Positions 1-64,000 of a stretch of 64,000 bases of DNA are shown here, in pieces (the stretch's first letter is position 1; the number at the start of each line of letters is the position of its first letter). The position numbers were made by a program, and so were the translations under genes. Under the pieces are notes generated by a model, which was not told the DNA's origin, searched no databases, and saw only the letters and a list, made by a program, of their open reading frames with translations. Origin of the DNA: Sycon ciliatum (taxonomy: Eukaryota; Porifera; Calcarea; Leucosolenida; Sycettidae); contig NC_088651.1 of assembly GCF_964019385.1 (NCBI RefSeq), forward strand, positions 6,083,696 to 6,147,695, in the 5' to 3' direction.

Positions 1-2100
1 GTAATGAATCGCATCACGATTACATGTTTCGTGCACAAATCGCTAGTAGTGCAATTACAATGAGATAAAAAAATTACTCGCCGGTCAGGGGTGTAACGGT
101 CGAGTAACGTACATGTTTAGTTCTGGGAGTTTAAACTCAACTAAAAATTGGAAAAAACTTCTAAGAAGAACAGTGGAAACTCCACTGCATAACTAGCTGC
201 GCATTTGCTATGCTACATTTGGTGAAAGTACGAGAGTGTATCAGTAACTAAACAGAAGGTATTGTAAGGAATGATTCAAAACGGCACACAGCGCATAGGG
301 AAGAAACGATATCTTCGGAAATTACCAAAAAAATGAATCTGCTCAGGAAAAAAACCCCAAAAAACGGCGAGTTGGAGGAAAGCAAAGCGGGAAAGGAAAA
401 GAGAAATCGCTTTAGTTGATGCATTCTGAAGCATGCACGTGGATGCATCTGACGTGGCTTCACGAATGGGAATAACGACACGTATACAGAGCCAGCAGCA
501 GCAGTGCTGGTCATAGCGAGAAGTAGGGAGAGGGGGTGGGGAGAGGGGGTGGGGAGAGGGGTTGGGGGTTGTTGAGAGGGGAGGGGGTGGGGAGAGGGGG
601 TGGGGGAGGAGATGGGGAGAGGGGTGGGGGAGAGGGGTGGGGGAGAGGGGAGGGGAAGGGGAGAGGGGTTGGTAGGTGAATGAACAACAGAACGAGAAAC
701 ACCGGATATTGGACAAAAAGGCTACTAGTGTGGCAGTGGTTAGTAAGGGCAGGCAATGGAATGTAGTACACTGTACTAGAACTGCAGCTGGTATCTGTGG
801 CTTTCACAGGAGACCAAGCCACCAGTTAGCATGGAATTGATACATCACAAGGACAAAAATAAGGGAAACGAAAACAAAAATATATCAACCCATAGTGCGG
901 CATGGTGTCTGGTGCTCTCTACTCAGGAAGACAAAAATGCCTATCTGGCAACAGCAACTCGTCATTGCCAAGCAAGAGAGGGCAAGTGGGCATGCAATAC
1001 TGGACAAGCCATGGCAGTAATACCATAATACGCCATACAACGTGCACAGGGAACTGGAATTGTAAGTGTGCATGGGTCGTTGTGGCAGCGCGTCATGGGA
1101 CAAACTACAGTACGCCCAGCTTTCCAGGTCAATGGGAAAAAGTGGACACAGAAAACGACGTGCAAAGAAACAAAAGATACGACTGTATCATGAGTAGCAG
1201 CGAAGGGATTCAATCCTAGTCCCAACTGTGGGAGTAGGCATGGGCACTGATCTGAGAATGCAACGTCTACAGCAGCATGCAGGCGCAGGATAATGTAAGT
1301 GACAATTTAGGGTGGGGGGGGGGAGTAGGGCGAGGGTGGTGAGGGTGAGGAGGGGACGGGGAGGATGGGGGAGAGGAGGAAGGGATTGTGTTTTAAAAGT
1401 GCTATGCACAAGGTGTATGCACTCACAGTGCTCAACACGACACACCTAGGGTGACAGGTGCAGCATCTCTGAGCAACATAAGCTGGTGAATGGTGCTAGG
1501 CAAAGTCTTCGGCACATGAATGTCCAAACAATACGAAGTGGGAAAATATGATTTCAGCAAAAAGAAAAGTTTAGAATAAAAATGCATCAAGGAACCGCAT
1601 CCTTTGTCCGATGTGCACGGTGCACAAGCTTTTCGTTGCAGCCTCTGGGCAGTCTGCGCCAGCTGAGTGCAATAATAGCAACCACAAGACATGAGGATAC
1701 AACTGACTCACTTGGCGGCAAGCTGTGCTGGGAGAGTATGCATCATATCCGGACAGGTGAGACGTGACGTGGCAACTGAAGCCTGCTTCATATGCCACTG
1801 TATGCATGCAGGCAAGAAGAAGAAGAAGAAGCAGAAAGAAAACAATCTCTGAGTTGTGAGTAGATGCATGCATCAGACATTGCTGCCACATGGGCTTTAA
1901 GTATGGTGGTGATGGTAAGGGGAGGGGAGGGGGGGGGGGGGAGGGGGGGGGGGGCACGCACAGTACAGTTACGTTGCTGGAGACTTGTCAACCCTGTGTA
2001 GAGTCACTTACTACAGTAAATATGTACATAAATAAGTCCGTAAGGCAGCAATGCCTGTACCTATGATGAAGTAAAATAGAGATAACATAAGTTATGATGA
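1..2100. other. non-coding stretch with G-rich blocks
   Basis: No supportable gene is seen here. The stretch holds three plus-strand blocks of runs of G separated by short spacers: about 525-672 (repeats of GAGAGGGGGTGGG type), about 1311-1382 and about 1917-1953. These could fold as G-quadruplexes. Reading frames over them on the minus strand are Pro/Ser/Leu low-complexity and are artefacts of the repeats. A weak candidate last exon of the giant Cys/His gene at 1587-1662 (minus) is discussed under findings. Confidence 0.6.
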
Positions 2101-2102
2101 TC

Positions 2103-2502
2103 TAGGGGTGAAACGGTTACCCTTTTTAAAAGGTTACAAACGAGTATGTGGCTTAACGGGCGGGTTATCGGGTACCCTTTAGCAGCCAATAGTAACAGTT
2201 GCTTCCACATTTCGTGCCAGGAGGGCATGCAAAGTCAAGCAATTCACAGCAAGTGCACTACATCACGACAAGCGCAGCATGCGCATTTACTGCGCTACAT
2301 GCAAAACAGTCAAAACTGTCACATGAAGCAGGATCGAACTCATCTAACAACACTTTCACACTGTACATCTAATTGTTCGACTGTCCAAGCCAGCTACTAA
2401 TACCATAAGATACCGTCGGACACGACTAACGGGTACTCGCTTGCTAACAGATCAGCAGCTAAACAGACGGGTATCCGGCGGGTACCCGGATAACCCCTAA
2501 AC
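2103..2502. mobile_element. hAT-like miniature element (MITE)
   Basis: The left end begins TAGGGGTGAAACGG and the right end, read in reverse, begins TTTAGGGGTTATCCGGG. Both ends carry stretches rich in GGGTACCC and CGGGTA. The TAGGGGTG-type terminus is typical of hAT-related non-autonomous elements. The inside has no transposase. Two further sequences with the same style of terminus lie at 32838-33135 and 33197-33729. Confidence 0.5.
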
Positions 2503-2766
2503 ATAACATAACGTTCTGATTTTCGAATTTAGTGGTCACGCCCGTACAAACTTTCATTCGGGTACTGACTTTCGGGCACGAACTAACTTTCGGCCCCGAC
2601 TTGTGTGAAGTGGAGAAGTCACTTTGTGTAGATGTACATGTACAGTCTACACGCTGTATGTGCGAACCGTACCGGTACTGATTTTGGGCAGTACGTTTTA
2701 TCGGGCTGAACTTGACTTGAACAGATAGACAAAGGTGGTTTTTATTCAGGGCAGGTACATGTACGT

Positions 2767-2960
2767 ACAGTAAAGCCTGTATTACTAAAGACCACCATGA
2801 CTAGCGACCAGCCTGGTACTACAGACCACTTCGCCAGGCACGGACGGTCTCACATTATGGTTGTGCGGTGCAAACCTGTAACTAAGGACCACCTGTCACT
2901 AAAGACCGCTTTCTCTGGCCCCAAGGGCAAGGGGTGGCCGTTAGTCACAGGTTTTACTGT
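2767..2960. mobile_element. MITE with ACAGTAAAGCCTG / CAGGTTTTACTGT ends
   Basis: The ends are inverted copies of about 14 bases. The interior repeats phrases such as CTAAAGACCACC, as in the 44288-44467 element, so the two are probably the same Tc1/pogo-like group. No coding capacity is present. Confidence 0.55.
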
Positions 2961-2982
2961 GTTTACAGACGTGTACGGTTTT

Positions 2983-3718
2983 TCAGATCCTGCATCAGCT
3001 GTTTGTTGTTTGGCATGGTTGGGGAAACATAGCATAACGTGTTTTGATTGGTGTCAACTTGCTCCTCCCATTCTTGATGGTGATAGTTAAGTGTCTTGAC
3101 TGAGCGACCTCTCCCTCTCCTAGCCATGGTCCCATTGCTTTTGTGACAGTCTACAAATCTATTTCGTAATGGGCTGCTCAATAAGATAACCGAATTCAAC
3201 GGCTTGATGAAGAGGTCTCAAAACTTAGAGTCCATCTTCTCTTGTACTGGATAACCTCTTCTCTCCTCTATGGATTGCTGGCAGTCAGTCAGCCATGTTC
3301 GAACACACGGGAAATTCCAAATATTTCCCAGCGCTCTGTTCCGCTGTGCTACCTCATCCATTGCTTTGCGACCCGAAAACATGTTTTCCACCACCAACAA
3401 GGATATTTTACCCGTGATAGAGCGTGATGTACTTAGGGGTACCGGTGAATTTGAATGCAACATTGGCGGGATGCCACAACGGCTGAGTGACCTTTTGAGC
3501 TGCACATTACAAAAAAACGTTTGTAGACTCTCACAAGAGCAATGGAACCATGGCTAGGAGAGGAAGAGGCCGCTCAGTCAAGACACACAACTGTCACCAT
3601 CAAGAAAGGGAGGAGAAAGTTCACACCAATCAAAACACGAACACTTGGCACAAGACGAAATGCACGGTTACGCTCCCCCTAACCATGCCACACAATAAGT
3701 AGCCGATGCAGGATATCC
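2983..3718. repeat. long imperfect inverted repeat
   Basis: The left arm, about 2983-3170, is an imperfect reverse complement of the right arm, about 3508-3718. The right arm has an extra block of about 30 bases. Both arms can be read as the short peptide MARRGRGRSVKT on opposite strands, so one arm is probably a copy of the other. The roughly 340-base centre has no recognised gene. It could be the relic of a foldback transposon or a local inverted duplication. Confidence 0.6.
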
Positions 3719-4206
3719 AACAGTGTATGACTCTACACCCGGCAGAGAAATCGCCAACGATATAACTGCACGACACGTTGCAATAACAGTGAGAAGGATT
3801 TGGCAATATACCTAAGATAGTCACACTTGCTGGAGTGCATTCTGAAAACACAGCATCCACTCAATCAATTTCATCATCCCCAGTATCATGCATCCAGTTG
3901 ACTACGCTATAGCGAACTTGCACATAGCCAATTTTGTGATACAGCGAGCTGTTTTCCCTGTTTGAACCCATACAAATAATTGACCCATTGTAGCAAACGA
4001 ATTTCGTTAAAAACGAACAATATCTTGAAGGGCCGTATGAAAACCAAGTGCACTCATACAGTCATGGGCCATGTGTCCGAGTCATGATGTGTTGCTTGTA
4101 AAGTGTAAGTGAATCATGGTTATAACAAACTTTGGCTATAAGGAACTAATCCTCCTGCACAATGGTGTTCGTTATATCAGGAGTCGACTGTACTTGATAC
4201 TTCAGT
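3719..4206. other. no gene seen
   Basis: A/T-rich stretch downstream of the giant exon. It is presumably intron or 3' flank of that gene. The end, near 4120-4190, holds TATAACAAAC and GTTATATCAGGAG phrases reminiscent of a DNA-transposon end, but no partner end is found. Confidence 0.4.
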
Positions 4207-4212
4207 ACTTAC

Positions 4213-7200
4213 TTTGAAATAGGGCCAGATAAAGCGAATTTTTGCAGTTTCCAGTAGTGGTCATGGTCGATATAGTCTGCAGAAAGCTCATGGCTGTGTT
4301 TTATATGTTTGTTGCTGCCAGTAGCTTTGCAGTCTGCTCCACCGTAACCGCTGCACTCCTGAAGAATGTGATAGTGATCATCCTTAACCACACACATCTC
4401 CCAGCAGGTTTTTCCAGTCTGGTCGATCGGGTTCATCGAGCTCTTCTCACACACTCTGAACTCCGTGTTGGGAGCTTTGATCTCGCCATGTAGGACATAA
4501 TGGCCGTCGCTCTCAGCATGCTGGACCTTCTTGATGCACTTCTCATGACATTGGGGGCATTTTTCAGGACAAAGTTGCCCTACGCAATCCATGCACAGAT
4601 GCAGTCCACTGTGGTCTTGTATCAAGCCGCAGGTCTGTGGCCTGTTCCTGACTGTTCCATGGCTTCCTGATTCGCATTTTCCATCGCATTTTGACGCACA
4701 ATGAGAGAACCGGTGTCCATCCCTTACTTTTTGCTGTTGACGATCAGGCAGGGTCTTGTGAAGGACATCCAACGTGCAAGTAGTTGAGTGACCGGCGTGG
4801 CACCGTTCTCCACACTTTGAAAAGCCATCACTTGTCGCTGGCTGCTCAAATCCTGCCGCTTGCTCCCAAAAATACCGGTGCGTGCAGAAGTGCAGCTCTT
4901 TCTTATGCAGCTGCTCTGATTCAATATGATACCCGTCACCACTGCAATCTGCTTGTCTTGCTTCCGATGTGCATGCCAAGATGTGAAGATGACCCCAACC
5001 TGAGTTCTGACAAACGTTTTCGCATGAATGTGCAAAATCTAGAAGTATGGGCAATGTTTGTTGCGCGGTGGCAAAGGTCTGTAGCTTCTGTCTGCCGTCC
5101 ATTCGGATCTGGCCATGTGCTGCTCTGTGTAAAGTTGTGGCGTCGTGTGGTGGGAGCTCGCACTGAGCACCACAGAATGGACAAGGTGTAGAACAGACAT
5201 GGCTATCCCCACATTTATGCTTTTCATGCCCCTCGTGAAGCACGTGATCATGAGCACGAGTGCAGGTTTTTTTACAGTCTGCAGCAGAGCACAGTGCAAC
5301 GCAATCGTGCAAATCACACCGATGATCCTCATGGGCAGTGCCATCCCTGCGGTCTAGTATCACGTCACACTCCCCAGTGCAGAGGGGTTTACCGGCAGTG
5401 GTGGTTTTTGATTGCCGATTGACCTCACAGCGTTCTTTGCACCTATGGGCTGTTTCCGCGCAGAGGCACGGGCCAGCATGATGCTCACGCCGGTCATCAC
5501 AATCCTTGCCGCAGTTCCGCGATACCTCCTTATACACGCAATGTCCTGAGCACGGATGAGAGCACTTGAACATGTGTCCAGTAGTACTCTGTGGTAGTAG
5601 ACCAGGGTTAGCTCCTGTCACCAGGGGACCAGCGTGAAGTTGTCTTCCTTCACAAAACACAGCATCGCCACCATGCTCCTCATGCTGGCATCGGGCATGG
5701 CAATGGTCGAATTCCGCAGTCTCATCTTCAGAGTATGGGTCCACAAAACCAATAGCTTTCCAGAACTGGCTGTGGGTGACTCGCTCGGTGAAGGTAACGT
5801 CGAGGCTCTCTGTTGCTGATTTATCCACTCTGACTTTGCAGTGGTGGTGCTCTCGTTTCAGAGAGGAGCACACGGTGCTGCAGGTGATCACTGATGGTGG
5901 ACTGTCAGGTGTTTGCTGAGCTATAGGTGGCACCATGGATTCATCCTTTGTGTCCACAACTCTCCAAGGAGAAAGCGCATGCTCCTGTATCTCTGCTGGC
6001 CGAAGAGACCGGAATGTTCCATGTGTTGTGCTGTGCAATTCACCGTCAGCATGAACCACCTTATCGCAGCACTCTCCGCACGTTGGACAAAAGGCATTGC
6101 AGGTATGTTGCAATTGGGAAGCATCATCATGATGTGCATGCTCTCCACCGTGTTCCGCTTGGCCAGTTGGAATTATGCGTTTGCAGGGCAGCCTCAATGC
6201 TGGCAATGTTCCATCCTTCACCAAAGCTATTTTTTGATCTGAATCTAGCTTACTGAAGAAGGGCAGGGTGCAGTTGCCTTCGCTGGTGTTGCACTTGATA
6301 TCTTTGTTACCAGTACGCTTCGATTCAGAGCAGATATGAGTTGCACCACAGTCATGAACAGTGGATCCAGTAGGATGGTGGAAATGATCTTTAGCTTCAC
6401 AGTCAGCATCGCAGTGATCGCATTTAGCAGTGCACTTTCCAATGCCACAGTTGCATTTCTGCTTCTTATCATGACCCATTTTCAATTCACATTTGTTGCT
6501 GCAGTCGGTTCCCCTGCATGTTTGGTCACATTTGTGCTCCTTCTCGCAGTCGTGGCCCCTTGAATGCTTGAGTGGCCGCATGCAGTGTTCCACACATGGA
6601 CCGTATTGATTGGCCTGTCCACAAGGATCATTACATAGATGATTGTCGCATGGAAAGTGATGACCATTGTCAGCAAAGCCAGGCAACTCAGGTTTGCCAG
6701 ATTGTGGAACTGTCTGATGATACAGAAGCTGTGTGCAATACACTTTATCTTCCCCGTGCTCTTGATCTCTTGGGCAGGGTGCGGGACACTTGTCAAAACC
6801 ATTTGCTGGGTCTACACTGGGGTCGGCAAAGCTGTGGACATCCCAGAATAGGGCATGGGTCACTTTGCACTTTATGCCCACCCGCCTGTAGCTTTCTTTG
6901 ATTTTGCCTTTGTTATAATGCGCTGCTACCAGGTCGTAGTCTGGGACATGACTGTGTGAGCGACTTTCTTCGAGGCTACCACAGACAGTATGGCAGGTTG
7001 TATCATCTGGCAGTTGTGAAGGAGTAGAGCCATTTCCATTGCGGAGACTAGCCCGAGCACTGGACAGCACAGCACCGTGCTGTGATACTAGATGCTGATC
7101 ATGCGTTGTAGATCCCGCTGTTTCACAGTGGAAGCCACACAATGGACATGTTTTGTCACATCCGTGCGCCTGCTGACAGCTGTGTTTCACACCAGGATGT

Positions 7201-10200
7201 GTGGTTTTTCCAGGTGGCACTGGTATGTTGCAGAAAAGCTTGAATGCATTGCCAGCAATCTTCTCAGCATTGGGATTCTCGCTGATGAAGCTTTCTTTCT
7301 CTACTTCTGGGACAACTTTGCATGGCCCAGGCTCGTTGCATGCTACCTTGCACTTGTGGCTCTTCCCGCAGTGGTGTTGCAGAGGGCTGGAGTCTGAGAC
7401 TTTATGACTGTCATCCATAGAGCATTGCTTTGCGCAGTCCTCATCTTGGCATTGCTTGGGACAGGTGTGTGCTGATTTGCACTTGCAAGGCTGCGCACTC
7501 TTGTCATGGCCGTCCAGTAGAGTGCAGGTGCCTTCACACCGTTGTCCATCTTGAAACAGTTCACACTTGTCACCGCAGACGTGCTCTTCGCATTCGAACC
7601 GATGGCCTTGTAACTGTCCATGCCGCTCTTCAGCAGTGAAACCTCGTTCTGGCTCGGCCTCCGGGTTGTAGAGTTGATGATGAATTTCACCAAGGCACTG
7701 CCTGTTTTCAATGCCGTCGTGGCCAGGCAGTGTGCACACTACTGGGCAGGCGTTGAATAGGCGCGACTCCCCTTCAGGATATGGATCCAATAATGACAGG
7801 TTGTCCCAGAAGGTCCTATGAGACACTTGTCTTGCCTTGGTACGCGAGATGGAGGTGCTGCTGGCAGCATCCACATCGTAGATGAGATGAGAATGAGATG
7901 GCCCAGCAATCTTACATAGCTTGTCACAGGTGATTGCAGCATCCGGCAGTTGCACTTCTCTTCCATCCTTGCCCAGTAAGGCGATCTTGGCAAGGACCTC
8001 TGGCTTGATGCTACCGTGAGTCACGGAGCAGGCAGTGCCAGTGTGGTCGTATGGACGTGAACAGCAGTGTCCACACATGCTGCAGGACTTATTACAGTGG
8101 TGGACAACACCACAGTCGTGGGACTTGTCATGCTTTTGAAGACGGGGTGGTATGGGAATCTTGCAGAATGAGTTCCTGAAGCCGTTGGGATATGCGGTTG
8201 CGGTGACGTTCAGAGGCTGTTCGTCACCACCCGGTGAGAGAATAACACAGACTCCTAGTGCCTCACAGGGCTGGTTGCAAGTGTGTTGCTGCTTACAGTG
8301 GTGAAATACCGACGATCGGTCGGCAGTACCGGTAGTTGGGTGTAGGTGGTTCACGTCGTAGGCACAGTATGGAGGATCACTGCTGTGCGGCAAGATACAC
8401 GGCTTTCCGCAAAGACCATACTCCTTCTGCTGCTCTGGAGAAGCTGGGTCTTTGAACTTCATATCATGCCAGAATTTTGCATGAGAGCTGATGCTCTTCT
8501 TAAAATTCATGTAAGCACTACCGATGTGTAAGTGGCCTCGTCCTCCTTTCTCGCACATATCTTGGCATGTTACACCTCCTTCAATGTGAACCTCGTCGTC
8601 AAGACCGACCGAGAGCTTCACGGCTGTCACGATTGTCCCGTGCTGGACCTGATGAAGAGAACCGCTCTTGTGGTGTCCAGCGTGTAGTTCACAGTGACGT
8701 TTGCACAGTGGGCATTGCTCCTTGCAGGTATGAGATTCGGCGGAACACTCATGTTTCCCTGCGTGCATTTTCTTTCCGGCTGGTAACGGCTTCACACACT
8801 TCAGGTGATATCCGGTGGTGTTGCTTAAACCAGAGACAAGTGCCCGGCTATCCTCTGGTGCTTTCCCGTGGATAGTTGTGACATGGCACACACCATCCAT
8901 GTCACAGTACTTGGCACACGAGTGCCGCTGATTACAATGGTGTAGCCCTTTGTTCTTTGTGGAGTGAACATGGTCAGGTGCGTTGCAATCCGCCGTGCAA
9001 TTACCAATTTCACACCTGTTCTCACATCCAGTAGCATCACATTTATGGTCCGCATGCTCGTAGTAGTCATCTTGGGTACACAACACCTTGCAGCCAGGAG
9101 CTTCACATTCCACGCGGCATTGGTGGTGCTCTTTGCGACACCTGCACCGGGACTCGTGATCGTGGCGGAAGAACCGACAGGCCACGTCCCTCGCCCTTTT
9201 CTCGCTCTGATTTTCGTCGCGGGAGCAGCGGAAGCATGCCTCTGCACACTTGTGCTTGGTGGAGCAGGCAAACCAGTGGCCGCACAGCTCCCGCCCATTC
9301 TCGTCAACTCCATAGATTTGCAGTCCGGTGTACATCAGAGATGTGGCGGCGGTCGCGTTGTCTAGCTCCGGTTTATCGCTCAGCTCGTGGAATAGTTTCC
9401 CTTGGCAGTAGACGTTGGCCTTAGGTCCGTGTCGTTCCTTTGCATTGCACTTGACCGGACAGCCATCCAGGAAATCACGGTCTTCCGGACACGGACAGTC
9501 AAACCGAAACGACTCCCAGAATGCGGAATGTCTCTGTGACTTCTCCCCCAGCCTGCAGTGGGCATGGCCACGCCCTGCTTCCTTGCACAACTGCCCGCAA
9601 GTTCGCTCGCCAGAGACTTCGACGTTACCGCTGACACCGTTGCGAACCACACAAGAGTCATTCCGGTACGGGCCATGTTCATCGAGGCGGTGATTGCCTT
9701 TGTGATTGATATCTCGTGTGCAGTAGCGATGGCAGCCCGGACACTGGACAGTGCAGGTGTGCGTGTTGCGACAGGAGTGCTTCTCCTCGTGTTCTATCTC
9801 TCCGATGGGTTTCTTGATGTCGCACACCAAACGATACCCATTTCCATCACTGGATCGCCGCTTGTGTTTCTCAGGATCCACCGTAGTAGGATCGGATGCA
9901 AGCATGCAGATGCCATCCTCCTCGCAAAGCTCCCGGCACTCGTGACGAATGCCGCAGTGATGCGGTATTGGCTTATCTTCACCACCGTGCAAGTGATCGA
10001 TTGGCTGACCGCTTTTGGAGCAGTTCGCACCACAGTCACATTTCATGCAGCACCTATCGATTCCACACCAGTGCAGCTCATGATCATGTTGATCTTCAGA
10101 GTTATGCTCCTCGACGCGCCGTACACAAGGCTCTCCACAAAGACCGGACTCCAAAGTAGCTGGGCACGGGATGCCACAGACGTGCTTTTCAGCAGTCTGA

Positions 10201-13200
10201 CACGAGCACACACCGTGGTGACCCACAGGCTTGGAACACTGTGAACGCTCCGTGCCGCGCATGCATTTCTCCAGTTTCTCGGGTAGAGTGCAGAGTCCGT
10301 TACACATATGATCCGGCTCTCTGCTGCACGGGAAATGGTGGCCTATGTATACGTTGTGCTCGTTGCCGCGGCTTTGTTTTCGCTCGACGCCGTCGATCTC
10401 CTCCCTCACTGCCTTTCCTGTGTAACCTTTGTCGTCTGGCTTGTGTTTCTCATCAAACGCTTCATGCCACAAAGAGCCTGTGCAGTAGGGTGCACTGGTC
10501 GCAGGATGTCTTGGGCATTGCATAGGGCAACGGTCAAAGTCGGCACTGCCCGCATTCGGATCAACGATATTCAGCCTCTTCCAGAAGAATGTGTGATTCA
10601 CAACCTTGTGATTGTCCCCGTCTTGTTCCTGGCGTGGAAAGAATGGCCTATGGCCAGAGGCAGAGGTGTCAAATGCGCTGGAACGTTTGGCCAGCAATGA
10701 CACAATATCCTTGGACAAGATATGTTCGTGACCCCGCATGTAGTCCTTGCCAGGGCAGAGCTGATCGCATCTTGGCGGTGTATCATGGGACACCAACTCA
10801 TGCGTTCGGCCATTACGCACCCTGGCAAAGCGACTGTTCCGGATCTGTCCGTGCTTCATATCGTGCGGACCCTCGTGGTCCCAGCCGAGACGACACACCA
10901 TGCTGCACAGTGGGCAGATCTCCGTACACGTGTGATCTTTCTGTTCCTTGCCACACTGGTGATTGCCGCTATGCGTCAGGGTCATGGTGTCCAGTGTTGA
11001 CCCGCAGAACATCTTATAGCCGTTCACACCGATTCGCTGCTCCTCGTCTCTGCAGATGTTGGGGTTTAACTCTGACTCCGAGTTGTTGGCTATAGCACAC
11101 ACACCTTCAGCTTGACATACGTCTGGACACTTGTGATCTGTGGCACCACACGTGTGTAGGTCATGGCCTTGCCCCTTGTCGATATCGTGCAAGCAGTATT
11201 TCTCGCACCGTGCTCGAGAAGTCGGTCGAAGTTGGCACTGCTGCGCACACGTGTGCCTTTCAGCGGAGCATTTGTGTTCGGCTTGGTCATCGCCAATATG
11301 TTCATCGTCCCTGCTGGATTCTTCGTGCAGAGCATCCTTGTAGCATATTGAGCTTTCCACCTGCGTGCGATCACCATGCTTGTGAACCCAGGCATCCATG
11401 TAGTCGCACGGCTCCTCACACTTGTGCTGTGGAGGCACGTCACCTCCTTCTTGCCAGCACTGGCAACGACGGCTCTTGTGACCTGCTCCCGCCATACACT
11501 GGCCGGGCTCGCCTTCCCTGGTCTTCTTCTTCCGACAATACGTGCAAGGTCTGCCGCAGTAATGGTTGCCTTGCTTGCCGTGATCAAACAGACAGTCATG
11601 CTTGTCGCGATGACCACGCGGCTGCAGGCAAAGCAGGTGACAGGGCTTGTAGGAGCATGGTTGGTCGCAAGGCTCCCAGATCGACTCGAAGAAGCTGAAA
11701 CAGGATTTGGTTTCTGCTTCAAGGTCGAGGGTTCCCCTCAGTCCCTGCCTGTGAGTGTGGGACGGTGCCTTCACGGCTCTTTGCCGGCGCTTGCAGAGGA
11801 TGTCCAGCGCTGTCTTGGTCTGAGTGTGGAGAGCGGCCGGGCCTCGAGACCACCAGTCTTCTTCAGACTTCAGTACCGCTCTTGCGACATCAACACGCAG
11901 AGCATTGATCATGGCGCGGGCAGCATCGCTCAGCAGCTTTTCGACACCGTCGAAGCACTTGTCTATATCGGAACTATCCATGTCCACTTTGAAATCGAGT
12001 GGTAAGCCGGCATCCATGGACCACTTATACTTCTGCGGTCGATGGAACGGCTCCACGACCTCGCCGTCGATTTTTAACTCTTGGGTGCCGCTGTTGCAAG
12101 GTTTGCCATTCCACTCTCCACTTCTTAGCGCGGTGAGCAAGAGCTCGAAAAACTCTATGGTTTCACGGTGATGGACTTGGCTGAGTTTCAGCGATGTGAA
12201 GCTAGTACAAGCAGTGGCAGCAGCGCCCAGCATCAAACACAGCGAGTCGTGGAAACCGGCTGACTTGAAGCACGGCGTCGAAAGCTCGCCAAGGTGAGCC
12301 GTTATACGTTCCGCCGCAAACTGTCGAACGCATGCCTCGCGCTGCTCTGCCTCAAGCTGAACTTCGTCATAATGCCGCTCATCGTAATCGCCGAAGAACT
12401 CGCTGAGAGTATCTTGATCCTCTGGGTCAAGGTGACAGAGTTTCTGGGATCCATCTTCGTCGTTGCTTTGCCGAGACGTGGACAGTACGAGGAGACGGCC
12501 CGTAAACAGGCCGCTGTCAATTTTCTGCGGGTCTAGCTTGGACTCCTTCTCCTTCGGATCAACCCAGAGCGATTTCATATGCTCTTTCATCTGCTGGATA
12601 ACCGCCACAAGCCGTTTGACTGCACCCACTGGATTGTCAGAGCAGACGATGAAGACATTGCTTAGTGCTACTGCTGGTAAGAGTAGCGGCATGGCTGCGT
12701 CCTGGAAAGGTTCCTTGGATTGAGAGAGCAGATGCAAGCCTTCGAAGCAGAAGAAGTTGTGCACCCTCATGTCGAGAAGGCGCGTGGAGAGAAGCAGTCG
12801 AGCATGTTTCCGCTGCTCCACCTCCGGTCTCCTGCCGCGTCCCGGTTTAATGGCAGCAACCTTGGCATCACCCGGTATGCTAGCGGCCATCATTCCGCCA
12901 GAGCACATGTTGGCAATAGTCATTGCACTGAGTTCGTCGTCGGTCAATACGGTTGTAACATACGTCGGGTCACTGCGGTGACGTAGCTCGCTCGCCAGTG
13001 GACTCACTTCGATCAGATTGTGCACAACGTCCACAAACTTAGCTCGCTGCTCGACTGGAACAGGATTGGATGCAAAGCACTGACGACAGATTGCAGATGA
13101 GGCGTCACCATGGCTGCTTGCATCCTGGGGTAGTGGGTCATCAGAGTCGAGTGAGACGGTTGAGAGGACGGAGAGGCTGGGACCGAGGGCCATGTTGGTG

Positions 13201-14194
13201 AACAGCTGGTCAAACTGGACCATTGGCTGGCGCGGCAGCCTGCGAAGGTCAACTCTGTCCATCGGCTGGATGATAGGACCTTCGATGATCGGTACGTTCC
13301 CCATGTCGGTCGTGCCAGGAGTTGCAGTGGCAGTGGCAGTGCGTGGGGTGTTTGATTGTCTGCCGTTGGTGATGTTGAAGCAACTCCTGATGGCTTCTTC
13401 CTTGCGTGCGTCATTTTCACTTGGAAACTGTACCATCTGGTAGGGCTGCGTGACAGCTATTGCAAGCCGCCGTGTTTGCCAGGCAAGCGATCCTTTGCAG
13501 CCGTACCACGCATACTTGAATCGAAGAAGCTTGAGAGGGTTGTTCGGGTCGAGTTGCTTGGGATGCCGCTTCAGGTTGCCGAACTTCTCCTTGAACACGA
13601 TCCTGGTGCCATTCCTGGAACGGCGCATTCCCGCTGCATCTCGATCCCATGGCCAGTCGTGATCAGTGAATGCCAGTAGGACAGAGTCGGACGCATCCAT
13701 CGTAAGGTTGAGAAGTTGACAAGCCGTGCTGATGGGCTCATGTTCGTGCAGGTTAAGGACAAGGTACGCTTCACCCGTCGTGTCTGTGACGTTGTCCACA
13801 AAGCACAGGACGCTGGACCCTGGCTCCACGTCGACCAGGTGTGCCAGAGATTTGCCGTCGGCAATCTGGTGGCCATGCAGGATGCCTTCGATGCATTCTC
13901 GGTTCCCGGCCATGACCAGCACCTTCAGGTTTGTGTACTTCATTGCGGATGCAGTGCCGTCGTCGTCTGCTGGCTGCTGCCCGTCGACTGCCTGCCCTCC
14001 TAGCTTGCTGGTACACTTGCCGACCTTCTCCAGGGCAATGCGCAAGTACCTGATGGCATCCCGGTCCACCAGTATCGGTGGCGTTTCCACGATGGCAGGC
14101 CCCGGCCTAGTGAAGTCCAGCTTGATGGCATGCTCCTCTTTGCCCAGTGCCGTCGAGTACCACAGTCGCTTGGCGGTTTTCTGGCTCTTGCCAA
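4213..14194 (-). CDS. giant 10-kb exon: Cys/His-rich repeat region of a CARD-containing protein
   Basis: An open frame of 9,982 bases runs without a stop. The 5' edge is a good acceptor (TTGTTCCCTCTGCAG, exon starts TT GGC AAG), which enters in phase 1 and matches the phase-1 exit of the CARD-like exon at 18821. The first 850 or so residues show no domain I recognise. From about 11.68 kb the protein becomes densely Cys/His-rich, with repeating pairs such as HxC-x3-C, CP-x-C and DH-x-GxH. Eight copies of H-x-x-[FY]-W, mostly followed by F-x-DP and CP-x3-C, lie near 10580, 9520, 8470, 7810, 6850, 5765, 4870 and 4250, spaced about 620-1090 bases apart. The pattern implies serial zinc binding. 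The apparent stop TAA lies inside AAA|GTAAGTAC, a near-perfect donor, and the last repeat is cut about 13 residues after its motif. The exon therefore probably splices onward in phase 2. Function is unknown. Confidence 0.85.
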
Positions 14195-14299
14195 CTGCAG
14201 AGGGAACAAGCAACGCACGCAAAGACAGACACAAAGTATAAATATACAAGCCGGAATCCACTGAGTGTCGGATGCAGTGCACATACCGCACACTGTCAG

Positions 14300-15486
14300 C
14301 TCAGTTCTTAGATATATGCAAAAGTGCCATTCATGCTCGACAACGGGATGGGTAGAGGGGACAGGCTTGGTTGGAGATAAAAAATAATACATTACGGTCA
14401 TCAAAATATGAGCCGCGCCAAGCTAAAAAGTGGCTTCGTGTTTTGCCAACAAATCGAGAAAATCACCAAAATGTCACAGTTGGCAAATTTTACTCGAGTG
14501 CGATCGCGAAAATATTCACTTTCAAGTTTGCAAGCGGATGAAGAGAGAAGCCTTTTATGTTTGAGCAACACTTCTTCAGTGTTCCCTCTGTCATCGTTGT
14601 GGGGATTCCTCAGCGCTGCCAGAGATCGTAATGGAGCTTCTGAGAGAGAATGTGGAGGTGAGCCGGATAACATTCTGTATCCGTGTGCGCCATAACCTAC
14701 TTGACGAGGAAGAGTCGCTCATTCATAGTGGCTGTGCTTCTTATCGTGGTCACGACTAGAGCGGCGAGTGTAGCTATGGGGAGACGTCTACAAGCCTTCT
14801 GACTATCATTCTGACAAGCAGCCTGGTGAGTTGGCTCTTCCTGCGATCATTTTTTTGTTTGTTTCACTTTGTTTCGGCTACCTTCAATTTAGTGTTCATG
14901 ACATGACGTACTGGATTCCAAAATTTCCTCGTTTCAAGGAAATAGTGCCACACAACGAAGCGATGCATTGACTCTACCTGCTAGCATATTGTCCCGTGGC
15001 GCCTTCTACCAGTATCCTTGGCAGGGAAGGAGAATGACATGGACTAGGACGGACAAAGAACCAGTGCCACGTGTTAGCGATGTGCGGTCTACTGGACCTA
15101 TATGTAGGTGCGAGAGCACTACACCAATGGACCTAGATCTCTGGCACAGCACCACGAGCTACATGAAAGGATTAATTCATCCTGGCATAGGTGATTGGAG
15201 AGAGTATGACGGACCGTCTTGGTAAGATGCGACGTTCCCCAACGCAGCGAAACATATAGTCACAACATCATGATGAAGGATATGAAAATTCGTATTGCGT
15301 GATAAAATGGCATGAGTCATGATGAAAATTTAATGTAGATCTGTTATTTCTTCTTTCTTGGATCTTCTAATTAGAACACAAGTGCTCATTCTTCCTGTAT
15401 TGCTTGCACACCTGCTAAGCTTTGTCTCTACTTGGTGTCCCATGTTTTCTTGGAGTTTGGGAAGGTCTTGGAATCCTTAAATGTCA
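14300..15486. other. intron sequence, no exon seen
   Basis: Lies between the giant exon and the next exon of the same gene at 18821. Short open frames occur on both strands, but none has matching splice sites or protein-like composition that I can support. Confidence 0.5.
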
Positions 15487-15617
15487 TTGATACCAGGCAC
15501 TCGCGCTATTCCGCCGACTTAACTTGACACTTGACTGACTCACGACTGCCACCCAGAGCACACGAGAAGTCCATCGAACCTTCGACTCGACAAACCTGCA
15601 AGAAAGCACCACTCCCT

Positions 15618-15663
15618 GCTCAATACACAGTGTTTCGAGGAATTCACCCCTCATCAGTTGAGC
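15618..15663 (-). ncRNA. hammerhead ribozyme (type I), minus copy
   Basis: In order on the minus strand: stem I strand GCTCAA (15663-15658), core CTGATGA (15657-15651), stem II hairpin at 15650-15637, core GAAA (15636-15633), mini stem-loop III CACTGTG, then UA and the stem I return strand TTGAGC (15623-15618), which pairs perfectly with GCTCAA. The predicted cut follows GUA at 15624. Stem II here is GGGG/CCTC with one wobble. All invariant core bases are present. Confidence 0.88.
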
Positions 15664-16173
15664 TTGAGTAGGCTGAGGAAGATTGTGCCTGAAGAGCACC
15701 ACTTATATAGTGCTCTCCAGGCACAAACATCACCAGGGATACAAACTTACAGAGACGCTCCGTTTCCAGCGCGACAAACACCCCGTGAACACCAGATAGC
15801 AGCGTGAGTCAGTGTCGCTCCTGGACGGTGAGACAGACGTCGAGGACCCTCGGTCATTCGCAACGCTGTCACCTCCAAACCAACTAGTCGCAAGCCCGCG
15901 CTGGGCACAACAGTACGAAGTAGTGGTTGCGACTTCGGCGATGATTTGTAAGAAAGGGTTTGCTCCCCACACCGGAGCTCGCGCTATTCCGCCGACTTTA
16001 CTTGACACTTGACTGACTCACACACTGACTCAAGCTGCCATCTGGTGTTCACGAGGTGTTTGTCGCGCTGGAAACGGAGCGTCTCTGTAAGTTTGTATCC
16101 CTGGTGATGTTTGTGCCTGGAGAGCACTATATAAGTGGTGCTCTTCAGGCACAATCTTCCTCAGCCTACTCAA

Positions 16174-16219
16174 GCTCAACTGATGAGAGGTGAATTCCTC
16201 GAAACACTGTGTATTGAGC
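16174..16219 (+). ncRNA. hammerhead ribozyme (type I), plus copy
   Basis: Stem I GCTCAA (16174-16179) pairs with TTGAGC (16214-16219). The core is CTGATGA (16180-16186), stem II is GAGG/CCTC with loop TGAATT (16187-16200), then GAAA (16201-16204), short stem III CACTGTG (16205-16211) and the cut site GUA (after 16213). Every conserved core position fits. Relative to the minus copy, a single base change makes stem II fully paired. Confidence 0.92.
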
Positions 16220-16429
16220 AGGGAGTGGTGCTTTCTTGCAGGTTTGCCGAGTCGAAGGTTCGATGGACTTCTTGTGTGCTTTGGGTGGCAGTCGTGAGTC
16301 AGTCAAGTGTCGAGTAAAGGCGGCGGAATAGCGCGAGCTCCGGTGTGGGGAGCAAACCCTTTCTTACAAATTATCGCCGAAGTCGCAACCACTACTTCGT
16401 GTTAGCTGCACCGGGGTTTAAGCCCTTTT

Positions 16430-16630
16430 GGGCCCAATTTTCACGGTTCACATCAGACTCGGCTAGAGGCCGAGTTTTCCGCATCCATAGAAACACCACC
16501 ACCCTTCAAGGATCAAGGCACAGATGCAGCTCCTACTAATGCGGTGGGAGGTGAGTAGATCAGCTCACTAGCAAGTGGTCAAAGACCGAAAATCCAATTC
16601 ACTGCATCCATGTTTTCCAGCCGTTCGACA
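16430..16630 (-). mobile_element. tRNA-derived SINE, headless copy
   Basis: Shares body phrases with the SINE copies at 19782-20092 and 27890-28195 (reverse of GTTTTCCGCATCC, GCGCAGATGCAGCT-like, AAAGTGGTCAAAGACCGAAAATC). The tRNA-like head with promoter boxes is missing. Confidence 0.6.
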
Positions 16631-16656
16631 CACAGTTAAATATAATTTGGGCCCGA

Positions 16657-16847
16657 TACAGTCAACTTCGTTTATAACGACATTCGGCGGGGCATCAAAA
16701 ATGTGTCCTTATTCGCGAAGTGGCGTTATACCCGAAGTCTCATTATATGTATTACAGTTAGATGGGACTTTGCTCTGGGCATGGACATTCTGTCGTTATT
16801 CGCGAATTGTCGTTATATCCGCAGTCGTTATTAGCGAAGTTGACTGT
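16657..16847. mobile_element. MITE with ACAGTCAACTTCG / CGAAGTTGACTGT ends
   Basis: The terminal inverted repeats are about 13-20 bases, and the interior is rich in GTTATA and CGCGAA phrases. This is a pogo/Tc1-like non-autonomous element without coding capacity. Confidence 0.65.
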
Positions 16848-16859
16848 ATTTAAAAACAA

Positions 16860-18820
16860 AATTGACATTCGGAGTATACGCCGCACGTGAGAATTTGATT
16901 TTTGGCGACCTATGTTTTAAAGTGGGTACCGGTACATACAAGGCGTTACAAGTGGTTAAAAAGTTTCTGAAACACGACTGAAGTTCTGGCAAAAATGCTA
17001 GTTTGTCCTACACTCCGAGCTGACAAGATGACTGGTTACTCATGCTGCCCTCTGTTGCCCCGGCATGCGTTCAACCAGATACAACAGCAACTCGTAACAG
17101 TATGAGACCAAGAACTTTCTCCTCTGAGATAAAACTGCAAGAACAAAAACTGTAAACTGCTTCCTACAGTTCAAAACTGACAACTAAAAAACTTCAAAGG
17201 CATGGAAGTATACATTCTAGAATGACCAAAGCGAGAGCGCAATCGCAGCCTGCGAGTATCCACAGGACTGTGCACAAATGCAAAGACGAGTGAATATATT
17301 ACGACTAGATAGCATGGAGACAGCACATGCATCAAACGATACGCTACTTGAATCTCAGACAATGCAAAGGTTGAGACTGGCCTGCGGTAACAATAGTCAA
17401 TACATCAGGCGCCAGCAGCATGCACTAGAATAAAAGGAATGAAACCTGAGTACAATGAAAGGTCATGCAAGATTCACCACAAGCTGGGAATAACAGTTAT
17501 TCCAGAACAATGACATTGCACAGGCTTTGTGCTGGTGCAAGGATGCACTACAAGTACATGAACAGTAGTCGAATGACAATGTAAGTCCGTAAGGCATGTG
17601 ATGGCCATTAGTGCGCTGTAGCGCTGATCGCACAGATTTTGAAGAAATACCTGACACCAGAAACAGTGGTACAGGAGGCGCATCCATTGAAAACAAACCT
17701 TGGAGCTTTTACAAGAAAAAGTTGGCAACGATGTCAAAAATTACGCTCTTGAATTTTCGAATCTATTTTGCTCTTTCTTTCCACACATGAGTAGTAAATT
17801 GCCATGCTCCGGGTTCGTTGTACCTGTTACTTTCATGTCCTTAGTCAATTTATCAGACAACTGATATTGTCGAGCCACAGTATCTCCTTTTGTCCCTAGG
17901 TGGAACTCATTCACTCACTGTGACAGCTTAGCCAAGAGACCCGGGATATTTAGCAAAGATAAAACTTGACCAGAAGAAACACGGAACCGAGGCGCAAAAC
18001 GAGGGGCTAAAAAAGTGAGGTAACTTGGATTGGTGCACAGACAGAGGTTGCTTGGCTGCACTGCTTTGTCGTAAGAAGCTGTGACCCCCTCGCTCTTGTA
18101 CCCTGCTTTTCAGTTTAGTTTTGACTGTGCTCAATAGCCAACCAACAGAGGTTTCAGAACCAAACAGTCATAGTGGTCAAATGAGATCCACACAGGGATA
18201 AAAGGAGGCAGAAATTTAGCCATGTCCACTAATGCTTGATCGGTACAGACATCGACACCAATTTTTTACGGCTCACGGCAAAGTCAGTGGAACATTGAGC
18301 TTTTCGCAGGAGGACTATCACCGTCAAGAAGCAAGGCGTACATCCAACTCCCATTCGAAGAATGATGCAATGACATTTTGTTGTTTGTTGTTTGTATTCT
18401 TTATTTAGAGTGGGAAGTCCAAAATAGGCCCTAGCCTAATAACAATGGTCCCACTAGTGAGGGAGTTCTGTATATCTGTGGATAAGACATCTTATCACCA
18501 TTGCATGTTCTGGTTTTGTTCGCTTACCCGGATCAGTCTCCTACATACTATCGGATGCGCCGCACGTGTTCTTTATTTTACGCTGAATGGACTATAGTGT
18601 ATTCTCGACTGGTAGTGTTGAAATCACATGGGTATGGGGGGGGGGGAGCAAGGCATGGCACACTATCTTTCCAACATCAACGAAGAAAGAGAAAGGCAGA
18701 GAAAGGAAGAGAGCAGCAAGAATGAATGAAACAGACAGACAGACACACAGCCAGATTCAAGTCGACAGAAAGACACATCCATAAAATTCAAAGGTAGCAA
18801 GGCTATGTACATGTACGTAC
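16860..18820. other. intron sequence, no exon seen
   Basis: Part of the intron between the fourth CARD-like exon (ending 18821) and the giant exon. Apart from a poly-G tract near 18637 and scattered short frames I see nothing interpretable. Confidence 0.5.
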
Positions 18821-19091
18821 CTCCTTCGAAATGCTGCTGTAGCAGGTCCTTAGCAATGTCCTTGACCTTTCCAGGTTGTTTGTACAGAATATACAGGAAG
18901 TCCTTCTGCTGCGTTTCCGACTTGTGCTGCATCAAGTCCAGCAGGTAGCCAGCCTGATCGACTGGGTCCTTTCCTCTCTCTTCAATGTCGGTTTTCTGAC
19001 TGAAGCTGACCACGTCTTTGGTTCTGAGGTCGGTGAGGAAATCTCGTACCAGCATGCATTGACTCAAGTCGTGCAGGTTCGGGTAGATGAT
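18821..19091 (-). CDS. CARD-like exon 4 of the CARD/Cys-His gene
   Basis: The exon has acceptor TTTGCCCAG|ATC ATC TAC and donor GGAG|GTACGTAC, is 271 bases long, and enters in phase 0 and leaves in phase 1. It encodes a helical domain of about 90 residues. Its pattern (VRDFLTDLR, then YLLDLM, then FLYILYKQ) resembles helices of the caspase recruitment domain, a death-fold that binds other CARDs. Its phase-1 end joins exactly to the phase-1 start of the giant exon at 14194. I infer CARD from pattern only. DED or DEATH are alternatives within the same fold. Confidence 0.75.
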
Positions 19092-19239
19092 CTGGGCAAA
19101 GGTATTCGCATTGCAAATCGATAGGAGGTCAATGATGCTCAAGCATAGCAGTAGTGATGTGCCACGAGCCAAATATTCGCCATGAATAATTTTTCAGAAA
19201 TATCAGCACCCGTTTCTGGAGGAATATTCATGCCCCCCC

Positions 19240-19262
19240 CCCACACACACACACATACACAC
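19240..19262. repeat. CA microsatellite
   Basis: Short (CA)n tract after a C-run in the intron upstream of the fourth CARD-like exon. A second (CA)n lies at about 19541-19570. Confidence 0.7.
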
Positions 19263-19454
19263 ACCACCACCATTCAACAATTTCCTGTGAAACTACACAG
19301 GGTGCTGAAGTTGCCACTTCTTCGAAGAAGATTCCAATAGTTTTCCCACATCATAGAACACTTCTACTATTCATGTTGAAATTGAGTACGCCGTGGCTAA
19401 GGAAAAAAATCTTTGAAAAGATTTACCTGCATATATGTGCACTCTTGGACTTAC

Positions 19455-19491
19455 CTTCCGATACATCTCTTTCCCCGGATCTTGACGGGCC
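19455..19491 (-). CDS. short linker exon (37 bases) of the CARD/Cys-His gene
   Basis: The acceptor has a good pyrimidine tract (CTGTTTGTCTGTATGTACTACCAG) and the donor is CGGAAG|GTAAGT. The exon enters in phase 2 and leaves in phase 0, so it fits between the exon ending at 21864 (phase 2) and the CARD-like exon starting at 19091 (phase 0). It encodes a basic hydrophilic linker (ARQDPGKEMYRK). Its place in the gene is supported by matching phases on both sides. Confidence 0.6.
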
Positions 19492-19539
19492 CTGGTAGTA
19501 CATACAGACAAACAGATCACAGGTACACACACATATACA

Positions 19540-19573
<34 letters not shown>

Positions 19574-19781
19574 TTATATCACAAAGGAAACCGATGTGTA
19601 GCTTGCTGAATTGGCTGACTCACCATGTTTCTATGCTGACAAGTTTCAGGGAAAACTGGTGTCAGGTGCCATCACATGCGCCCTCTAAGTGAATGACCGT
19701 AGCCTTATGCACAAAATCAATTCCCAATAAATAACCCCTAAGCCTACATTAGTTCACATTATTTAAAATAATAAAATTCCA

Positions 19782-20092
19782 TGGTTTGCTTGAGACTCGG
19801 TCAGACTGAGTTTTCTGCATCCGTAGGAGCGCCACCACACTGCAAAGATCAAAGGCGCAGATGCAGCTCCTAAAGCGGTGGGATGTGAGTAGGTCAGCCC
19901 ACCAGCAAAGTGGTCTAAGACCGAAAATCCCATTCACTGCATCCCTGTTTCCCTCCTGCCAAGCCACGAGCTCCCAAATAACTGTGGGTCGCAGCACAGC
20001 TGGAAAACATCATTCCGCTTCCAAGCAGGACTTGAACCTGGCGCCCTCCGTTTCTCAAGCATGGTCTCAGACCATCCCACTATGCCTGCCTG
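19782..20092 (-). mobile_element. tRNA-derived SINE, near-full copy
   Basis: Read on the minus strand, it begins with a tRNA-like head containing GCATAGTGGGATGGTCTGAG (A-box-like) and GGTTCAAGTCC (a perfect RNA polymerase III B box). A conserved body and an A/T-rich tail follow. Related copies lie at 16430-16630, 27890-28195 and 43872-44130. Confidence 0.8.
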
Positions 20093-20132
20093 CTCGTTTT
20101 GCTTCAACTGCTTCAACAGACTTGGCATCCCT

Positions 20133-21845
20133 GTACATAGTTCACGTGTACAGGTAGGTCACGTGACTAGCTAGTCACATGACCTACCTGTACATAGTTC
20201 ACATGTACAGATAGGTCACGTGACCAGCTAGTCATGTGACCTACCTGTACATAGTTCACATGTACAGATAGGTCACGTGACCAGCTAGTCATGTGACCTA
20301 CCTGTACATAGTTCACATGTACAGGTAGGTAATGTGACTAGCTAGTGACGTGACCTACCTGTACATAGTTCACATGTACAGCAGGGGCGTACGCCGCTCG
20401 TCTCCAGGAGTGGTTCCCATGCCAACTGATGAACCAACATTCCACACAATTGAAGTGCTGTTTTTCGTATCCTACGGAGTTTCTGCATATTCTCTTCAGA
20501 CTGGGTGAAATTAACATCCACAAGCTGCTGGAAGATGTCATTGCTATGCATTTTTGATTTTAAAAGACTGAACTTTCCCCGTTTTATGGATGTTTTGTTC
20601 AGCACGACAATTGCATGCAGTCTTGAAAGCGGGCTTAGTAAGTTTCGAATCATCTGGAGCAAACATCACACAGGGCAAGCAGAAGCCACCATTGCACGCT
20701 GGTCAAAAGACTACACAGGGTAACTCCTCCAACAAGGATAGTTGAAAGCGGTGCTGTTTGCCATCCGTCTGGACACGCCCTGGAAATGAAATCCTTCGCC
20801 TTCGGTGGCGCACAATGATTGTCGATGACGGAAATCTTTTCCGTGTCCGGCAAATTTCGGGGGACTGGATTCCACTGTGGACGTAGACTTTCAGAATATC
20901 CCTTCCAACACATATCCCTTCCAACACGCTCCCATGTCACTGAAGTAAGTTTTGGATGATCCAGCAGCTCTACAGCTTCGCCGACGATTTCTTCCTCAGC
21001 GCTGCTCGTTGCATGCAGACTTCGCTTGCAAGTCAGGTGCGTCTGCATTCTCATCTATCGCTTGACCTGAATGGAGCGCTGGCCCTCTGGATGTTGACAC
21101 TTCATTTTTCTTTTCCACAAAGCGAAAGCATCGTCGAAAACACGACCAACTTTGTCAAAACAAACTGCAAAGGAAAATTTGACTCGGAGATCGAGGAATC
21201 CGGCGATGTAAAGTAGCGACTTTGTTGAGCCCAGTTCAGTCAGTAGACCCATGGCCCAGTCTACGCTGTGTCCCAGTCCCAGCACCACCTTTACACCTGG
21301 GCTAGATCAGGCGGACTCCAGGCATGCACTGCGAGCGCTGGGCCTAGGGACCGGCGGATTATGCTCGAAAAGGTGGCAGATTCTGCTCGAAAAGCAGTGA
21401 AATTGGCAGAACCATACAAACCTTATGGCGGGCAATTCCTCGGATTCTGCTCCATTTCTTTATCCACATACCAAACATGCATGAAACTTACCAGAAAAAG
21501 TACCGAATTCTGCCAATTTTTCTGCCGGCAGAATCCGCTGGACCCTAGCTGGGCCTGGGCCTGGATCAAAAAATTCTCCGTACCCATATCGAATTTTTTT
21601 TACTGGTTCCCGGGCATCCCGGGAACCGCCCTATGCACGCCCCTGTACAGGTAGGTCACATGACTAGCTAGTCATGTGACATACCTGTACATAGTTCACG
21701 TGTACAGGTAGGTTATGTGACTAGCTAGTCACGTGACCTGCCTGTACATGGTTCACGTGTACAGGTAGGTCACGTGACTAGCTAGTCATGTGACCTACCT
21801 GTACATAGTTCACGTGTACAGGTAGGCCACGTGACTAACTAGGCT
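20133..21845. mobile_element. 1.7-kb element bracketed by clusters of a 57-bp palindromic repeat
   Basis: The left cluster (about 20133-20385) and the right cluster (about 21640-21840) are tandem copies of a unit containing ACAGGTAGGTCACGTGACTAGC followed by its own reverse complement. The left units are spaced 57 bases apart. The 1.25 kb between them has no confident gene. Two clusters of the same palindrome at both ends suggest a DNA transposon with complex ends, or two insertions of the palindrome. No transposase is seen. Confidence 0.6.
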
Positions 21846-21863
21846 AACTCAGAGAAGACTTAC

Positions 21864-21909
21864 TTTCTTTTGCGCTTCATTCTAGTGTCCAATTTCTCCA
21901 GGTAGCCGT
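21864..21909 (-). CDS. short linker exon (46 bases) of the CARD/Cys-His gene
   Basis: Acceptor CACGTGATAG|AC GGC TAC; donor AAAGAAA|GTAAGT. It enters in phase 1 and leaves in phase 2, fitting between the phase-1 end of the CARD-like exon at 22780 and the phase-2 start of the exon at 19491. It encodes a charged stretch ending KRKRK across the junction, possibly a nuclear localisation-like basic cluster. The acceptor pyrimidine tract is only moderate. Confidence 0.5.
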
Positions 21910-21947
21910 CTATCACGTGGCCACACACAAGCACGAACACACGCATG

Positions 21948-21993
21948 CGCGCATGCACGCACACACACACATACACAGACACATGCATGCATA

Positions 21994-22032
<39 letters not shown>

Positions 22033-22038
22033 ATACAT
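21948..22038. repeat. CA/CATG microsatellite
   Basis: Interrupted (CA)n with CATGCATG phrases, directly after the short linker exon. Confidence 0.85.
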
Positions 22039-22779
22039 AATGCCTCCATATTCCTCGGTTCAATGTCATGCTTAGAAGAGTGCCAGCCGATTTGAAGCAA
22101 AACCAGTGAAGCCAGCAGTTTCAGCTGGGATTGTGGGGCGCTGCTCGGAAGTGCTACTCCCACAAGGTATTGCAGAAGCTCATACAGGAAGTATGTGCGT
22201 GTGTGGGGGGGGGGGGGGGAGGGGGAGGGCAATGCCACATTACTAGACCACTTGAATGTACATGCCTGCAATGGAATATATACATTGAGGAACCAGAGCA
22301 GCAAAAGCTTCATTGACTGCCCGCTGTTAGCTGAGAAATGGGTATCCAAATGGAGCATATCACACGGCCATCCGTTCATCACGGCCTATGCCCGCGCGCC
22401 ACAATTAACAAGTCATAACAGCTACTGTCAATGCCCACCACACAGTGCGAAAGGTGTGCGTATGGATCAACAGCACCCAGACACAAACATGGTCACCTGC
22501 CACCAATCCAACCATATTCTCAAACGTATTGCAAAAAAGGAGCTGGGAAGCATACACCATGCCTGCCAACAATCCCGTTTTTGGCCGCGACCGTCCCAGT
22601 ATCGAGGGTGGTAATAGGCACCCAAACGTGTATTTTTCACATGCCTCACAGGTACACTTGTACACATTTTCATAGCTAGGTATGTGATTGTCCCGATGTC
22701 AGGTTTGCAAAGGTTGGCAGGCCTGATACACTTCACCAGGAAAATCTGCCTAGCAGCAAGGCACAAGCCGTACACTCAC

Positions 22780-23059
22780 CGGGAAGGCTGAATTCGACGT
22801 TCGCCAGCTGACGGAGTTTGTTTGCCTTGGACATCAAGTCCAGTTCATTTAGGGCATCCAAGAACACCGCGAAGCTTTCCTCTCCTTTGCGCTCATAGAC
22901 TCTGAGCAGCGCTTTGAACCTAAGAAAGTCGGTGTGTTGAGACTCAATCTCGTTGCGTTCCTCGATGGAGATTTCAAGGTCAAAGCGCATTTTTTGCAGT
23001 AGGCGCTTCCACTGGGATGCCATTAGCTTATTGAGATCTTCTTCTTCTTTTCTGACGAC
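22780..23059 (-). CDS. CARD-like exon 3 of the CARD/Cys-His gene
   Basis: Acceptor GTTACTGTTAACAG|GTC GTC AGA; donor CTTCCCG|GTGAGTG. The exon is 280 bases, phase 0 to phase 1, the same phases as the other three CARD-like exons. The product is an all-helical region of about 93 residues with heptad-like hydrophobic spacing (WKRLLQKM, FLRFKALLRVYERKG, FAVFLDALNELD). The segment around ERKG followed by F-x-x-FLDAL closely follows the end of a CARD. Its starting residues V-V-R-K parallel V-A-R-K in the exon at 30351. Confidence 0.78.
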
Positions 23060-23107
23060 CTGTTAACAGTAACAAACAGTGCAGAGTTCCTCTGATGTGA
23101 TAAAGTA

Positions 23108-23368
23108 TTACCGGGTTTTCCAGATTATTACCATGTTTTCCGTAGTATTACCATGTTTTCCAGAGTATTACCGGGTTTTCCAGAGTATTAACGGGTTTTC
23201 CAGAGTATTTCCGGGTTTTCCATAGTATTACCTGGTTTTCCAGAGTATTACCGGGTTTTCCAGAGTATTACCGGATTTTCCAGAGTATTACCGGGTTTTC
23301 CAGAGTATTACCGGGTTTTCCAGAGTATTACCGGGTTTTCCAGAGTATTACAGGGTTTTCCAGAGTAT
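23108..23368. repeat. 20-bp tandem repeat, about 13 copies
   Basis: The unit is AGTATTACCGGGTTTTCCAG with single-base variants. It starts 50 bases upstream of the CARD-like exon 3 acceptor, in the intron. The unit resembles a transposon terminus of the TTTTCCRGAGTATA type seen at 58744. Confidence 0.9.
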
Positions 23369-24125
23369 AAGTCACACTTCAAATACTCATAACTCACCCC
23401 GGAAAAGTCTTATACTACGGTGGGCAAATGAGCCATGAAATAACAAGGTAGATGGCTGTATTGCTTACACGCCAGGGTGGCCTACTCTCCGGAACATTTG
23501 GTAGCTAAAAGGTTTTCAGCTGTATAATGTAGGACAACAATGTGATATGAACCATAAACACTGAGATATCTACAGGCAGAAAGATGCAGAGAGAGTTACA
23601 GAGAGACGTTGAGAGTTCGATGCCGGATGGTTATGAACACACGCGGTTTTTCTTTTCTTTCACATGCTTCTGACTTGTCTTCTATCCTTTCGGCTAGATA
23701 GTAGCGACCAGTATCTGAGCACTGAAAACTCATTACTAGCCTCATTTGGTCAATTTATCTCAGCACTATTTGCCATGGGGCTTGCTGTGGCGTTGCAGCC
23801 ATCGATTCTGGAGATGGGTGTCCATATTTTCATTATTTTTGTAAGGTTTTGTTTCTCAGGTGAGAGACAGCCAGATACAGGACAAATATATGAGGAAACG
23901 TAGAGAAGGGGAGGCAAAGAGGCACCGGGCCAGAGACACTAAGAGAAAGAGAAGTATTAGAGGTAAGGCAGGGGAGAAGACAATAATATTATGTCAATCA
24001 TCCACATTCACCACCCGCATGAAAATACAAGTGATTTATCCGATGTCACGGAAGGGAACCATGGTTCCAGCCAATCAGCATCCGATTTGAGCGGGATATA
24101 TACAGCGATACACCCCGCTGGGGTA

Positions 24126-24585
24126 AAAAAATATCCCCGCTTGGTTCACTCAGTTCAAAAATATAGCCCGCTTGGTTCACTCAGTTCAAAAATATACCCC
24201 GCTTGGTTCACTCAGTTCAAAAATATACCCCGCTTGGTTCACTCAGTTCAAAAATATAGCCCGCTTGGTTCACTCAGTTCAAAAATATACCCCGCTTGGT
24301 TCACTCAGTTCAAAAATATACCCCGCTTGGTTCACTCAGTTCAAAAATATAGCCCGCTTGGTTCACTCAGTTCAAAAATATAGCCCGCTTGGTTCACTCA
24401 GTTCAAAAATATAGCCCGCTTGGTTCACTCAGTTCAAAAATATACCCCGCTTGGTTCACTCAGTTCAAAAATATAGCCCGCTTGGTTAACTCAGTTCAAA
24501 AATATAGCCCGCTTGGTTCACTCAGTTCAAAAATATAGCCCGCTTGGTTCACTCAGTTCAAAAATATACCCCGCTCGGTTCACAC
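24126..24585. repeat. 31-bp tandem repeat, about 15 copies
   Basis: The unit is GCTTGGTTCACTCAGTTCAA plus AAATATA(C/G)CCC. Because 31 is not a multiple of three, all three frames stay open through it and give artefactual proteins. It lies in an intron of the CARD/Cys-His gene. Confidence 0.92.
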
Positions 24586-24857
24586 GGGTCACGCCAAGAG
24601 TAAATAAGGGAGCTTTTTACAAATTCTACTGTTGGTCACGCTTTATTTGATACAGTACTATGGGCTAAATAGATTATACCATTAGTACTCTGGGTATACC
24701 GTGTCACTTATATTTTCACTTGTGCTAACACACTCGTGAAAATATCCGGCGGCATACCCCTCGTACTCATGGTATAATTCATACGTGTAATGATGTAATG
24801 TTCATGGTCACAACTGACCATACATATAATTATCATCATAATATCATCATAACTTAC

Positions 24858-24879
24858 CTTCCACAACTCAAACGTTGAT
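24858..24879 (-). CDS. micro-exon (22 bases) of the CARD/Cys-His gene
   Basis: Acceptor GCGATCTGTAG|A TCA ACG; donor TGGAAG|GTAAGTT. Phase 2 to phase 0. It encodes STFELWK and joins in phase to CARD-like exon 3 at 23059. The x-LW-[KE] ending recurs just before other CARD-like exons (DLWNE at 32052, NLWRE at 43424), which supports it. Such a short exon is still uncertain without transcript data. Confidence 0.5.
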
Positions 24880-24899
24880 CTACAGATCGCACCAGCAGA

Positions 24900-25190
24900 T
24901 GGATTGATGGGCAGCCAGAATGCATACAGACAGACGGAAGGACGGGTAGGCGAACGGGCAGATGGACGGACACAGAGACAGATAGACAGACGGACATACA
25001 GACAGACGGATGTACAGATGGACAAACAGACAGATAGACAGACGGCCAGACAGACGGACGGACGGATGTAAAGATGGGCGTAACAATGTACAGACAGACG
25101 GATGTATAGACGGATGGACGTACAGATGGATGGACGGACAGATGGACGGACGGATGGACGGACACACAGGCAGAAAGATGGACATCAAAG
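24900..25190. repeat. GACA/GGAC-type microsatellite
   Basis: Degenerate tetranucleotide array of GACAGACGGACG phrases. It yields spurious Ser/Val/Pro-rich frames on the minus strand. Confidence 0.9.
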
Positions 25191-25221
25191 GACAGGTCAG
25201 CGGACATACAGGTATTCAACT

Positions 25222-25302
25222 ACAGTACTGGCAACTGAAATCCGACCCCCTTGGCAGCGCACCGCGCCACCAAGGGGGTCGGATTTCAGTTGCCAGTACT
25301 GT
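25222..25302. mobile_element. hairpin MITE, ACAGTACTGGCAACTG family
   Basis: Near-perfect inverted repeat with arms of about 36 bases around a short loop. The same ends are found at 59216-59361, so this is a dispersed family. Confidence 0.75.
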
Positions 25303-25675
25303 ATCTAGCCAATGAGTATACACAACAAATTTGATATTCACTCATACCGAGGTATCTGCCAGGACTGGGTGATGGCATTAAAGCTCACCAAGATCATAAC
25401 AAGTCTTTGCGCTCCGCTCGTACAACACAGCAAACAACAACAGAGTTTCATAGCCAGTGGCTGGCAATGGCGAAGCTCTGATCCTATCAGGAAAGTAGGG
25501 CACTGCAAAGTGACGAACACGTTGGGCCGTGTCCGCTTTGCGCAGACTCGCACTGAACCACCATGATTGCCATGGCTACGCACAAAGACACATGCTTTCC
25601 AACTCTCCTACGGCCGTTGGAAAGTGTAACTCATGGTGAAGGAAGAACGGAAAGAAATACTCCATGGAAACTTAC

Positions 25676-25712
25676 ACGGATGTGCCCTGAGAGTCCGGTG
25701 GCTTTTTGTTGC
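25676..25712 (-). CDS. short linker exon (37 bases) of the CARD/Cys-His gene
   Basis: Acceptor TGTGCTTATTACAACTCAG|GC AAC AAA; donor TCCGT|GTAAGTTT. Phase 1 to phase 2. It fits exactly between the phase-1 exit of CARD-like exon 2 (30078) and the phase-2 micro-exon at 24879, reading GNKKPPDSQGTSV, a polar Pro/Ser linker of the sort expected between domains. Confidence 0.6.
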
Positions 25713-25735
25713 CTGAGTTGTAATAAGCACAAGCA

Positions 25736-25737
<2 letters not shown>

Positions 25738-25772
<35 letters not shown>
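25738..25772. repeat. CA microsatellite
   Basis: (CA)n tract just upstream, on the minus strand, of the 25712 linker exon. Confidence 0.9.
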
Positions 25773-25777
<5 letters not shown>

Positions 25778-26282
25778 AACTCATGTACAGATAACAAGCA
25801 CACAGAAAACACACCCACACACAAACAGAATATTCAATGACCACACATATGGGAACATTAACCTTATGATTTTGCACCATTTTGGTCTCAAACGAACCAG
25901 GAAAGACCCACCATTCCTCTGCAAAAATAAACCGGAGCGCCTTTGCATGCTCGAAAGAGAAGTTATAAGTCTCCAAAGGAGGTACTGTCTGTATTTTTGG
26001 TGCAGCACTTTAATGCCCTTGTTGCCATTATAATTACATTGGGCATGTAGCGGTTAAATCACTCGTTCTCTTTGGTTGCATTCTCAGGTTTTCCTCTCGT
26101 CTGAACATTTAGGTGGATTGGGTTCAAGTACTTTTTGGATTTTGTTTGTGTGTGTGGATTTTTGTTCCTAAATTGACTTGATCCTCTTGTTTTCTGATTT
26201 TACTGTTCTTTTGTTCATTTGGCTTATGCGAAGACTAGCCAAGCTTGCTTGGTGATGTCAACGCGGACAAGCGTATAATAAT

Positions 26283-27172
26283 ACAGGTAGACTCCCTTTA
26301 ATTCGAACCTCAAATTGCCAGGCCCTAACTTCGAATTATCCAGAACTTCTAATTATCCAAATGCAGCCCCATGCACTGATATGTATGTCAAAATGCTTGA
26401 AATCGCATGCTGAATATTTTTTGCACATTTTTATTTGCATCAACGAAACATAGGTGGTCATGTACAACGGATCATCAAAACACTGGATCGCCACAAAATC
26501 ATTTTGACAATATCTCCATCTTCTAGTGAAGAAGTAACAGTCACTGCAGCTTCCCTGAAACAATTGTAACGGAAAAGTACTGCGCTGCCTAATCCGCGCC
26601 ATGAAAGGCCGTCGGACAGCAGCACGTCGTTCTGAAGAACGGAAGTGAAGCATAGGCATCGACAATATTTACGACAATGGTGTTGTTGTGCGCCAACATC
26701 TCCGCGCACGAGCTGGCGCGGCAAGAAAGGCCATCGAAATCCGCGAAGAGAGTCAGCCACCTGGAAGAAGTCGTCTTCAATCAAACCTTTGCAATTTGCC
26801 TCGCACGGGCTTGAATCAAATTTCGAGAGAAGGTGGGATTCTTGAACGCTATAGTCGATCCTGCAGCAGACCATTGATCGATTTTTGAGCTACTCTTGGC
26901 TAGAGAAGGAGAAAAGAATGAACTTCGAATTACAAGGATAGCAACTCAATCTCACTTCGAAATAAGCGTTCAAAGGACATGGCCAATGTACTGTAAACAG
27001 CTCTTCTGTACGAAGACTGGGTTCGAATTATCCAACCGGCGCACTTTTCGTACTTCGAATTATGCATTCGAATTCGACTTGAAGTGACTTGCAGGAGATC
27101 GGTACGACGAAAAAGTTCGAATTACACGGAATGTTCGAATTATACCGTATTCGAATTAGAGGGAGTCTACAG
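26283..27172. mobile_element. pogo/Tigger-like non-autonomous element (AATTCGAA ends)
   Basis: Ends GTAGACTCCCTTTAATTCGAAC and its inverse GTTCGAATT...AATTAGAGGGAGTCTAC are nested inverted repeats, with further TTCGAATTA phrases inside each end. Open frames inside are not recognisable as transposase. It directly abuts the next element. Confidence 0.75.
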
Positions 27173-27642
27173 TCAGACCTCGCTTATCCGGTCCTCGTTT
27201 ATCCGGATCCCTTGCCATCCGGAAGAAAATCGCTGGTTACCGATGTGCAGCATATGTTATGCATACAACATAACCGGACCTTGCGATCCGCATGATTTTG
27301 TGTACAAACTGGTTGAAATGTGTACAAAAAGCTTCGTCGTATCCGGTTGCATGTGCCTTGCAGAAGCTAGAATCAGGGAGTTGTACAGGCAAATGAGGTC
27401 CTCGACCTGCTGGGTACATGTGGACAACACTCAGTTGCATGCACTTGTCATTCTTCTCGCTTGTTTTACATACTGGGCACGATAGTTGTACTGCATAGGA
27501 CCCGTCTACATGTATGTATGATGTCACTGCTTTTGATATGCCACATGCATATACAGTATGTGTGTTCAGTTATCCGGTGACCTCGCCTATCCGGATATTT
27601 TTGTGGAAAACAGATGTGTGCGGTTAAGCGAGGTCTGACTGT
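27169..27642. mobile_element. Tigger/pogo-like MITE (CAGTCAGACCTCGCTTATCCGG ends)
   Basis: The left end CAGTCAGACCTCGCTTATCC and the right end GGTTAAGCGAGGTCTGACTG are inverted copies. Internal sub-repeats carry TATCCGG. It shares the CAG junction with the 26283-27172 element, so one inserted at the TA/CAG border of the other. No coding capacity. Confidence 0.8.
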
Positions 27643-27790
27643 ACCAGTAATAATAATAATTCACTGGACAAGAAGTGTCACCATTGCTTCCTCCGCTTTC
27701 GTTAAATCTGAGTAATCTGAATTGGTATTTGCTTCACCTAGTTTGTTATCAAATAAACTTGCAAACCTCTCATTACTAGTCTAAAAGTAG

Positions 27791-28381
27791 TACAGCAAAG
27801 CTCCCCTAATCAAGGACGTCCTTAATCTGGGCATGTCCGTCTACCGGGCACCTTTCTGACCCATCTAAAAGAAAAGAAAGATTTACGGTTCGCGTGAGAC
27901 TCGCCTGGAGACCCAATTTTCCGCATCCGCTGGGACGCCACCATCCTCATGGATCAAGGCGCAGATGCAGCTACTAAGCATTGGGAGGTGAGTAGATCAG
28001 ACCCACACAAAGTGGTCAAAGACCGAAAATCTCATTCGCTGCATTCATGCTTCCCTCGTGCCAGGCCACGAGTTCCCAATTAACTGTGGGTCGCAACACG
28101 GCTGGAAAAAATCCTTCCGCTTCCAAGCAGGACTTGAACCTGGTACCCTCTGCCTCTCAATCATGGTCTTAGACTAGCCCACTATGCCTGCCTGCGACCC
28201 ATCTAGAATTACAAGAAATTGGCTTCTCAACGCAAAATGCCACAAAAACTACTGATTGATATACAAAACGTTTACTTGCATCCAGTAAATGCAAGTTCAT
28301 GCATGTTGTGAGCTACGGGAAATTACAAGTTACAGGCAGGGATCGGACACAAGCTACCCAGATACGGGAAGTTTTATTGTA
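27791..28381. mobile_element. Tigger-like MITE interrupted by a SINE
   Basis: The left end (TACAGCAAAGCTCCCCTAATC, with ACCGGGCACCTTTCTGACC further in) matches the inverted right flank of the satellite-bearing element at 43230-43300. The right end carries GGGAAGTTTTATTGTA. The element is split by the SINE at 27890-28195. Confidence 0.65.
27890..28195 (-). mobile_element. tRNA-derived SINE with 10-base target duplication
   Basis: The head, read on minus, contains GGCATAGTGGGCTAGTCTAAG and the B box GGTTCAAGTCC. The body is as in the 19782 copy. GACCCATCTA occurs on both sides (27867-27876 and 28196-28205), a clear target-site duplication. This shows insertion by retrotransposition into the older MITE. 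Confidence 0.85.
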
Positions 28382-28414
28382 GTTGCAGCTGCAGTAGTGT
28401 GCATGCGTGTGAGT

Positions 28415-28919
28415 GTTGCCAACGGGCTCGGCTGCTTGAAGGTCTAATGTTGTACCTACCACCTTTGTTGGTTTCAGGGTTCATATACTTTCTATTTGAA
28501 GTATACATACCTGTTAACCATGGACTGCTTCTGGCTAGATTAACTCTTGTGTAATCATGGTGCTAGTGAAGCTTGTATCAGATCCACTCTGATTTAGCCA
28601 CCCACACTAGTAGCAAGTATTACCTTCACTGGGGGCAGGGGTAACTGCAGTTGGATCCCGGGACGGATACCCTGATGCCGTCAATCCTTTTTCTGCACCT
28701 TGTCCTCACCCACTTACTGAGGTGTGGTGAGCCCATAAGTGGGATCATTTTCAAGTCCACCCAGAGTTTTGGGGATTCCAGGGGGTGTCGGCCGTTGGGC
28801 GGTTCAATAGCCAATTGAGTCATCTTTCCAAGATTCCTTTTGAGTCTCTCTCCCCTCTCCCGGGGAGACCCACGTGACCAGTTTGGCAGTGAGCAGCAAG
28901 TACAAGTACAAGAGTGAGT

Positions 28920-28959
<40 letters not shown>

Positions 28960-29507
28960 CAGCTAGTTCGGTTGGTGGGTACACTTACGCCTGATTGTGT
29001 TGGGTCTGTTGCCAACGGTCTCGGCTACTTGAAGGTGTAATGTTGTACCTGCCACCTTTGTTGGTTCCAGGGTTCATATACTTTCTATTTGAAGTATACA
29101 TACCTGTTAACCATGGACTGCTTCTGGCTAGATTAACTCTTGTGTAATCAATGGTGCTAGTGAAGCTAATATCAGATCCACTCTGATTTAGTCACCCACA
29201 CTAGTAGCACGTATTACCTTCACTGGGGGCAGGGGTAACTGCAGTTGGATCCCAGGACGGATACCCTGATGCCGTCAATCCTTTTTCTGCACCTTGTCCT
29301 CACCCACTTACTGAGGTGTGGTGAGCCCATAAGTGGGATCATTTTCAAGTCCACCCAGAGTTTTGGGGATTTCAGGGGGTGTCGGCCGTTGGGCGGTTCA
29401 ATAGCCAATTGAGTCATCTTTCCAAGATTCCTTTTGAGTCTCTCTCCCCTCTCCCGGGGAGACCCACGTGACCAGTTTTGGCAGTGAGCAACAAGTACAA
29501 GTACAAG
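28415..29507. repeat. 593-bp direct tandem duplication
   Basis: About 28415-28975 and 29008-29540 are nearly identical (for example CACTGGGGGCAGGGG at 28627 and again at 29220). Each copy ends in a (GT)n run. Differences are few, so the duplication is recent. No gene is recognised in the unit. Confidence 0.9.
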
Positions 29508-29521
29508 TACAAGTACAAGTA

Positions 29522-29525
<4 letters not shown>

Positions 29526-29561
<36 letters not shown>

Positions 29562-29568
29562 TGTGTGT

Positions 29569-29654
<86 letters not shown>

Positions 29655-29664
29655 ATGTGTGTGA

Positions 29665-29721
<57 letters not shown>

Positions 29722-29734
29722 TGTGTGTGTGTGT

Positions 29735-29786
<52 letters not shown>

Positions 29787-29901
29787 GTGTGTGGGGGGGG
29801 GGGGTGTACAGGTGTGTACACCCCCCCCCCCCGTGTGAGTATTCGAGTGTGTGCATGTATGCGTGCATGCGTGAGTATGTATGCATCCGTGTGTACATGT
29901 G

Positions 29902-29983
<82 letters not shown>

Positions 29984-30010
29984 CGTGCGTGTGTGCGTGT
30001 GTGCGTGTGC
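29526..30010. repeat. long TG microsatellite with a poly-G/poly-C palindrome
   Basis: Nearly 500 bases of (TG)n. At 29792-29832 a G-run followed by GTGTACA faces TGTACAC followed by a C-run, a strong hairpin. The array ends about 70 bases from the donor of CARD-like exon 2. Confidence 0.95.
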
Positions 30011-30077
30011 CTGTACATGTGCCGGGATGAGAGGAAGGAAAACCAGCAATGTGAAGATAGACTATCTAAATACTCAC

Positions 30078-30351
30078 CGGAGGTATGCAGCAAGTGCAGT
30101 ATCTGCCGATGCATCCGCTGCACAACGTCAACATCCTTGCTCTCGCTCCACAGATGCTGGAAGAACGGCACGAACGTTTCATTGCCACCTTCCTGCAGCT
30201 GAAGTAGTAAGTCACGGTTTAAGTCGTCTCCCTGCTTCGTTTCCAGTTCACGTATCGTGCGCTCTTCCAAGAGATGCTGTGAGCTGACAAGGTTGAGCAA
30301 GTCGGCAGCATTGATAAACTCACGCAGCTCTCGCATGTGCTTTCTGGCAAC
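30078..30351 (-). CDS. CARD-like exon 2 of the CARD/Cys-His gene
   Basis: Acceptor GTGTATTGCTGCAG|GTT GCC AGA AAG; donor ACCTCCG|GTGAGTA. It is 274 bases, phase 0 to 1. It encodes about 91 residues with six predicted amphipathic segments: an opening RELREFINAADLLNLV, a middle RDLLLQLQ and a closing ETFVPFFQHLW. The G-x-x-TFVPFF-x-x-LW closing segment is shared with CARD-like exon 1 (35556-35823), so the two are clear paralogous modules. CARD is the best match by pattern. Confidence 0.8.
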
Positions 30352-30371
30352 CTGCAGCAATACACAGTGGA

Positions 30372-30738
30372 GTGCAAAGAGCGTAAAGTAACACGATGGT
30401 GGAGTGTAAAGTAAAACGATGGTGGAGTGTAAAGTAACACGATGGTGGAGTGTAAAGTAACACGATGGTGGAGTGTAAAGTAACACGATGGTGGAGTGTA
30501 AAGTAACACGATGGTGGAGTGTAAAGTAACACGATGGTGGAGTGTAAAGTAACACGATGGTGGAGTGTAAAGTAACACGATGGTGGAGTGTAAAGTAACA
30601 CGATGGTGGAGTGTAAAGTAACACGATGGTGGAGTGTAAAGTAACACGATGGTGGAGTGTAAAGTAACACGATGGTGGAGTGTAAAGTAACACGATGGTG
30701 GAGTGTAAAGTAACACGATGGTGGAGTGTAAAGAGTGT
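30372..30738. repeat. 23-bp tandem repeat, about 15 copies
   Basis: The unit is TAACACGATGGTGGAGTGTAAAG. It begins only about 20 bases upstream of the CARD-like exon 2 acceptor, with the open frames it creates running into the exon. These frames are artefacts. Confidence 0.93.
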
Positions 30739-30795
30739 AAAGACACAGTAAGAACATGTACAGCAACCATACCCGGTACAGCAACCATACCCGGT

Positions 30796-31052
30796 ACAGC
30801 ACTGTCGGGCGCCGAAGAACTGGGGGGGGGGGGGCAGGGTTCTAGCCTAGCCCATTCTTATTTTAAGCGATCACAGCAGTTTCGTTCTTATTCAATGGTA
30901 CAGTCTAACATGTACATTCATGCAGAGTTATACACTGAGTGTGCGTTATAGTGTACATTACAGATTCCGTTCTTATCTGCAAAAATCCAGCCTAGACCGT
31001 TCTAATTGGTGAAATTCTAGCCTGGCCGTTTTTCAGCGCCCGACAGTACTGT
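30796..31052. mobile_element. MITE, CAGTACTGTCGGGCGCCGAAGAAC family
   Basis: Left ACAGCACTGTCGGGCGCCG and right GCGCCCGACAGTACTGT are inverted. Inside are repeated TTCTAGCCTAG phrases. A second copy sits at 47322-47757. Confidence 0.75.
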
Positions 31053-32051
31053 GATCATCAACACGTACATACTATCCACGGCCGTAGCGACTAGTCTGGC
31101 AACTGCCAGACCAATGTCCGGTTAAGAGCTACAGTCCATTCATCGAAAACAGTCCTGCTGGCTTTTGAAAGTCCGATTTGGGTCGAATTGAGAATAATAA
31201 AAAAACACTTTAAATCTCAAAAATCTGGGTTTTGGATCTGCTTCTCAATACATTTTGCCATGGCATACCTGTCCCAAATTTATAAAACCTGGCTGAATTT
31301 CTATTTCCCTGTTCTTGGACTTTTCTGGCCCCAACTGTGGCAAGGAGTAATTGCACGGGTCACACAATGCAGGATGTACTCGTACTGTTGTTTTCACGAT
31401 ATCTACAACTATGTGAGAGAGACACCAAAAACTTAGGGTGCCAGTTTCCAATGAATGGACTGTAGAGGTGTCTAGCCTGCGCAGGATAGGACTTGATGTC
31501 TTGAAGTGGCAACTTGAGTGCATTCGATCGGTTCGAGAAAAGGGTGGTCGAAGAATAAGAGTGCTGATAGTTTTTCGATTCAGTCGAAGTTATCAGTCAG
31601 TCAGTCAGTCAGTCGAGCTCTAAAGGGTTTGATTTTCAAGTAGAACAGTCCTTTTACCTAGCGAAAAAGTAGGATCTAAAAAAAGTGGGGATGAGAAAAG
31701 ATTTCAAGCGGATTTGTCAGCACTGTACGGCACAATTTGCTTCATTACAACATCAATAGGGACGCAACGTATTTTGTTTGTTTGTAAGCAATGTACTGAA
31801 ATGAAAACTCTACGCACACCTTCCTCAAAGCAAGTGGTGTCTTCGCTGCAAATTCACTATTTTCTCAATTCATTTCTCGGTCAGGCCCGGAGTCGCGGAG
31901 CCTGGTGGACGACACGTCTAGGAGGGGGGGGGGGGTGTTAGACTTGAATCTGTTGTAGTCACGCCACACGAGCATGCTAGCACGGGCGGACAGCATATCA
32001 TAACCATTTCCCGGACAAAACTCGGTATCCGCATTCTGCAGCATATCTCAC
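31053..32051. other. intron sequence, no exon seen
   Basis: Between the MITE and the 32052 exon. It holds a short (CAGT)n at about 31594-31615 and a G-run near 31922. Nothing else is interpretable. Confidence 0.5.
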
Positions 32052-32114
32052 CTCATTCCAAAGGTCATCGTAGCGTTCCAGAAAAACTGGGTCTTCCAGA
32101 ACCTTGTTGACATC
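32052..32114 (-). CDS. short exon (63 bases) preceding CARD-like exon 2
   Basis: Acceptor GTCGGTTCTACTAG|GAT GTC AAC; donor AATGAG|GTGAGATA. 21 codons, phase 0 to phase 0, joining in frame to the exon at 30351. The sequence DVNKVLEDPVFLERYDDLWNE is similar to the exon ending at 43424 (DVMLLLGDTGFLRRYPNLWRE). Each of the two precedes a CARD-like exon, which is good evidence that both are real. Entry in phase 0 does not match the phase-1 exit of CARD-like exon 1, so a small phase-1-to-0 exon between 35556 and 32114 is unaccounted for. Confidence 0.65.
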
Positions 32115-32382
32115 CTAGTAGAACCGACAAGACCAGGAAAATAGGAGGGGAGAAAGTCGGGAATGTTACAAATAATTTTGTTCCTATCGGCTTCACCCTC
32201 CATGAGTAAAGCTATTGTGCAGATGAGTACTGTTAGGTACCTCCTCCCGTACATTTTCTGGCTGGCCTGCATGAACCATATGAACCCCGTACTCACCTTT
32301 TGTTCCGTTGGCCTGGGTAGCTACTTGCGCGCCCATGTTGCCATAGCTACCCAGGGCCCTTCATAGTCTCTTGTTGTCTCAG

Positions 32383-32387
<5 letters not shown>

Positions 32388-32452
<65 letters not shown>
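32388..32452. repeat. CT microsatellite
   Basis: Uninterrupted (CT)n of about 60 bases. Confidence 0.97.
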
Positions 32453-32457
<5 letters not shown>

Positions 32458-32837
32458 ATGTAGTTGTTGTAGTTTGTCTTTGTCTCCGTCTCATCGTCAA
32501 TAATAAATGTTTCCCCCTACTCGTTCCCGTTGTCTGTTGTGTTGTGTCTGGGATGATGGAGTCACCAGTTGAAACTCAACAGTACCATTATTCAAACTTG
32601 GACAAAATTATTCACTGACTAAAGTTGACGCTTTGACTGCAGTTCACAGTTATCCTGGAGAGTGTCAGCACTACATGTAAGCACAGGGATTTGGCACTCG
32701 ACACAAGCTACATGACCATACAACCTTAAAAAAGGCAATTTTAAAATTGCTTCCGTAGCACAACGGCAATCAATTTGCAGCTATGTGGTGTTGAGTGGCT
32801 GGTGCATGTCTTGCCAGGGTGTCACGTCTATTTTTGT

Positions 32838-33135
32838 AGGGGTGACAACGAGCAGTAGGGTACCCGTGCTACCCGTAATTTGATCGGGTAGTAGGGTAGT
32901 AATTTGCTTAGTTGGAGTACGGTGTTGAACCGGATCGGATAGTTGGAGTACGGTTTTTTTGCAACGGTGCATGTAACTTGAATAGCATGGCGATGTGCTG
33001 CTGACCTGCTGTACACTTTCTATATAGCGCAAGTGCACACTCCCAGTACAAGCTGTGTCAACAAATATCCGATAGGGTGCCCGAGCTACCCGGATAAAAA
33101 TACCCGGACTCGTTACCCGGCCAAACCCCTACCCG
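32838..33135. mobile_element. hAT-like MITE (GTAGGGGTGACAACG end)
   Basis: Left end GTAGGGGTGACAACGAG; right end inverse CGGGTAGGGGTTTGG. It is filled with GGGTACCCG and GGGTAG phrases like the 2103 element. Confidence 0.55.
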
Positions 33136-33196
33136 TTGCAGCCTGAATGTTTGGAAACTGTCTCAGTATCTTGAGTACAGCTCGTGCTGTTTTTAG

Positions 33197-33729
33197 TAGG
33201 GCTGAAACAATTATATCGATAACTCGCATATCGATCGTTAAGAGTGCAATCGATAATCGTTAGTGTTCAAAACGAGTGCTATCGATTTTTTATGCATGCA
33301 TATTAGTGACAGTATTCTAGCCCTTACACTCCATCCGATAGTGGATACGAGTGCAATCATGTACTTTCAAGTGCAGTAAAATTGATTTGTGGCTTTGAAA
33401 GAGTTCGGGAGAGAAGACTTTGCCTTTTCGCTTCATTTGTGGGAGAAGTCGGAAATGAGAGCAGTTGCCAGAGGGTGATGACAAGATTCTTCACTCTAGA
33501 AACAACATGAAATTTCTCTACGTGAGTAGTTCATGTTGATAAAACCAGCCAGATATCTACAGATGTCAACAGTGCGGTGTCACAAATTTCTAACGCAGCA
33601 AAGGAATCATAGTCTTTCTTCATAAACTGGTGTTCGATAGAGCCGACAAGAATCGATAAAACCAATATATCGATCGTTAATGATATTGGTTGATCGTTAG
33701 GAGTTATTGAATGATCGTTTCAGCCCTAG
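33197..33729. mobile_element. hAT-like MITE with 8-base target duplication
   Basis: Terminal inverted repeats TAGGGCTGAAAC / GTTTCAGCCCTA, flanked on both sides by GTTTTTAG. An 8-base duplication is the hallmark of hAT transposition. The interior repeats ATATCGATCGTTA in both orientations. No transposase remains. Confidence 0.85.
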
Positions 33730-34960
33730 TTTTTAGCCACACTTCATATTTTATCCATCGCCATCATGATAATTATTAGGAATTAATGCCTGTTGTGTTT
33801 GCGATATAAATGTAATAAAACTTCACACAAATCAAACAATAAATCAAAGCAAACAACTAACTTACAATGGCAAAATAGTACCACTGCTCTCCACCATGGC
33901 TGTGCACATAAAGAAACAGCAAAACAAAACTGAAGGTTCACTGTGTAGGGGTGAAGAGTGTACCGATATTTCTTGTTCGAGCACTCCAGAAGAAACTGAG
34001 CGAGTATTCGAGCAATCTCAGTCGAGTATTCATTTTTCCCATAATATCACACATTCTTGTTGAGTTGTGTATAGCTATGGCAGTTCTGCACAATGCACAC
34101 ATTCTTGTTGAGTTCTGTATAGCTATGGCAGTTCTGCACGATGCACACTACACTTGTGCTTGATGTATGGTAGAGAAGACGGTTTCAAATAGGAACGGCT
34201 AGACAGCAAAATTGTGTAGACCCAAACCGATCATCAGCGTAGATTGTTCACTCGAAATATGTTTGTGGAAGGAAGCTGGCATGTTGAAGTTTGCTCTGAG
34301 GCCAGAGGCGATCGAACTGAGCCACTCCTTTGTCTTGGCACGTTGCCTCCAAGTTGCCCGATTTTTCATTTCAAATTTTGGTGTTAGAGAGGTGGCTCCA
34401 AACCGGAACAGTTTCGGAGTGCCCGTCAAGTTCACCCTGAGTTCTGAAATCAGGTAATTGCTATCGCTCCATGCGTCCAGTACAGAGAAACAATAAGCCC
34501 TGTGTGTGCTTCCATTAGTTTTCACTGGTATAGGGTTCTTTATTGGCGAGAGGCGAGCCGCTGTTTACCTGCGACAAGAATTTGATTTTTCGAAAGACGT
34601 TTAACTAAAAAAAAAACTCAAGTCGCAGTGCGAAGACACACGTCAAAAATTCACCTCCTTGGTATGGCGCTTCTGGTCATTGCCAGAGCCTTGAACTTTT
34701 GGCTCAGAGTATAACACATCGTAGCCTCACTGTGACATGTGCTTTCTATTCAAAATACCAAGAGAGAAGTCGGGGTGGAGACAAAAAACCTAATATCGAT
34801 GAAAGTAAAGTGAGGGGTGCCCCCTATTCAGATCGAGTGCCCTCCTGCTCTTGCCACCAGGTAACAACTCACCTGATGGGATTCTGTTCCTCCACTGCAT
34901 CCAGCAGGTAATGCACCACCGTACGTGTACATGTAGGCACATAGGCACATGCAAAAGCAC
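33730..34960. other. intron sequence with one uncertain exon candidate
   Basis: Contains a two-copy direct repeat at about 34050-34146 (CACACATTCTTGTTGAGTT). At 34873 a minus-strand donor CCCATCAG|GTGAGTTG follows a protein-like frame (HYLLDAVEEQNPI). Its phases do not resolve the missing link between CARD-like exons 1 and 2, so it is not called. Confidence 0.35.
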
Positions 34961-34965
34961 GGCCA

Positions 34966-35078
34966 CACACACACACACACACATACACATACATACACAC
35001 ATACACGGCCACACACACATACACACATACACGGCATGCATGTGCATGCGTGCATGTACAAACACACACACACACGGA
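34966..35078. repeat. CA microsatellite, interrupted
   Basis: (CA)n with ACATAC and ACGGCC interruptions. Confidence 0.9.
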
Positions 35079-35555
35079 TGTACATTATGCACAAAAACAC
35101 AACATAAAGTGATACACAATGATACAATAATTATTAGTCACTCCAATAGTACACTGATTTCAATCTCTTCAATTGGTACACCAAGAAAATTGTTCACTGG
35201 AAATCCCCAATTTCCTTTCAGCAAACATTCCAAGATTCCCCTGGGACCATTGCAGAATACATAAAGTATATTACCTGATTTTCTGTATTTTAAATTCCCT
35301 TGTTGAACTCTCTATGCATCTAACACAGTGATGAAGAGTTGGAAGTGACCGTGACCCAGGTACTGCCAATGGAAGGGGGTTTATGACCTGACGAACAACA
35401 CAGGTACGGCCAATGGAGGGGGGGGGGGTATACCAGTCTATTCTAGAGGCATACAAACATTTGTTTGCCTTCAGATGCACTCCAAGCATTTCGGTCTCCT
35501 TGTTTCACAACTGACACAAAGCAAGCAAATCCAGGCGGAAGCAATCGCGGCTTAC

Positions 35556-35823
35556 CACGCTTTCTGTACAACTCTATGAGCTGAGATTTGATCTCCTGCA
35601 CAACTGGGAGAGTTCGCTGGTGCTCCCAGAGTTTCTCAAAGAAGGGTACAAAGGTAGCGTTGTGGCCTCTCTCCAATATCTCTATCAGCGTCTCACTCTT
35701 GCCGAAGTCTGTGCCCTCTGCAAGGCTTTGAAGATCTCTTGGAGACAGCCATTCCTGAAAATAGTTGATCATGTCTTTCACCCTTAGGTTTTCAGCAAGC
35801 TTGGGCTTGTACAGAACATCAGC
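35556..35823 (-). CDS. CARD-like exon 1 of the CARD/Cys-His gene
   Basis: Acceptor GTGTGCATCCTTTAG|GCT GAT GTT; donor AAGCGTG|GTAAGCC. It is 268 bases, phase 0 to 1, about 89 residues. It shows the same module as the exon at 30078-30351: an opening helix (VKDMINYFQEWL), a LIEILERG segment, then ATFVPFFEKLWE and a final helix (IKSQLIELYRKRG). This is the first of at least four such modules. It joins in phase to the exon ending at 43424 across a 7.6-kb intron that holds the 32-bp satellite. Confidence 0.8.
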
Positions 35824-36431
35824 CTAAAGGATGCACACAAGATATAGAACATGGAATTAGAACACAGTTTAACTGAAGTACCCCGCTAGACTCAAATTCA
35901 AAAACAAGCACGTAGGAAACACACACACCCAAGGTGATCTCAGGGTCTGTGTGTGTGTGTGGTAGTCTGCGTGCCTATAAAGAGGACGCTAAAGAGAGGG
36001 AAGTGAAGAAAATAAGGCAAAGGATGGGGCAGCAAGAGTGGATGTCTTTGCGATGGAGGGGTGCAACATCATTCCAGTAGCGTTTTGCTGTTCTAGAGAG
36101 GTAGACACAGAACATTCTTCTTTCTTTTTTTTGACAAACTTACTTCCATACTCCAAAAGACCTTGAAGAAAATGATAGGAAATGTTTGGAAGCAGTTCAA
36201 GAAAAGATGAGAGTAAGATGCTGGTGACAGGGTTGTTAGGATTTAGAGGAGATGTGACTTGAACATAACCACACACCACATGCATGCAATACCGCCGTGG
36301 ATATCCGCCCACGTGGCTTTTCCAGTTAGGCCGATGTAAGCCAGTGTCACCCTCCCGCTTAATCAATTCAGCACGTACACACAGTTCGACCTGCGGTTTG
36401 GTTGAACCTGCATTGCCACTCCCCCCATAAG
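35824..36431. other. intron sequence, no firm exon
   Basis: A (GT)n of about 15 bases sits near 35947. A minus-strand acceptor and donor pair around GTCTTTTGGAGTATGGAA (36141-36158) would give an 18-base micro-exon in phase 0. It is too short to call. Confidence 0.4.
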
Positions 36432-36439
36432 TACAGTAG

Positions 36440-39400
36440 AACTTCCCTTATCCAGGCAGGTTAGGACCGAGCACTGCCCTTATCCAGGCAGGTTGGGACC
36501 GAGAACTGCCCTTATCCAGGCAGGTTTGGACCAAACACTGCCCTTATCCAGGCAGGTTGGGACCGAGATCTGCCCTTATCCAGGCAGGTTGGGACCGAGA
36601 ACTGCCCTTATCCAGGCAGGTTGGGACCGAGAACTGCCCTTATCCAGGCAGGTTTGGACCAAACACTGCCCTTATCCAGGCAGGTTGGGACCGAGATCTG
36701 CCCTTATCCAGGCAGGTTGGGACCGAGAACTGCCCTTATCCAGGCAGGTTGGGACCGAGAACTGCCCTTATCCAGGCAGGTTTGGACCAAACACTGCCCT
36801 TATCCAGGCAGGTTGGGACCGAGATCTGCCCTTATCCAGGCAGGTTGGGACCGAGAACTGCCCTTATCCAGGCAGGTTTGGACCAAACACTGCCCTTATC
36901 CAGGCAGGTTTGGACCGAGAACTGCCCTTATCCAGGCAGGTTTGGACTGAGAACTACCCTTATCCAGGCAGGTTGGGACAGAGAACTGCCCTTATCCAGG
37001 CAGGTTTGGACTGAGAACTGCCCTTATCCAGGCAGGTTTGGACCGAGAACTGCCCTTATCCAGGCAGGTTTGGACCAAACACTGCCCTTATCCAGGCAGG
37101 TTTGGACCGAGAACTGCCCTTATCCAGGCAGGTTGGGACAGAGAACTGCCCTTATCCAGGCAGGTTTGGACCGAGAACTGCCCTTATCCAGGCAGGTTTG
37201 GACCGAGAACTGCCCTTATCCAGGCAGGTTTGGACCGAGAACTGCCCTTATCCAGGCAGGTTTGGACTGAGAACTGCCCTTATCCAGGCAGGTTTGGACC
37301 GAGAACTGCCCTTATCCAGGCAGGTTTGGACTGAGAACTGCCCTTATCCAGGCAGGTTTGGACCGAGAACTGCCCTTATCCAGGCAGGTTGGGACAGAGA
37401 ACTGCCCTTATCCAGGCAGGTTTGGACCGAGAACTGCCCTTATCCAGGCAGGTTTGGACCGAGAACTGCCCTTATCCAGGCAGGTTTGGACCGAGAACTG
37501 CCCTTATCCAGGCAGGTTTGGACTGAGAACTGCCCTTATCCAGGCAGGTTTGGACCGAGAACTGCCCTTATCCAGGCAGGTTTGGACCGAGAACTGCCCT
37601 TATCCAGGCAGGTTGGGACCGAGAACTGCCCTTATCCAGGCAGGTTTGGACCAAACACTGCCCTTATCCAGGCAGGTTGGGACCGAGATCTGCCCTTATC
37701 CAGGCAGGTTGGGACCGAGAACTGCCCTTATCCAGGCAGGTTTGGACCAAACACTGCCCTTATCCAGGCAGGTTTGGACCGAGAACTGCCCTTATCCAGG
37801 CAGGTTTGGACTGAGAACTACCCTTATCCAGGCAGGTTGGGACAGAGAACTGCCCTTATCCAGGCAGGTTTGGACTGAGAACTGCCCTTATCCAGGCAGG
37901 TTTGGACCGAGAACTGCCCTTATCCAGGCAGGTTTGGACTGAGAACTGCCCTTATCCAGGCAGGTTTGGACCGAGAACTGCCCTTATCCAGGCAGGTTGG
38001 GACAGAGAACTGCCCTTATCCAGGCAGGTTTGGACCGAGAACTGCCCTTATCCAGGCAGGTTTGGACCGAGAACTGCCCTTATCCAGGCAGGTTTGGACC
38101 GAGAACTGCCCTTATCCAGGCAGGTTTGGACTGAGAACTGCCCTTATCCAGGCAGGTTTGGACCGAGAACTGCCCTTATCCAGGCAGGTTTGGACTGAGA
38201 ACTGCCCTTATCCAGGCAGGTTTGGACCGAGAACTGCCCTTATCCAGGCAGGTTGGGACAGAGAACTGCCCTTATCCAGGCAGGTTTGGACCGAGAACTG
38301 CCCTTATCCAGGCAGGTTTGGACCGAGAACTGCCCTTATCCAGGCAGGTTTGGACCGAGAACTGCCCTTATCCAGGCAGGTTTGGACTGAGAACTGCCCT
38401 TATCCAGGCAGGTTTGGACCGAGAACTGCCCTTATCCAGGCAGGTTTGGACTGAGAACTGCCCTTATCCAGGCAGGTTTGGACCGAGAACTGCCCTTATC
38501 CAGGCAGGTTGGGACAGAGAACTGCCCTTATCCAGGCAGGTTTGGACCGAGAACTGCCCTTATCCAGGCAGGTTTGGACCGAGAACTGCCCTTATCCAGG
38601 CAGGTTTGGACCGAGAACTGCCCTTATCCAGGCAGGTTTGGACTGAGAACTGCCCTTATCCAGGCAGGTTTGGACTGAGAACTGCCCTTATCCAGGCAGG
38701 TTTGGACCAAACACTGCCCTTATCCAGGCAGGTTGGGACCGAGATCTGCCCTTATCCAGGCAGGTTGGGACCGAGAACTGCCCTTATCCAGGCAGGTTGG
38801 GACCGAGAACTGCCCTTATCCAGGCAGGTTTGGACCAAACACTGCCCTTATCCAGGCAGGTTGGGACCGAGATCTGCCCTTATCCAGGCAGGTTGGGACC
38901 GAGAACTGCCCTTATCCAGGCAGGTTTGGACCAAACACTGCCCTTATCCAGGCAGGTTTGGACCGAGAACTGCCCTTATCCAGGCAGGTTTGGACTGAGA
39001 ACTACCCTTATCCAGGCAGGTTGGGACAGAGAACTGCCCTTATCCAGGCAGGTTTGGACTGAGAACTGCCCTTATCCAGGCAGGTTTGGACCGAGAACTG
39101 CCCTTATCCAGGCAGGTTTGGACTGAGAACTGCCCTTATCCAGGCAGGTTTGGACCGAGAACTGCCCTTATCCAGGCAGGTTGGGACAGAGAACTGCCCT
39201 TATCCAGGCAGGTTTGGACCGAGAACTGCCCTTATCCAGGCAGGTTTGGACCGAGAACTGCCCTTATCCAGGCAGGTTTGGACCGAGAACTGCCCTTATC
39301 CAGGCAGGTTTGGACTGAGAACTGCCCTTATCCAGGCAGGTTTGGACCGAGAACTGCCCTTATCCAGGCAGGTTTGGACTGAGAACTGCCCTTATCCAGG

Positions 39401-42400
39401 CAGGTTTGGACCGAGAACTGCCCTTATCCAGGCAGGTTGGGACAGAGAACTGCCCTTATCCAGGCAGGTTTGGACCGAGAACTGCCCTTATCCAGGCAGG
39501 TTTGGACCGAGAACTGCCCTTATCCAGGCAGGTTTGGACCGAGAACTGCCCTTATCCAGGCAGGTTTGGACTGAGAACTGCCCTTATCCAGGCAGGTTTG
39601 GACCGAGAACTGCCCTTATCCAGGCAGGTTTGGACCGAGAACTGCCCTTATCCAGGCAGGTTGGGACCGAGAACTGCCCTTATCCAGGCAGGTTTGGACC
39701 AAACACTGCCCTTATCCAGGCAGGTTGGGACCGAGATCTGCCCTTATCCAGGCAGGTTGGGACCGAGAACTGCCCTTATCCAGGCAGGTTTGGACCAAAC
39801 ACTGCCCTTATCCAGGCAGGTTTGGACCGAGAACTGCCCTTATCCAGGCAGGTTTGGACTGAGAACTACCCTTATCCAGGCAGGTTGGGACAGAGAACTG
39901 CCCTTATCCAGGCAGGTTTGGACTGAGAACTGCCCTTATCCAGGCAGGTTTGGACCGAGAACTGCCCTTATCCAGGCAGGTTTGGACTGAGAACTGCCCT
40001 TATCCAGGCAGGTTTGGACCGAGAACTGCCCTTATCCAGGCAGGTTGGGACAGAGAACTGCCCTTATCCAGGCAGGTTTGGACCGAGAACTGCCCTTATC
40101 CAGGCAGGTTTGGACCGAGAACTGCCCTTATCCAGGCAGGTTTGGACCGAGAACTGCCCTTATCCAGGCAGGTTTGGACTGAGAACTGCCCTTATCCAGG
40201 CAGGTTTGGACCGAGAACTGCCCTTATCCAGGCAGGTTTGGACTGAGAACTGCCCTTATCCAGGCAGGTTTGGACCGAGAACTGCCCTTATCCAGGCAGG
40301 TTGGGACAGAGAACTGCCCTTATCCAGGCAGGTTTGGACCGAGAACTGCCCTTATCCAGGCAGGTTTGGACCGAGAACTGCCCTTATCCAGGCAGGTTTG
40401 GACCGAGAACTGCCCTTATCCAGGCAGGTTTGGACTGAGAACTGCCCTTATCCAGGCAGGTTTGGACCGAGAACTGCCCTTATCCAGGCAGGTTTGGACT
40501 GAGAACTGCCCTTATCCAGGCAGGTTTGGACCGAGAACTGCCCTTATCCAGGCAGGTTGGGACAGAGAACTGCCCTTATCCAGGCAGGTTTGGACCGAGA
40601 ACTGCCCTTATCCAGGCAGGTTTGGACCGAGAACTGCCCTTATCCAGGCAGGTTTGGACCGAGAACTGCCCTTATCCAGGCAGGTTTGGACTGAGAACTG
40701 CCCTTATCCAGGCAGGTTTGGACCGAGAACTGCCCTTATCCAGGCAGGTTTGGACTGAGAACTGCCCTTATCCAGGCAGGTTTGGACTGAGAACTGCCCT
40801 TATCCAGGCAGGTTTGGACCGAGAACTGCCCTTATCCAGGCAGGTTTGGACTGAGAACTGCCCTTATCCAGGCAGGTTTGGACCGAGAACTGCCCTTATC
40901 CAGGCAGGTTTGGACCGAGAACTGCCCTTATCCAGGCAGGTTTGGACTGAGAACTGCCCTTATCCAGGCAGGTTTGGACCGAGAACTGCCCTTATCCAGG
41001 CAGGTTTGGACTGAGAACTGCCCTTATCCAGGCAGGTTTGGACTGAGAACTGCCCTTATCCAGGCAGGTTTGGACTGAGAACTGCCCTTATCCAGGCAGG
41101 TTTGGACTGAGAACTGCCCTTATCCAGGCAGGTTTGGACTGAGAATTGCCCTTATCCAGGCAGGTTTGGACTGAGAACTGCCCTTATCCAGGCAGGTTTG
41201 GACTGAGAACTGCCCTTATCCAGGCAGGTTTGGACCGAGAACTGCCCTTATCCAGGCAGGTTTGGACTGAGAACTGCCCTTATCCAGGCAGGTTTGGACT
41301 GAGAACTGCCCTTATCCAGGCAGGTTTGGACTGAGAACTGCCCTTATCCAGGCAGGTTTGGACTGAGAACTGCCCTTATCCAGGCAGGTTTGGACTGAGA
41401 ACTGCCCTTATCCAGGCAGGTTTGGACTGAGAACTGCCCTTATCCAGGCAGGTTTGGACTGAGAACTGCCCTTATCCAGGCAGGTTTGGACCGAGAACTG
41501 CCCTTATCCAGGCAGGTTTGGACTGAGAACTGCCCTTATCCAGGCAGGTTTGGACTGAGAACTGCCCTTATCCAGGCAGGTTTGGACCGAGAACTGCCCT
41601 TATCCAGGCAGGTTTGGACCGAGAACTGCCCTTATCCAGGCAGGTTTGGACTGAGAACTGCCCTTATCCAGGCAGGTTTGGACCGAGAACTGCCCTTATC
41701 CAGGCAGGTTTGGACCGAGAACTGCCCTTATCCAGGCAGGTTTGGACTGAGAACTGCCCTTATCCAGGCAGGTTTGGACCGAGAACTGCCCTTATCCAGG
41801 CAGGTTTGGACCGAGAACTGCCCTTATCCAGGCAGGTTTGGACCGAGAACTGCCCTTATCCAGGCAGGTTTGGACTGAGAACTGCCCTTATCCAGGCAGG
41901 TTTGGACCGAGAACTGCCCTTATCCAGGCAGGTTTGGACTGAGAACTGCCCTTATCCAGGCAGGTTTGGACTGAGAACTGCCCTTATCCAGGCAGGTTTG
42001 GACCGAGAACTGCCCTTATCCAGGCAGGTTTGGACTGAGAACTGCCCTTATCCAGGCAGGTTTGGACCGAGAACTGCCCTTATCCAGGCAGGTTTGGACC
42101 GAGAACTGCCCTTATCCAGGCAGGTTTGGACTGAGAACTGCCCTTATCCAGGCAGGTTTGGACCGAGAACTGCCCTTATCCAGGCAGGTTTGGACCGAGA
42201 ACTGCCCTTATCCAGGCAGGTTTGGACCGAGAACTGCCCTTATCCAGGCAGGTTTGGACTGAGAACTGCCCTTATCCAGGCAGGTTTGGACCGAGAACTG
42301 CCCTTATCCAGGCAGGTTGGGACCGAGAACTGCCCTTATCCAGGCAGGTTTGGACCGAGAACTGCCCTTATCCAGGCAGGTTTGGACTGAGAACTGCCCT

Positions 42401-42505
42401 TATCCAGGCAGGTTTGGACTGAGAACTGCCCTTATCCAGGCAGGTTTGGACAGAGAATTGCCCTTATCCAGGCAGGTTTGGACCGAGAACTGCCCTTATC
42501 CAGGA
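36440..42505. repeat. 32-bp satellite array, about 190 copies
   Basis: The unit is TTGGACCGAGAACTGCCCTT plus ATCCAGGCAGGT. Variants (GGGACCGAGATCTG, GGACCAAACACTG, GGACTGAGAACTG, GGGACAGAGAACTG) recur in order. Blocks reappear at 864 bases (27 units) and at 2,048 bases (64 units), for example 37038/39086 and 37902/39950, so the array has higher-order structure. Because 32 is not a multiple of three, long open frames cycle through all phases and are meaningless. The CTTATCCAGG in each unit equals part of the host element's terminal repeat. Confidence 0.97.
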
Positions 42506-42753
42506 ATTGCCCGTAACTCAGACCATACAGTACGTACTACTGTCAGACAACACCGAATTAATATTCGGCACATATTTATTTTTAAATAAACATCGAGGCG
42601 GCAATAGTTTAGAATTGCTTCGTATCCACTCGTTTTTGATATAATAAAGCCTTTGTGAAACGTCGGTTCAGCTCGTTCTGTTCATCGCAATTCTAAAACA
42701 TGTTTACTTCAAAGGATTAGTCAGGGAAGTGGACTGCCTCAAAAGAGAAAAAA

Positions 42754-42852
42754 TGCCAGACCCACTCGGACTCAAACCCGGGACCTTGCTTGTCATGAGC
42801 AATGCTCTAACCATCTGAGGTATGGGGCATCTGAGCTACGGGGCTAGGCCGG
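42754..42852 (-). mobile_element. tRNA-like SINE head or tRNA pseudogene
   Basis: Read on minus: GCCCCGTAGCTCAGATG, then CCCATACCTCAGATGGTTAG, then GCATTGCTCATGACAAGC and GGTCCCGGGTTTGAGTCC (B box). The D-arm region is partly duplicated, which rules out a working tRNA. It differs from the other SINE family in this window. Confidence 0.6.
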
Positions 42853-43423
42853 ATATAGAAGGTGCTGACACGTTTTTCACTCCAAAGGCGGCTCACAACA
42901 TGTGCCACACATACTAATGGCACTTGGGTCTTTTCCCCTCCCCCAGCATATTTATTTTCGGCTATTTTCGGCCTTGGCATTTTTCGCCAAAAACTTGTTG
43001 CGGCTGAAATTTTCCTTTGCAGGGTTCAGTGTGACAGTGCGTACAGGTAGCGGCAGTACAGGCCGAAATTGTAATGCGGCCGAAATGTGTTTGAGCCCTG
43101 GGCGGCAGAAATTTAAACATACCAAAAATTTGCAGACCAACGCTACATGTAAGTAGAATCGCTTTACACCAGTCAATAGTTCTTGAGGCACGTTTTCACT
43201 GGAAAACCATTTTTTGTGACTCGAGAGCGGTCAGAAAGGTGTCCGGTAGATAGATGTGCCCGGATTAGAGGGGCATCCGGATAAGAGGAGTTTTCCTGTA
43301 CCTCGAGTACTTTCAGTCAGTCGGTTCAGACGTGATCTGTTTTTTTCTTTCTTTATCTTAAGTCACATGACATCATTCATGTCCGAAAACAAAATTTGTA
43401 CACAGTCATCTAATGTTACTCAC

Positions 43424-43480
43424 TTCTCTCCATAGGTTTGGGTAGCGGCGAAGAAAGCCAGTGTCTCCAAGCAGCAGCAT
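43424..43480 (-). CDS. first recognisable coding exon of the CARD/Cys-His gene (5' end uncertain)
   Basis: Donor AGAGAA|GTGAGTAAC, exiting in phase 0 and matching the acceptor of CARD-like exon 1. In-frame ATG at 43480 gives MLLLGDTGFLRRYPNLWRE. The frame stays open upstream to about 43765 through a CAG/CTG-rich tract that would read as poly-Ala, so translation could begin further up or an upstream exon may feed in. Similarity to the 32052-32114 exon supports coding. Confidence 0.55.
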
Positions 43481-43607
43481 AACGTCGAGCTCCCCCGCAT
43501 CCTCTCCACTAGCGGGGCCAGTGCCATACACATTTCTGGCACTTTGCTGACGTCCGGGGCTGTAGCGCGTGGCTGCAGCTGCAGTGGCTCCATGAGTCGG
43601 CTGGACA

Positions 43608-43745
43608 AGAAGCGATCGAACAACAGCAGCAACAGCAGCAACAACAACAGCAGCAGTAACAGCAGTAGTAACAGCAGCAGCAATAGCAGAAACAGCAACA
43701 GCATCCGCAGCAGCATCCGCAGCAGCAGCAGTAGCAGCAGCAGGA
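43608..43745. repeat. CAG/AAC trinucleotide repeat
   Basis: Interrupted CAG repeats (AGCAGCAACAGC). On the minus strand, in frame with the neighbouring exon, this is Ala-rich; on the plus strand it reads Ser/Asn. Most likely 5' untranslated or intronic. Confidence 0.85.
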
Positions 43746-43871
43746 CAAGACAATTTGGTTGGTATTGAATAACATGGTTAAGACAGGTTCTTTGTATGGC
43801 CTTCGTAGCCGATTGGTCAAAATAATGGTGGTGGGGTGGGGATCCAGGGATCCTGCATTACCCTGAATGTC

Positions 43872-44130
43872 AACCGTGCTGCGACCCACAGTTAATTGGG
43901 AACTCGTGGCCTGGCATGAGTAATACATGGATGTGGCAAATGGGATCAAGGCCTTTGGCCTCTGGTTGGTGGATCTGATCTATCCTCCCCCACCGTTTAG
44001 GAGCCGCATCTGACGCCTGATCATGGGGTGGTGGCATCCCACGGAAGCGGAAAGGTGGTTCTTGACCAGAGAGTTGTACGACTCCTTGTTCTTGACCTGC
44101 CCGGTACGCGAATCCCGCCGAATTTATTAT
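43872..44130 (+). mobile_element. tRNA-derived SINE, headless plus copy
   Basis: Matches the reverse of the 27890 copy (GACCCACAGTTAATTGGGAACTC, then GGATCTGATCTA..CTCC, then GTGGCATCCCACGGA). It lacks the tRNA-like head. Opposite orientation to the other three copies. Confidence 0.65.
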
Positions 44131-44287
44131 TTTTATTTTTATATGTTGCAATCATGCAGAGAGATTTCAATCAAAAGTTAGGGAAGTTCTTTCATTTAAA
44201 TCCTGGTTTGCGAGTACACCTGAAGTCCGTACTGAGCTCTCGTGCAGCTTCCCTCTACTACATGATAGTAATCACTGGAACACGAGT

Positions 44288-44467
44288 ACGGTAAAACCTG
44301 GTGCAAGCGACCTCTGGGTATAGCGACCACCTGCTCTTAACGACCGTTTTTCCATGCACGGACAGTTCTACGCAGACACTGTGGGAGCTGGTTCTAAAGA
44401 CCACCTGGCTTTAACGACCACTTTTACTTGCACCGTGGAGTGGTCGCTTAAACCAGGTTTTACTGTA
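44288..44467. mobile_element. MITE with ACGGTAAAACCTGG / CCAGGTTTTACTGT ends
   Basis: Inverted ends. The interior repeats GCGACCACC and ACGACC phrases. Same group as 2767-2960. Confidence 0.7.
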
Positions 44468-44487
44468 CTAGTCTGCTTGCAGCAACA

Positions 44488-44585
44488 GAAGGTGAGGATT
44501 GTCTATCTTACCCTGTACTTGCTATGAGGATTGTCTATCTTACCCTGTACTTGCTATGAGGATTGTCTATCTTACCCTGTGATTG
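44488..44585. repeat. three-copy 31-bp tandem repeat
   Basis: The unit is GAGGATTGTCTATCTTACCC plus TGTACTTGCTAT. Confidence 0.9.
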
Positions 44586-44697
44586 CTAGCCATATCTAGG
44601 CCTGAATGTGAGCAAACGGCTCAACACTCAGCCAGGAATGTGCCACTGGGAGACCATCTTGATCAGGTAGACCAGCAAGGAACTAGACGATAGCCTG

Positions 44698-45108
<411 letters not shown>

Positions 45109-45210
45109 CATAAGTGGGTATACCCAGGTTTCAACAGTGCTCAACACCACAGGGGCGGAGCGTAACCACAAAGGTCAAAAAGAATGGTTTCACCAATTAT
45201 AGAAACATAC

Positions 45211-45266
45211 GTTGTAACGCTGCGTTTCATGCACGTAGCTAAATGCTAAGGCAATCATCAGACAAC
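45211..45266 (-). ncRNA. hammerhead ribozyme, minus arm
   Basis: Mirror of the plus-arm ribozyme at 45267-45322. GTTGT, CTGATGA, an extended stem II, GAAA and a short stem III CGCAGCG are followed by UU and ACAAC. Confidence 0.8.
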
Positions 45267-45322
45267 GTTGTCTGATGATTGCCTTAGCATTTAGCTACGT
45301 GCATGAAACGCAGCGTTACAAC
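45267..45322 (+). ncRNA. hammerhead ribozyme, plus arm
   Basis: Stem I GTTGT (45267-45271) pairs with ACAAC (45318-45322). The core is CTGATGA (45272-45278). Stem II (45279-45304) has TGC/GCA and TAGC/GCTA pairing. GAAA is at 45305-45308 and stem III CGCAGCG at 45309-45315. The cut site is GUU, after 45317. All invariant bases are present; stem II is less regular than in the 16174 copy. Confidence 0.82.
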
Positions 45323-45383
45323 GTATGTTTCTATAATTGGTGAAACCATTCTTTTTGACCTTTGTAGATAGATAGATAGATAG

Positions 45384-45479
<96 letters not shown>

Positions 45480-45892
45480 GGGGACAGCAAGGTGACTGCA
45501 GAGATTCCTTCGCCAGTGAAGGCCGGGGACAGGCCTGGTCAATACATGGGCATACAAAGGCGCACATCAGCACAAATACCGTAAAGTCGTGGATAAAAGC
45601 CGGGTTTGCATACAAGCATATCGCGGATAGAAGCCTGAAAATCAAACGGGTCAAATGCATAATTATAAGCCTGTCGCGCGTAGAAGCCTGGCTTCTATGC
45701 AAGCACGGATCGGGTAGGTCAAGAGTGCATGCGCTATGTACGGTGCAAAGTAAAACTGCCGCCATACCGGTAGTCAGTGGTAGATCTACGCGTGTCGCGC
45801 GTAGAAGCCTGGCTTCTATGTGCATACTAGCCTGGCAAAAATATCAGTGGTGCATATAAGCATGGTTTGCATACAAGCCTGGTTTGCATTAA

Positions 45893-46872
45893 AGGGGAAG
45901 TGCATCGATTTTTCGAGTAGGGTCCAGAAGAAAGACAATTTGATATCGGTTCGAATGGCATATCTCTCGCTTCCATACGATAAGCCAAACTTGCCAAATC
46001 GCCAATTGTATGCTCACGTTGCCATAGCGACCAGAGCAGTGATGACGTATGAAAGGCTTAGCTCCTCCACAGAGAAGGCCGATCACTGCAGAAATTGGTC
46101 ATTTTTCAATTGTCTTATTGTATTCACGATGTGAAAGAAGTGCTGTGTTCAATGCTGTTAGTGTCGTGAACTATTTATCGCCCTTCTCATGCATTTCCCT
46201 AGGCTGACTGCGCCTAGGAAATGGTTTCCTCCAGGACAAGATGCTTAGAATTCGCCATCTCTCCCATCTCTCCTGAGACATTTTCAGCAAACTTTCAAAC
46301 CTACGACATTATTTCATTCGTCAATCTCCACCACCCGTCGTCTCACCTGGCTTCAGAAGATGTTACGAGAGATAGCAGAGTCGCCAGGAAGCATCACATT
46401 CATCTTCAGGAAGTGGAAAGAGCAAACGGCATGGTCCTTGGTTGGGGGAAATGCTGAACGTCTGATTTGTCCCAACCAAGATTTCAGCATTTTGTTCGTC
46501 ACTATTTTCGCTTATCTGCTGGTGTCTCCGCACTCCAGCTTTCTCCTGTCGGTGTCACGTCCCAGTACACAACCGAGAGGACTACTAACAAACAGTTCAC
46601 TGCACTAACAGCATTGAACACAGCCCTTCTTTCACTTCGTGAATACAATAAACCAATTGAAAATGACCAAATTCTGCAGTGATCGACCTTCTCTGTGGTG
46701 GAGCTAAGCCTTTCGTACGTCATCACTGCGCTGGTCGCTATGGCAACGTGAGTATACAATTGGCGATTTGGCAAGTTTGGCTTATCGTATGGAAGCGAGA
46801 GATATGCCATTCGAACCGACATCAAATTGTCTTTCTTCTGGACCATACTCGAAAAATCGATGCACTTCCCCT
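45893..46872. mobile_element. TTAA-target foldback element A
   Basis: Terminal inverted repeats of about 280 bases begin AGGGGAAGTGCATCGATTTTT and end with its inverse. TTAA sits at both borders (45889-45892 and 46873-46876), the piggyBac target signature. The centre (about 46180-46580) has no recognised gene. Confidence 0.8.
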
Positions 46873-46876
46873 TTAA

Positions 46877-48155
46877 AGGGGAAGTTAAGGCAAAAATTAA
46901 AATTTCACCAGTTGTAGTCTTCGGGGTGCTGAGTCGAATGGCCTTGGTCCGAGAAAGCTGAGACGCTCCCTTCCTACTTGAATCCCAATCGAACTCGCGC
47001 ACTTCCACCGAAACTGGGTGACTGCGCCCTACTAGATGGGGATTTGTATGCAAAATGTCACTAAAAGCGCCATTTCGTTCTTATAAAAGCACGTATGACC
47101 GCGATTGGTCCATATGTTGTAGTCTTTTGGACGCTGAGTCGACTGGTTTTGGTCCGAAAAGGCTGCGATGCAGCGTTCCTCCTTTATTCCCAATCGAAGA
47201 ACAAGCGGTCACGTGCTCCTGGGTGCCCAGATCACCTGGTCACCACACCAGCAGGCGACAACTTTCACACCAAGGTTCAACTCGAGTGATAGGACTGCAC
47301 CCAAAAAAGGTCAAACAGGCTACAGTAAGATCGGGCGCCGAAGAACGCAGGGGCTCGAGCGCAGCCTAGGAAAGTTCTTAAATTTTTGATTCTAGCCAGA
47401 CCGTTCTTATTCACACGCGCGTGGCGAGTCGAGTGACGCCATGACGTTTGTCATGTACATGTACATGTACATGTACATGTACATGTACATGTAGTGCAAT
47501 GTAGTACTTCTAAACTAGTGGGTGTCGTAAATGGGAATGACTGTACATGTAGCAGTAACTGTTTACACGTGTACATAACATGTACTCACCTCCCATACAT
47601 GTACAATGTATGATCAGTTCTGCACTCATGTGGAAATTCCAAATTTTAAAAGTGTTCTTAAATCTGATAATTCTAGCCTGGACTGTTCTTAAATTTTGCC
47701 GGTTTTCCAGCCTGGGTGTTCTTCGGCGAGGTGTTCTTCGGCGCCCGATCTTACTGTAGTAAGTTGTACCATGCAAGCACGGTGACCAGGTGACTGGCGT
47801 ACGCAGGAGCACGTGACCGCTTGTTCAACCATGTTCGATTGGGAATAAAGGAGGAACGCTGCATCGCAGCCTTTTCGGACCAAAACCAGTCGACTCAGCG
47901 TCCAAAAGACTATAACATATGGGCCAGTCGCGGTCATCCGTGCTTTTATAAGAACGAAATGGCGCTTTTAGTGACATTTTGCATACAAATCCCCATCTAG
48001 TAGGGCGCAGTCACCCAGTTTCGGTGGAAGTGCGCGAGTTCGATTGGGATTCAAGTAGGAAGGGAGCGTCTCAGCTTCCTCGGACCACGACCATTCGACT
48101 CAGCACCCCGAAGACTACAACTGGTGAAATTTTAATTTTTGCCTTAACTTCCCCT
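46877..48155. mobile_element. TTAA-target foldback element B carrying a nested MITE
   Basis: Inverted repeats of about 400 bases begin AGGGGAAGTTAAGGCAAAAA. TTAA borders are at 46873-46876 and 48156-48159, the first shared with element A. The first bases AGGGGAAGT match element A, so both use the same end-recognition. It contains the 47322-47757 MITE. Confidence 0.8.
47322..47757. mobile_element. MITE, CAGTAAGATCGGGCGCCGAAGAAC family, nested
   Basis: Left CAGTAAGATCGGGCGCCG and right CGGCGCCCGATCTTACTG. It contains an (ACATGT)n tract at about 47452-47493. Relative of 30796-31052. Confidence 0.8.
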
Positions 48156-48222
48156 TTAAAGTAGAGATGCAGAAAGCGGCTTATATGCTTATAGCCCGGC
48201 TTTTATCCGCGACTTTATGGTA

Positions 48223-49037
48223 TACAAATACACAGAGCATGCACGAGCATAATCGCCGTCGACACCTTCTATGTTGTTTTTCTTACGTACACGTACTTCG
48301 AAGTAAGTGTGATCTACTTCATTCTCTTCTGCTTCCCTCACCAGCAGTAGTCACTAATGAGTTCTGCGGAATTCTGTACTTCAAACACTACTAAACAGAG
48401 GAGCGATGGCGCTACTTTTAGTTCCTGATCTGCGAGCAAAACTGATTAATTAGTTGCGCCTGAAAAGGTGTGCGATTGAAGTCAATTTCAATTTCATACT
48501 TGCGTAAGTAGTAAGTACAAGTATGCTTATCCACTACAGCTCTACCCTTCACGCCGACTTGCTTTAGTGATCCGCCAACCAACATTGCCTGATCACAACA
48601 TTTGTGAGTGAATGATGCCGGGTGGTTTGCGGTATCTGTCATAACACATCGACTAGGGTGTTGGCTATGCCTACGCCTATGGTCTTTTTCAATCGGCTCA
48701 AATCCAGCACGTTTCGTTCTTGGTTTGTGCTGCGGGGCAGACGCATGCTAGTCGTATGACCTCTTCATTGATCCGAACACAATCTATGTGCAGATGTTAT
48801 CGCACTCTCTGCTTAGCACATCTTGATACTCAACAGTTACATTGTGGTATCCCGTTCAGCCATAGTGAATTAATTCTGATGGAAGATGTGTTTGGCACAC
48901 AGGCGGAGACCGCGTGTAGCAGCAGCAGAGCTATCACTTTGGGGTTTTCTTCATCTGCAGCGCTTAGTAACTCTTGCCACGGACTGTGCGGGACGGCGCT
49001 TTGCCAATATGTAATTGACGTGTAATAGTAATACCAA
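48223..49037. other. no gene seen
   Basis: Unique sequence between transposon relics. Short open frames have no splice or family support. Confidence 0.45.
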
Positions 49038-50728
49038 TAGACCAATCCCGAAAAGATTGTTTGGGTTCGAAAGGGGGCATGTCAACTGAGAGTACGCTGT
49101 GCTACATAATAGTCGTGAACATGGACATCCAGTCGAATGACCGGGCCGGCGCCCTCAGCGCGTACAGAACGCTGTTACTTGCATGCTGTGCACAGTCATG
49201 TTGATCCAATGCGATCAGCGCAGCGCGCTGCAGCGCACAAATGCATGTGCGTACCGCTTACCCAACGGCTGCATGGCCAGCGCCCTGGCCTGGGGCCGCT
49301 AGACGTGCGACCGGATTTCCATGTTCACGATCATGATCAGTACATGAACATGTACATAGCACTACCTGATCAGCATGCGGCAGAGGACGTGTTTGACAAT
49401 GATAGTTTACGTATCAATGCGCATGCGGGAGTAAGTACACGGTTTTCTCGTTAGTTGCGTGCAACTGCAAGAGAGACGATGCGACAGAAAGCAAAGCCCT
49501 TTGTAGTTTTCTCTCTCCCACTGGTAATAGTCTGCTGTTGGAGTTGAAATGCTAAAACATAATCCTTGTTTCGCTCTTCTATGTAGTTCGAAGAGGTCAA
49601 CAAACATGTAGAGCTCACTTTGATGAAGTAAGCAAGGCTGCGAGCGCTGTGGCTCAAAGCGATATGCCCTGTCTTACGAGATATTTCGAGTGCTATTGCT
49701 TGTTGCGAGTGCTTCGTCTTCGATAAGTCATGCCTCTATCCTGCCAGGTTTCCTCTTATAGGACCAGTCACGAAGTGACTGTACTCATCTGCAGCCGATC
49801 AATGTTCTACTGCACAAGAAGATCGCGTTTTCGCCAAGCCAGTGCCCAGCCAAAGACCATCGCCATGTCACACCGTCGGGACGTGTTCATGATGAGAATC
49901 ATCATTCGTGGGAGCGTGATGAAGAACTATTTCGAAAGACGACACAGTCTCTACCCCCGGGACGACAACTATGCGCGGGTCCTGGAAGGGGAGAATGTCT
50001 CCCGCGATAAGAATGGAGACGACGGCGGGTTTTCGGCAACCTGGAGTCAGCGGAGGTCGTCAAGCTCCTCCGCCTGCTCCGGTACATGAAGGTGACATGT
50101 CGACACGAGCGAGCGGAAACACAGCATACTCGTAGATCTACATGGTAGTGTAGTAACGTTGCGAGAGTTTGCGGAAGAAGTCCAAGTTGGAAAATCCATC
50201 AGCTCCAAAAGCTACCTGCAGGTGGGCGATGCGACTCCAGCGTCAGACTACAACAGTCAGGACTACTTGTAAATAGTTGAACGTTGTTTTAAAGCAGCAG
50301 ATCGATAAGTAAGTTGAAATCGTAGCTGTTTCGGTAAGTCGGCGCTATAATGTAGCTTGTATTTTTTACGGAGAGTCGATCCCCACAACGAATGTTCCTC
50401 TCCTCACCGAGAGCTAGCTGGCCTCCTAACTCCGTCAGGGTCTGCCTAAGGTACCAACGGTCCTTTGACTAGCTCAACCTGAAAATGTTGATAGATCGAA
50501 TGAAGTCAGTACGCACCCGCATGGATTTTACATTCAAGCTGCTGGCAGGATTCCATCAAATCCTTTTTGGCTTTAGCTTCAGCTCGGCGAGCAAACGTCT
50601 AGTCTCTCTCTCTCGTCCGCCATGAGATGTCACATACACACTAGATACAAACGATGCACTTCACACGAGCTGGCCTGCACGCTTGCCCCTTTTCACGAAC
50701 CCAGACAATCTTTTCGGGATTGGTCTAT
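49038..50728. mobile_element. 1.7-kb DNA transposon-like element, unassigned
   Basis: Terminal inverted repeats of about 40 bases: left TAGACCAATCCCGAAAAGAT (49038 on) and right ending with its reverse complement at 50728, with TGGGTTCG and a following purine-rich stretch also shared. Inside, on plus, are frames at 49137-49454 and 49730-50089 that I do not recognise. The first has a good donor at its 3' end (GCGGGA|GTAAGTAC). It may be a degenerate or non-autonomous DNA transposon of unknown superfamily. Confidence 0.65.
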
Positions 50729-50747
50729 TTAAAATAAACACACTCAC

Positions 50748-50975
50748 CGGAATGAAACAAGAGACGCCGCAAAGCTTTGCACACTGTTCACCAAGGTTCA
50801 CTGCGGCGGAACGCGGCTGCCCGGATTCGTAGCTGTTGGTGTTCCCTCTGTCGTCTCGACGCCGGTCGATACGATCCACCCTAACGACGCGGTAGAATTC
50901 CGGCCAGCAGCCGACGTCAGCTCTTGTTCGTCTCCACGATACACACGGATTCAGTGGGGCGACGAAATCATTCAT
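50748..50975 (-). CDS. possible 5' exon, unrecognised
   Basis: From ATG at 50975 a 76-codon frame ends at donor CATTCCG|GTGAGTGTG in phase 0. It is Arg-rich and then ends with NLGEQCAKLCGVSC. The phase would suit splicing to the CARD/Cys-His gene, whose coding exons start about 7 kb downstream, but no link is shown. It lies directly beside the end of the 49038-50728 element and could be chance. Confidence 0.25.
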
Positions 50976-52282
50976 TCAAATGTTTTTATCCCCGAACGCC
51001 GGAACCCTCATCTCCTCACGTGCAACCCTTGGCAGTTCTGTACAAAGATCCGTACTGTAGTCTAGATGATCTACTGGCACTGGAACCTATCGTCCTGTGG
51101 AAATCTACTCGTGGGCCAAGTCTGCTACCTAGCTACGGAGACTTGATTCTTGTGGCCTCGTGTGTTGAATCGTCCTGTCCAGTTCTGCATGCAGCACACA
51201 AGGACAGCCAAACTTGAGTTAGAGAGCCTGAAGAACAAGGTCAGAAGATAAGATCAATTCTGTTGCTGTGACGAGCGATGGCACTTGTGCACCAATACAG
51301 TCCATACATCTTTGCAGATGACAGTAAGGCTAAGAGTCGGAGGAGGGGCGAACAGAAACTCACCTCGTGAAAGACAAAGACGAAAGTGGCGAGAAAGAAC
51401 ACTGCGTGCTAACAAAATAGGAAGCTAGTGCCTAGTAGTGGACGGCTCGCGCAAGATCACGACGCGTCGAAGGCCGGCCGTGATCGCGCACATCAAACTG
51501 AGCTCAGGTACTTTGGCAGAAACAGCGCTGTGCGCCAGTCGATCACCATGTACGGACAAGATCTTACCGCAAAGAATGTGTTTACGAAAGAAGTCCGACT
51601 GTTATGGGAGGGACGGTAAACCTGTCCCCCGTCATTCACGAATCATGTAATCGGTTCGTAGTTTCTACGAAGAGTCAAGTACAATGATTATGATTGTAGA
51701 TCGACTACATGACTGTACATGACCTGATGACAGGTGGATCTACTCCCTGCTTATGCTGCATGCTGTACAGTCCCGCGGGAGAGGCTCGCTGTCTCTCTCA
51801 GTGTTTTCATTGCACGTGATGCTGATATTCCCCAGGCTATGGACAGGTTCTAGGTCACAAACTGACAAAGACGAAGAAGTCAGTGACACATAGTAGATCT
51901 ACGTAGGCACGTCAGTATTGACATGCTGTAGGTTCGGAGATATCAGTAGATTTCTGCATGATCTGCTACTGCGCTAGTGTATCGTCGGTCGTGTTAGCAT
52001 AAGCCATAAGGCATACCGGTATGGAATAACCATGATAACTAAACAGCTAGCCACTTCGATTCTGGCACGCCGACTATGTACTTCCAAGTCTGCCAAGACT
52101 GGCAGAATCGGCGAGCACATCTCTTGCAAAGACAGTAAAAATACCGTAGTCGCGCGATTAGTGACCCTGGGGCACAATTAGTATTACTTTTTTTCAATGT
52201 CCATCACAGCTACAGATGGGGCATTGTTCAAGAGAGGGCACTATTTTCTCTGGTACACCGGAGGATGTACCCAGTGTGCTGA
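50976..52282. other. no gene seen
   Basis: Mostly unique sequence upstream of the NACHT gene. Short frames at about 51428-51650 are not recognised and have no family support. Confidence 0.4.
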
Positions 52283-52316
52283 CAGTGCTCAACACCGCGG
52301 AGGCAGAGCGTAATAC

Positions 52317-52469
52317 AGAACAGAACAACGAGGACAATCAAGGCTTGTTTGCTGCTACTTCAAGTTTCATGCTCTCGCAATCATCAGGCAACTGTTGCCT
52401 GGTGGTTGCGAGAGCATGAAACTTGAAGTAGCAGCAAACAAGCCTTGATTGTCCTCGTTGTTCTGTTCT
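52317..52469. mobile_element. foldback element with hammerhead ribozyme, second locus
   Basis: Arms of about 76 bases around 52393 with a few mismatches. The leader CAGTGCTCAACACCGCGGAG (from 52283) is shared with the 45168 foldback. Outside the ribozyme core, the arm sequences of the two loci differ. Confidence 0.75.
52351..52392 (-). ncRNA. hammerhead ribozyme, intact minus arm
   Basis: Stem I GTTGC (52392-52388) pairs with GCAGC (52355-52351) with one wobble. Core CTGATGA (52387-52381), stem II TTGCGAGAGCAT with a GAGA loop (52380-52369), GAAA (52368-52365), stem III CTTGAAG, cut site GUA. The plus arm has the core changed to CTGGTGG and should be inactive. Confidence 0.82.
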
Positions 52470-53208
52470 CAATTCTGGTACATGTGCATTCACGTCATCC
52501 GGCATAAAACAAAGAAGCCAAACGGACAAACAGAGCCTAAAATGTACGGTACTTGTACACTGTCACCACTCAACAGAACGGGCAACAGGAACTGCGATTT
52601 TGACCGTGATACCACCAGTTCCATGACATCGACAAGAACAGAAAGAACACCAAACTATTACCATGATTACTGACTTGCATAGCCATGCACTTGGTTAGAA
52701 ATAGAAGCGGGGGGGGGGGGCACTATTCAAGATAATACAATGACTATGTAGGTGTTCATTTTTCACTGGCTCTTACCTGCTTACCGTTATGGGCATTACT
52801 GCCAATATTGGAGATAGGGCACTATTCAAGGAAGAGATGTAGCCTCTAACTATTACTTTTACTTTTACTAGTTTTAGTCTAGCGTGCGAGGACGATGTTA
52901 CCTGACATGTACATGTATGTCGGCGCGGTATGTAGTTGCTAATGCATACGGTCAGGTAGCAAAAAAATGGACAAGGGGATTTTCCCTGTCCATTTCCCTG
53001 CTCCCGTAGTTCAGCCCTTAGTTTAGTACTATACTGCAGTAGGTGCTTGCCTTTTGAGTTTTGTCAAAAGTCCCCTCGCCTAGCCATGAAAACACAATCA
53101 TGTACAGAGAAAGAGCTGTTTCATTTGTTCAGTTTTCTTCGCTGGCCTCGGTAACTGTTACTTGTACAGGTAGTTGGAACGCCACTGCAGCGTCTCCAGC
53201 TTGCAGTC
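52470..53208. other. upstream region of the NACHT gene
   Basis: No gene is seen. It contains a G-run near 52710 and repeated GGCACTATTCAAG phrases at 52720 and 52821. A promoter is expected here but no clear TATA box can be placed. Confidence 0.4.
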
Positions 53209-56103
53209 ATGGCAGGCAAAGAGAACGCAGCTGCTGTTCGCGGAGCACTATCAGGTCTTTGCCAGGCTGGATGCGATGAGAGAAGTGCTAGCGAGTCCGG
53301 CAACAGAGAGGCGACTTGCTCCGAAACCACCGCATGCATCGCCGGAGCAAGCAACACGGTTCCCGAGGCAGTGCGCAGACTGAAAGGTTTGTTAGTTGAG
53401 GAGTATGTCGGCGCAACCGTGGACATGGGAGAAGGTATGGTGGAGGAAGGGATCAAAGAACCAAGCGTTTCAGATGTGCAGGTACAGCTGATCATTTTGT
53501 CTAGGCCAGAGCTTCGGCAGGAGTTCGCCAATGCGAGTTTCGATTCAACAGGGGACATGTGGCGTGTGGAACACGTTTTCACAAAGGCAGCCGATGGTTT
53601 GGAGAACATCTCCATTGAAAGTCTCTTCGATCTGGACAATGAGCAGATCATGCTGGAGTTCTCCAGCGGTGGTCGAACGTATCGCATATTGGCTGTTGCC
53701 AGCGCGGGCTGTGGCAAGACGTTCGTCTTTACAAGAGTGGCGCCATTGAAATGGGCCCGGAATGAAATCTGGACATCGTTTGACCTGGTGATAGCGCGGA
53801 AACTACGGAACGAGGAGGTGAGAAAGGCAAAGAACATATGCGGTCTGCTTGGCATAAATGAGAAGGGAGAGTTTACAAGAGAGGAGCGCAAAAGCATCGA
53901 TGATTTTGTACGCTGGCAAGCTCATCGAGTATGTATTGTGCTCGATGGGCTTGATGAGATCCGCCTTGGTGACTGCAGTGGCTTTGTTCAGGACATCATT
54001 AACGGGTCCAGTGTGAAGGGACTGCGTCTGGTGGTGACGTCGCGGCCGTGTGTTGAACTGCTAAGCCTGAGTGACAAAAAGCAGTTTGATCGCCGAGTGG
54101 AACTTGTCGGTTTTCGGGAAGAAGATGTTGAGGAGTACATTGGCAAGGTGCTGGGGTCAGTAGACGAAATATCCGTGCTGGTGAAGGCAGTACGGCAGGA
54201 TCAACACCTTGCTAGCATGATGGCCACACCATTCCTAGCCATGCAGACGTGCAAGATGTTCCACTGCCGCAATGGCATGCTGCCAAAATGCCTGTCGGAT
54301 ATCTTTGATATGATGGTCATCCAAGTTGCCGAGCGTAATGCTGGTGAGTCGTACAAGAGTTGGAATGAGATTTCTCCAGCTGTCCAAGCCCTCATTCTAG
54401 ATCTTGGGAAATTCGCTTTCAGCATGCTTGTGGTACAGCGACTCATTTTCACCGATGCTGATTTGCAGATGGGAGCGATCACCAGAGAAGCTAAAGCTCT
54501 CGGCCTTCTCGTGCTAGCCGACAGTAGCAGTCGCAACGACGGCAGACTGTGGATGTTCAGCCATTTGACGTTACAAGAATCGCTGGCGGCTCGCTACGTG
54601 GCTGTGAAGAAGGCAACAACACTGGCACGTGTTGTCCGTGTGGTGGAGTTGCTGGGCCCCGAAAGCGACCACTTGCGGACATTCTGGATGCTGTTGGCAG
54701 CCCAGTTGAACAAGGAGAATGCTGACTGTTTGATCAACGGTCTTCTAACGCGAGGAAAGTCTTCTGACGGACAAGCTGCGAATGACGAGGACGAGAAATG
54801 GGACAACCCACATGATGCAACAGCGGCATTAGATGTCTTCCCACTGGATATGCTCGAGTCGTTGAGTGCCGGTTTGGACGACTTTGAAGGCTGCCGTCTT
54901 GCAGAAGAGCTTCTATCCGACAGCCTGAACGGAAGAAGCAGTGTGCGTTACGTGGAGAACCGTAGCAAGTACGGCCGGCCCGATAGCGGTGAACAGTTCT
55001 TGAGAGCGACGTTGCTGACGTGGGTGGAACGCTGCCCTGATGCAACGTACGATACACTGGCTGATGCTCTGCGATGCATGGGCAAACACGTCCTTGCACA
55101 GTCTCTACATACTCCTATGCGCGGTGGTAATCCAACACCAGTGAAGAGTCCATTCCACAAGGAAATCACTCCTCACTCCAGGCGTAACTTAGATCTAGCA
55201 GTACTCAGCTATGCCGAGCGATGTCGTCACCATGACGATGACCGTCAACCCATGCCCACCCTAGCCGCCGCATTTCAGTGCTTGAAGATGTCAATCCTGG
55301 GTCCTGACCATCCGGCCATCATCCGTGCCTATGATGTCGCCGTCGATGTGCACTGCGCCAGCGTGGAGAGTGTGTACTTTTGTGAATGGCAACGTTCCGT
55401 TACTCCCATGCCGTGTCTACTATCAATGCTGAAGTGTGAGAACATCACAGTGCTGCACATCGCTGAATGTAACTGTCAGTGGCAGCAATTCATGGCAGTT
55501 GTGAAGTCATCGCGCATGCATCTGGAGGCCATCCGTCTGACTAATTGTGATCTCACCGATGCCAGTATGCCCTCACATCCAGTCAGCACACAACGGTCAC
55601 ATGCTGAACACAGTGGAACAGCGACAACCACCGACCATGGCGACCGCAACCCTGCAGTGCTCCTGGCCGAGGCACTTGCCGATGTTCGCTGCCTCCAAGT
55701 GCTTTGTCTTCAGCACTGCAAGGGCATTGGTGGGCATGATCTGCGTGCAATCTGCAAGGCCTTGCGTCACTCAACACACTTATCAACCTTAAGTGTCCAG
55801 CAGGAAGGGCTGCTTCGTTGCATCGATGTCTTGGCCGATAATCTTTGTAGCGCATGGTCTGAAATAGCGGTGCTTTTGCTCAATGATCGTGGAGACTTGG
55901 AGGTGCAGGCGACGAAATCCGACGACGACGTCGACCGCGACATCTCTGCATTCGTGCATGCCATCAACGCGTGCACATCACTCCGGCAACTTGTGATGAT
56001 TCACAGCTGTCCACGACAATACCGCCGTCGGGATGCCTATGGGCGTCTCATGAGCCGAGAATCCTACCGATCTTCCTTAGATCTTCGACTGAACCGTCGG
56101 TAG
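53209..56103 (+). CDS. NOD-like receptor: NACHT-DEATH-LRR protein, single exon
   Basis: A 964-residue frame. The ATG is the first after an in-frame TAA about 45 bases upstream and has a fair context (GTCATGG). The NACHT NTPase is clear. Walker A is ASAGCGKT at about residues 164-171, Walker B is VLDGLDE at about 244-250, and LVVTSRP follows near 273. A winged-helix/HD motif FSHLTLQESLAARYV lies near 448. A DEATH-like segment follows (about 540-632; LLTWVERCPDATYDTLADAL). Weak leucine-rich repeats span about 745-860. Such proteins sense danger or microbial signals in the cytoplasm and oligomerise through NACHT. A DEATH domain placed between NACHT and the LRRs is unusual, since death-folds normally sit at the N terminus. 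No N-terminal effector domain is seen in residues 1-150. No introns are visible, although an upstream non-coding exon is possible. Confidence 0.9.
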   Translation: MAGKENAAAVRGALSGLCQAGCDERSASESGNREATCSETTACIAGASNTVPEAVRRLKGLLVEEYVGATVDMGEGMVEEGIKEPSVSDVQVQLIILSRPELRQEFANASFDSTGDMWRVEHVFTKAADGLENISIESLFDLDNEQIMLEFSSGGRTYRILAVASAGCGKTFVFTRVAPLKWARNEIWTSFDLVIARKLRNEEVRKAKNICGLLGINEKGEFTREERKSIDDFVRWQAHRVCIVLDGLDEIRLGDCSGFVQDIINGSSVKGLRLVVTSRPCVELLSLSDKKQFDRRVELVGFREEDVEEYIGKVLGSVDEISVLVKAVRQDQHLASMMATPFLAMQTCKMFHCRNGMLPKCLSDIFDMMVIQVAERNAGESYKSWNEISPAVQALILDLGKFAFSMLVVQRLIFTDADLQMGAITREAKALGLLVLADSSSRNDGRLWMFSHLTLQESLAARYVAVKKATTLARVVRVVELLGPESDHLRTFWMLLAAQLNKENADCLINGLLTRGKSSDGQAANDEDEKWDNPHDATAALDVFPLDMLESLSAGLDDFEGCRLAEELLSDSLNGRSSVRYVENRSKYGRPDSGEQFLRATLLTWVERCPDATYDTLADALRCMGKHVLAQSLHTPMRGGNPTPVKSPFHKEITPHSRRNLDLAVLSYAERCRHHDDDRQPMPTLAAAFQCLKMSILGPDHPAIIRAYDVAVDVHCASVESVYFCEWQRSVTPMPCLLSMLKCENITVLHIAECNCQWQQFMAVVKSSRMHLEAIRLTNCDLTDASMPSHPVSTQRSHAEHSGTATTTDHGDRNPAVLLAEALADVRCLQVLCLQHCKGIGGHDLRAICKALRHSTHLSTLSVQQEGLLRCIDVLADNLCSAWSEIAVLLLNDRGDLEVQATKSDDDVDRDISAFVHAINACTSLRQLVMIHSCPRQYRRRDAYGRLMSRESYRSSLDLRLNRR

Positions 56104-57250
56104 CAATTTAGCTTCCCCTCCATGATGTTCAACTGCTTTTCAGTTCAACATTCTCCCAATATTGCATAGCGCAATTACTAGCAATAGCAACCAGCACATT
56201 GAGAACATTGATATCGAAAATTTGGTACTATTTACGTTAACTTGAGCCTCATTCTTAAACACTTTTAAACATTCAAACAGAGTTGCGAAATTTACAATAT
56301 CCCACTCCCTTAGCCTCGTCGCGTAGGCTGGTCTTATTTCCATGTCTATGTATTACATACAGTAGATGCACAGTTGAGGCACAATCTGCTGGTACTTTTT
56401 CTCACCTCACAAAGATTCACCTAGGGTTCCCTGTAACAAGGCCATGCCTGTTGGGACTTCCCTAGTCAAATAATATACTACTACTATTACTACTAGTCAT
56501 TGTGTGTATGTATCGGGCATGATGCTGTGCTGAGTCAAATCTAGGGGTGCAACGATTATACCGCGCATACCGAATACTCTAAATAGAAACCGTTACAAGC
56601 AGACGAATCGATTATTCGAAAAGTTCCCATTACTTGATTATGCATACAGTATACGTATGACCGTAGATCGACCGGCGATGTGCGAGAAGAAAATTCTTCT
56701 CCACAGGATCAATTTTCAAATTCTAAATTTTCGCATTTTTTCAGCTTCCAATAGTCGTTACTTGACGACGGGCAGTGGATCGCGCTTTCCAGCCCGCACG
56801 GTTTGATGTGTCATTGGTCGGCTCCAAGGTGACAATCACGTGACATACAGGAAACGCGCGTTGGTGGCCACCAATTTGGTCCGGTAATAACCAGACCAAC
56901 CGGACCGGTTCCGGCGGGACAGATTATGTGCATGCATCTGTGTATACACACGTCATCACTGGACCGATTTGTTTTCTCTAAGAACGTTTTCTCGTGGTGG
57001 TCTCCTGTTAGAGTCTGTACACAGAGTGTGACAGGCGTACTGAAGACAGTGCGCCAAACAGTGACTGGCTCACGCTCTTTGTGAACCACTCATCTTACTT
57101 GCGCACTCGTGCCGCAGTGCAGTGCAGTGCACTGCACGACGCTGCATTGTACTGAGCTGCACTGTACCAAGCTGCACACAACAAAGCAAGATCTGGCAAT
57201 AGCTGAAAATCATGCAGTCATAGTTTCTTTTCGGATCAAGTATTAACTAT
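56104..57250. other. intergenic, no gene seen
   Basis: Follows the NACHT stop codon. A hAT-like terminus TAGGGGTGCAACGATTAT occurs at 56543 without a clear partner end. Short CAGTGCACTGCA inverted phrases lie at 57112-57175. Confidence 0.5.
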
Positions 57251-57372
57251 TTTTCATGTTGAGAAATGGACCCGGGATGTCTCGAATTTTAAAGACAAGG
57301 GAAGGAATTAAACATCCTGGACAAATATTTAAAAGTTGGGCATGTGAGCAACGAAATCAATACTTTTTTGTC

Positions 57373-57374
<2 letters not shown>

Positions 57375-57418
<44 letters not shown>

Positions 57419-57465
57419 CGTGCGTGCGTGTGTACATGTGTGTGTGCATGCGTGTGTTTGTGTGT
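57375..57465. repeat. GT microsatellite
   Basis: (GT)n with GTGCGTGC interruptions. Confidence 0.95.
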
Positions 57466-57555
57466 GAAAGTAAAAACAATAATCCTATAAAAGCAACGCA
57501 TACCGGTACATGGAATGCTCACTGGAGCAGCGGCTGGACCGTGTCAGTGAGACAA

Positions 57556-57672
57556 GCACCACCTGCACCTACACCAGCAATAGCACCTACACCAGCACCA
57601 GCACCAGCACCTACACCAGCACCTACACCAGCACCAGCACCAGCACCAGCACCTACACCAGCACCAGCAGTC
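57556..57672. repeat. CACCAG/CACCTA hexamer repeat
   Basis: Repeats of GCACCAGCACCAGCACCTAC encode Pro-Ala-Pro-Thr on plus. Because the frame has no start or splice context, and the region is the 3' flank of the mutase gene, I treat it as a non-coding repeat. Confidence 0.8.
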
Positions 57673-57874
57673 CAGGGAGGAGCAGTTAAAAATACCTTGA
57701 AAGAGATAATATGGCTATTTCATTCTAAGACTAATATTAGCACTAGTAGCAACGGGGCTGATTGAAACGGCAGCTTCTAGAACTGTCTTGGAGAGCTGCG
57801 CTGAACAAACACCTGCTGCTTGTGCAAGTGAGCTAATACAAATCTGTCGCATCTTTCACATCTACTCTGCAAGT

Positions 57875-57948
57875 CTACAGCTCGGCAGCTCGTGTCTTCT
57901 TCCACAGCATGTCGACAATTTCAATCGCCGCCGTGGGAATACGTGTTC
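57875..57948 (-). CDS. MUT: methylmalonyl-CoA mutase, last exon
   Basis: Acceptor GTTTCTGCATAG|GA ACA CGT; stop TAG at 57877-57875. Enters in phase 1 and completes FGPG-TRIPTAAIEIVDML, then a short basic tail. This is the C-terminal helix of the cobalamin-binding domain. Confidence 0.85.
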
Positions 57949-58188
57949 CTATGCAGAAACACACCCACGGTCAGAAAACGCAGAGAAGACAGAGAGTGAG
58001 TGAGTTTGCATACAACCCTACAACCTGCAATGCACCCTACTTGTATACATTCAAATACTGTAAAACAGCCGAATCTGGCACTTGAAAGCTTTAGCGTAGC
58101 CCCCCCCCGGCATGTTCTTGAGGTTGCATTTCTCTGGCCAGTACTGTGCTACCACCGCCATCATGGCTCTACTGTCTGAAACACGTAC

Positions 58189-58277
58189 CTGGTCCAAAGA
58201 TTAGTGCCACACCAGCCTCATACAAGAAATCATGGTCCTGTGGAGGGATCACGCCGCCTGCTACCACCAATATGTCA
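58189..58277 (-). CDS. MUT: methylmalonyl-CoA mutase exon
   Basis: Acceptor CGCACAG|T GAC ATA; donor GACCAG|GTACGTG; phase 2 to 1. Encodes the VVAGGVIPPQD segment, whose Gly-Gly is part of the B12-binding fold, and ends FGPG. Confidence 0.92.
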
Positions 58278-58743
58278 CTGTGCGAAAGGAAGAACAAAGA
58301 TACATAGGACAAAACAACCAAGGTCAACGATGTGCAGTGCTGGTCAAAGGAAATACGATCGCGTGAATGGATTACGCGCCCGCCACGCACCACTGCATAG
58401 TCCAGTATCCATACGTCTGGGGCTGCGTGCAAAGTCCAGTTTTCACAGGGCTGGGGCCGTGCGGTGTCCCGTACTTTGCAGGCAGGTCCGAGCAGTGAAT
58501 AGACTTCATTGGGCAACACTATCCCAACTGGTACAGATAAAATAAAATAAAAAGCAGCTCCGACATGCACCCTGCACGCTCCGCAACAATGCTTGACTCG
58601 GATAAGATCAGGCGAAACATCACAGCTTATCTTGAAACCAGAACATTTTCGATGAGCAGAAAAAGCAGATTGCTCTTGCTCGATACAGCACTGCAGGGCT
58701 TTCAGGCCCAAGATGACTGGGAGCAACGCAGCAAGATGGGATC

Positions 58744-58926
58744 TACCGTATTTTCCGGAGTATACGCCGCACTTAAAACAATCGTAATTTACCCCCAAAA
58801 GTGGCTGCAAGTAACAGTTATATGGTCAAAGGAACCGTGAAATACAGGGTAGAGGGCTGTATTTCGTAACCAAACATCTTAATGCGGGTTATACTCCAGT
58901 GAGGCTTGTACTCTGGAAAGTACCGT
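58744..58926. mobile_element. MITE with TACCGTATTTTCCGGAGTATA end
   Basis: Left ACCGTATTTTCCGGAGTATA and right inverse ACGGTACTTTCCAGAGTACA. In a mutase intron. The same end sequence echoes in the 20-bp array at 23108-23368 and near 16870. Confidence 0.65.
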
Positions 58927-58985
58927 ACAAGAGCACACACCGAAGGCATGCGGTGTTTGTGAAGGCTCTGGCGCTTGTTTCTCAC

Positions 58986-59113
58986 CTTCTTCCCAGCCTC
59001 TTGAGCTCTTCAATCAGGCCGGGTACCAGTGTCTTGTGTCCAGCAGCCAGACTGCTAGCACCGATAACGTGTACGTCGGAGTCGATGGCCAGCTGGGCCG
59101 CTTCCTCCGGTGT
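58986..59113 (-). CDS. MUT: methylmalonyl-CoA mutase exon
   Basis: Acceptor CGACTACAG|ACA CCG; donor GAAG|GTGAGAA; phase 0 to 2. Encodes [19 protein letters not shown], containing the Ser-x-Leu of the cobalamin-binding DxHxxG-SxL-GG signature. Confidence 0.93.
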
Positions 59114-59215
59114 CTGTAGTCGGGGGGAAAGTTGGACAAAGGAGAAAGACAAGGACAGGCTGATAACAGCAATGTAGTACTGTAGTGTGCAATGGAGAAA
59201 GCCTACACCACTAAT

Positions 59216-59361
59216 ACAGTGCTGGCACCTGAAATCCAACCCCCTGAGCGGTGCGCTCACATCGCAAAGACCCAACACGGGATGGTAAAACTACGAGACA
59301 GAGACCGCTAGAAGAATGTGAACCCACCGCTCAGGGGTCGGATTTCAGTTGCCAGCACTGT
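59216..59361. mobile_element. MITE, ACAGTACTGGCAACTG family, second copy
   Basis: Ends ACAGTGCTGGCACCTGAAAT and its inverse. Longer loop than the 25222 copy. Confidence 0.75.
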
Positions 59362-59778
59362 AACTAGTGTGGTGATGACGTCACTGAAGAATTCATACCA
59401 ATTAAAATGCCCCCCCCCCCCTCCCAACCCAACCCAGCAAATACATAGATGCACGCACACACTGCAAACATCTGTTGCAGACAACGGTGCATGTCGAACA
59501 ACACCTATTGCCTCATACCTACCCACCCTCGTGTATTTTCAAAACACAAATTCTCAAATGGTTGCGATGGCACATCCAAACTCTAAACCCAGTGTCGTCT
59601 TTGGGGTAAATTTGTTCAGATTTCACTGGCCACTGTACAGCTATGAGCAATCCATCACCTATGGCTTTGTGTGAAGAGAGCGTATGCCAGATAGTGTAGA
59701 AACAAATGAGAGAACTAAGGCTCCTTTTTGCCTCGCCGCGGGTACAGTATGCCTGGCGACCAGGTGCGTGTGTAGTAC

Positions 59779-59919
59779 CTGGAACAGAGGTCCAACATCC
59801 ACGTCAAAACCGACATCAGCGAACGAGGACGCGATGACCTTAGCACCTCGGTCGTGCCCATCCTGTCCCATCTTGGCCACGAGGATACGCGGTCGACGGC
59901 CTTCCTCCTCACTGAATTT
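59779..59919 (-). CDS. MUT: methylmalonyl-CoA mutase exon with cobalamin ligand
   Basis: Acceptor ATACTCTGCAG|AAA TTC; donor TTCCAG|GTACTAC; 141 bases, phase 0 to 0. Encodes [20 protein letters not shown]. The D-G-H-D-R-G stretch is the DxHxxG motif whose His coordinates the cobalt of adenosylcobalamin. Confidence 0.96.
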
Positions 59920-60305
59920 CTGCAGAGTATGCGGGCAGAGGCAGACGCAAACAAAGTGAGTGAAAAGACAACTGAGTTGACAGAGTATGCGGGCAGAGGC
60001 AGACACAAACAACATGAGGAAGAGCCAACTAAATAGCGCAAAGTAAGGAAGTCCACAGTTTTGCACACCAGGTAAGTTCAGGGCTACACATAGATATGCA
60101 TTGCATACTATGATCGCGCTGGCGCCATCCCTTATCTCCTAAGCTACCACCCCTCCCGGTGCATCTGCCCAGCGTTGACTCTGAGACCCACGGTCGGACG
60201 AGCTGCCCAGGCCCCACCACCACTGCCGTTTCTGTGCTGCCTTCTCTATACATACGCATGTAGACTGTATATGTGCAAATTCATATGTCTAAAGGTTTGT
60301 GGTGT

Positions 60306-60450
<145 letters not shown>

Positions 60451-60569
60451 CGAGCACTGTAAAGACTCTGTGCGTGTCCGCGTGTGTGTGCGTGCGCGCG
60501 CGTGTGTATGAATGTATATGCGTGTAACTAATGCAATGTATGTATCCTCCGGAAAATACCGTATCTCAC

Positions 60570-60722
60570 CTTGATGTGTTCAATAACCTTCTGTAGTTCA
60601 CCGGTCTCAGCAAATTCCCGAGGATACGGGCCGGAAACAAGGCGTGACGTGGCCACATGACGGCCGTAAGCCTTCTCCAAGCTGTCGGAGATCTCACCCA
60701 CCGAACACCGGCAGCGAGCAGC
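60570..60722 (-). CDS. MUT: methylmalonyl-CoA mutase exon
   Basis: Acceptor TGTGTATAG|GCT GCT CGC; donor ATCAAG|GTGAGAT; 153 bases, phase 0. Encodes CSVGEISDSLEKAYGRH and the linker toward the B12 domain. Confidence 0.94.
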
Positions 60723-61023
60723 CTATACACAAGCACATCACGTCATATCATGTCATTATGAATAATTCATTGTCACCCAGTGAAGCACCTGTGAAATCCT
60801 AGGAGCGTCGGAAGGTATTCGACATTGGCACGGCCATGAAGGTTCAAAGTTCGGGCCCCTCCCCGGAAATAATTTTTGGGATATAGCCCATATTTTATTG
60901 CTTCAAAACAACAAGATAAAATTATTGGTATGGCTTTGGCCGGACCTACCGCACCGGTTCTGACGCCCCTGCACACACAGCGAAGACTACCTACCGCGCC
61001 AGCTGCAAAAGGCAATTACTTAC

Positions 61024-61098
61024 CTCCATTGACAGCGCGAGGAGGTTCTTCGTTTCATCGGTGGCAGCTTGTGTGAGCGCATCCAGAGCAGCTTGAGC
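61024..61098 (-). CDS. MUT: methylmalonyl-CoA mutase exon
   Basis: Acceptor TTTTCGTAG|GCT CAA GCT; donor ATGGAG|GTAAGTAA; 75 bases, phase 0. Encodes AALDALTQAA..NLLALSME, typical of the inter-domain helical segment. Confidence 0.92.
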
Positions 61099-61477
61099 CT
61101 ACGAAAAGAACGCCATACAAGAAGTGATGAGTCTACAGAAGAACACCAGGCAAGAAATGATAAGTCTACAAACACAGAACACCATGCATGATGTGAGAGC
61201 AGACTGCTTCAATATGTAGGTAAGTGACTCGAGTGTAGTTGAGAGAAAACGCAACAACACCCAGCATTAAAATATATATATTGAGACAACATCTCCTGGC
61301 ACGTCAAATGACGGCAAATAAATCAGTTGAGATGAAGCAACCATGGTAGAATGGAATACATGTATACCCATTTCGTATAGTACAGGCACACAATGCAGGT
61401 GCTGAAAAGAACTTTACCAGCAGTTTTCAGATGCTCACTGCACGCACAGGGAACAGAGTGTACTGTGCAGGACTCAC

Positions 61478-61522
61478 CTTGGACTCATCTCGTTCCTGCC
61501 GTACTTTCTTCAGCCGTGAAAT
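61478..61522 (-). CDS. MUT: methylmalonyl-CoA mutase short exon
   Basis: Acceptor ATCGTGTGTAG|ATT TCA CGG; donor TCCAAG|GTGAGTCC; 45 bases, phase 0. Encodes ISRLKKVRQERDESK. Confidence 0.88.
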
Positions 61523-61616
61523 CTACACACGATCAATGAGAGTCACATAGCATTACTTCGAAGTACAACCCAAGGCATCACACAACACAGGGCAGTCACA
61601 TCACAAGACATGATGT

Positions 61617-61795
61617 CTCCCGAAACACTGTATATTTTAAAACAGGGAGTGGTGCTTTCTTGCAGGTTTGTCGAGTTGAAGGTTTGAGGGACTTCTCTCG
61701 TGTGCTCTGGATAGCAGTCGTGCGTCAGTCACGTGTCAAGTCAAGTCGGCGGGGAAAGCACGAGCTCCAGGGTGGGAGCAAACAACTTCCTTAGA
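61617..61795 (+). mobile_element. decayed LTR-like hammerhead repeat
   Basis: From CTCCCGAAACACTGTATATT on, it matches the 16190-16370 repeat (GGGAGTGGTGCTTTCTTGCA, GCACGAGCTCC, GGGAGCAAAC). Only GAAA and part of stem III of the ribozyme remain; the CTGATGA half is absent. Confidence 0.7.
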
Positions 61796-61957
61796 CATCG
61801 TGTTTTTGTTTTTTGTTTCTAAACCACTGCAGCGGAGGTGTAAGACTGGCTGGGAAAGAGATATAGCAATACTGCAACAAAACATGATCATGTCTGGCCA
61901 AAGTTGCAGTCTTTGAACATGTAATGAGCAATCACAGTTGGAACAGTAATACGATGT

Positions 61958-62042
61958 ACACACACACGTGCGCGTGCATACACACACACGCGCGTGCACA
62001 CACACACATATGCACACACACATGCCCCCCCCCCCACGCACA
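61958..62042. repeat. CA microsatellite ending in a C-run
   Basis: (CA)n with GCGCGTGC interruptions and a run of C, about 15 bases from the donor of the next mutase exon. Confidence 0.92.
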
Positions 62043-62057
62043 CAGAGCTGTCCGTAC

Positions 62058-62149
62058 CTGCTGGTCACGAACAAACGTGTTATCAACTTCCAGCACATCA
62101 ATGAGATCTTCCTTCTCCAGCTTGTATTTGTTCACACCGACAATAGTCT
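62058..62149 (-). CDS. MUT: methylmalonyl-CoA mutase exon
   Basis: Acceptor GCCGATTGCAG|AG ACT ATT; donor CAGCAG|GTACGGA; phase 1 to 0. Encodes [12 protein letters not shown] and EVDNT, a strongly conserved stretch of the substrate-domain end. Confidence 0.95.
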
Positions 62150-62334
62150 CTGCAATCGGCCAACACACAAACACACCAAACATCACTGGTTTAGTCACAG
62201 CATCGCCATATTGTTCGGTTATAACTTATAAGTCGACCTTGTAGGACCTAAAAAACAAATCAAAAAAGGGTTGTCGACTTACAACTGGGGTGAAACCATA
62301 ATTGATAATGAACGAGTAAAGCGAAGCCTGGCGT

Positions 62335-62466
62335 TGACCTATAACCGGGGTCGACTTATAACCGGGGTCGATCTACAACTGGGGTCGACCTGTAACCGGG
62401 GTCGACCTGTAACTGGGGTCGACCTGTAACCGGGGTCGACCCATAACCGGGGTCCACATATAACCG
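62335..62466. repeat. 17-bp tandem repeat, about 8 copies
   Basis: The unit is GTCGACCTGTAACCGGG. Flanking copies of GTCGACTTATAAC in both orientations (62225, 62274) suggest it grew from a transposon end. Confidence 0.88.
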
Positions 62467-62650
62467 GTGAAATACTAGTACAGTACATATGATTGTAACA
62501 AACAAAAGGAGAACAGAACCAGAAGCAGCTGCCCATGACAACCTAAGTAGATGACATCTCCAAGACACAGCGGTAGCTGTTCATGACAATCCAAGTAGAT
62601 GACATCTCCGAGACACAATGGCAATGATAACCCGGCCAGCTTGGCCTTAC

Positions 62651-62756
62651 CGGCCTTGGAGTCGATCCTCGCTTGGCGACTGGCGGCACATTCTTCAATG
62701 CGCAGTTTGGGCATACCGGATGCCACTGCCTTGGCCATACCACCCAGCTCATCAAC
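62651..62756 (-). CDS. MUT: methylmalonyl-CoA mutase exon
   Basis: Acceptor TTCTTGACCCAG|GTT GAT GAG; donor GGCCG|GTAAGGC; phase 0 to 1. Encodes [20 protein letters not shown], near-invariant in the family. Confidence 0.96.
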
Positions 62757-62944
62757 CTGGGTCAAGAAGAAAACGCATGACCCCACGCATGCGTGTGCGC
62801 GCACACACACACACACACATACGCAGATACAAACATGTTTTGGGAAAAGCTTGACTGTCTACAAGATGACATACCAGCAGCGGTCCAGCTAGACGGTCCA
62901 CATCTACACAAGTTGTACCTGCACATACAGTCAGGCCTGTCACT

Positions 62945-63095
62945 ACTTCTGATACCATAACATGCGTGTGTCTATTGTACAGTGGACACCTGGGTACTGA
63001 TACCATATCATGCATGTGTCTAATGTACAGTGGACACCTGGGCACTGATACCATATCATGCATGTGTCTATTGTACAGTGGACACCTGGGCACTG
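62945..63095. repeat. three-copy tandem repeat of about 60 bp
   Basis: The unit contains GATACCATATCATGCATGTG and TACAGTGGACACCTGGGCAC. The last copy runs into the donor of the neighbouring mutase exon. Confidence 0.9.
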
Positions 63096-63097
63096 AC

Positions 63098-63181
63098 CTC
63101 TTTGATAACATCCAGTGCAGCTTTGTAGACCTCGTCAGTTAGAGACTCCATCATGTAAGAGCCTCCCCATGGGTCAGCAAC
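63098..63181 (-). CDS. MUT: methylmalonyl-CoA mutase exon (first in window)
   Basis: Acceptor GTTCATGCAG|GTT GCT GAC; donor AAAGAG|GTCAGTGC; 84 bases, phase 0. Encodes [18 protein letters not shown]. The ten exons together give about 328 residues from VADPWGG to the stop, the expected length of the C-terminal part of the mitochondrial enzyme, which isomerises methylmalonyl-CoA to succinyl-CoA. The N-terminal substrate barrel lies beyond the right edge. Confidence 0.96.
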
Positions 63182-64000
63182 CTGCATGAACAACAACATC
63201 AACATGGTCATGGATCAGCAACCTGCATGAACAACAACATCAACATGGTCATGGGTCAGCAACCTGCATGAACAACAACATCAACATGGTCATGGATCAG
63301 CAACCTGCATGAACAACAACATCAACATGGTCATGGATCAGCAACCTGCATGAACAACAACATCAACATGGTCATGGATCAGCAACCTGCATGAACAACA
63401 ACATCAACATGGTCATGGATCAGCAACCTGCATGAACAACAACATCAACATGGTCATGGATCAGCAACCTGCATGAACAACAACATCAACATGGTCATGG
63501 ATCAGCAACCTGCATGAACAACAACATCAACATGGTCATGGGTCAGCAACCTGCATGAACAACAACATCAACATGGTCATGGATCAGCAACCTGCATGAA
63601 CAACAACATCAACATGGTCATGGATCAGCAACCTGCATGAACAACAACATCAACATGGTCATGGATCAGCAACCTGCATGAACAACAACATCAACATGGT
63701 CATGGATCAGCAACCTGCATGAACAACAACATCAACATGGTCATGGATCAGCAACCTGCATGAACAACAACATCAACATGGTCATGGATCAGCAACCTGC
63801 ATGAACAACAACATCAACATGGTCATGGATCAGCAACCTGCATGAACAACAACATCAACATGGTCATGGATCAGCAACCTGCATGAACAACAACATCAAC
63901 ATGGTCATGGATCAGCAACCTGCATGAACAACAACATCAACATGGTCATGGATCAGCAACCTGCATGAACAACAACATCAACATGGTCATGGGTCAGCAA
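63182..64000. repeat. 41-bp tandem array, about 20 copies, running off the window
   Basis: The unit is CCTGCATGAACAACAACATC plus AACATGGTCATGGATCAGCAA. On the minus strand each copy reads TTGTTCATGCAG|GTTGCTGA, the splice acceptor and first bases of the VADPW mutase exon. A few units carry GGGTCAGCAA exactly as in the exon. The array arose from the exon border. Confidence 0.96.

Follow-up and report, generated by a model that had tools for sequence, protein, structure and literature searches.

A 64,000-nt stretch of the Sycon ciliatum genome (hereafter the window) contains four CARD-like exons followed by a single giant exon, all in order on the minus strand, and the question raised by this locus is how the four are joined to one body. 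The earlier note took the arrangement to encode one protein carrying all four CARDs. Our best reading of the product of this window gene, W, is that it would be a CARD-coupled, GTPase-dead scaffold of the VLIG family. The fuller proposal, which we regard as evenly balanced between right and wrong, is that a single gene on the minus strand encodes a very large signalling scaffold in which one of four alternative CARDs is placed on a body of decayed GTPase and Cys/His modules.

Exons of the window gene

The CARD-like exons, in gene order, are A (35556..35823; 268 nt), B (30078..30351; 274 nt), D (22780..23059; 280 nt) and C (18821..19091; 271 nt), all on the minus strand, each with a length of 1 modulo 3 and each running from phase 0 to phase 1; order, strand and phases agree with those of the earlier note. 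Its proposed phase match between the last CARD exon and the giant exon also stands, as a donor (G/GTACGT) is present at 18821 and an acceptor (CTGCAG/TT) at 14194, with entry in phase 1 and an open join from C. The giant exon (4209..14194, minus strand; 9,986 nt) is open throughout and ends with a stop codon at 4211-4209.

Two linker exons of phase 0 to 0 accompany the CARD exons. The first, E1 (43424..43600, minus strand), is not the first exon of the gene; it ends in ...FLRRYPNLWRE, and its best acceptor (0.93) lies at 43600, and two further acceptors, at 43578 and 43572, are weaker and of phase 1. The second, LB (32052..32114, minus strand; 63 nt), encodes DVNKVLEDPVFLERYDDLWNE, which resembles the tail of E1 and is identical across W and its paralogs P2 and P3; beside its main acceptor (0.93) there is a weaker internal one (0.6), giving a 35-nt form. 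LB was missing from the earlier exon list, the CARD and giant exons of which were correct, and the start ATG that the list placed at 43480 was dropped because the codon is not conserved, being ACG in P2. A visible linker precedes A and B only, D and C being without one.

Evidence that this anatomy is more than a product of chance comes from P2, a paralog about 90 kb away whose giant exon is 94.7% identical in DNA to that of W, because it retains all of the W exons (A, B, D, C, E1, LB and the giant exon) together with their splice sites and phases, E1 being conserved in frame as well. Between the two copies there are no stops, and dN/dS is 0.26 for A, 0.27 for B, 0.20 for D, 0.12 for C, 0.27 for E1 and 0.39 for the giant exon, the single-exon values resting on 8 to 23 changes each, while LB differs by one synonymous change and nothing else. 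These ratios suggest that the four CARD exons are under functional constraint.

The CARD assignment of the W exons stands as a profile call. Searched singly with HMMs, as the earlier note had proposed, the exons remained under the Pfam cut-offs, with A matching CARD_2 (E 0.049), C matching CARD (E 6.9e-4), D matching CARD (E 7.3e-5; 23.1 bits against a cut-off of 23.9) and B matching nothing; likewise, a genome-wide Pfam search had 82 CARD matches, all of them outside the window. A pooled profile of nine of the 13 CARD exons examined, A among them, was nevertheless that of a CARD, retrieving CARD11 (E 1.7e-7), ICEBERG (1.9e-5), MDA5 (1.1e-4) and RAIDD (2.7e-4) from the PDB. Exons A and B are similar to one another at E values of about 1e-9 to 1e-8 (phmmer, 1.1e-9), whereas for C and D the link to this pair is the shared CARD profile alone. 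The W exons have a CARD sequence profile in common with proteins such as CARD11, RIG-I/MDA5 and NLRC, but differ from these in being carried on phase 0-to-1 cassettes upstream of a giant exon whose frame is without any Pfam domain match.

Reading frame and the use of the CARD exons

All 13 CARD exons whose splice sites were examined (four each in W and P2, one in P4, two in P6 and two in the C9 locus) run from phase 0 to phase 1, and because of this the inclusion of two CARDs, or of none, is out of frame. In W, each of the four single-CARD joins to the giant exon is open, giving a frame of about 3,440-3,480 residues, whereas the zero-CARD join, the six possible pairs and the four-CARD chain all stop early, the pairs and the chain by codon 149. 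The same holds in P2 for its four singles (open) and for its six pairs and zero-CARD join (early stops); in P6 both singles are open and the pair and zero-CARD joins stop; and in P4 the single CARD join is open and the zero-CARD join stops. An in-frame join of a CARD exon to a giant exon is therefore found in W and three paralogs, and C with its giant exon recurs even in the diverged copies P4 (pieces 40-53% identical) and P6 (27-35%), in which the C exons are 42% and 25% identical to that of W with their phases unchanged. A single protein with all four CARDs, as first envisaged, is not supported by these joins.

The exons are alternative cassettes in so far as exactly one CARD keeps the frame, unless unseen phase 1-to-0 exons exist, and this suggests that only one of the four is usable per protein. 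The exons found are exclusive in frame, and their splicing would presumably be exclusive as well. As in Dscam and other mutually exclusive clusters, the exons are related neighbours of similar length and equal phase, and double inclusion shifts the frame; the differences are that the variable unit here is a signalling CARD rather than an Ig domain, and that the present case is known from sequence alone. A literature search for mutually exclusive, tandemly duplicated CARD exons found nothing, and a wider search on the same theme had Dscam and NLRP3 papers among the best 8 of 9 matches.

The frame could also be restored between CARDs by unseen phase 1-to-0 exons or by the internal acceptor of LB, in which case the product would be a constitutive tandem multi-CARD protein, comparable to RIG-I and MDA5 with their paired CARDs; we consider this rather unlikely. 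Linkers with a repeated motif do stand before A and B, as do frames ending in LWRD or LWRK before both CARD exons of the C9 locus (where acceptors of phases 0, 1 and 2 are all on offer for entry, and where 18 kb separating the CARDs from the giant frame lie outside the part read), and the required entry phase 1 is available to the 35-nt form of LB, with which A-LB-B would join in frame, and to E1 if entered from 43578 or 43572. However, entry is in phase 0 at the highest-scoring acceptors of both E1 and LB, and W, P2 and P3 are identical over the opening 28 nt of LB, a segment that would be intronic in the 35-nt form. Because of the stronger upstream acceptor, the 35-nt form is weakened as support for tandem joining, although it remains a rival.

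Scans for phase 1-to-0 exons covered those parts of the W gaps that can be aligned to P2, which is less than half of the A-LB, B-D and D-C gaps. A first global alignment of W with P2 gave no such linking exon, and a scan at site scores of 0.65/4 gave zero candidates; at 0.6/3, a scan of blastn blocks gave 14, and a gap-by-gap scan for sites kept in P2 gave candidates in every gap (one in A-LB, two in LB-B, six in B-D and two in D-C). The C9 gap holds five, listed without conservation data. These candidates would favour the tandem arrangement, but they are variously short, poorly conserved or flanked by weak splice sites, and by eye they show no likeness to one another.

A second alternative, that each linker-CARD unit has its own promoter and first exon and that all of these are spliced to the giant exon, follows the model of the clustered protocadherins, which have alternative-promoter first exons. 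We think it distinctly improbable: there are ATG codons upstream of the donor in the first linker frame of the C9 locus, but neither E1 nor LB contains a conserved ATG, and the search for a first exon upstream of E1, in which the true start was not found, yielded only an ATG-to-donor candidate of 6 codons. More doubtful still are separate genes, with the giant exon owning C alone or no CARD and with A, B and D forming an upstream CARD-only gene, since, although only a C-type CARD was found in the 33 kb read upstream in P4 (2.9 kb of it masked), P3 has matches to A and B yet none to D or C before its giant exon, every CARD donor read is of phase 1 and suits the giant acceptor, and no terminal exon was noticed, albeit without a dedicated search.

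The preferred reading, one alternative CARD exon per protein, would have a leader and a short linker exon spliced to one of the four CARD exons, and these to a constant body of about 3,300 residues in which a decayed URGCP/VLIG-type GTPase domain is followed by about eight Cys/His modules. Through its CARD the protein would assemble with the CARDs of its partners (NLRs, caspase-like proteins or CARD adaptors), and the body of zinc repeats would serve as a sensor or a scaffold. The choice of another CARD exon would, we propose, change the partner and leave the body constant. CARD signalling, the location of the protein in the cell and its role in innate immunity are what we infer from the sequence. 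A broader version of the idea, in which at least four retained and frame-exclusive CARD cassettes are swapped onto a constant pseudo-GTPase/zinc-repeat body in a manner apparently repeated in the C10, C1 and C9 clusters, is offered tentatively, as somewhat more liable to be wrong than right. If true, it would amount to a Dscam-like switch acting on signalling output rather than on recognition, would tie together CARD adaptors and VLIG-type giant GTPases, immune families that are usually separate, in a probably early-branching animal, and would make it testable whether an animal diversifies its immune output through the choice of CARD exons.

The giant body and its relatives

The larger part of the body consists of a Cys/His repeat region (4212..11387, minus strand) with eight H-x2/3-F/Y-W anchors spaced 205-361 residues apart, so that the eight long zinc-ligand-like repeats of the earlier note can be counted as seven spaced units plus a final, truncated repeat. 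Among six aligned repeats, 15 of the 18 invariant columns are Cys or His, and the repeats may bind zinc. The giant frame had no match in Pfam (E up to 1) or in the PDB; as this includes NACHT, W is not assigned to the NLRs.

Relatives of the giant part were found on chromosome 4 (C4). One such paralog has three B-boxes, a RING, a GTPase with the P-loop GKQSTGKS, a vWA-like domain and a Cys/His module, and it matches both VWA_2 and URGCP_GTPase below the Pfam cut-offs; genome-wide, PF25683 (URGCP_GTPase) matched just three members, two on C4 and one on C53, at E values of 2.1e-6 to 2.3e-5, also below cut-off. The W repeats match C4 members at E 2.1e-11 and 4.0e-11, and the flank behind the G domain does so at 1.1e-4, or 5.1e-10 in a profile comparison; it is this flank that the strong profile match spans, the relation of the G domain in W itself being weak. 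Homology to members with a G domain thus extends outside the G core, and on these matches the giant part of W is placed in a family that on chromosome 4 combines a URGCP/VLIG-type GTPase with RING, B-box and vWA-like domains.

The N-terminal region of the W body would then be a URGCP/VLIG-type GTPase domain that has decayed and lacks a P-loop. A putative degenerate G domain is placed at 12603..13016 (minus strand; borders approximate), with a G3-like FCFEGL near 12740, on the basis of its position relative to the GTPase of the C4 paralog and of a low-confidence full-length profile alignment. The W frame had no match to PF25683 at E up to 1, and an N-terminal profile of four copies had nine matches in the PDB up to E 10, the best at 0.84 and none notable. 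The P-loop motif GxxxxGK[ST] is absent in W, P2, P4 and P6 but present in the C4 member read, and the vWA motif was not found in the CARD branch. W and the C4 paralogs have in common the Cys/His module and the flank behind the G domain; they differ in that the C4 paralog has one H..FW anchor against eight in W, retains a P-loop and a DRSGS motif, and had no CARD in the 9 kb read. This comparison suggests a GTPase family becoming a P-loop-less scaffold as its Cys/His module multiplies.

Vertebrate VLIGs are single-exon and interferon-induced genes, and W resembles GVIN1/VLIG (PF25683) in that a single exon contains the giant open reading frame, but it lacks a P-loop and any PF25683 match and has CARDs and some eight Cys/His modules in addition. 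The view that no named family has this architecture was borne out to the extent that the best-ranked literature matches, in titles and abstract starts, gave no description of CARDs with giant Cys/His repeats; it did not hold for the giant part, which has URGCP/VLIG-type relatives.

As for the adjoining plus-strand gene, previously described as NACHT-DEATH-LRR and with its NACHT frame at 53155-56100, Pfam gave NACHT and a partial Death match over the cut-offs but no LRR call in that frame.

Exon anatomy and conservation

Reading of the splice sites and phases confirmed that the window (G000:C10:6083696-6147695, in an assembly of 538 Mb and 313 contigs) carries four CARD-like exons and a giant Cys/His-repeat exon on the minus strand, as the earlier note had observed. 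Exons A (35823-35556), B (30351-30078), D (23059-22780) and C (19091-18821), all upstream of the giant exon, each run from phase 0 to phase 1; the giant exon starts at 14194 with the acceptor CTGCAG|TT and is entered in phase 1, its open frame ending at the stop 4211-4209. Two linker exons lie on the same strand. E1 encodes a peptide ending in ...FLRRYPNLWRE at 43424, in phase 0; the ATG at 43480, formerly taken as its start, has to be given up, as it is replaced by ACG in P2, the closest paralog, and the best acceptor is at 43600. The earlier note lacks the second linker, LB (32114-32052, 63 nt, phase 0 to 0), whose peptide is identical in three copies and similar to the E1 tail. Within the E1-to-A intron there is a 6-kb tandem array (36170-42504), with a unit of about 32 bases as judged from repeated frames, which recurs in the paralog P3 at 93.5% over 6,335 bases.

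Parts of the giant sequence occur at at least 13 further places in the genome, P3 and a piece at C10:5944500 being counted as one. In P2 (C10:5.99 Mb), E1, A, LB, B, D and C are all present with order, splice sites and phases unchanged, B being longer by 18 nt and A, D and C equal in length. Between the window and P2, dN/dS is 0.27 for E1, 0.26 for A, 0.27 for B, 0.20 for D, 0.12 for C (single-exon values based on 8 to 23 changes each) and 0.39 for the giant exon, and the sole change in LB is synonymous. From these values, all these exons are read as having been kept as coding sequence.

P3 contains A, LB and B together with a broken giant frame, and no match to D or C was found there. A weak further CARD-like frame in the P3 region (G000:C10:5887293-5887754, minus strand; E 7.7e-6 with a local profile) is on the strand opposite to P3. 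P4 has one C-type CARD and pieces that are 40-53% identical, and P6, on contig C1, has two CARD exons and is 27-35% identical. The cluster on contig C9 includes a giant frame, 5,634 codons long (G000:C9:29306775-29317955), in which the same Cys/His modules recur, and, about 28 kb upstream on the same strand (near 29346 kb), two CARD exons preceded by frames ending in LWRD and LWRK, for which candidate acceptors would give entry phases 0, 1 or 2. All but 18 kb of the interval was read, and 5 kb of the upstream stretch is N.

Reading-frame logic of the CARD exons

All 13 CARD exons read at splice level run from phase 0 to 1 (four each in the window and P2, one in P4, two each in P6 and C9), a count that leaves out two P3 CARDs, the minus-strand match in the P3 region and eight CARD loci (L001-L008) seen as frames only. 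The giant acceptor is phase 1 at the four loci where it was read (the window, P2, P4 and P6). With E1 as leader, any single CARD joined to the giant exon is open to the giant stop (4/4 in the window, 4/4 in P2), whereas a join with no CARD, or with any of the six pairs, runs into a stop somewhere from codon 84 to codon 201. Both single-CARD joins in P6 are open and its pair and zero-CARD joins stop; in P4 the single-CARD join is open and the zero-CARD join stops. Since one CARD leaves the frame open and none or a pair closes it (one versus none in P4), the CARD exons are predicted to be alternative, not additive, cassettes. The earlier proposal of four CARDs in one protein is not supported by the frame of the exons identified, pairs already stopping in the window, P2 and P6.

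For an additive multi-CARD protein, every gap would need to contain a phase 1-to-0 exon, or LB would have to use its weaker acceptor, which gives a 35-nt exon. This reading is considered less likely: candidate phase 1-to-0 exons could be listed in the gaps, but none was judged convincing in a scan of the P2-aligned bases, which make up less than half of A-LB (1,588 of 3,441), B-D (2,823 of 7,018) and D-C (1,391 of 3,688). As to alternative cassettes, a passage in PMC5740500 on human mutually exclusive clusters gives 377 (60%) with lengths not divisible by three.

CARD identity and descent of the giant body

None of the 82 CARD matches listed by a genome-wide Pfam search falls inside the window. 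In the search of each exon proposed in the earlier note, D and C alone matched CARD at 23.1 and 20.0 bits (cut-off 23.9) and A matched CARD_2 at 14.1 bits (cut-off 28.2), all below cut-off, and B had no Pfam match. A joint profile of nine of the 13 exons (four P2 exons omitted) retrieved from the PDB CARD11 at 1.7e-7, then ICEBERG, MDA5, RAIDD, RIG-I, CARD9 and APAF1; designed proteins and other non-CARDs are among the weaker matches, which begin at E 0.02. With an E limit of 1, the members of its alignment matched Pfam CARD (4/9), CARD_2 (3/9) and Death (1/9). Of the 82 genomic matches, 57 lie within 1.6 Mb (G000:C1:11256132-12868730), which may reflect an expansion of NLR or CARD genes.

The giant repeat region belongs to a family with members on contigs C4 and C53 that match URGCP_GTPase (PF25683). 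A genome search with this model gave three matches, all inside frames of the giant family: C4 has two of them and C53 has one, with E from 2.1e-6 to 2.3e-5, under the 55-bit cut-off. In one C4 member (2,988 residues read), three B-box stretches and one RING pass the cut-offs, and URGCP_GTPase and VWA_2 match below theirs; a P-loop, a single Cys/His module and a DRSGS motif are present as well. The E values of the window repeats against the C4 members are 2.1e-11 and 4.0e-11, and the flank that follows the G domain matches at 5.1e-10 in profile comparison; a full-length comparison, of low confidence there, aligns FCFEGL of the window to the C4 G3 motif LDFEGL. The C4 member that was read differs from the window in having a P-loop and a single Cys/His module, whereas GxxxxGK[ST] is absent from the window, P2, P4 and P6, and the window has eight H..F/Y-W anchors spaced 205-361 residues apart. 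A looser anchor pattern occurs nine times each in the window and P2 (one beyond the repeats), eight times in P4, nine in P6 and once in C4. When six of the seven spaced units are aligned, Cys or His occupies 15 of the 18 invariant columns.

Possible role and neighbouring frames

Only the anatomy, its conservation, the frame logic and the family descent are established. We infer an immune role because of the CARDs, the VLIG relation and, weakly, a divergent NACHT gene on the plus strand (53155-56100). In the proposed mechanism the CARD head would recruit CARD partners, the body, lacking a nucleotide switch, might act as a scaffold stabilised by zinc or offer a surface for ligand binding, and the choice of CARD exon could select the pathway. 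The NACHT gene, which is divergent to the CARD-giant gene, is a long single frame; of the NACHT-DEATH-LRR architecture once ascribed to it, NACHT was recovered (9.9e-10) and Death as a partial match. A further frame, at 59659-60138 on the minus strand, includes a stretch that we take to resemble the B12 domain of methylmalonyl-CoA mutase.
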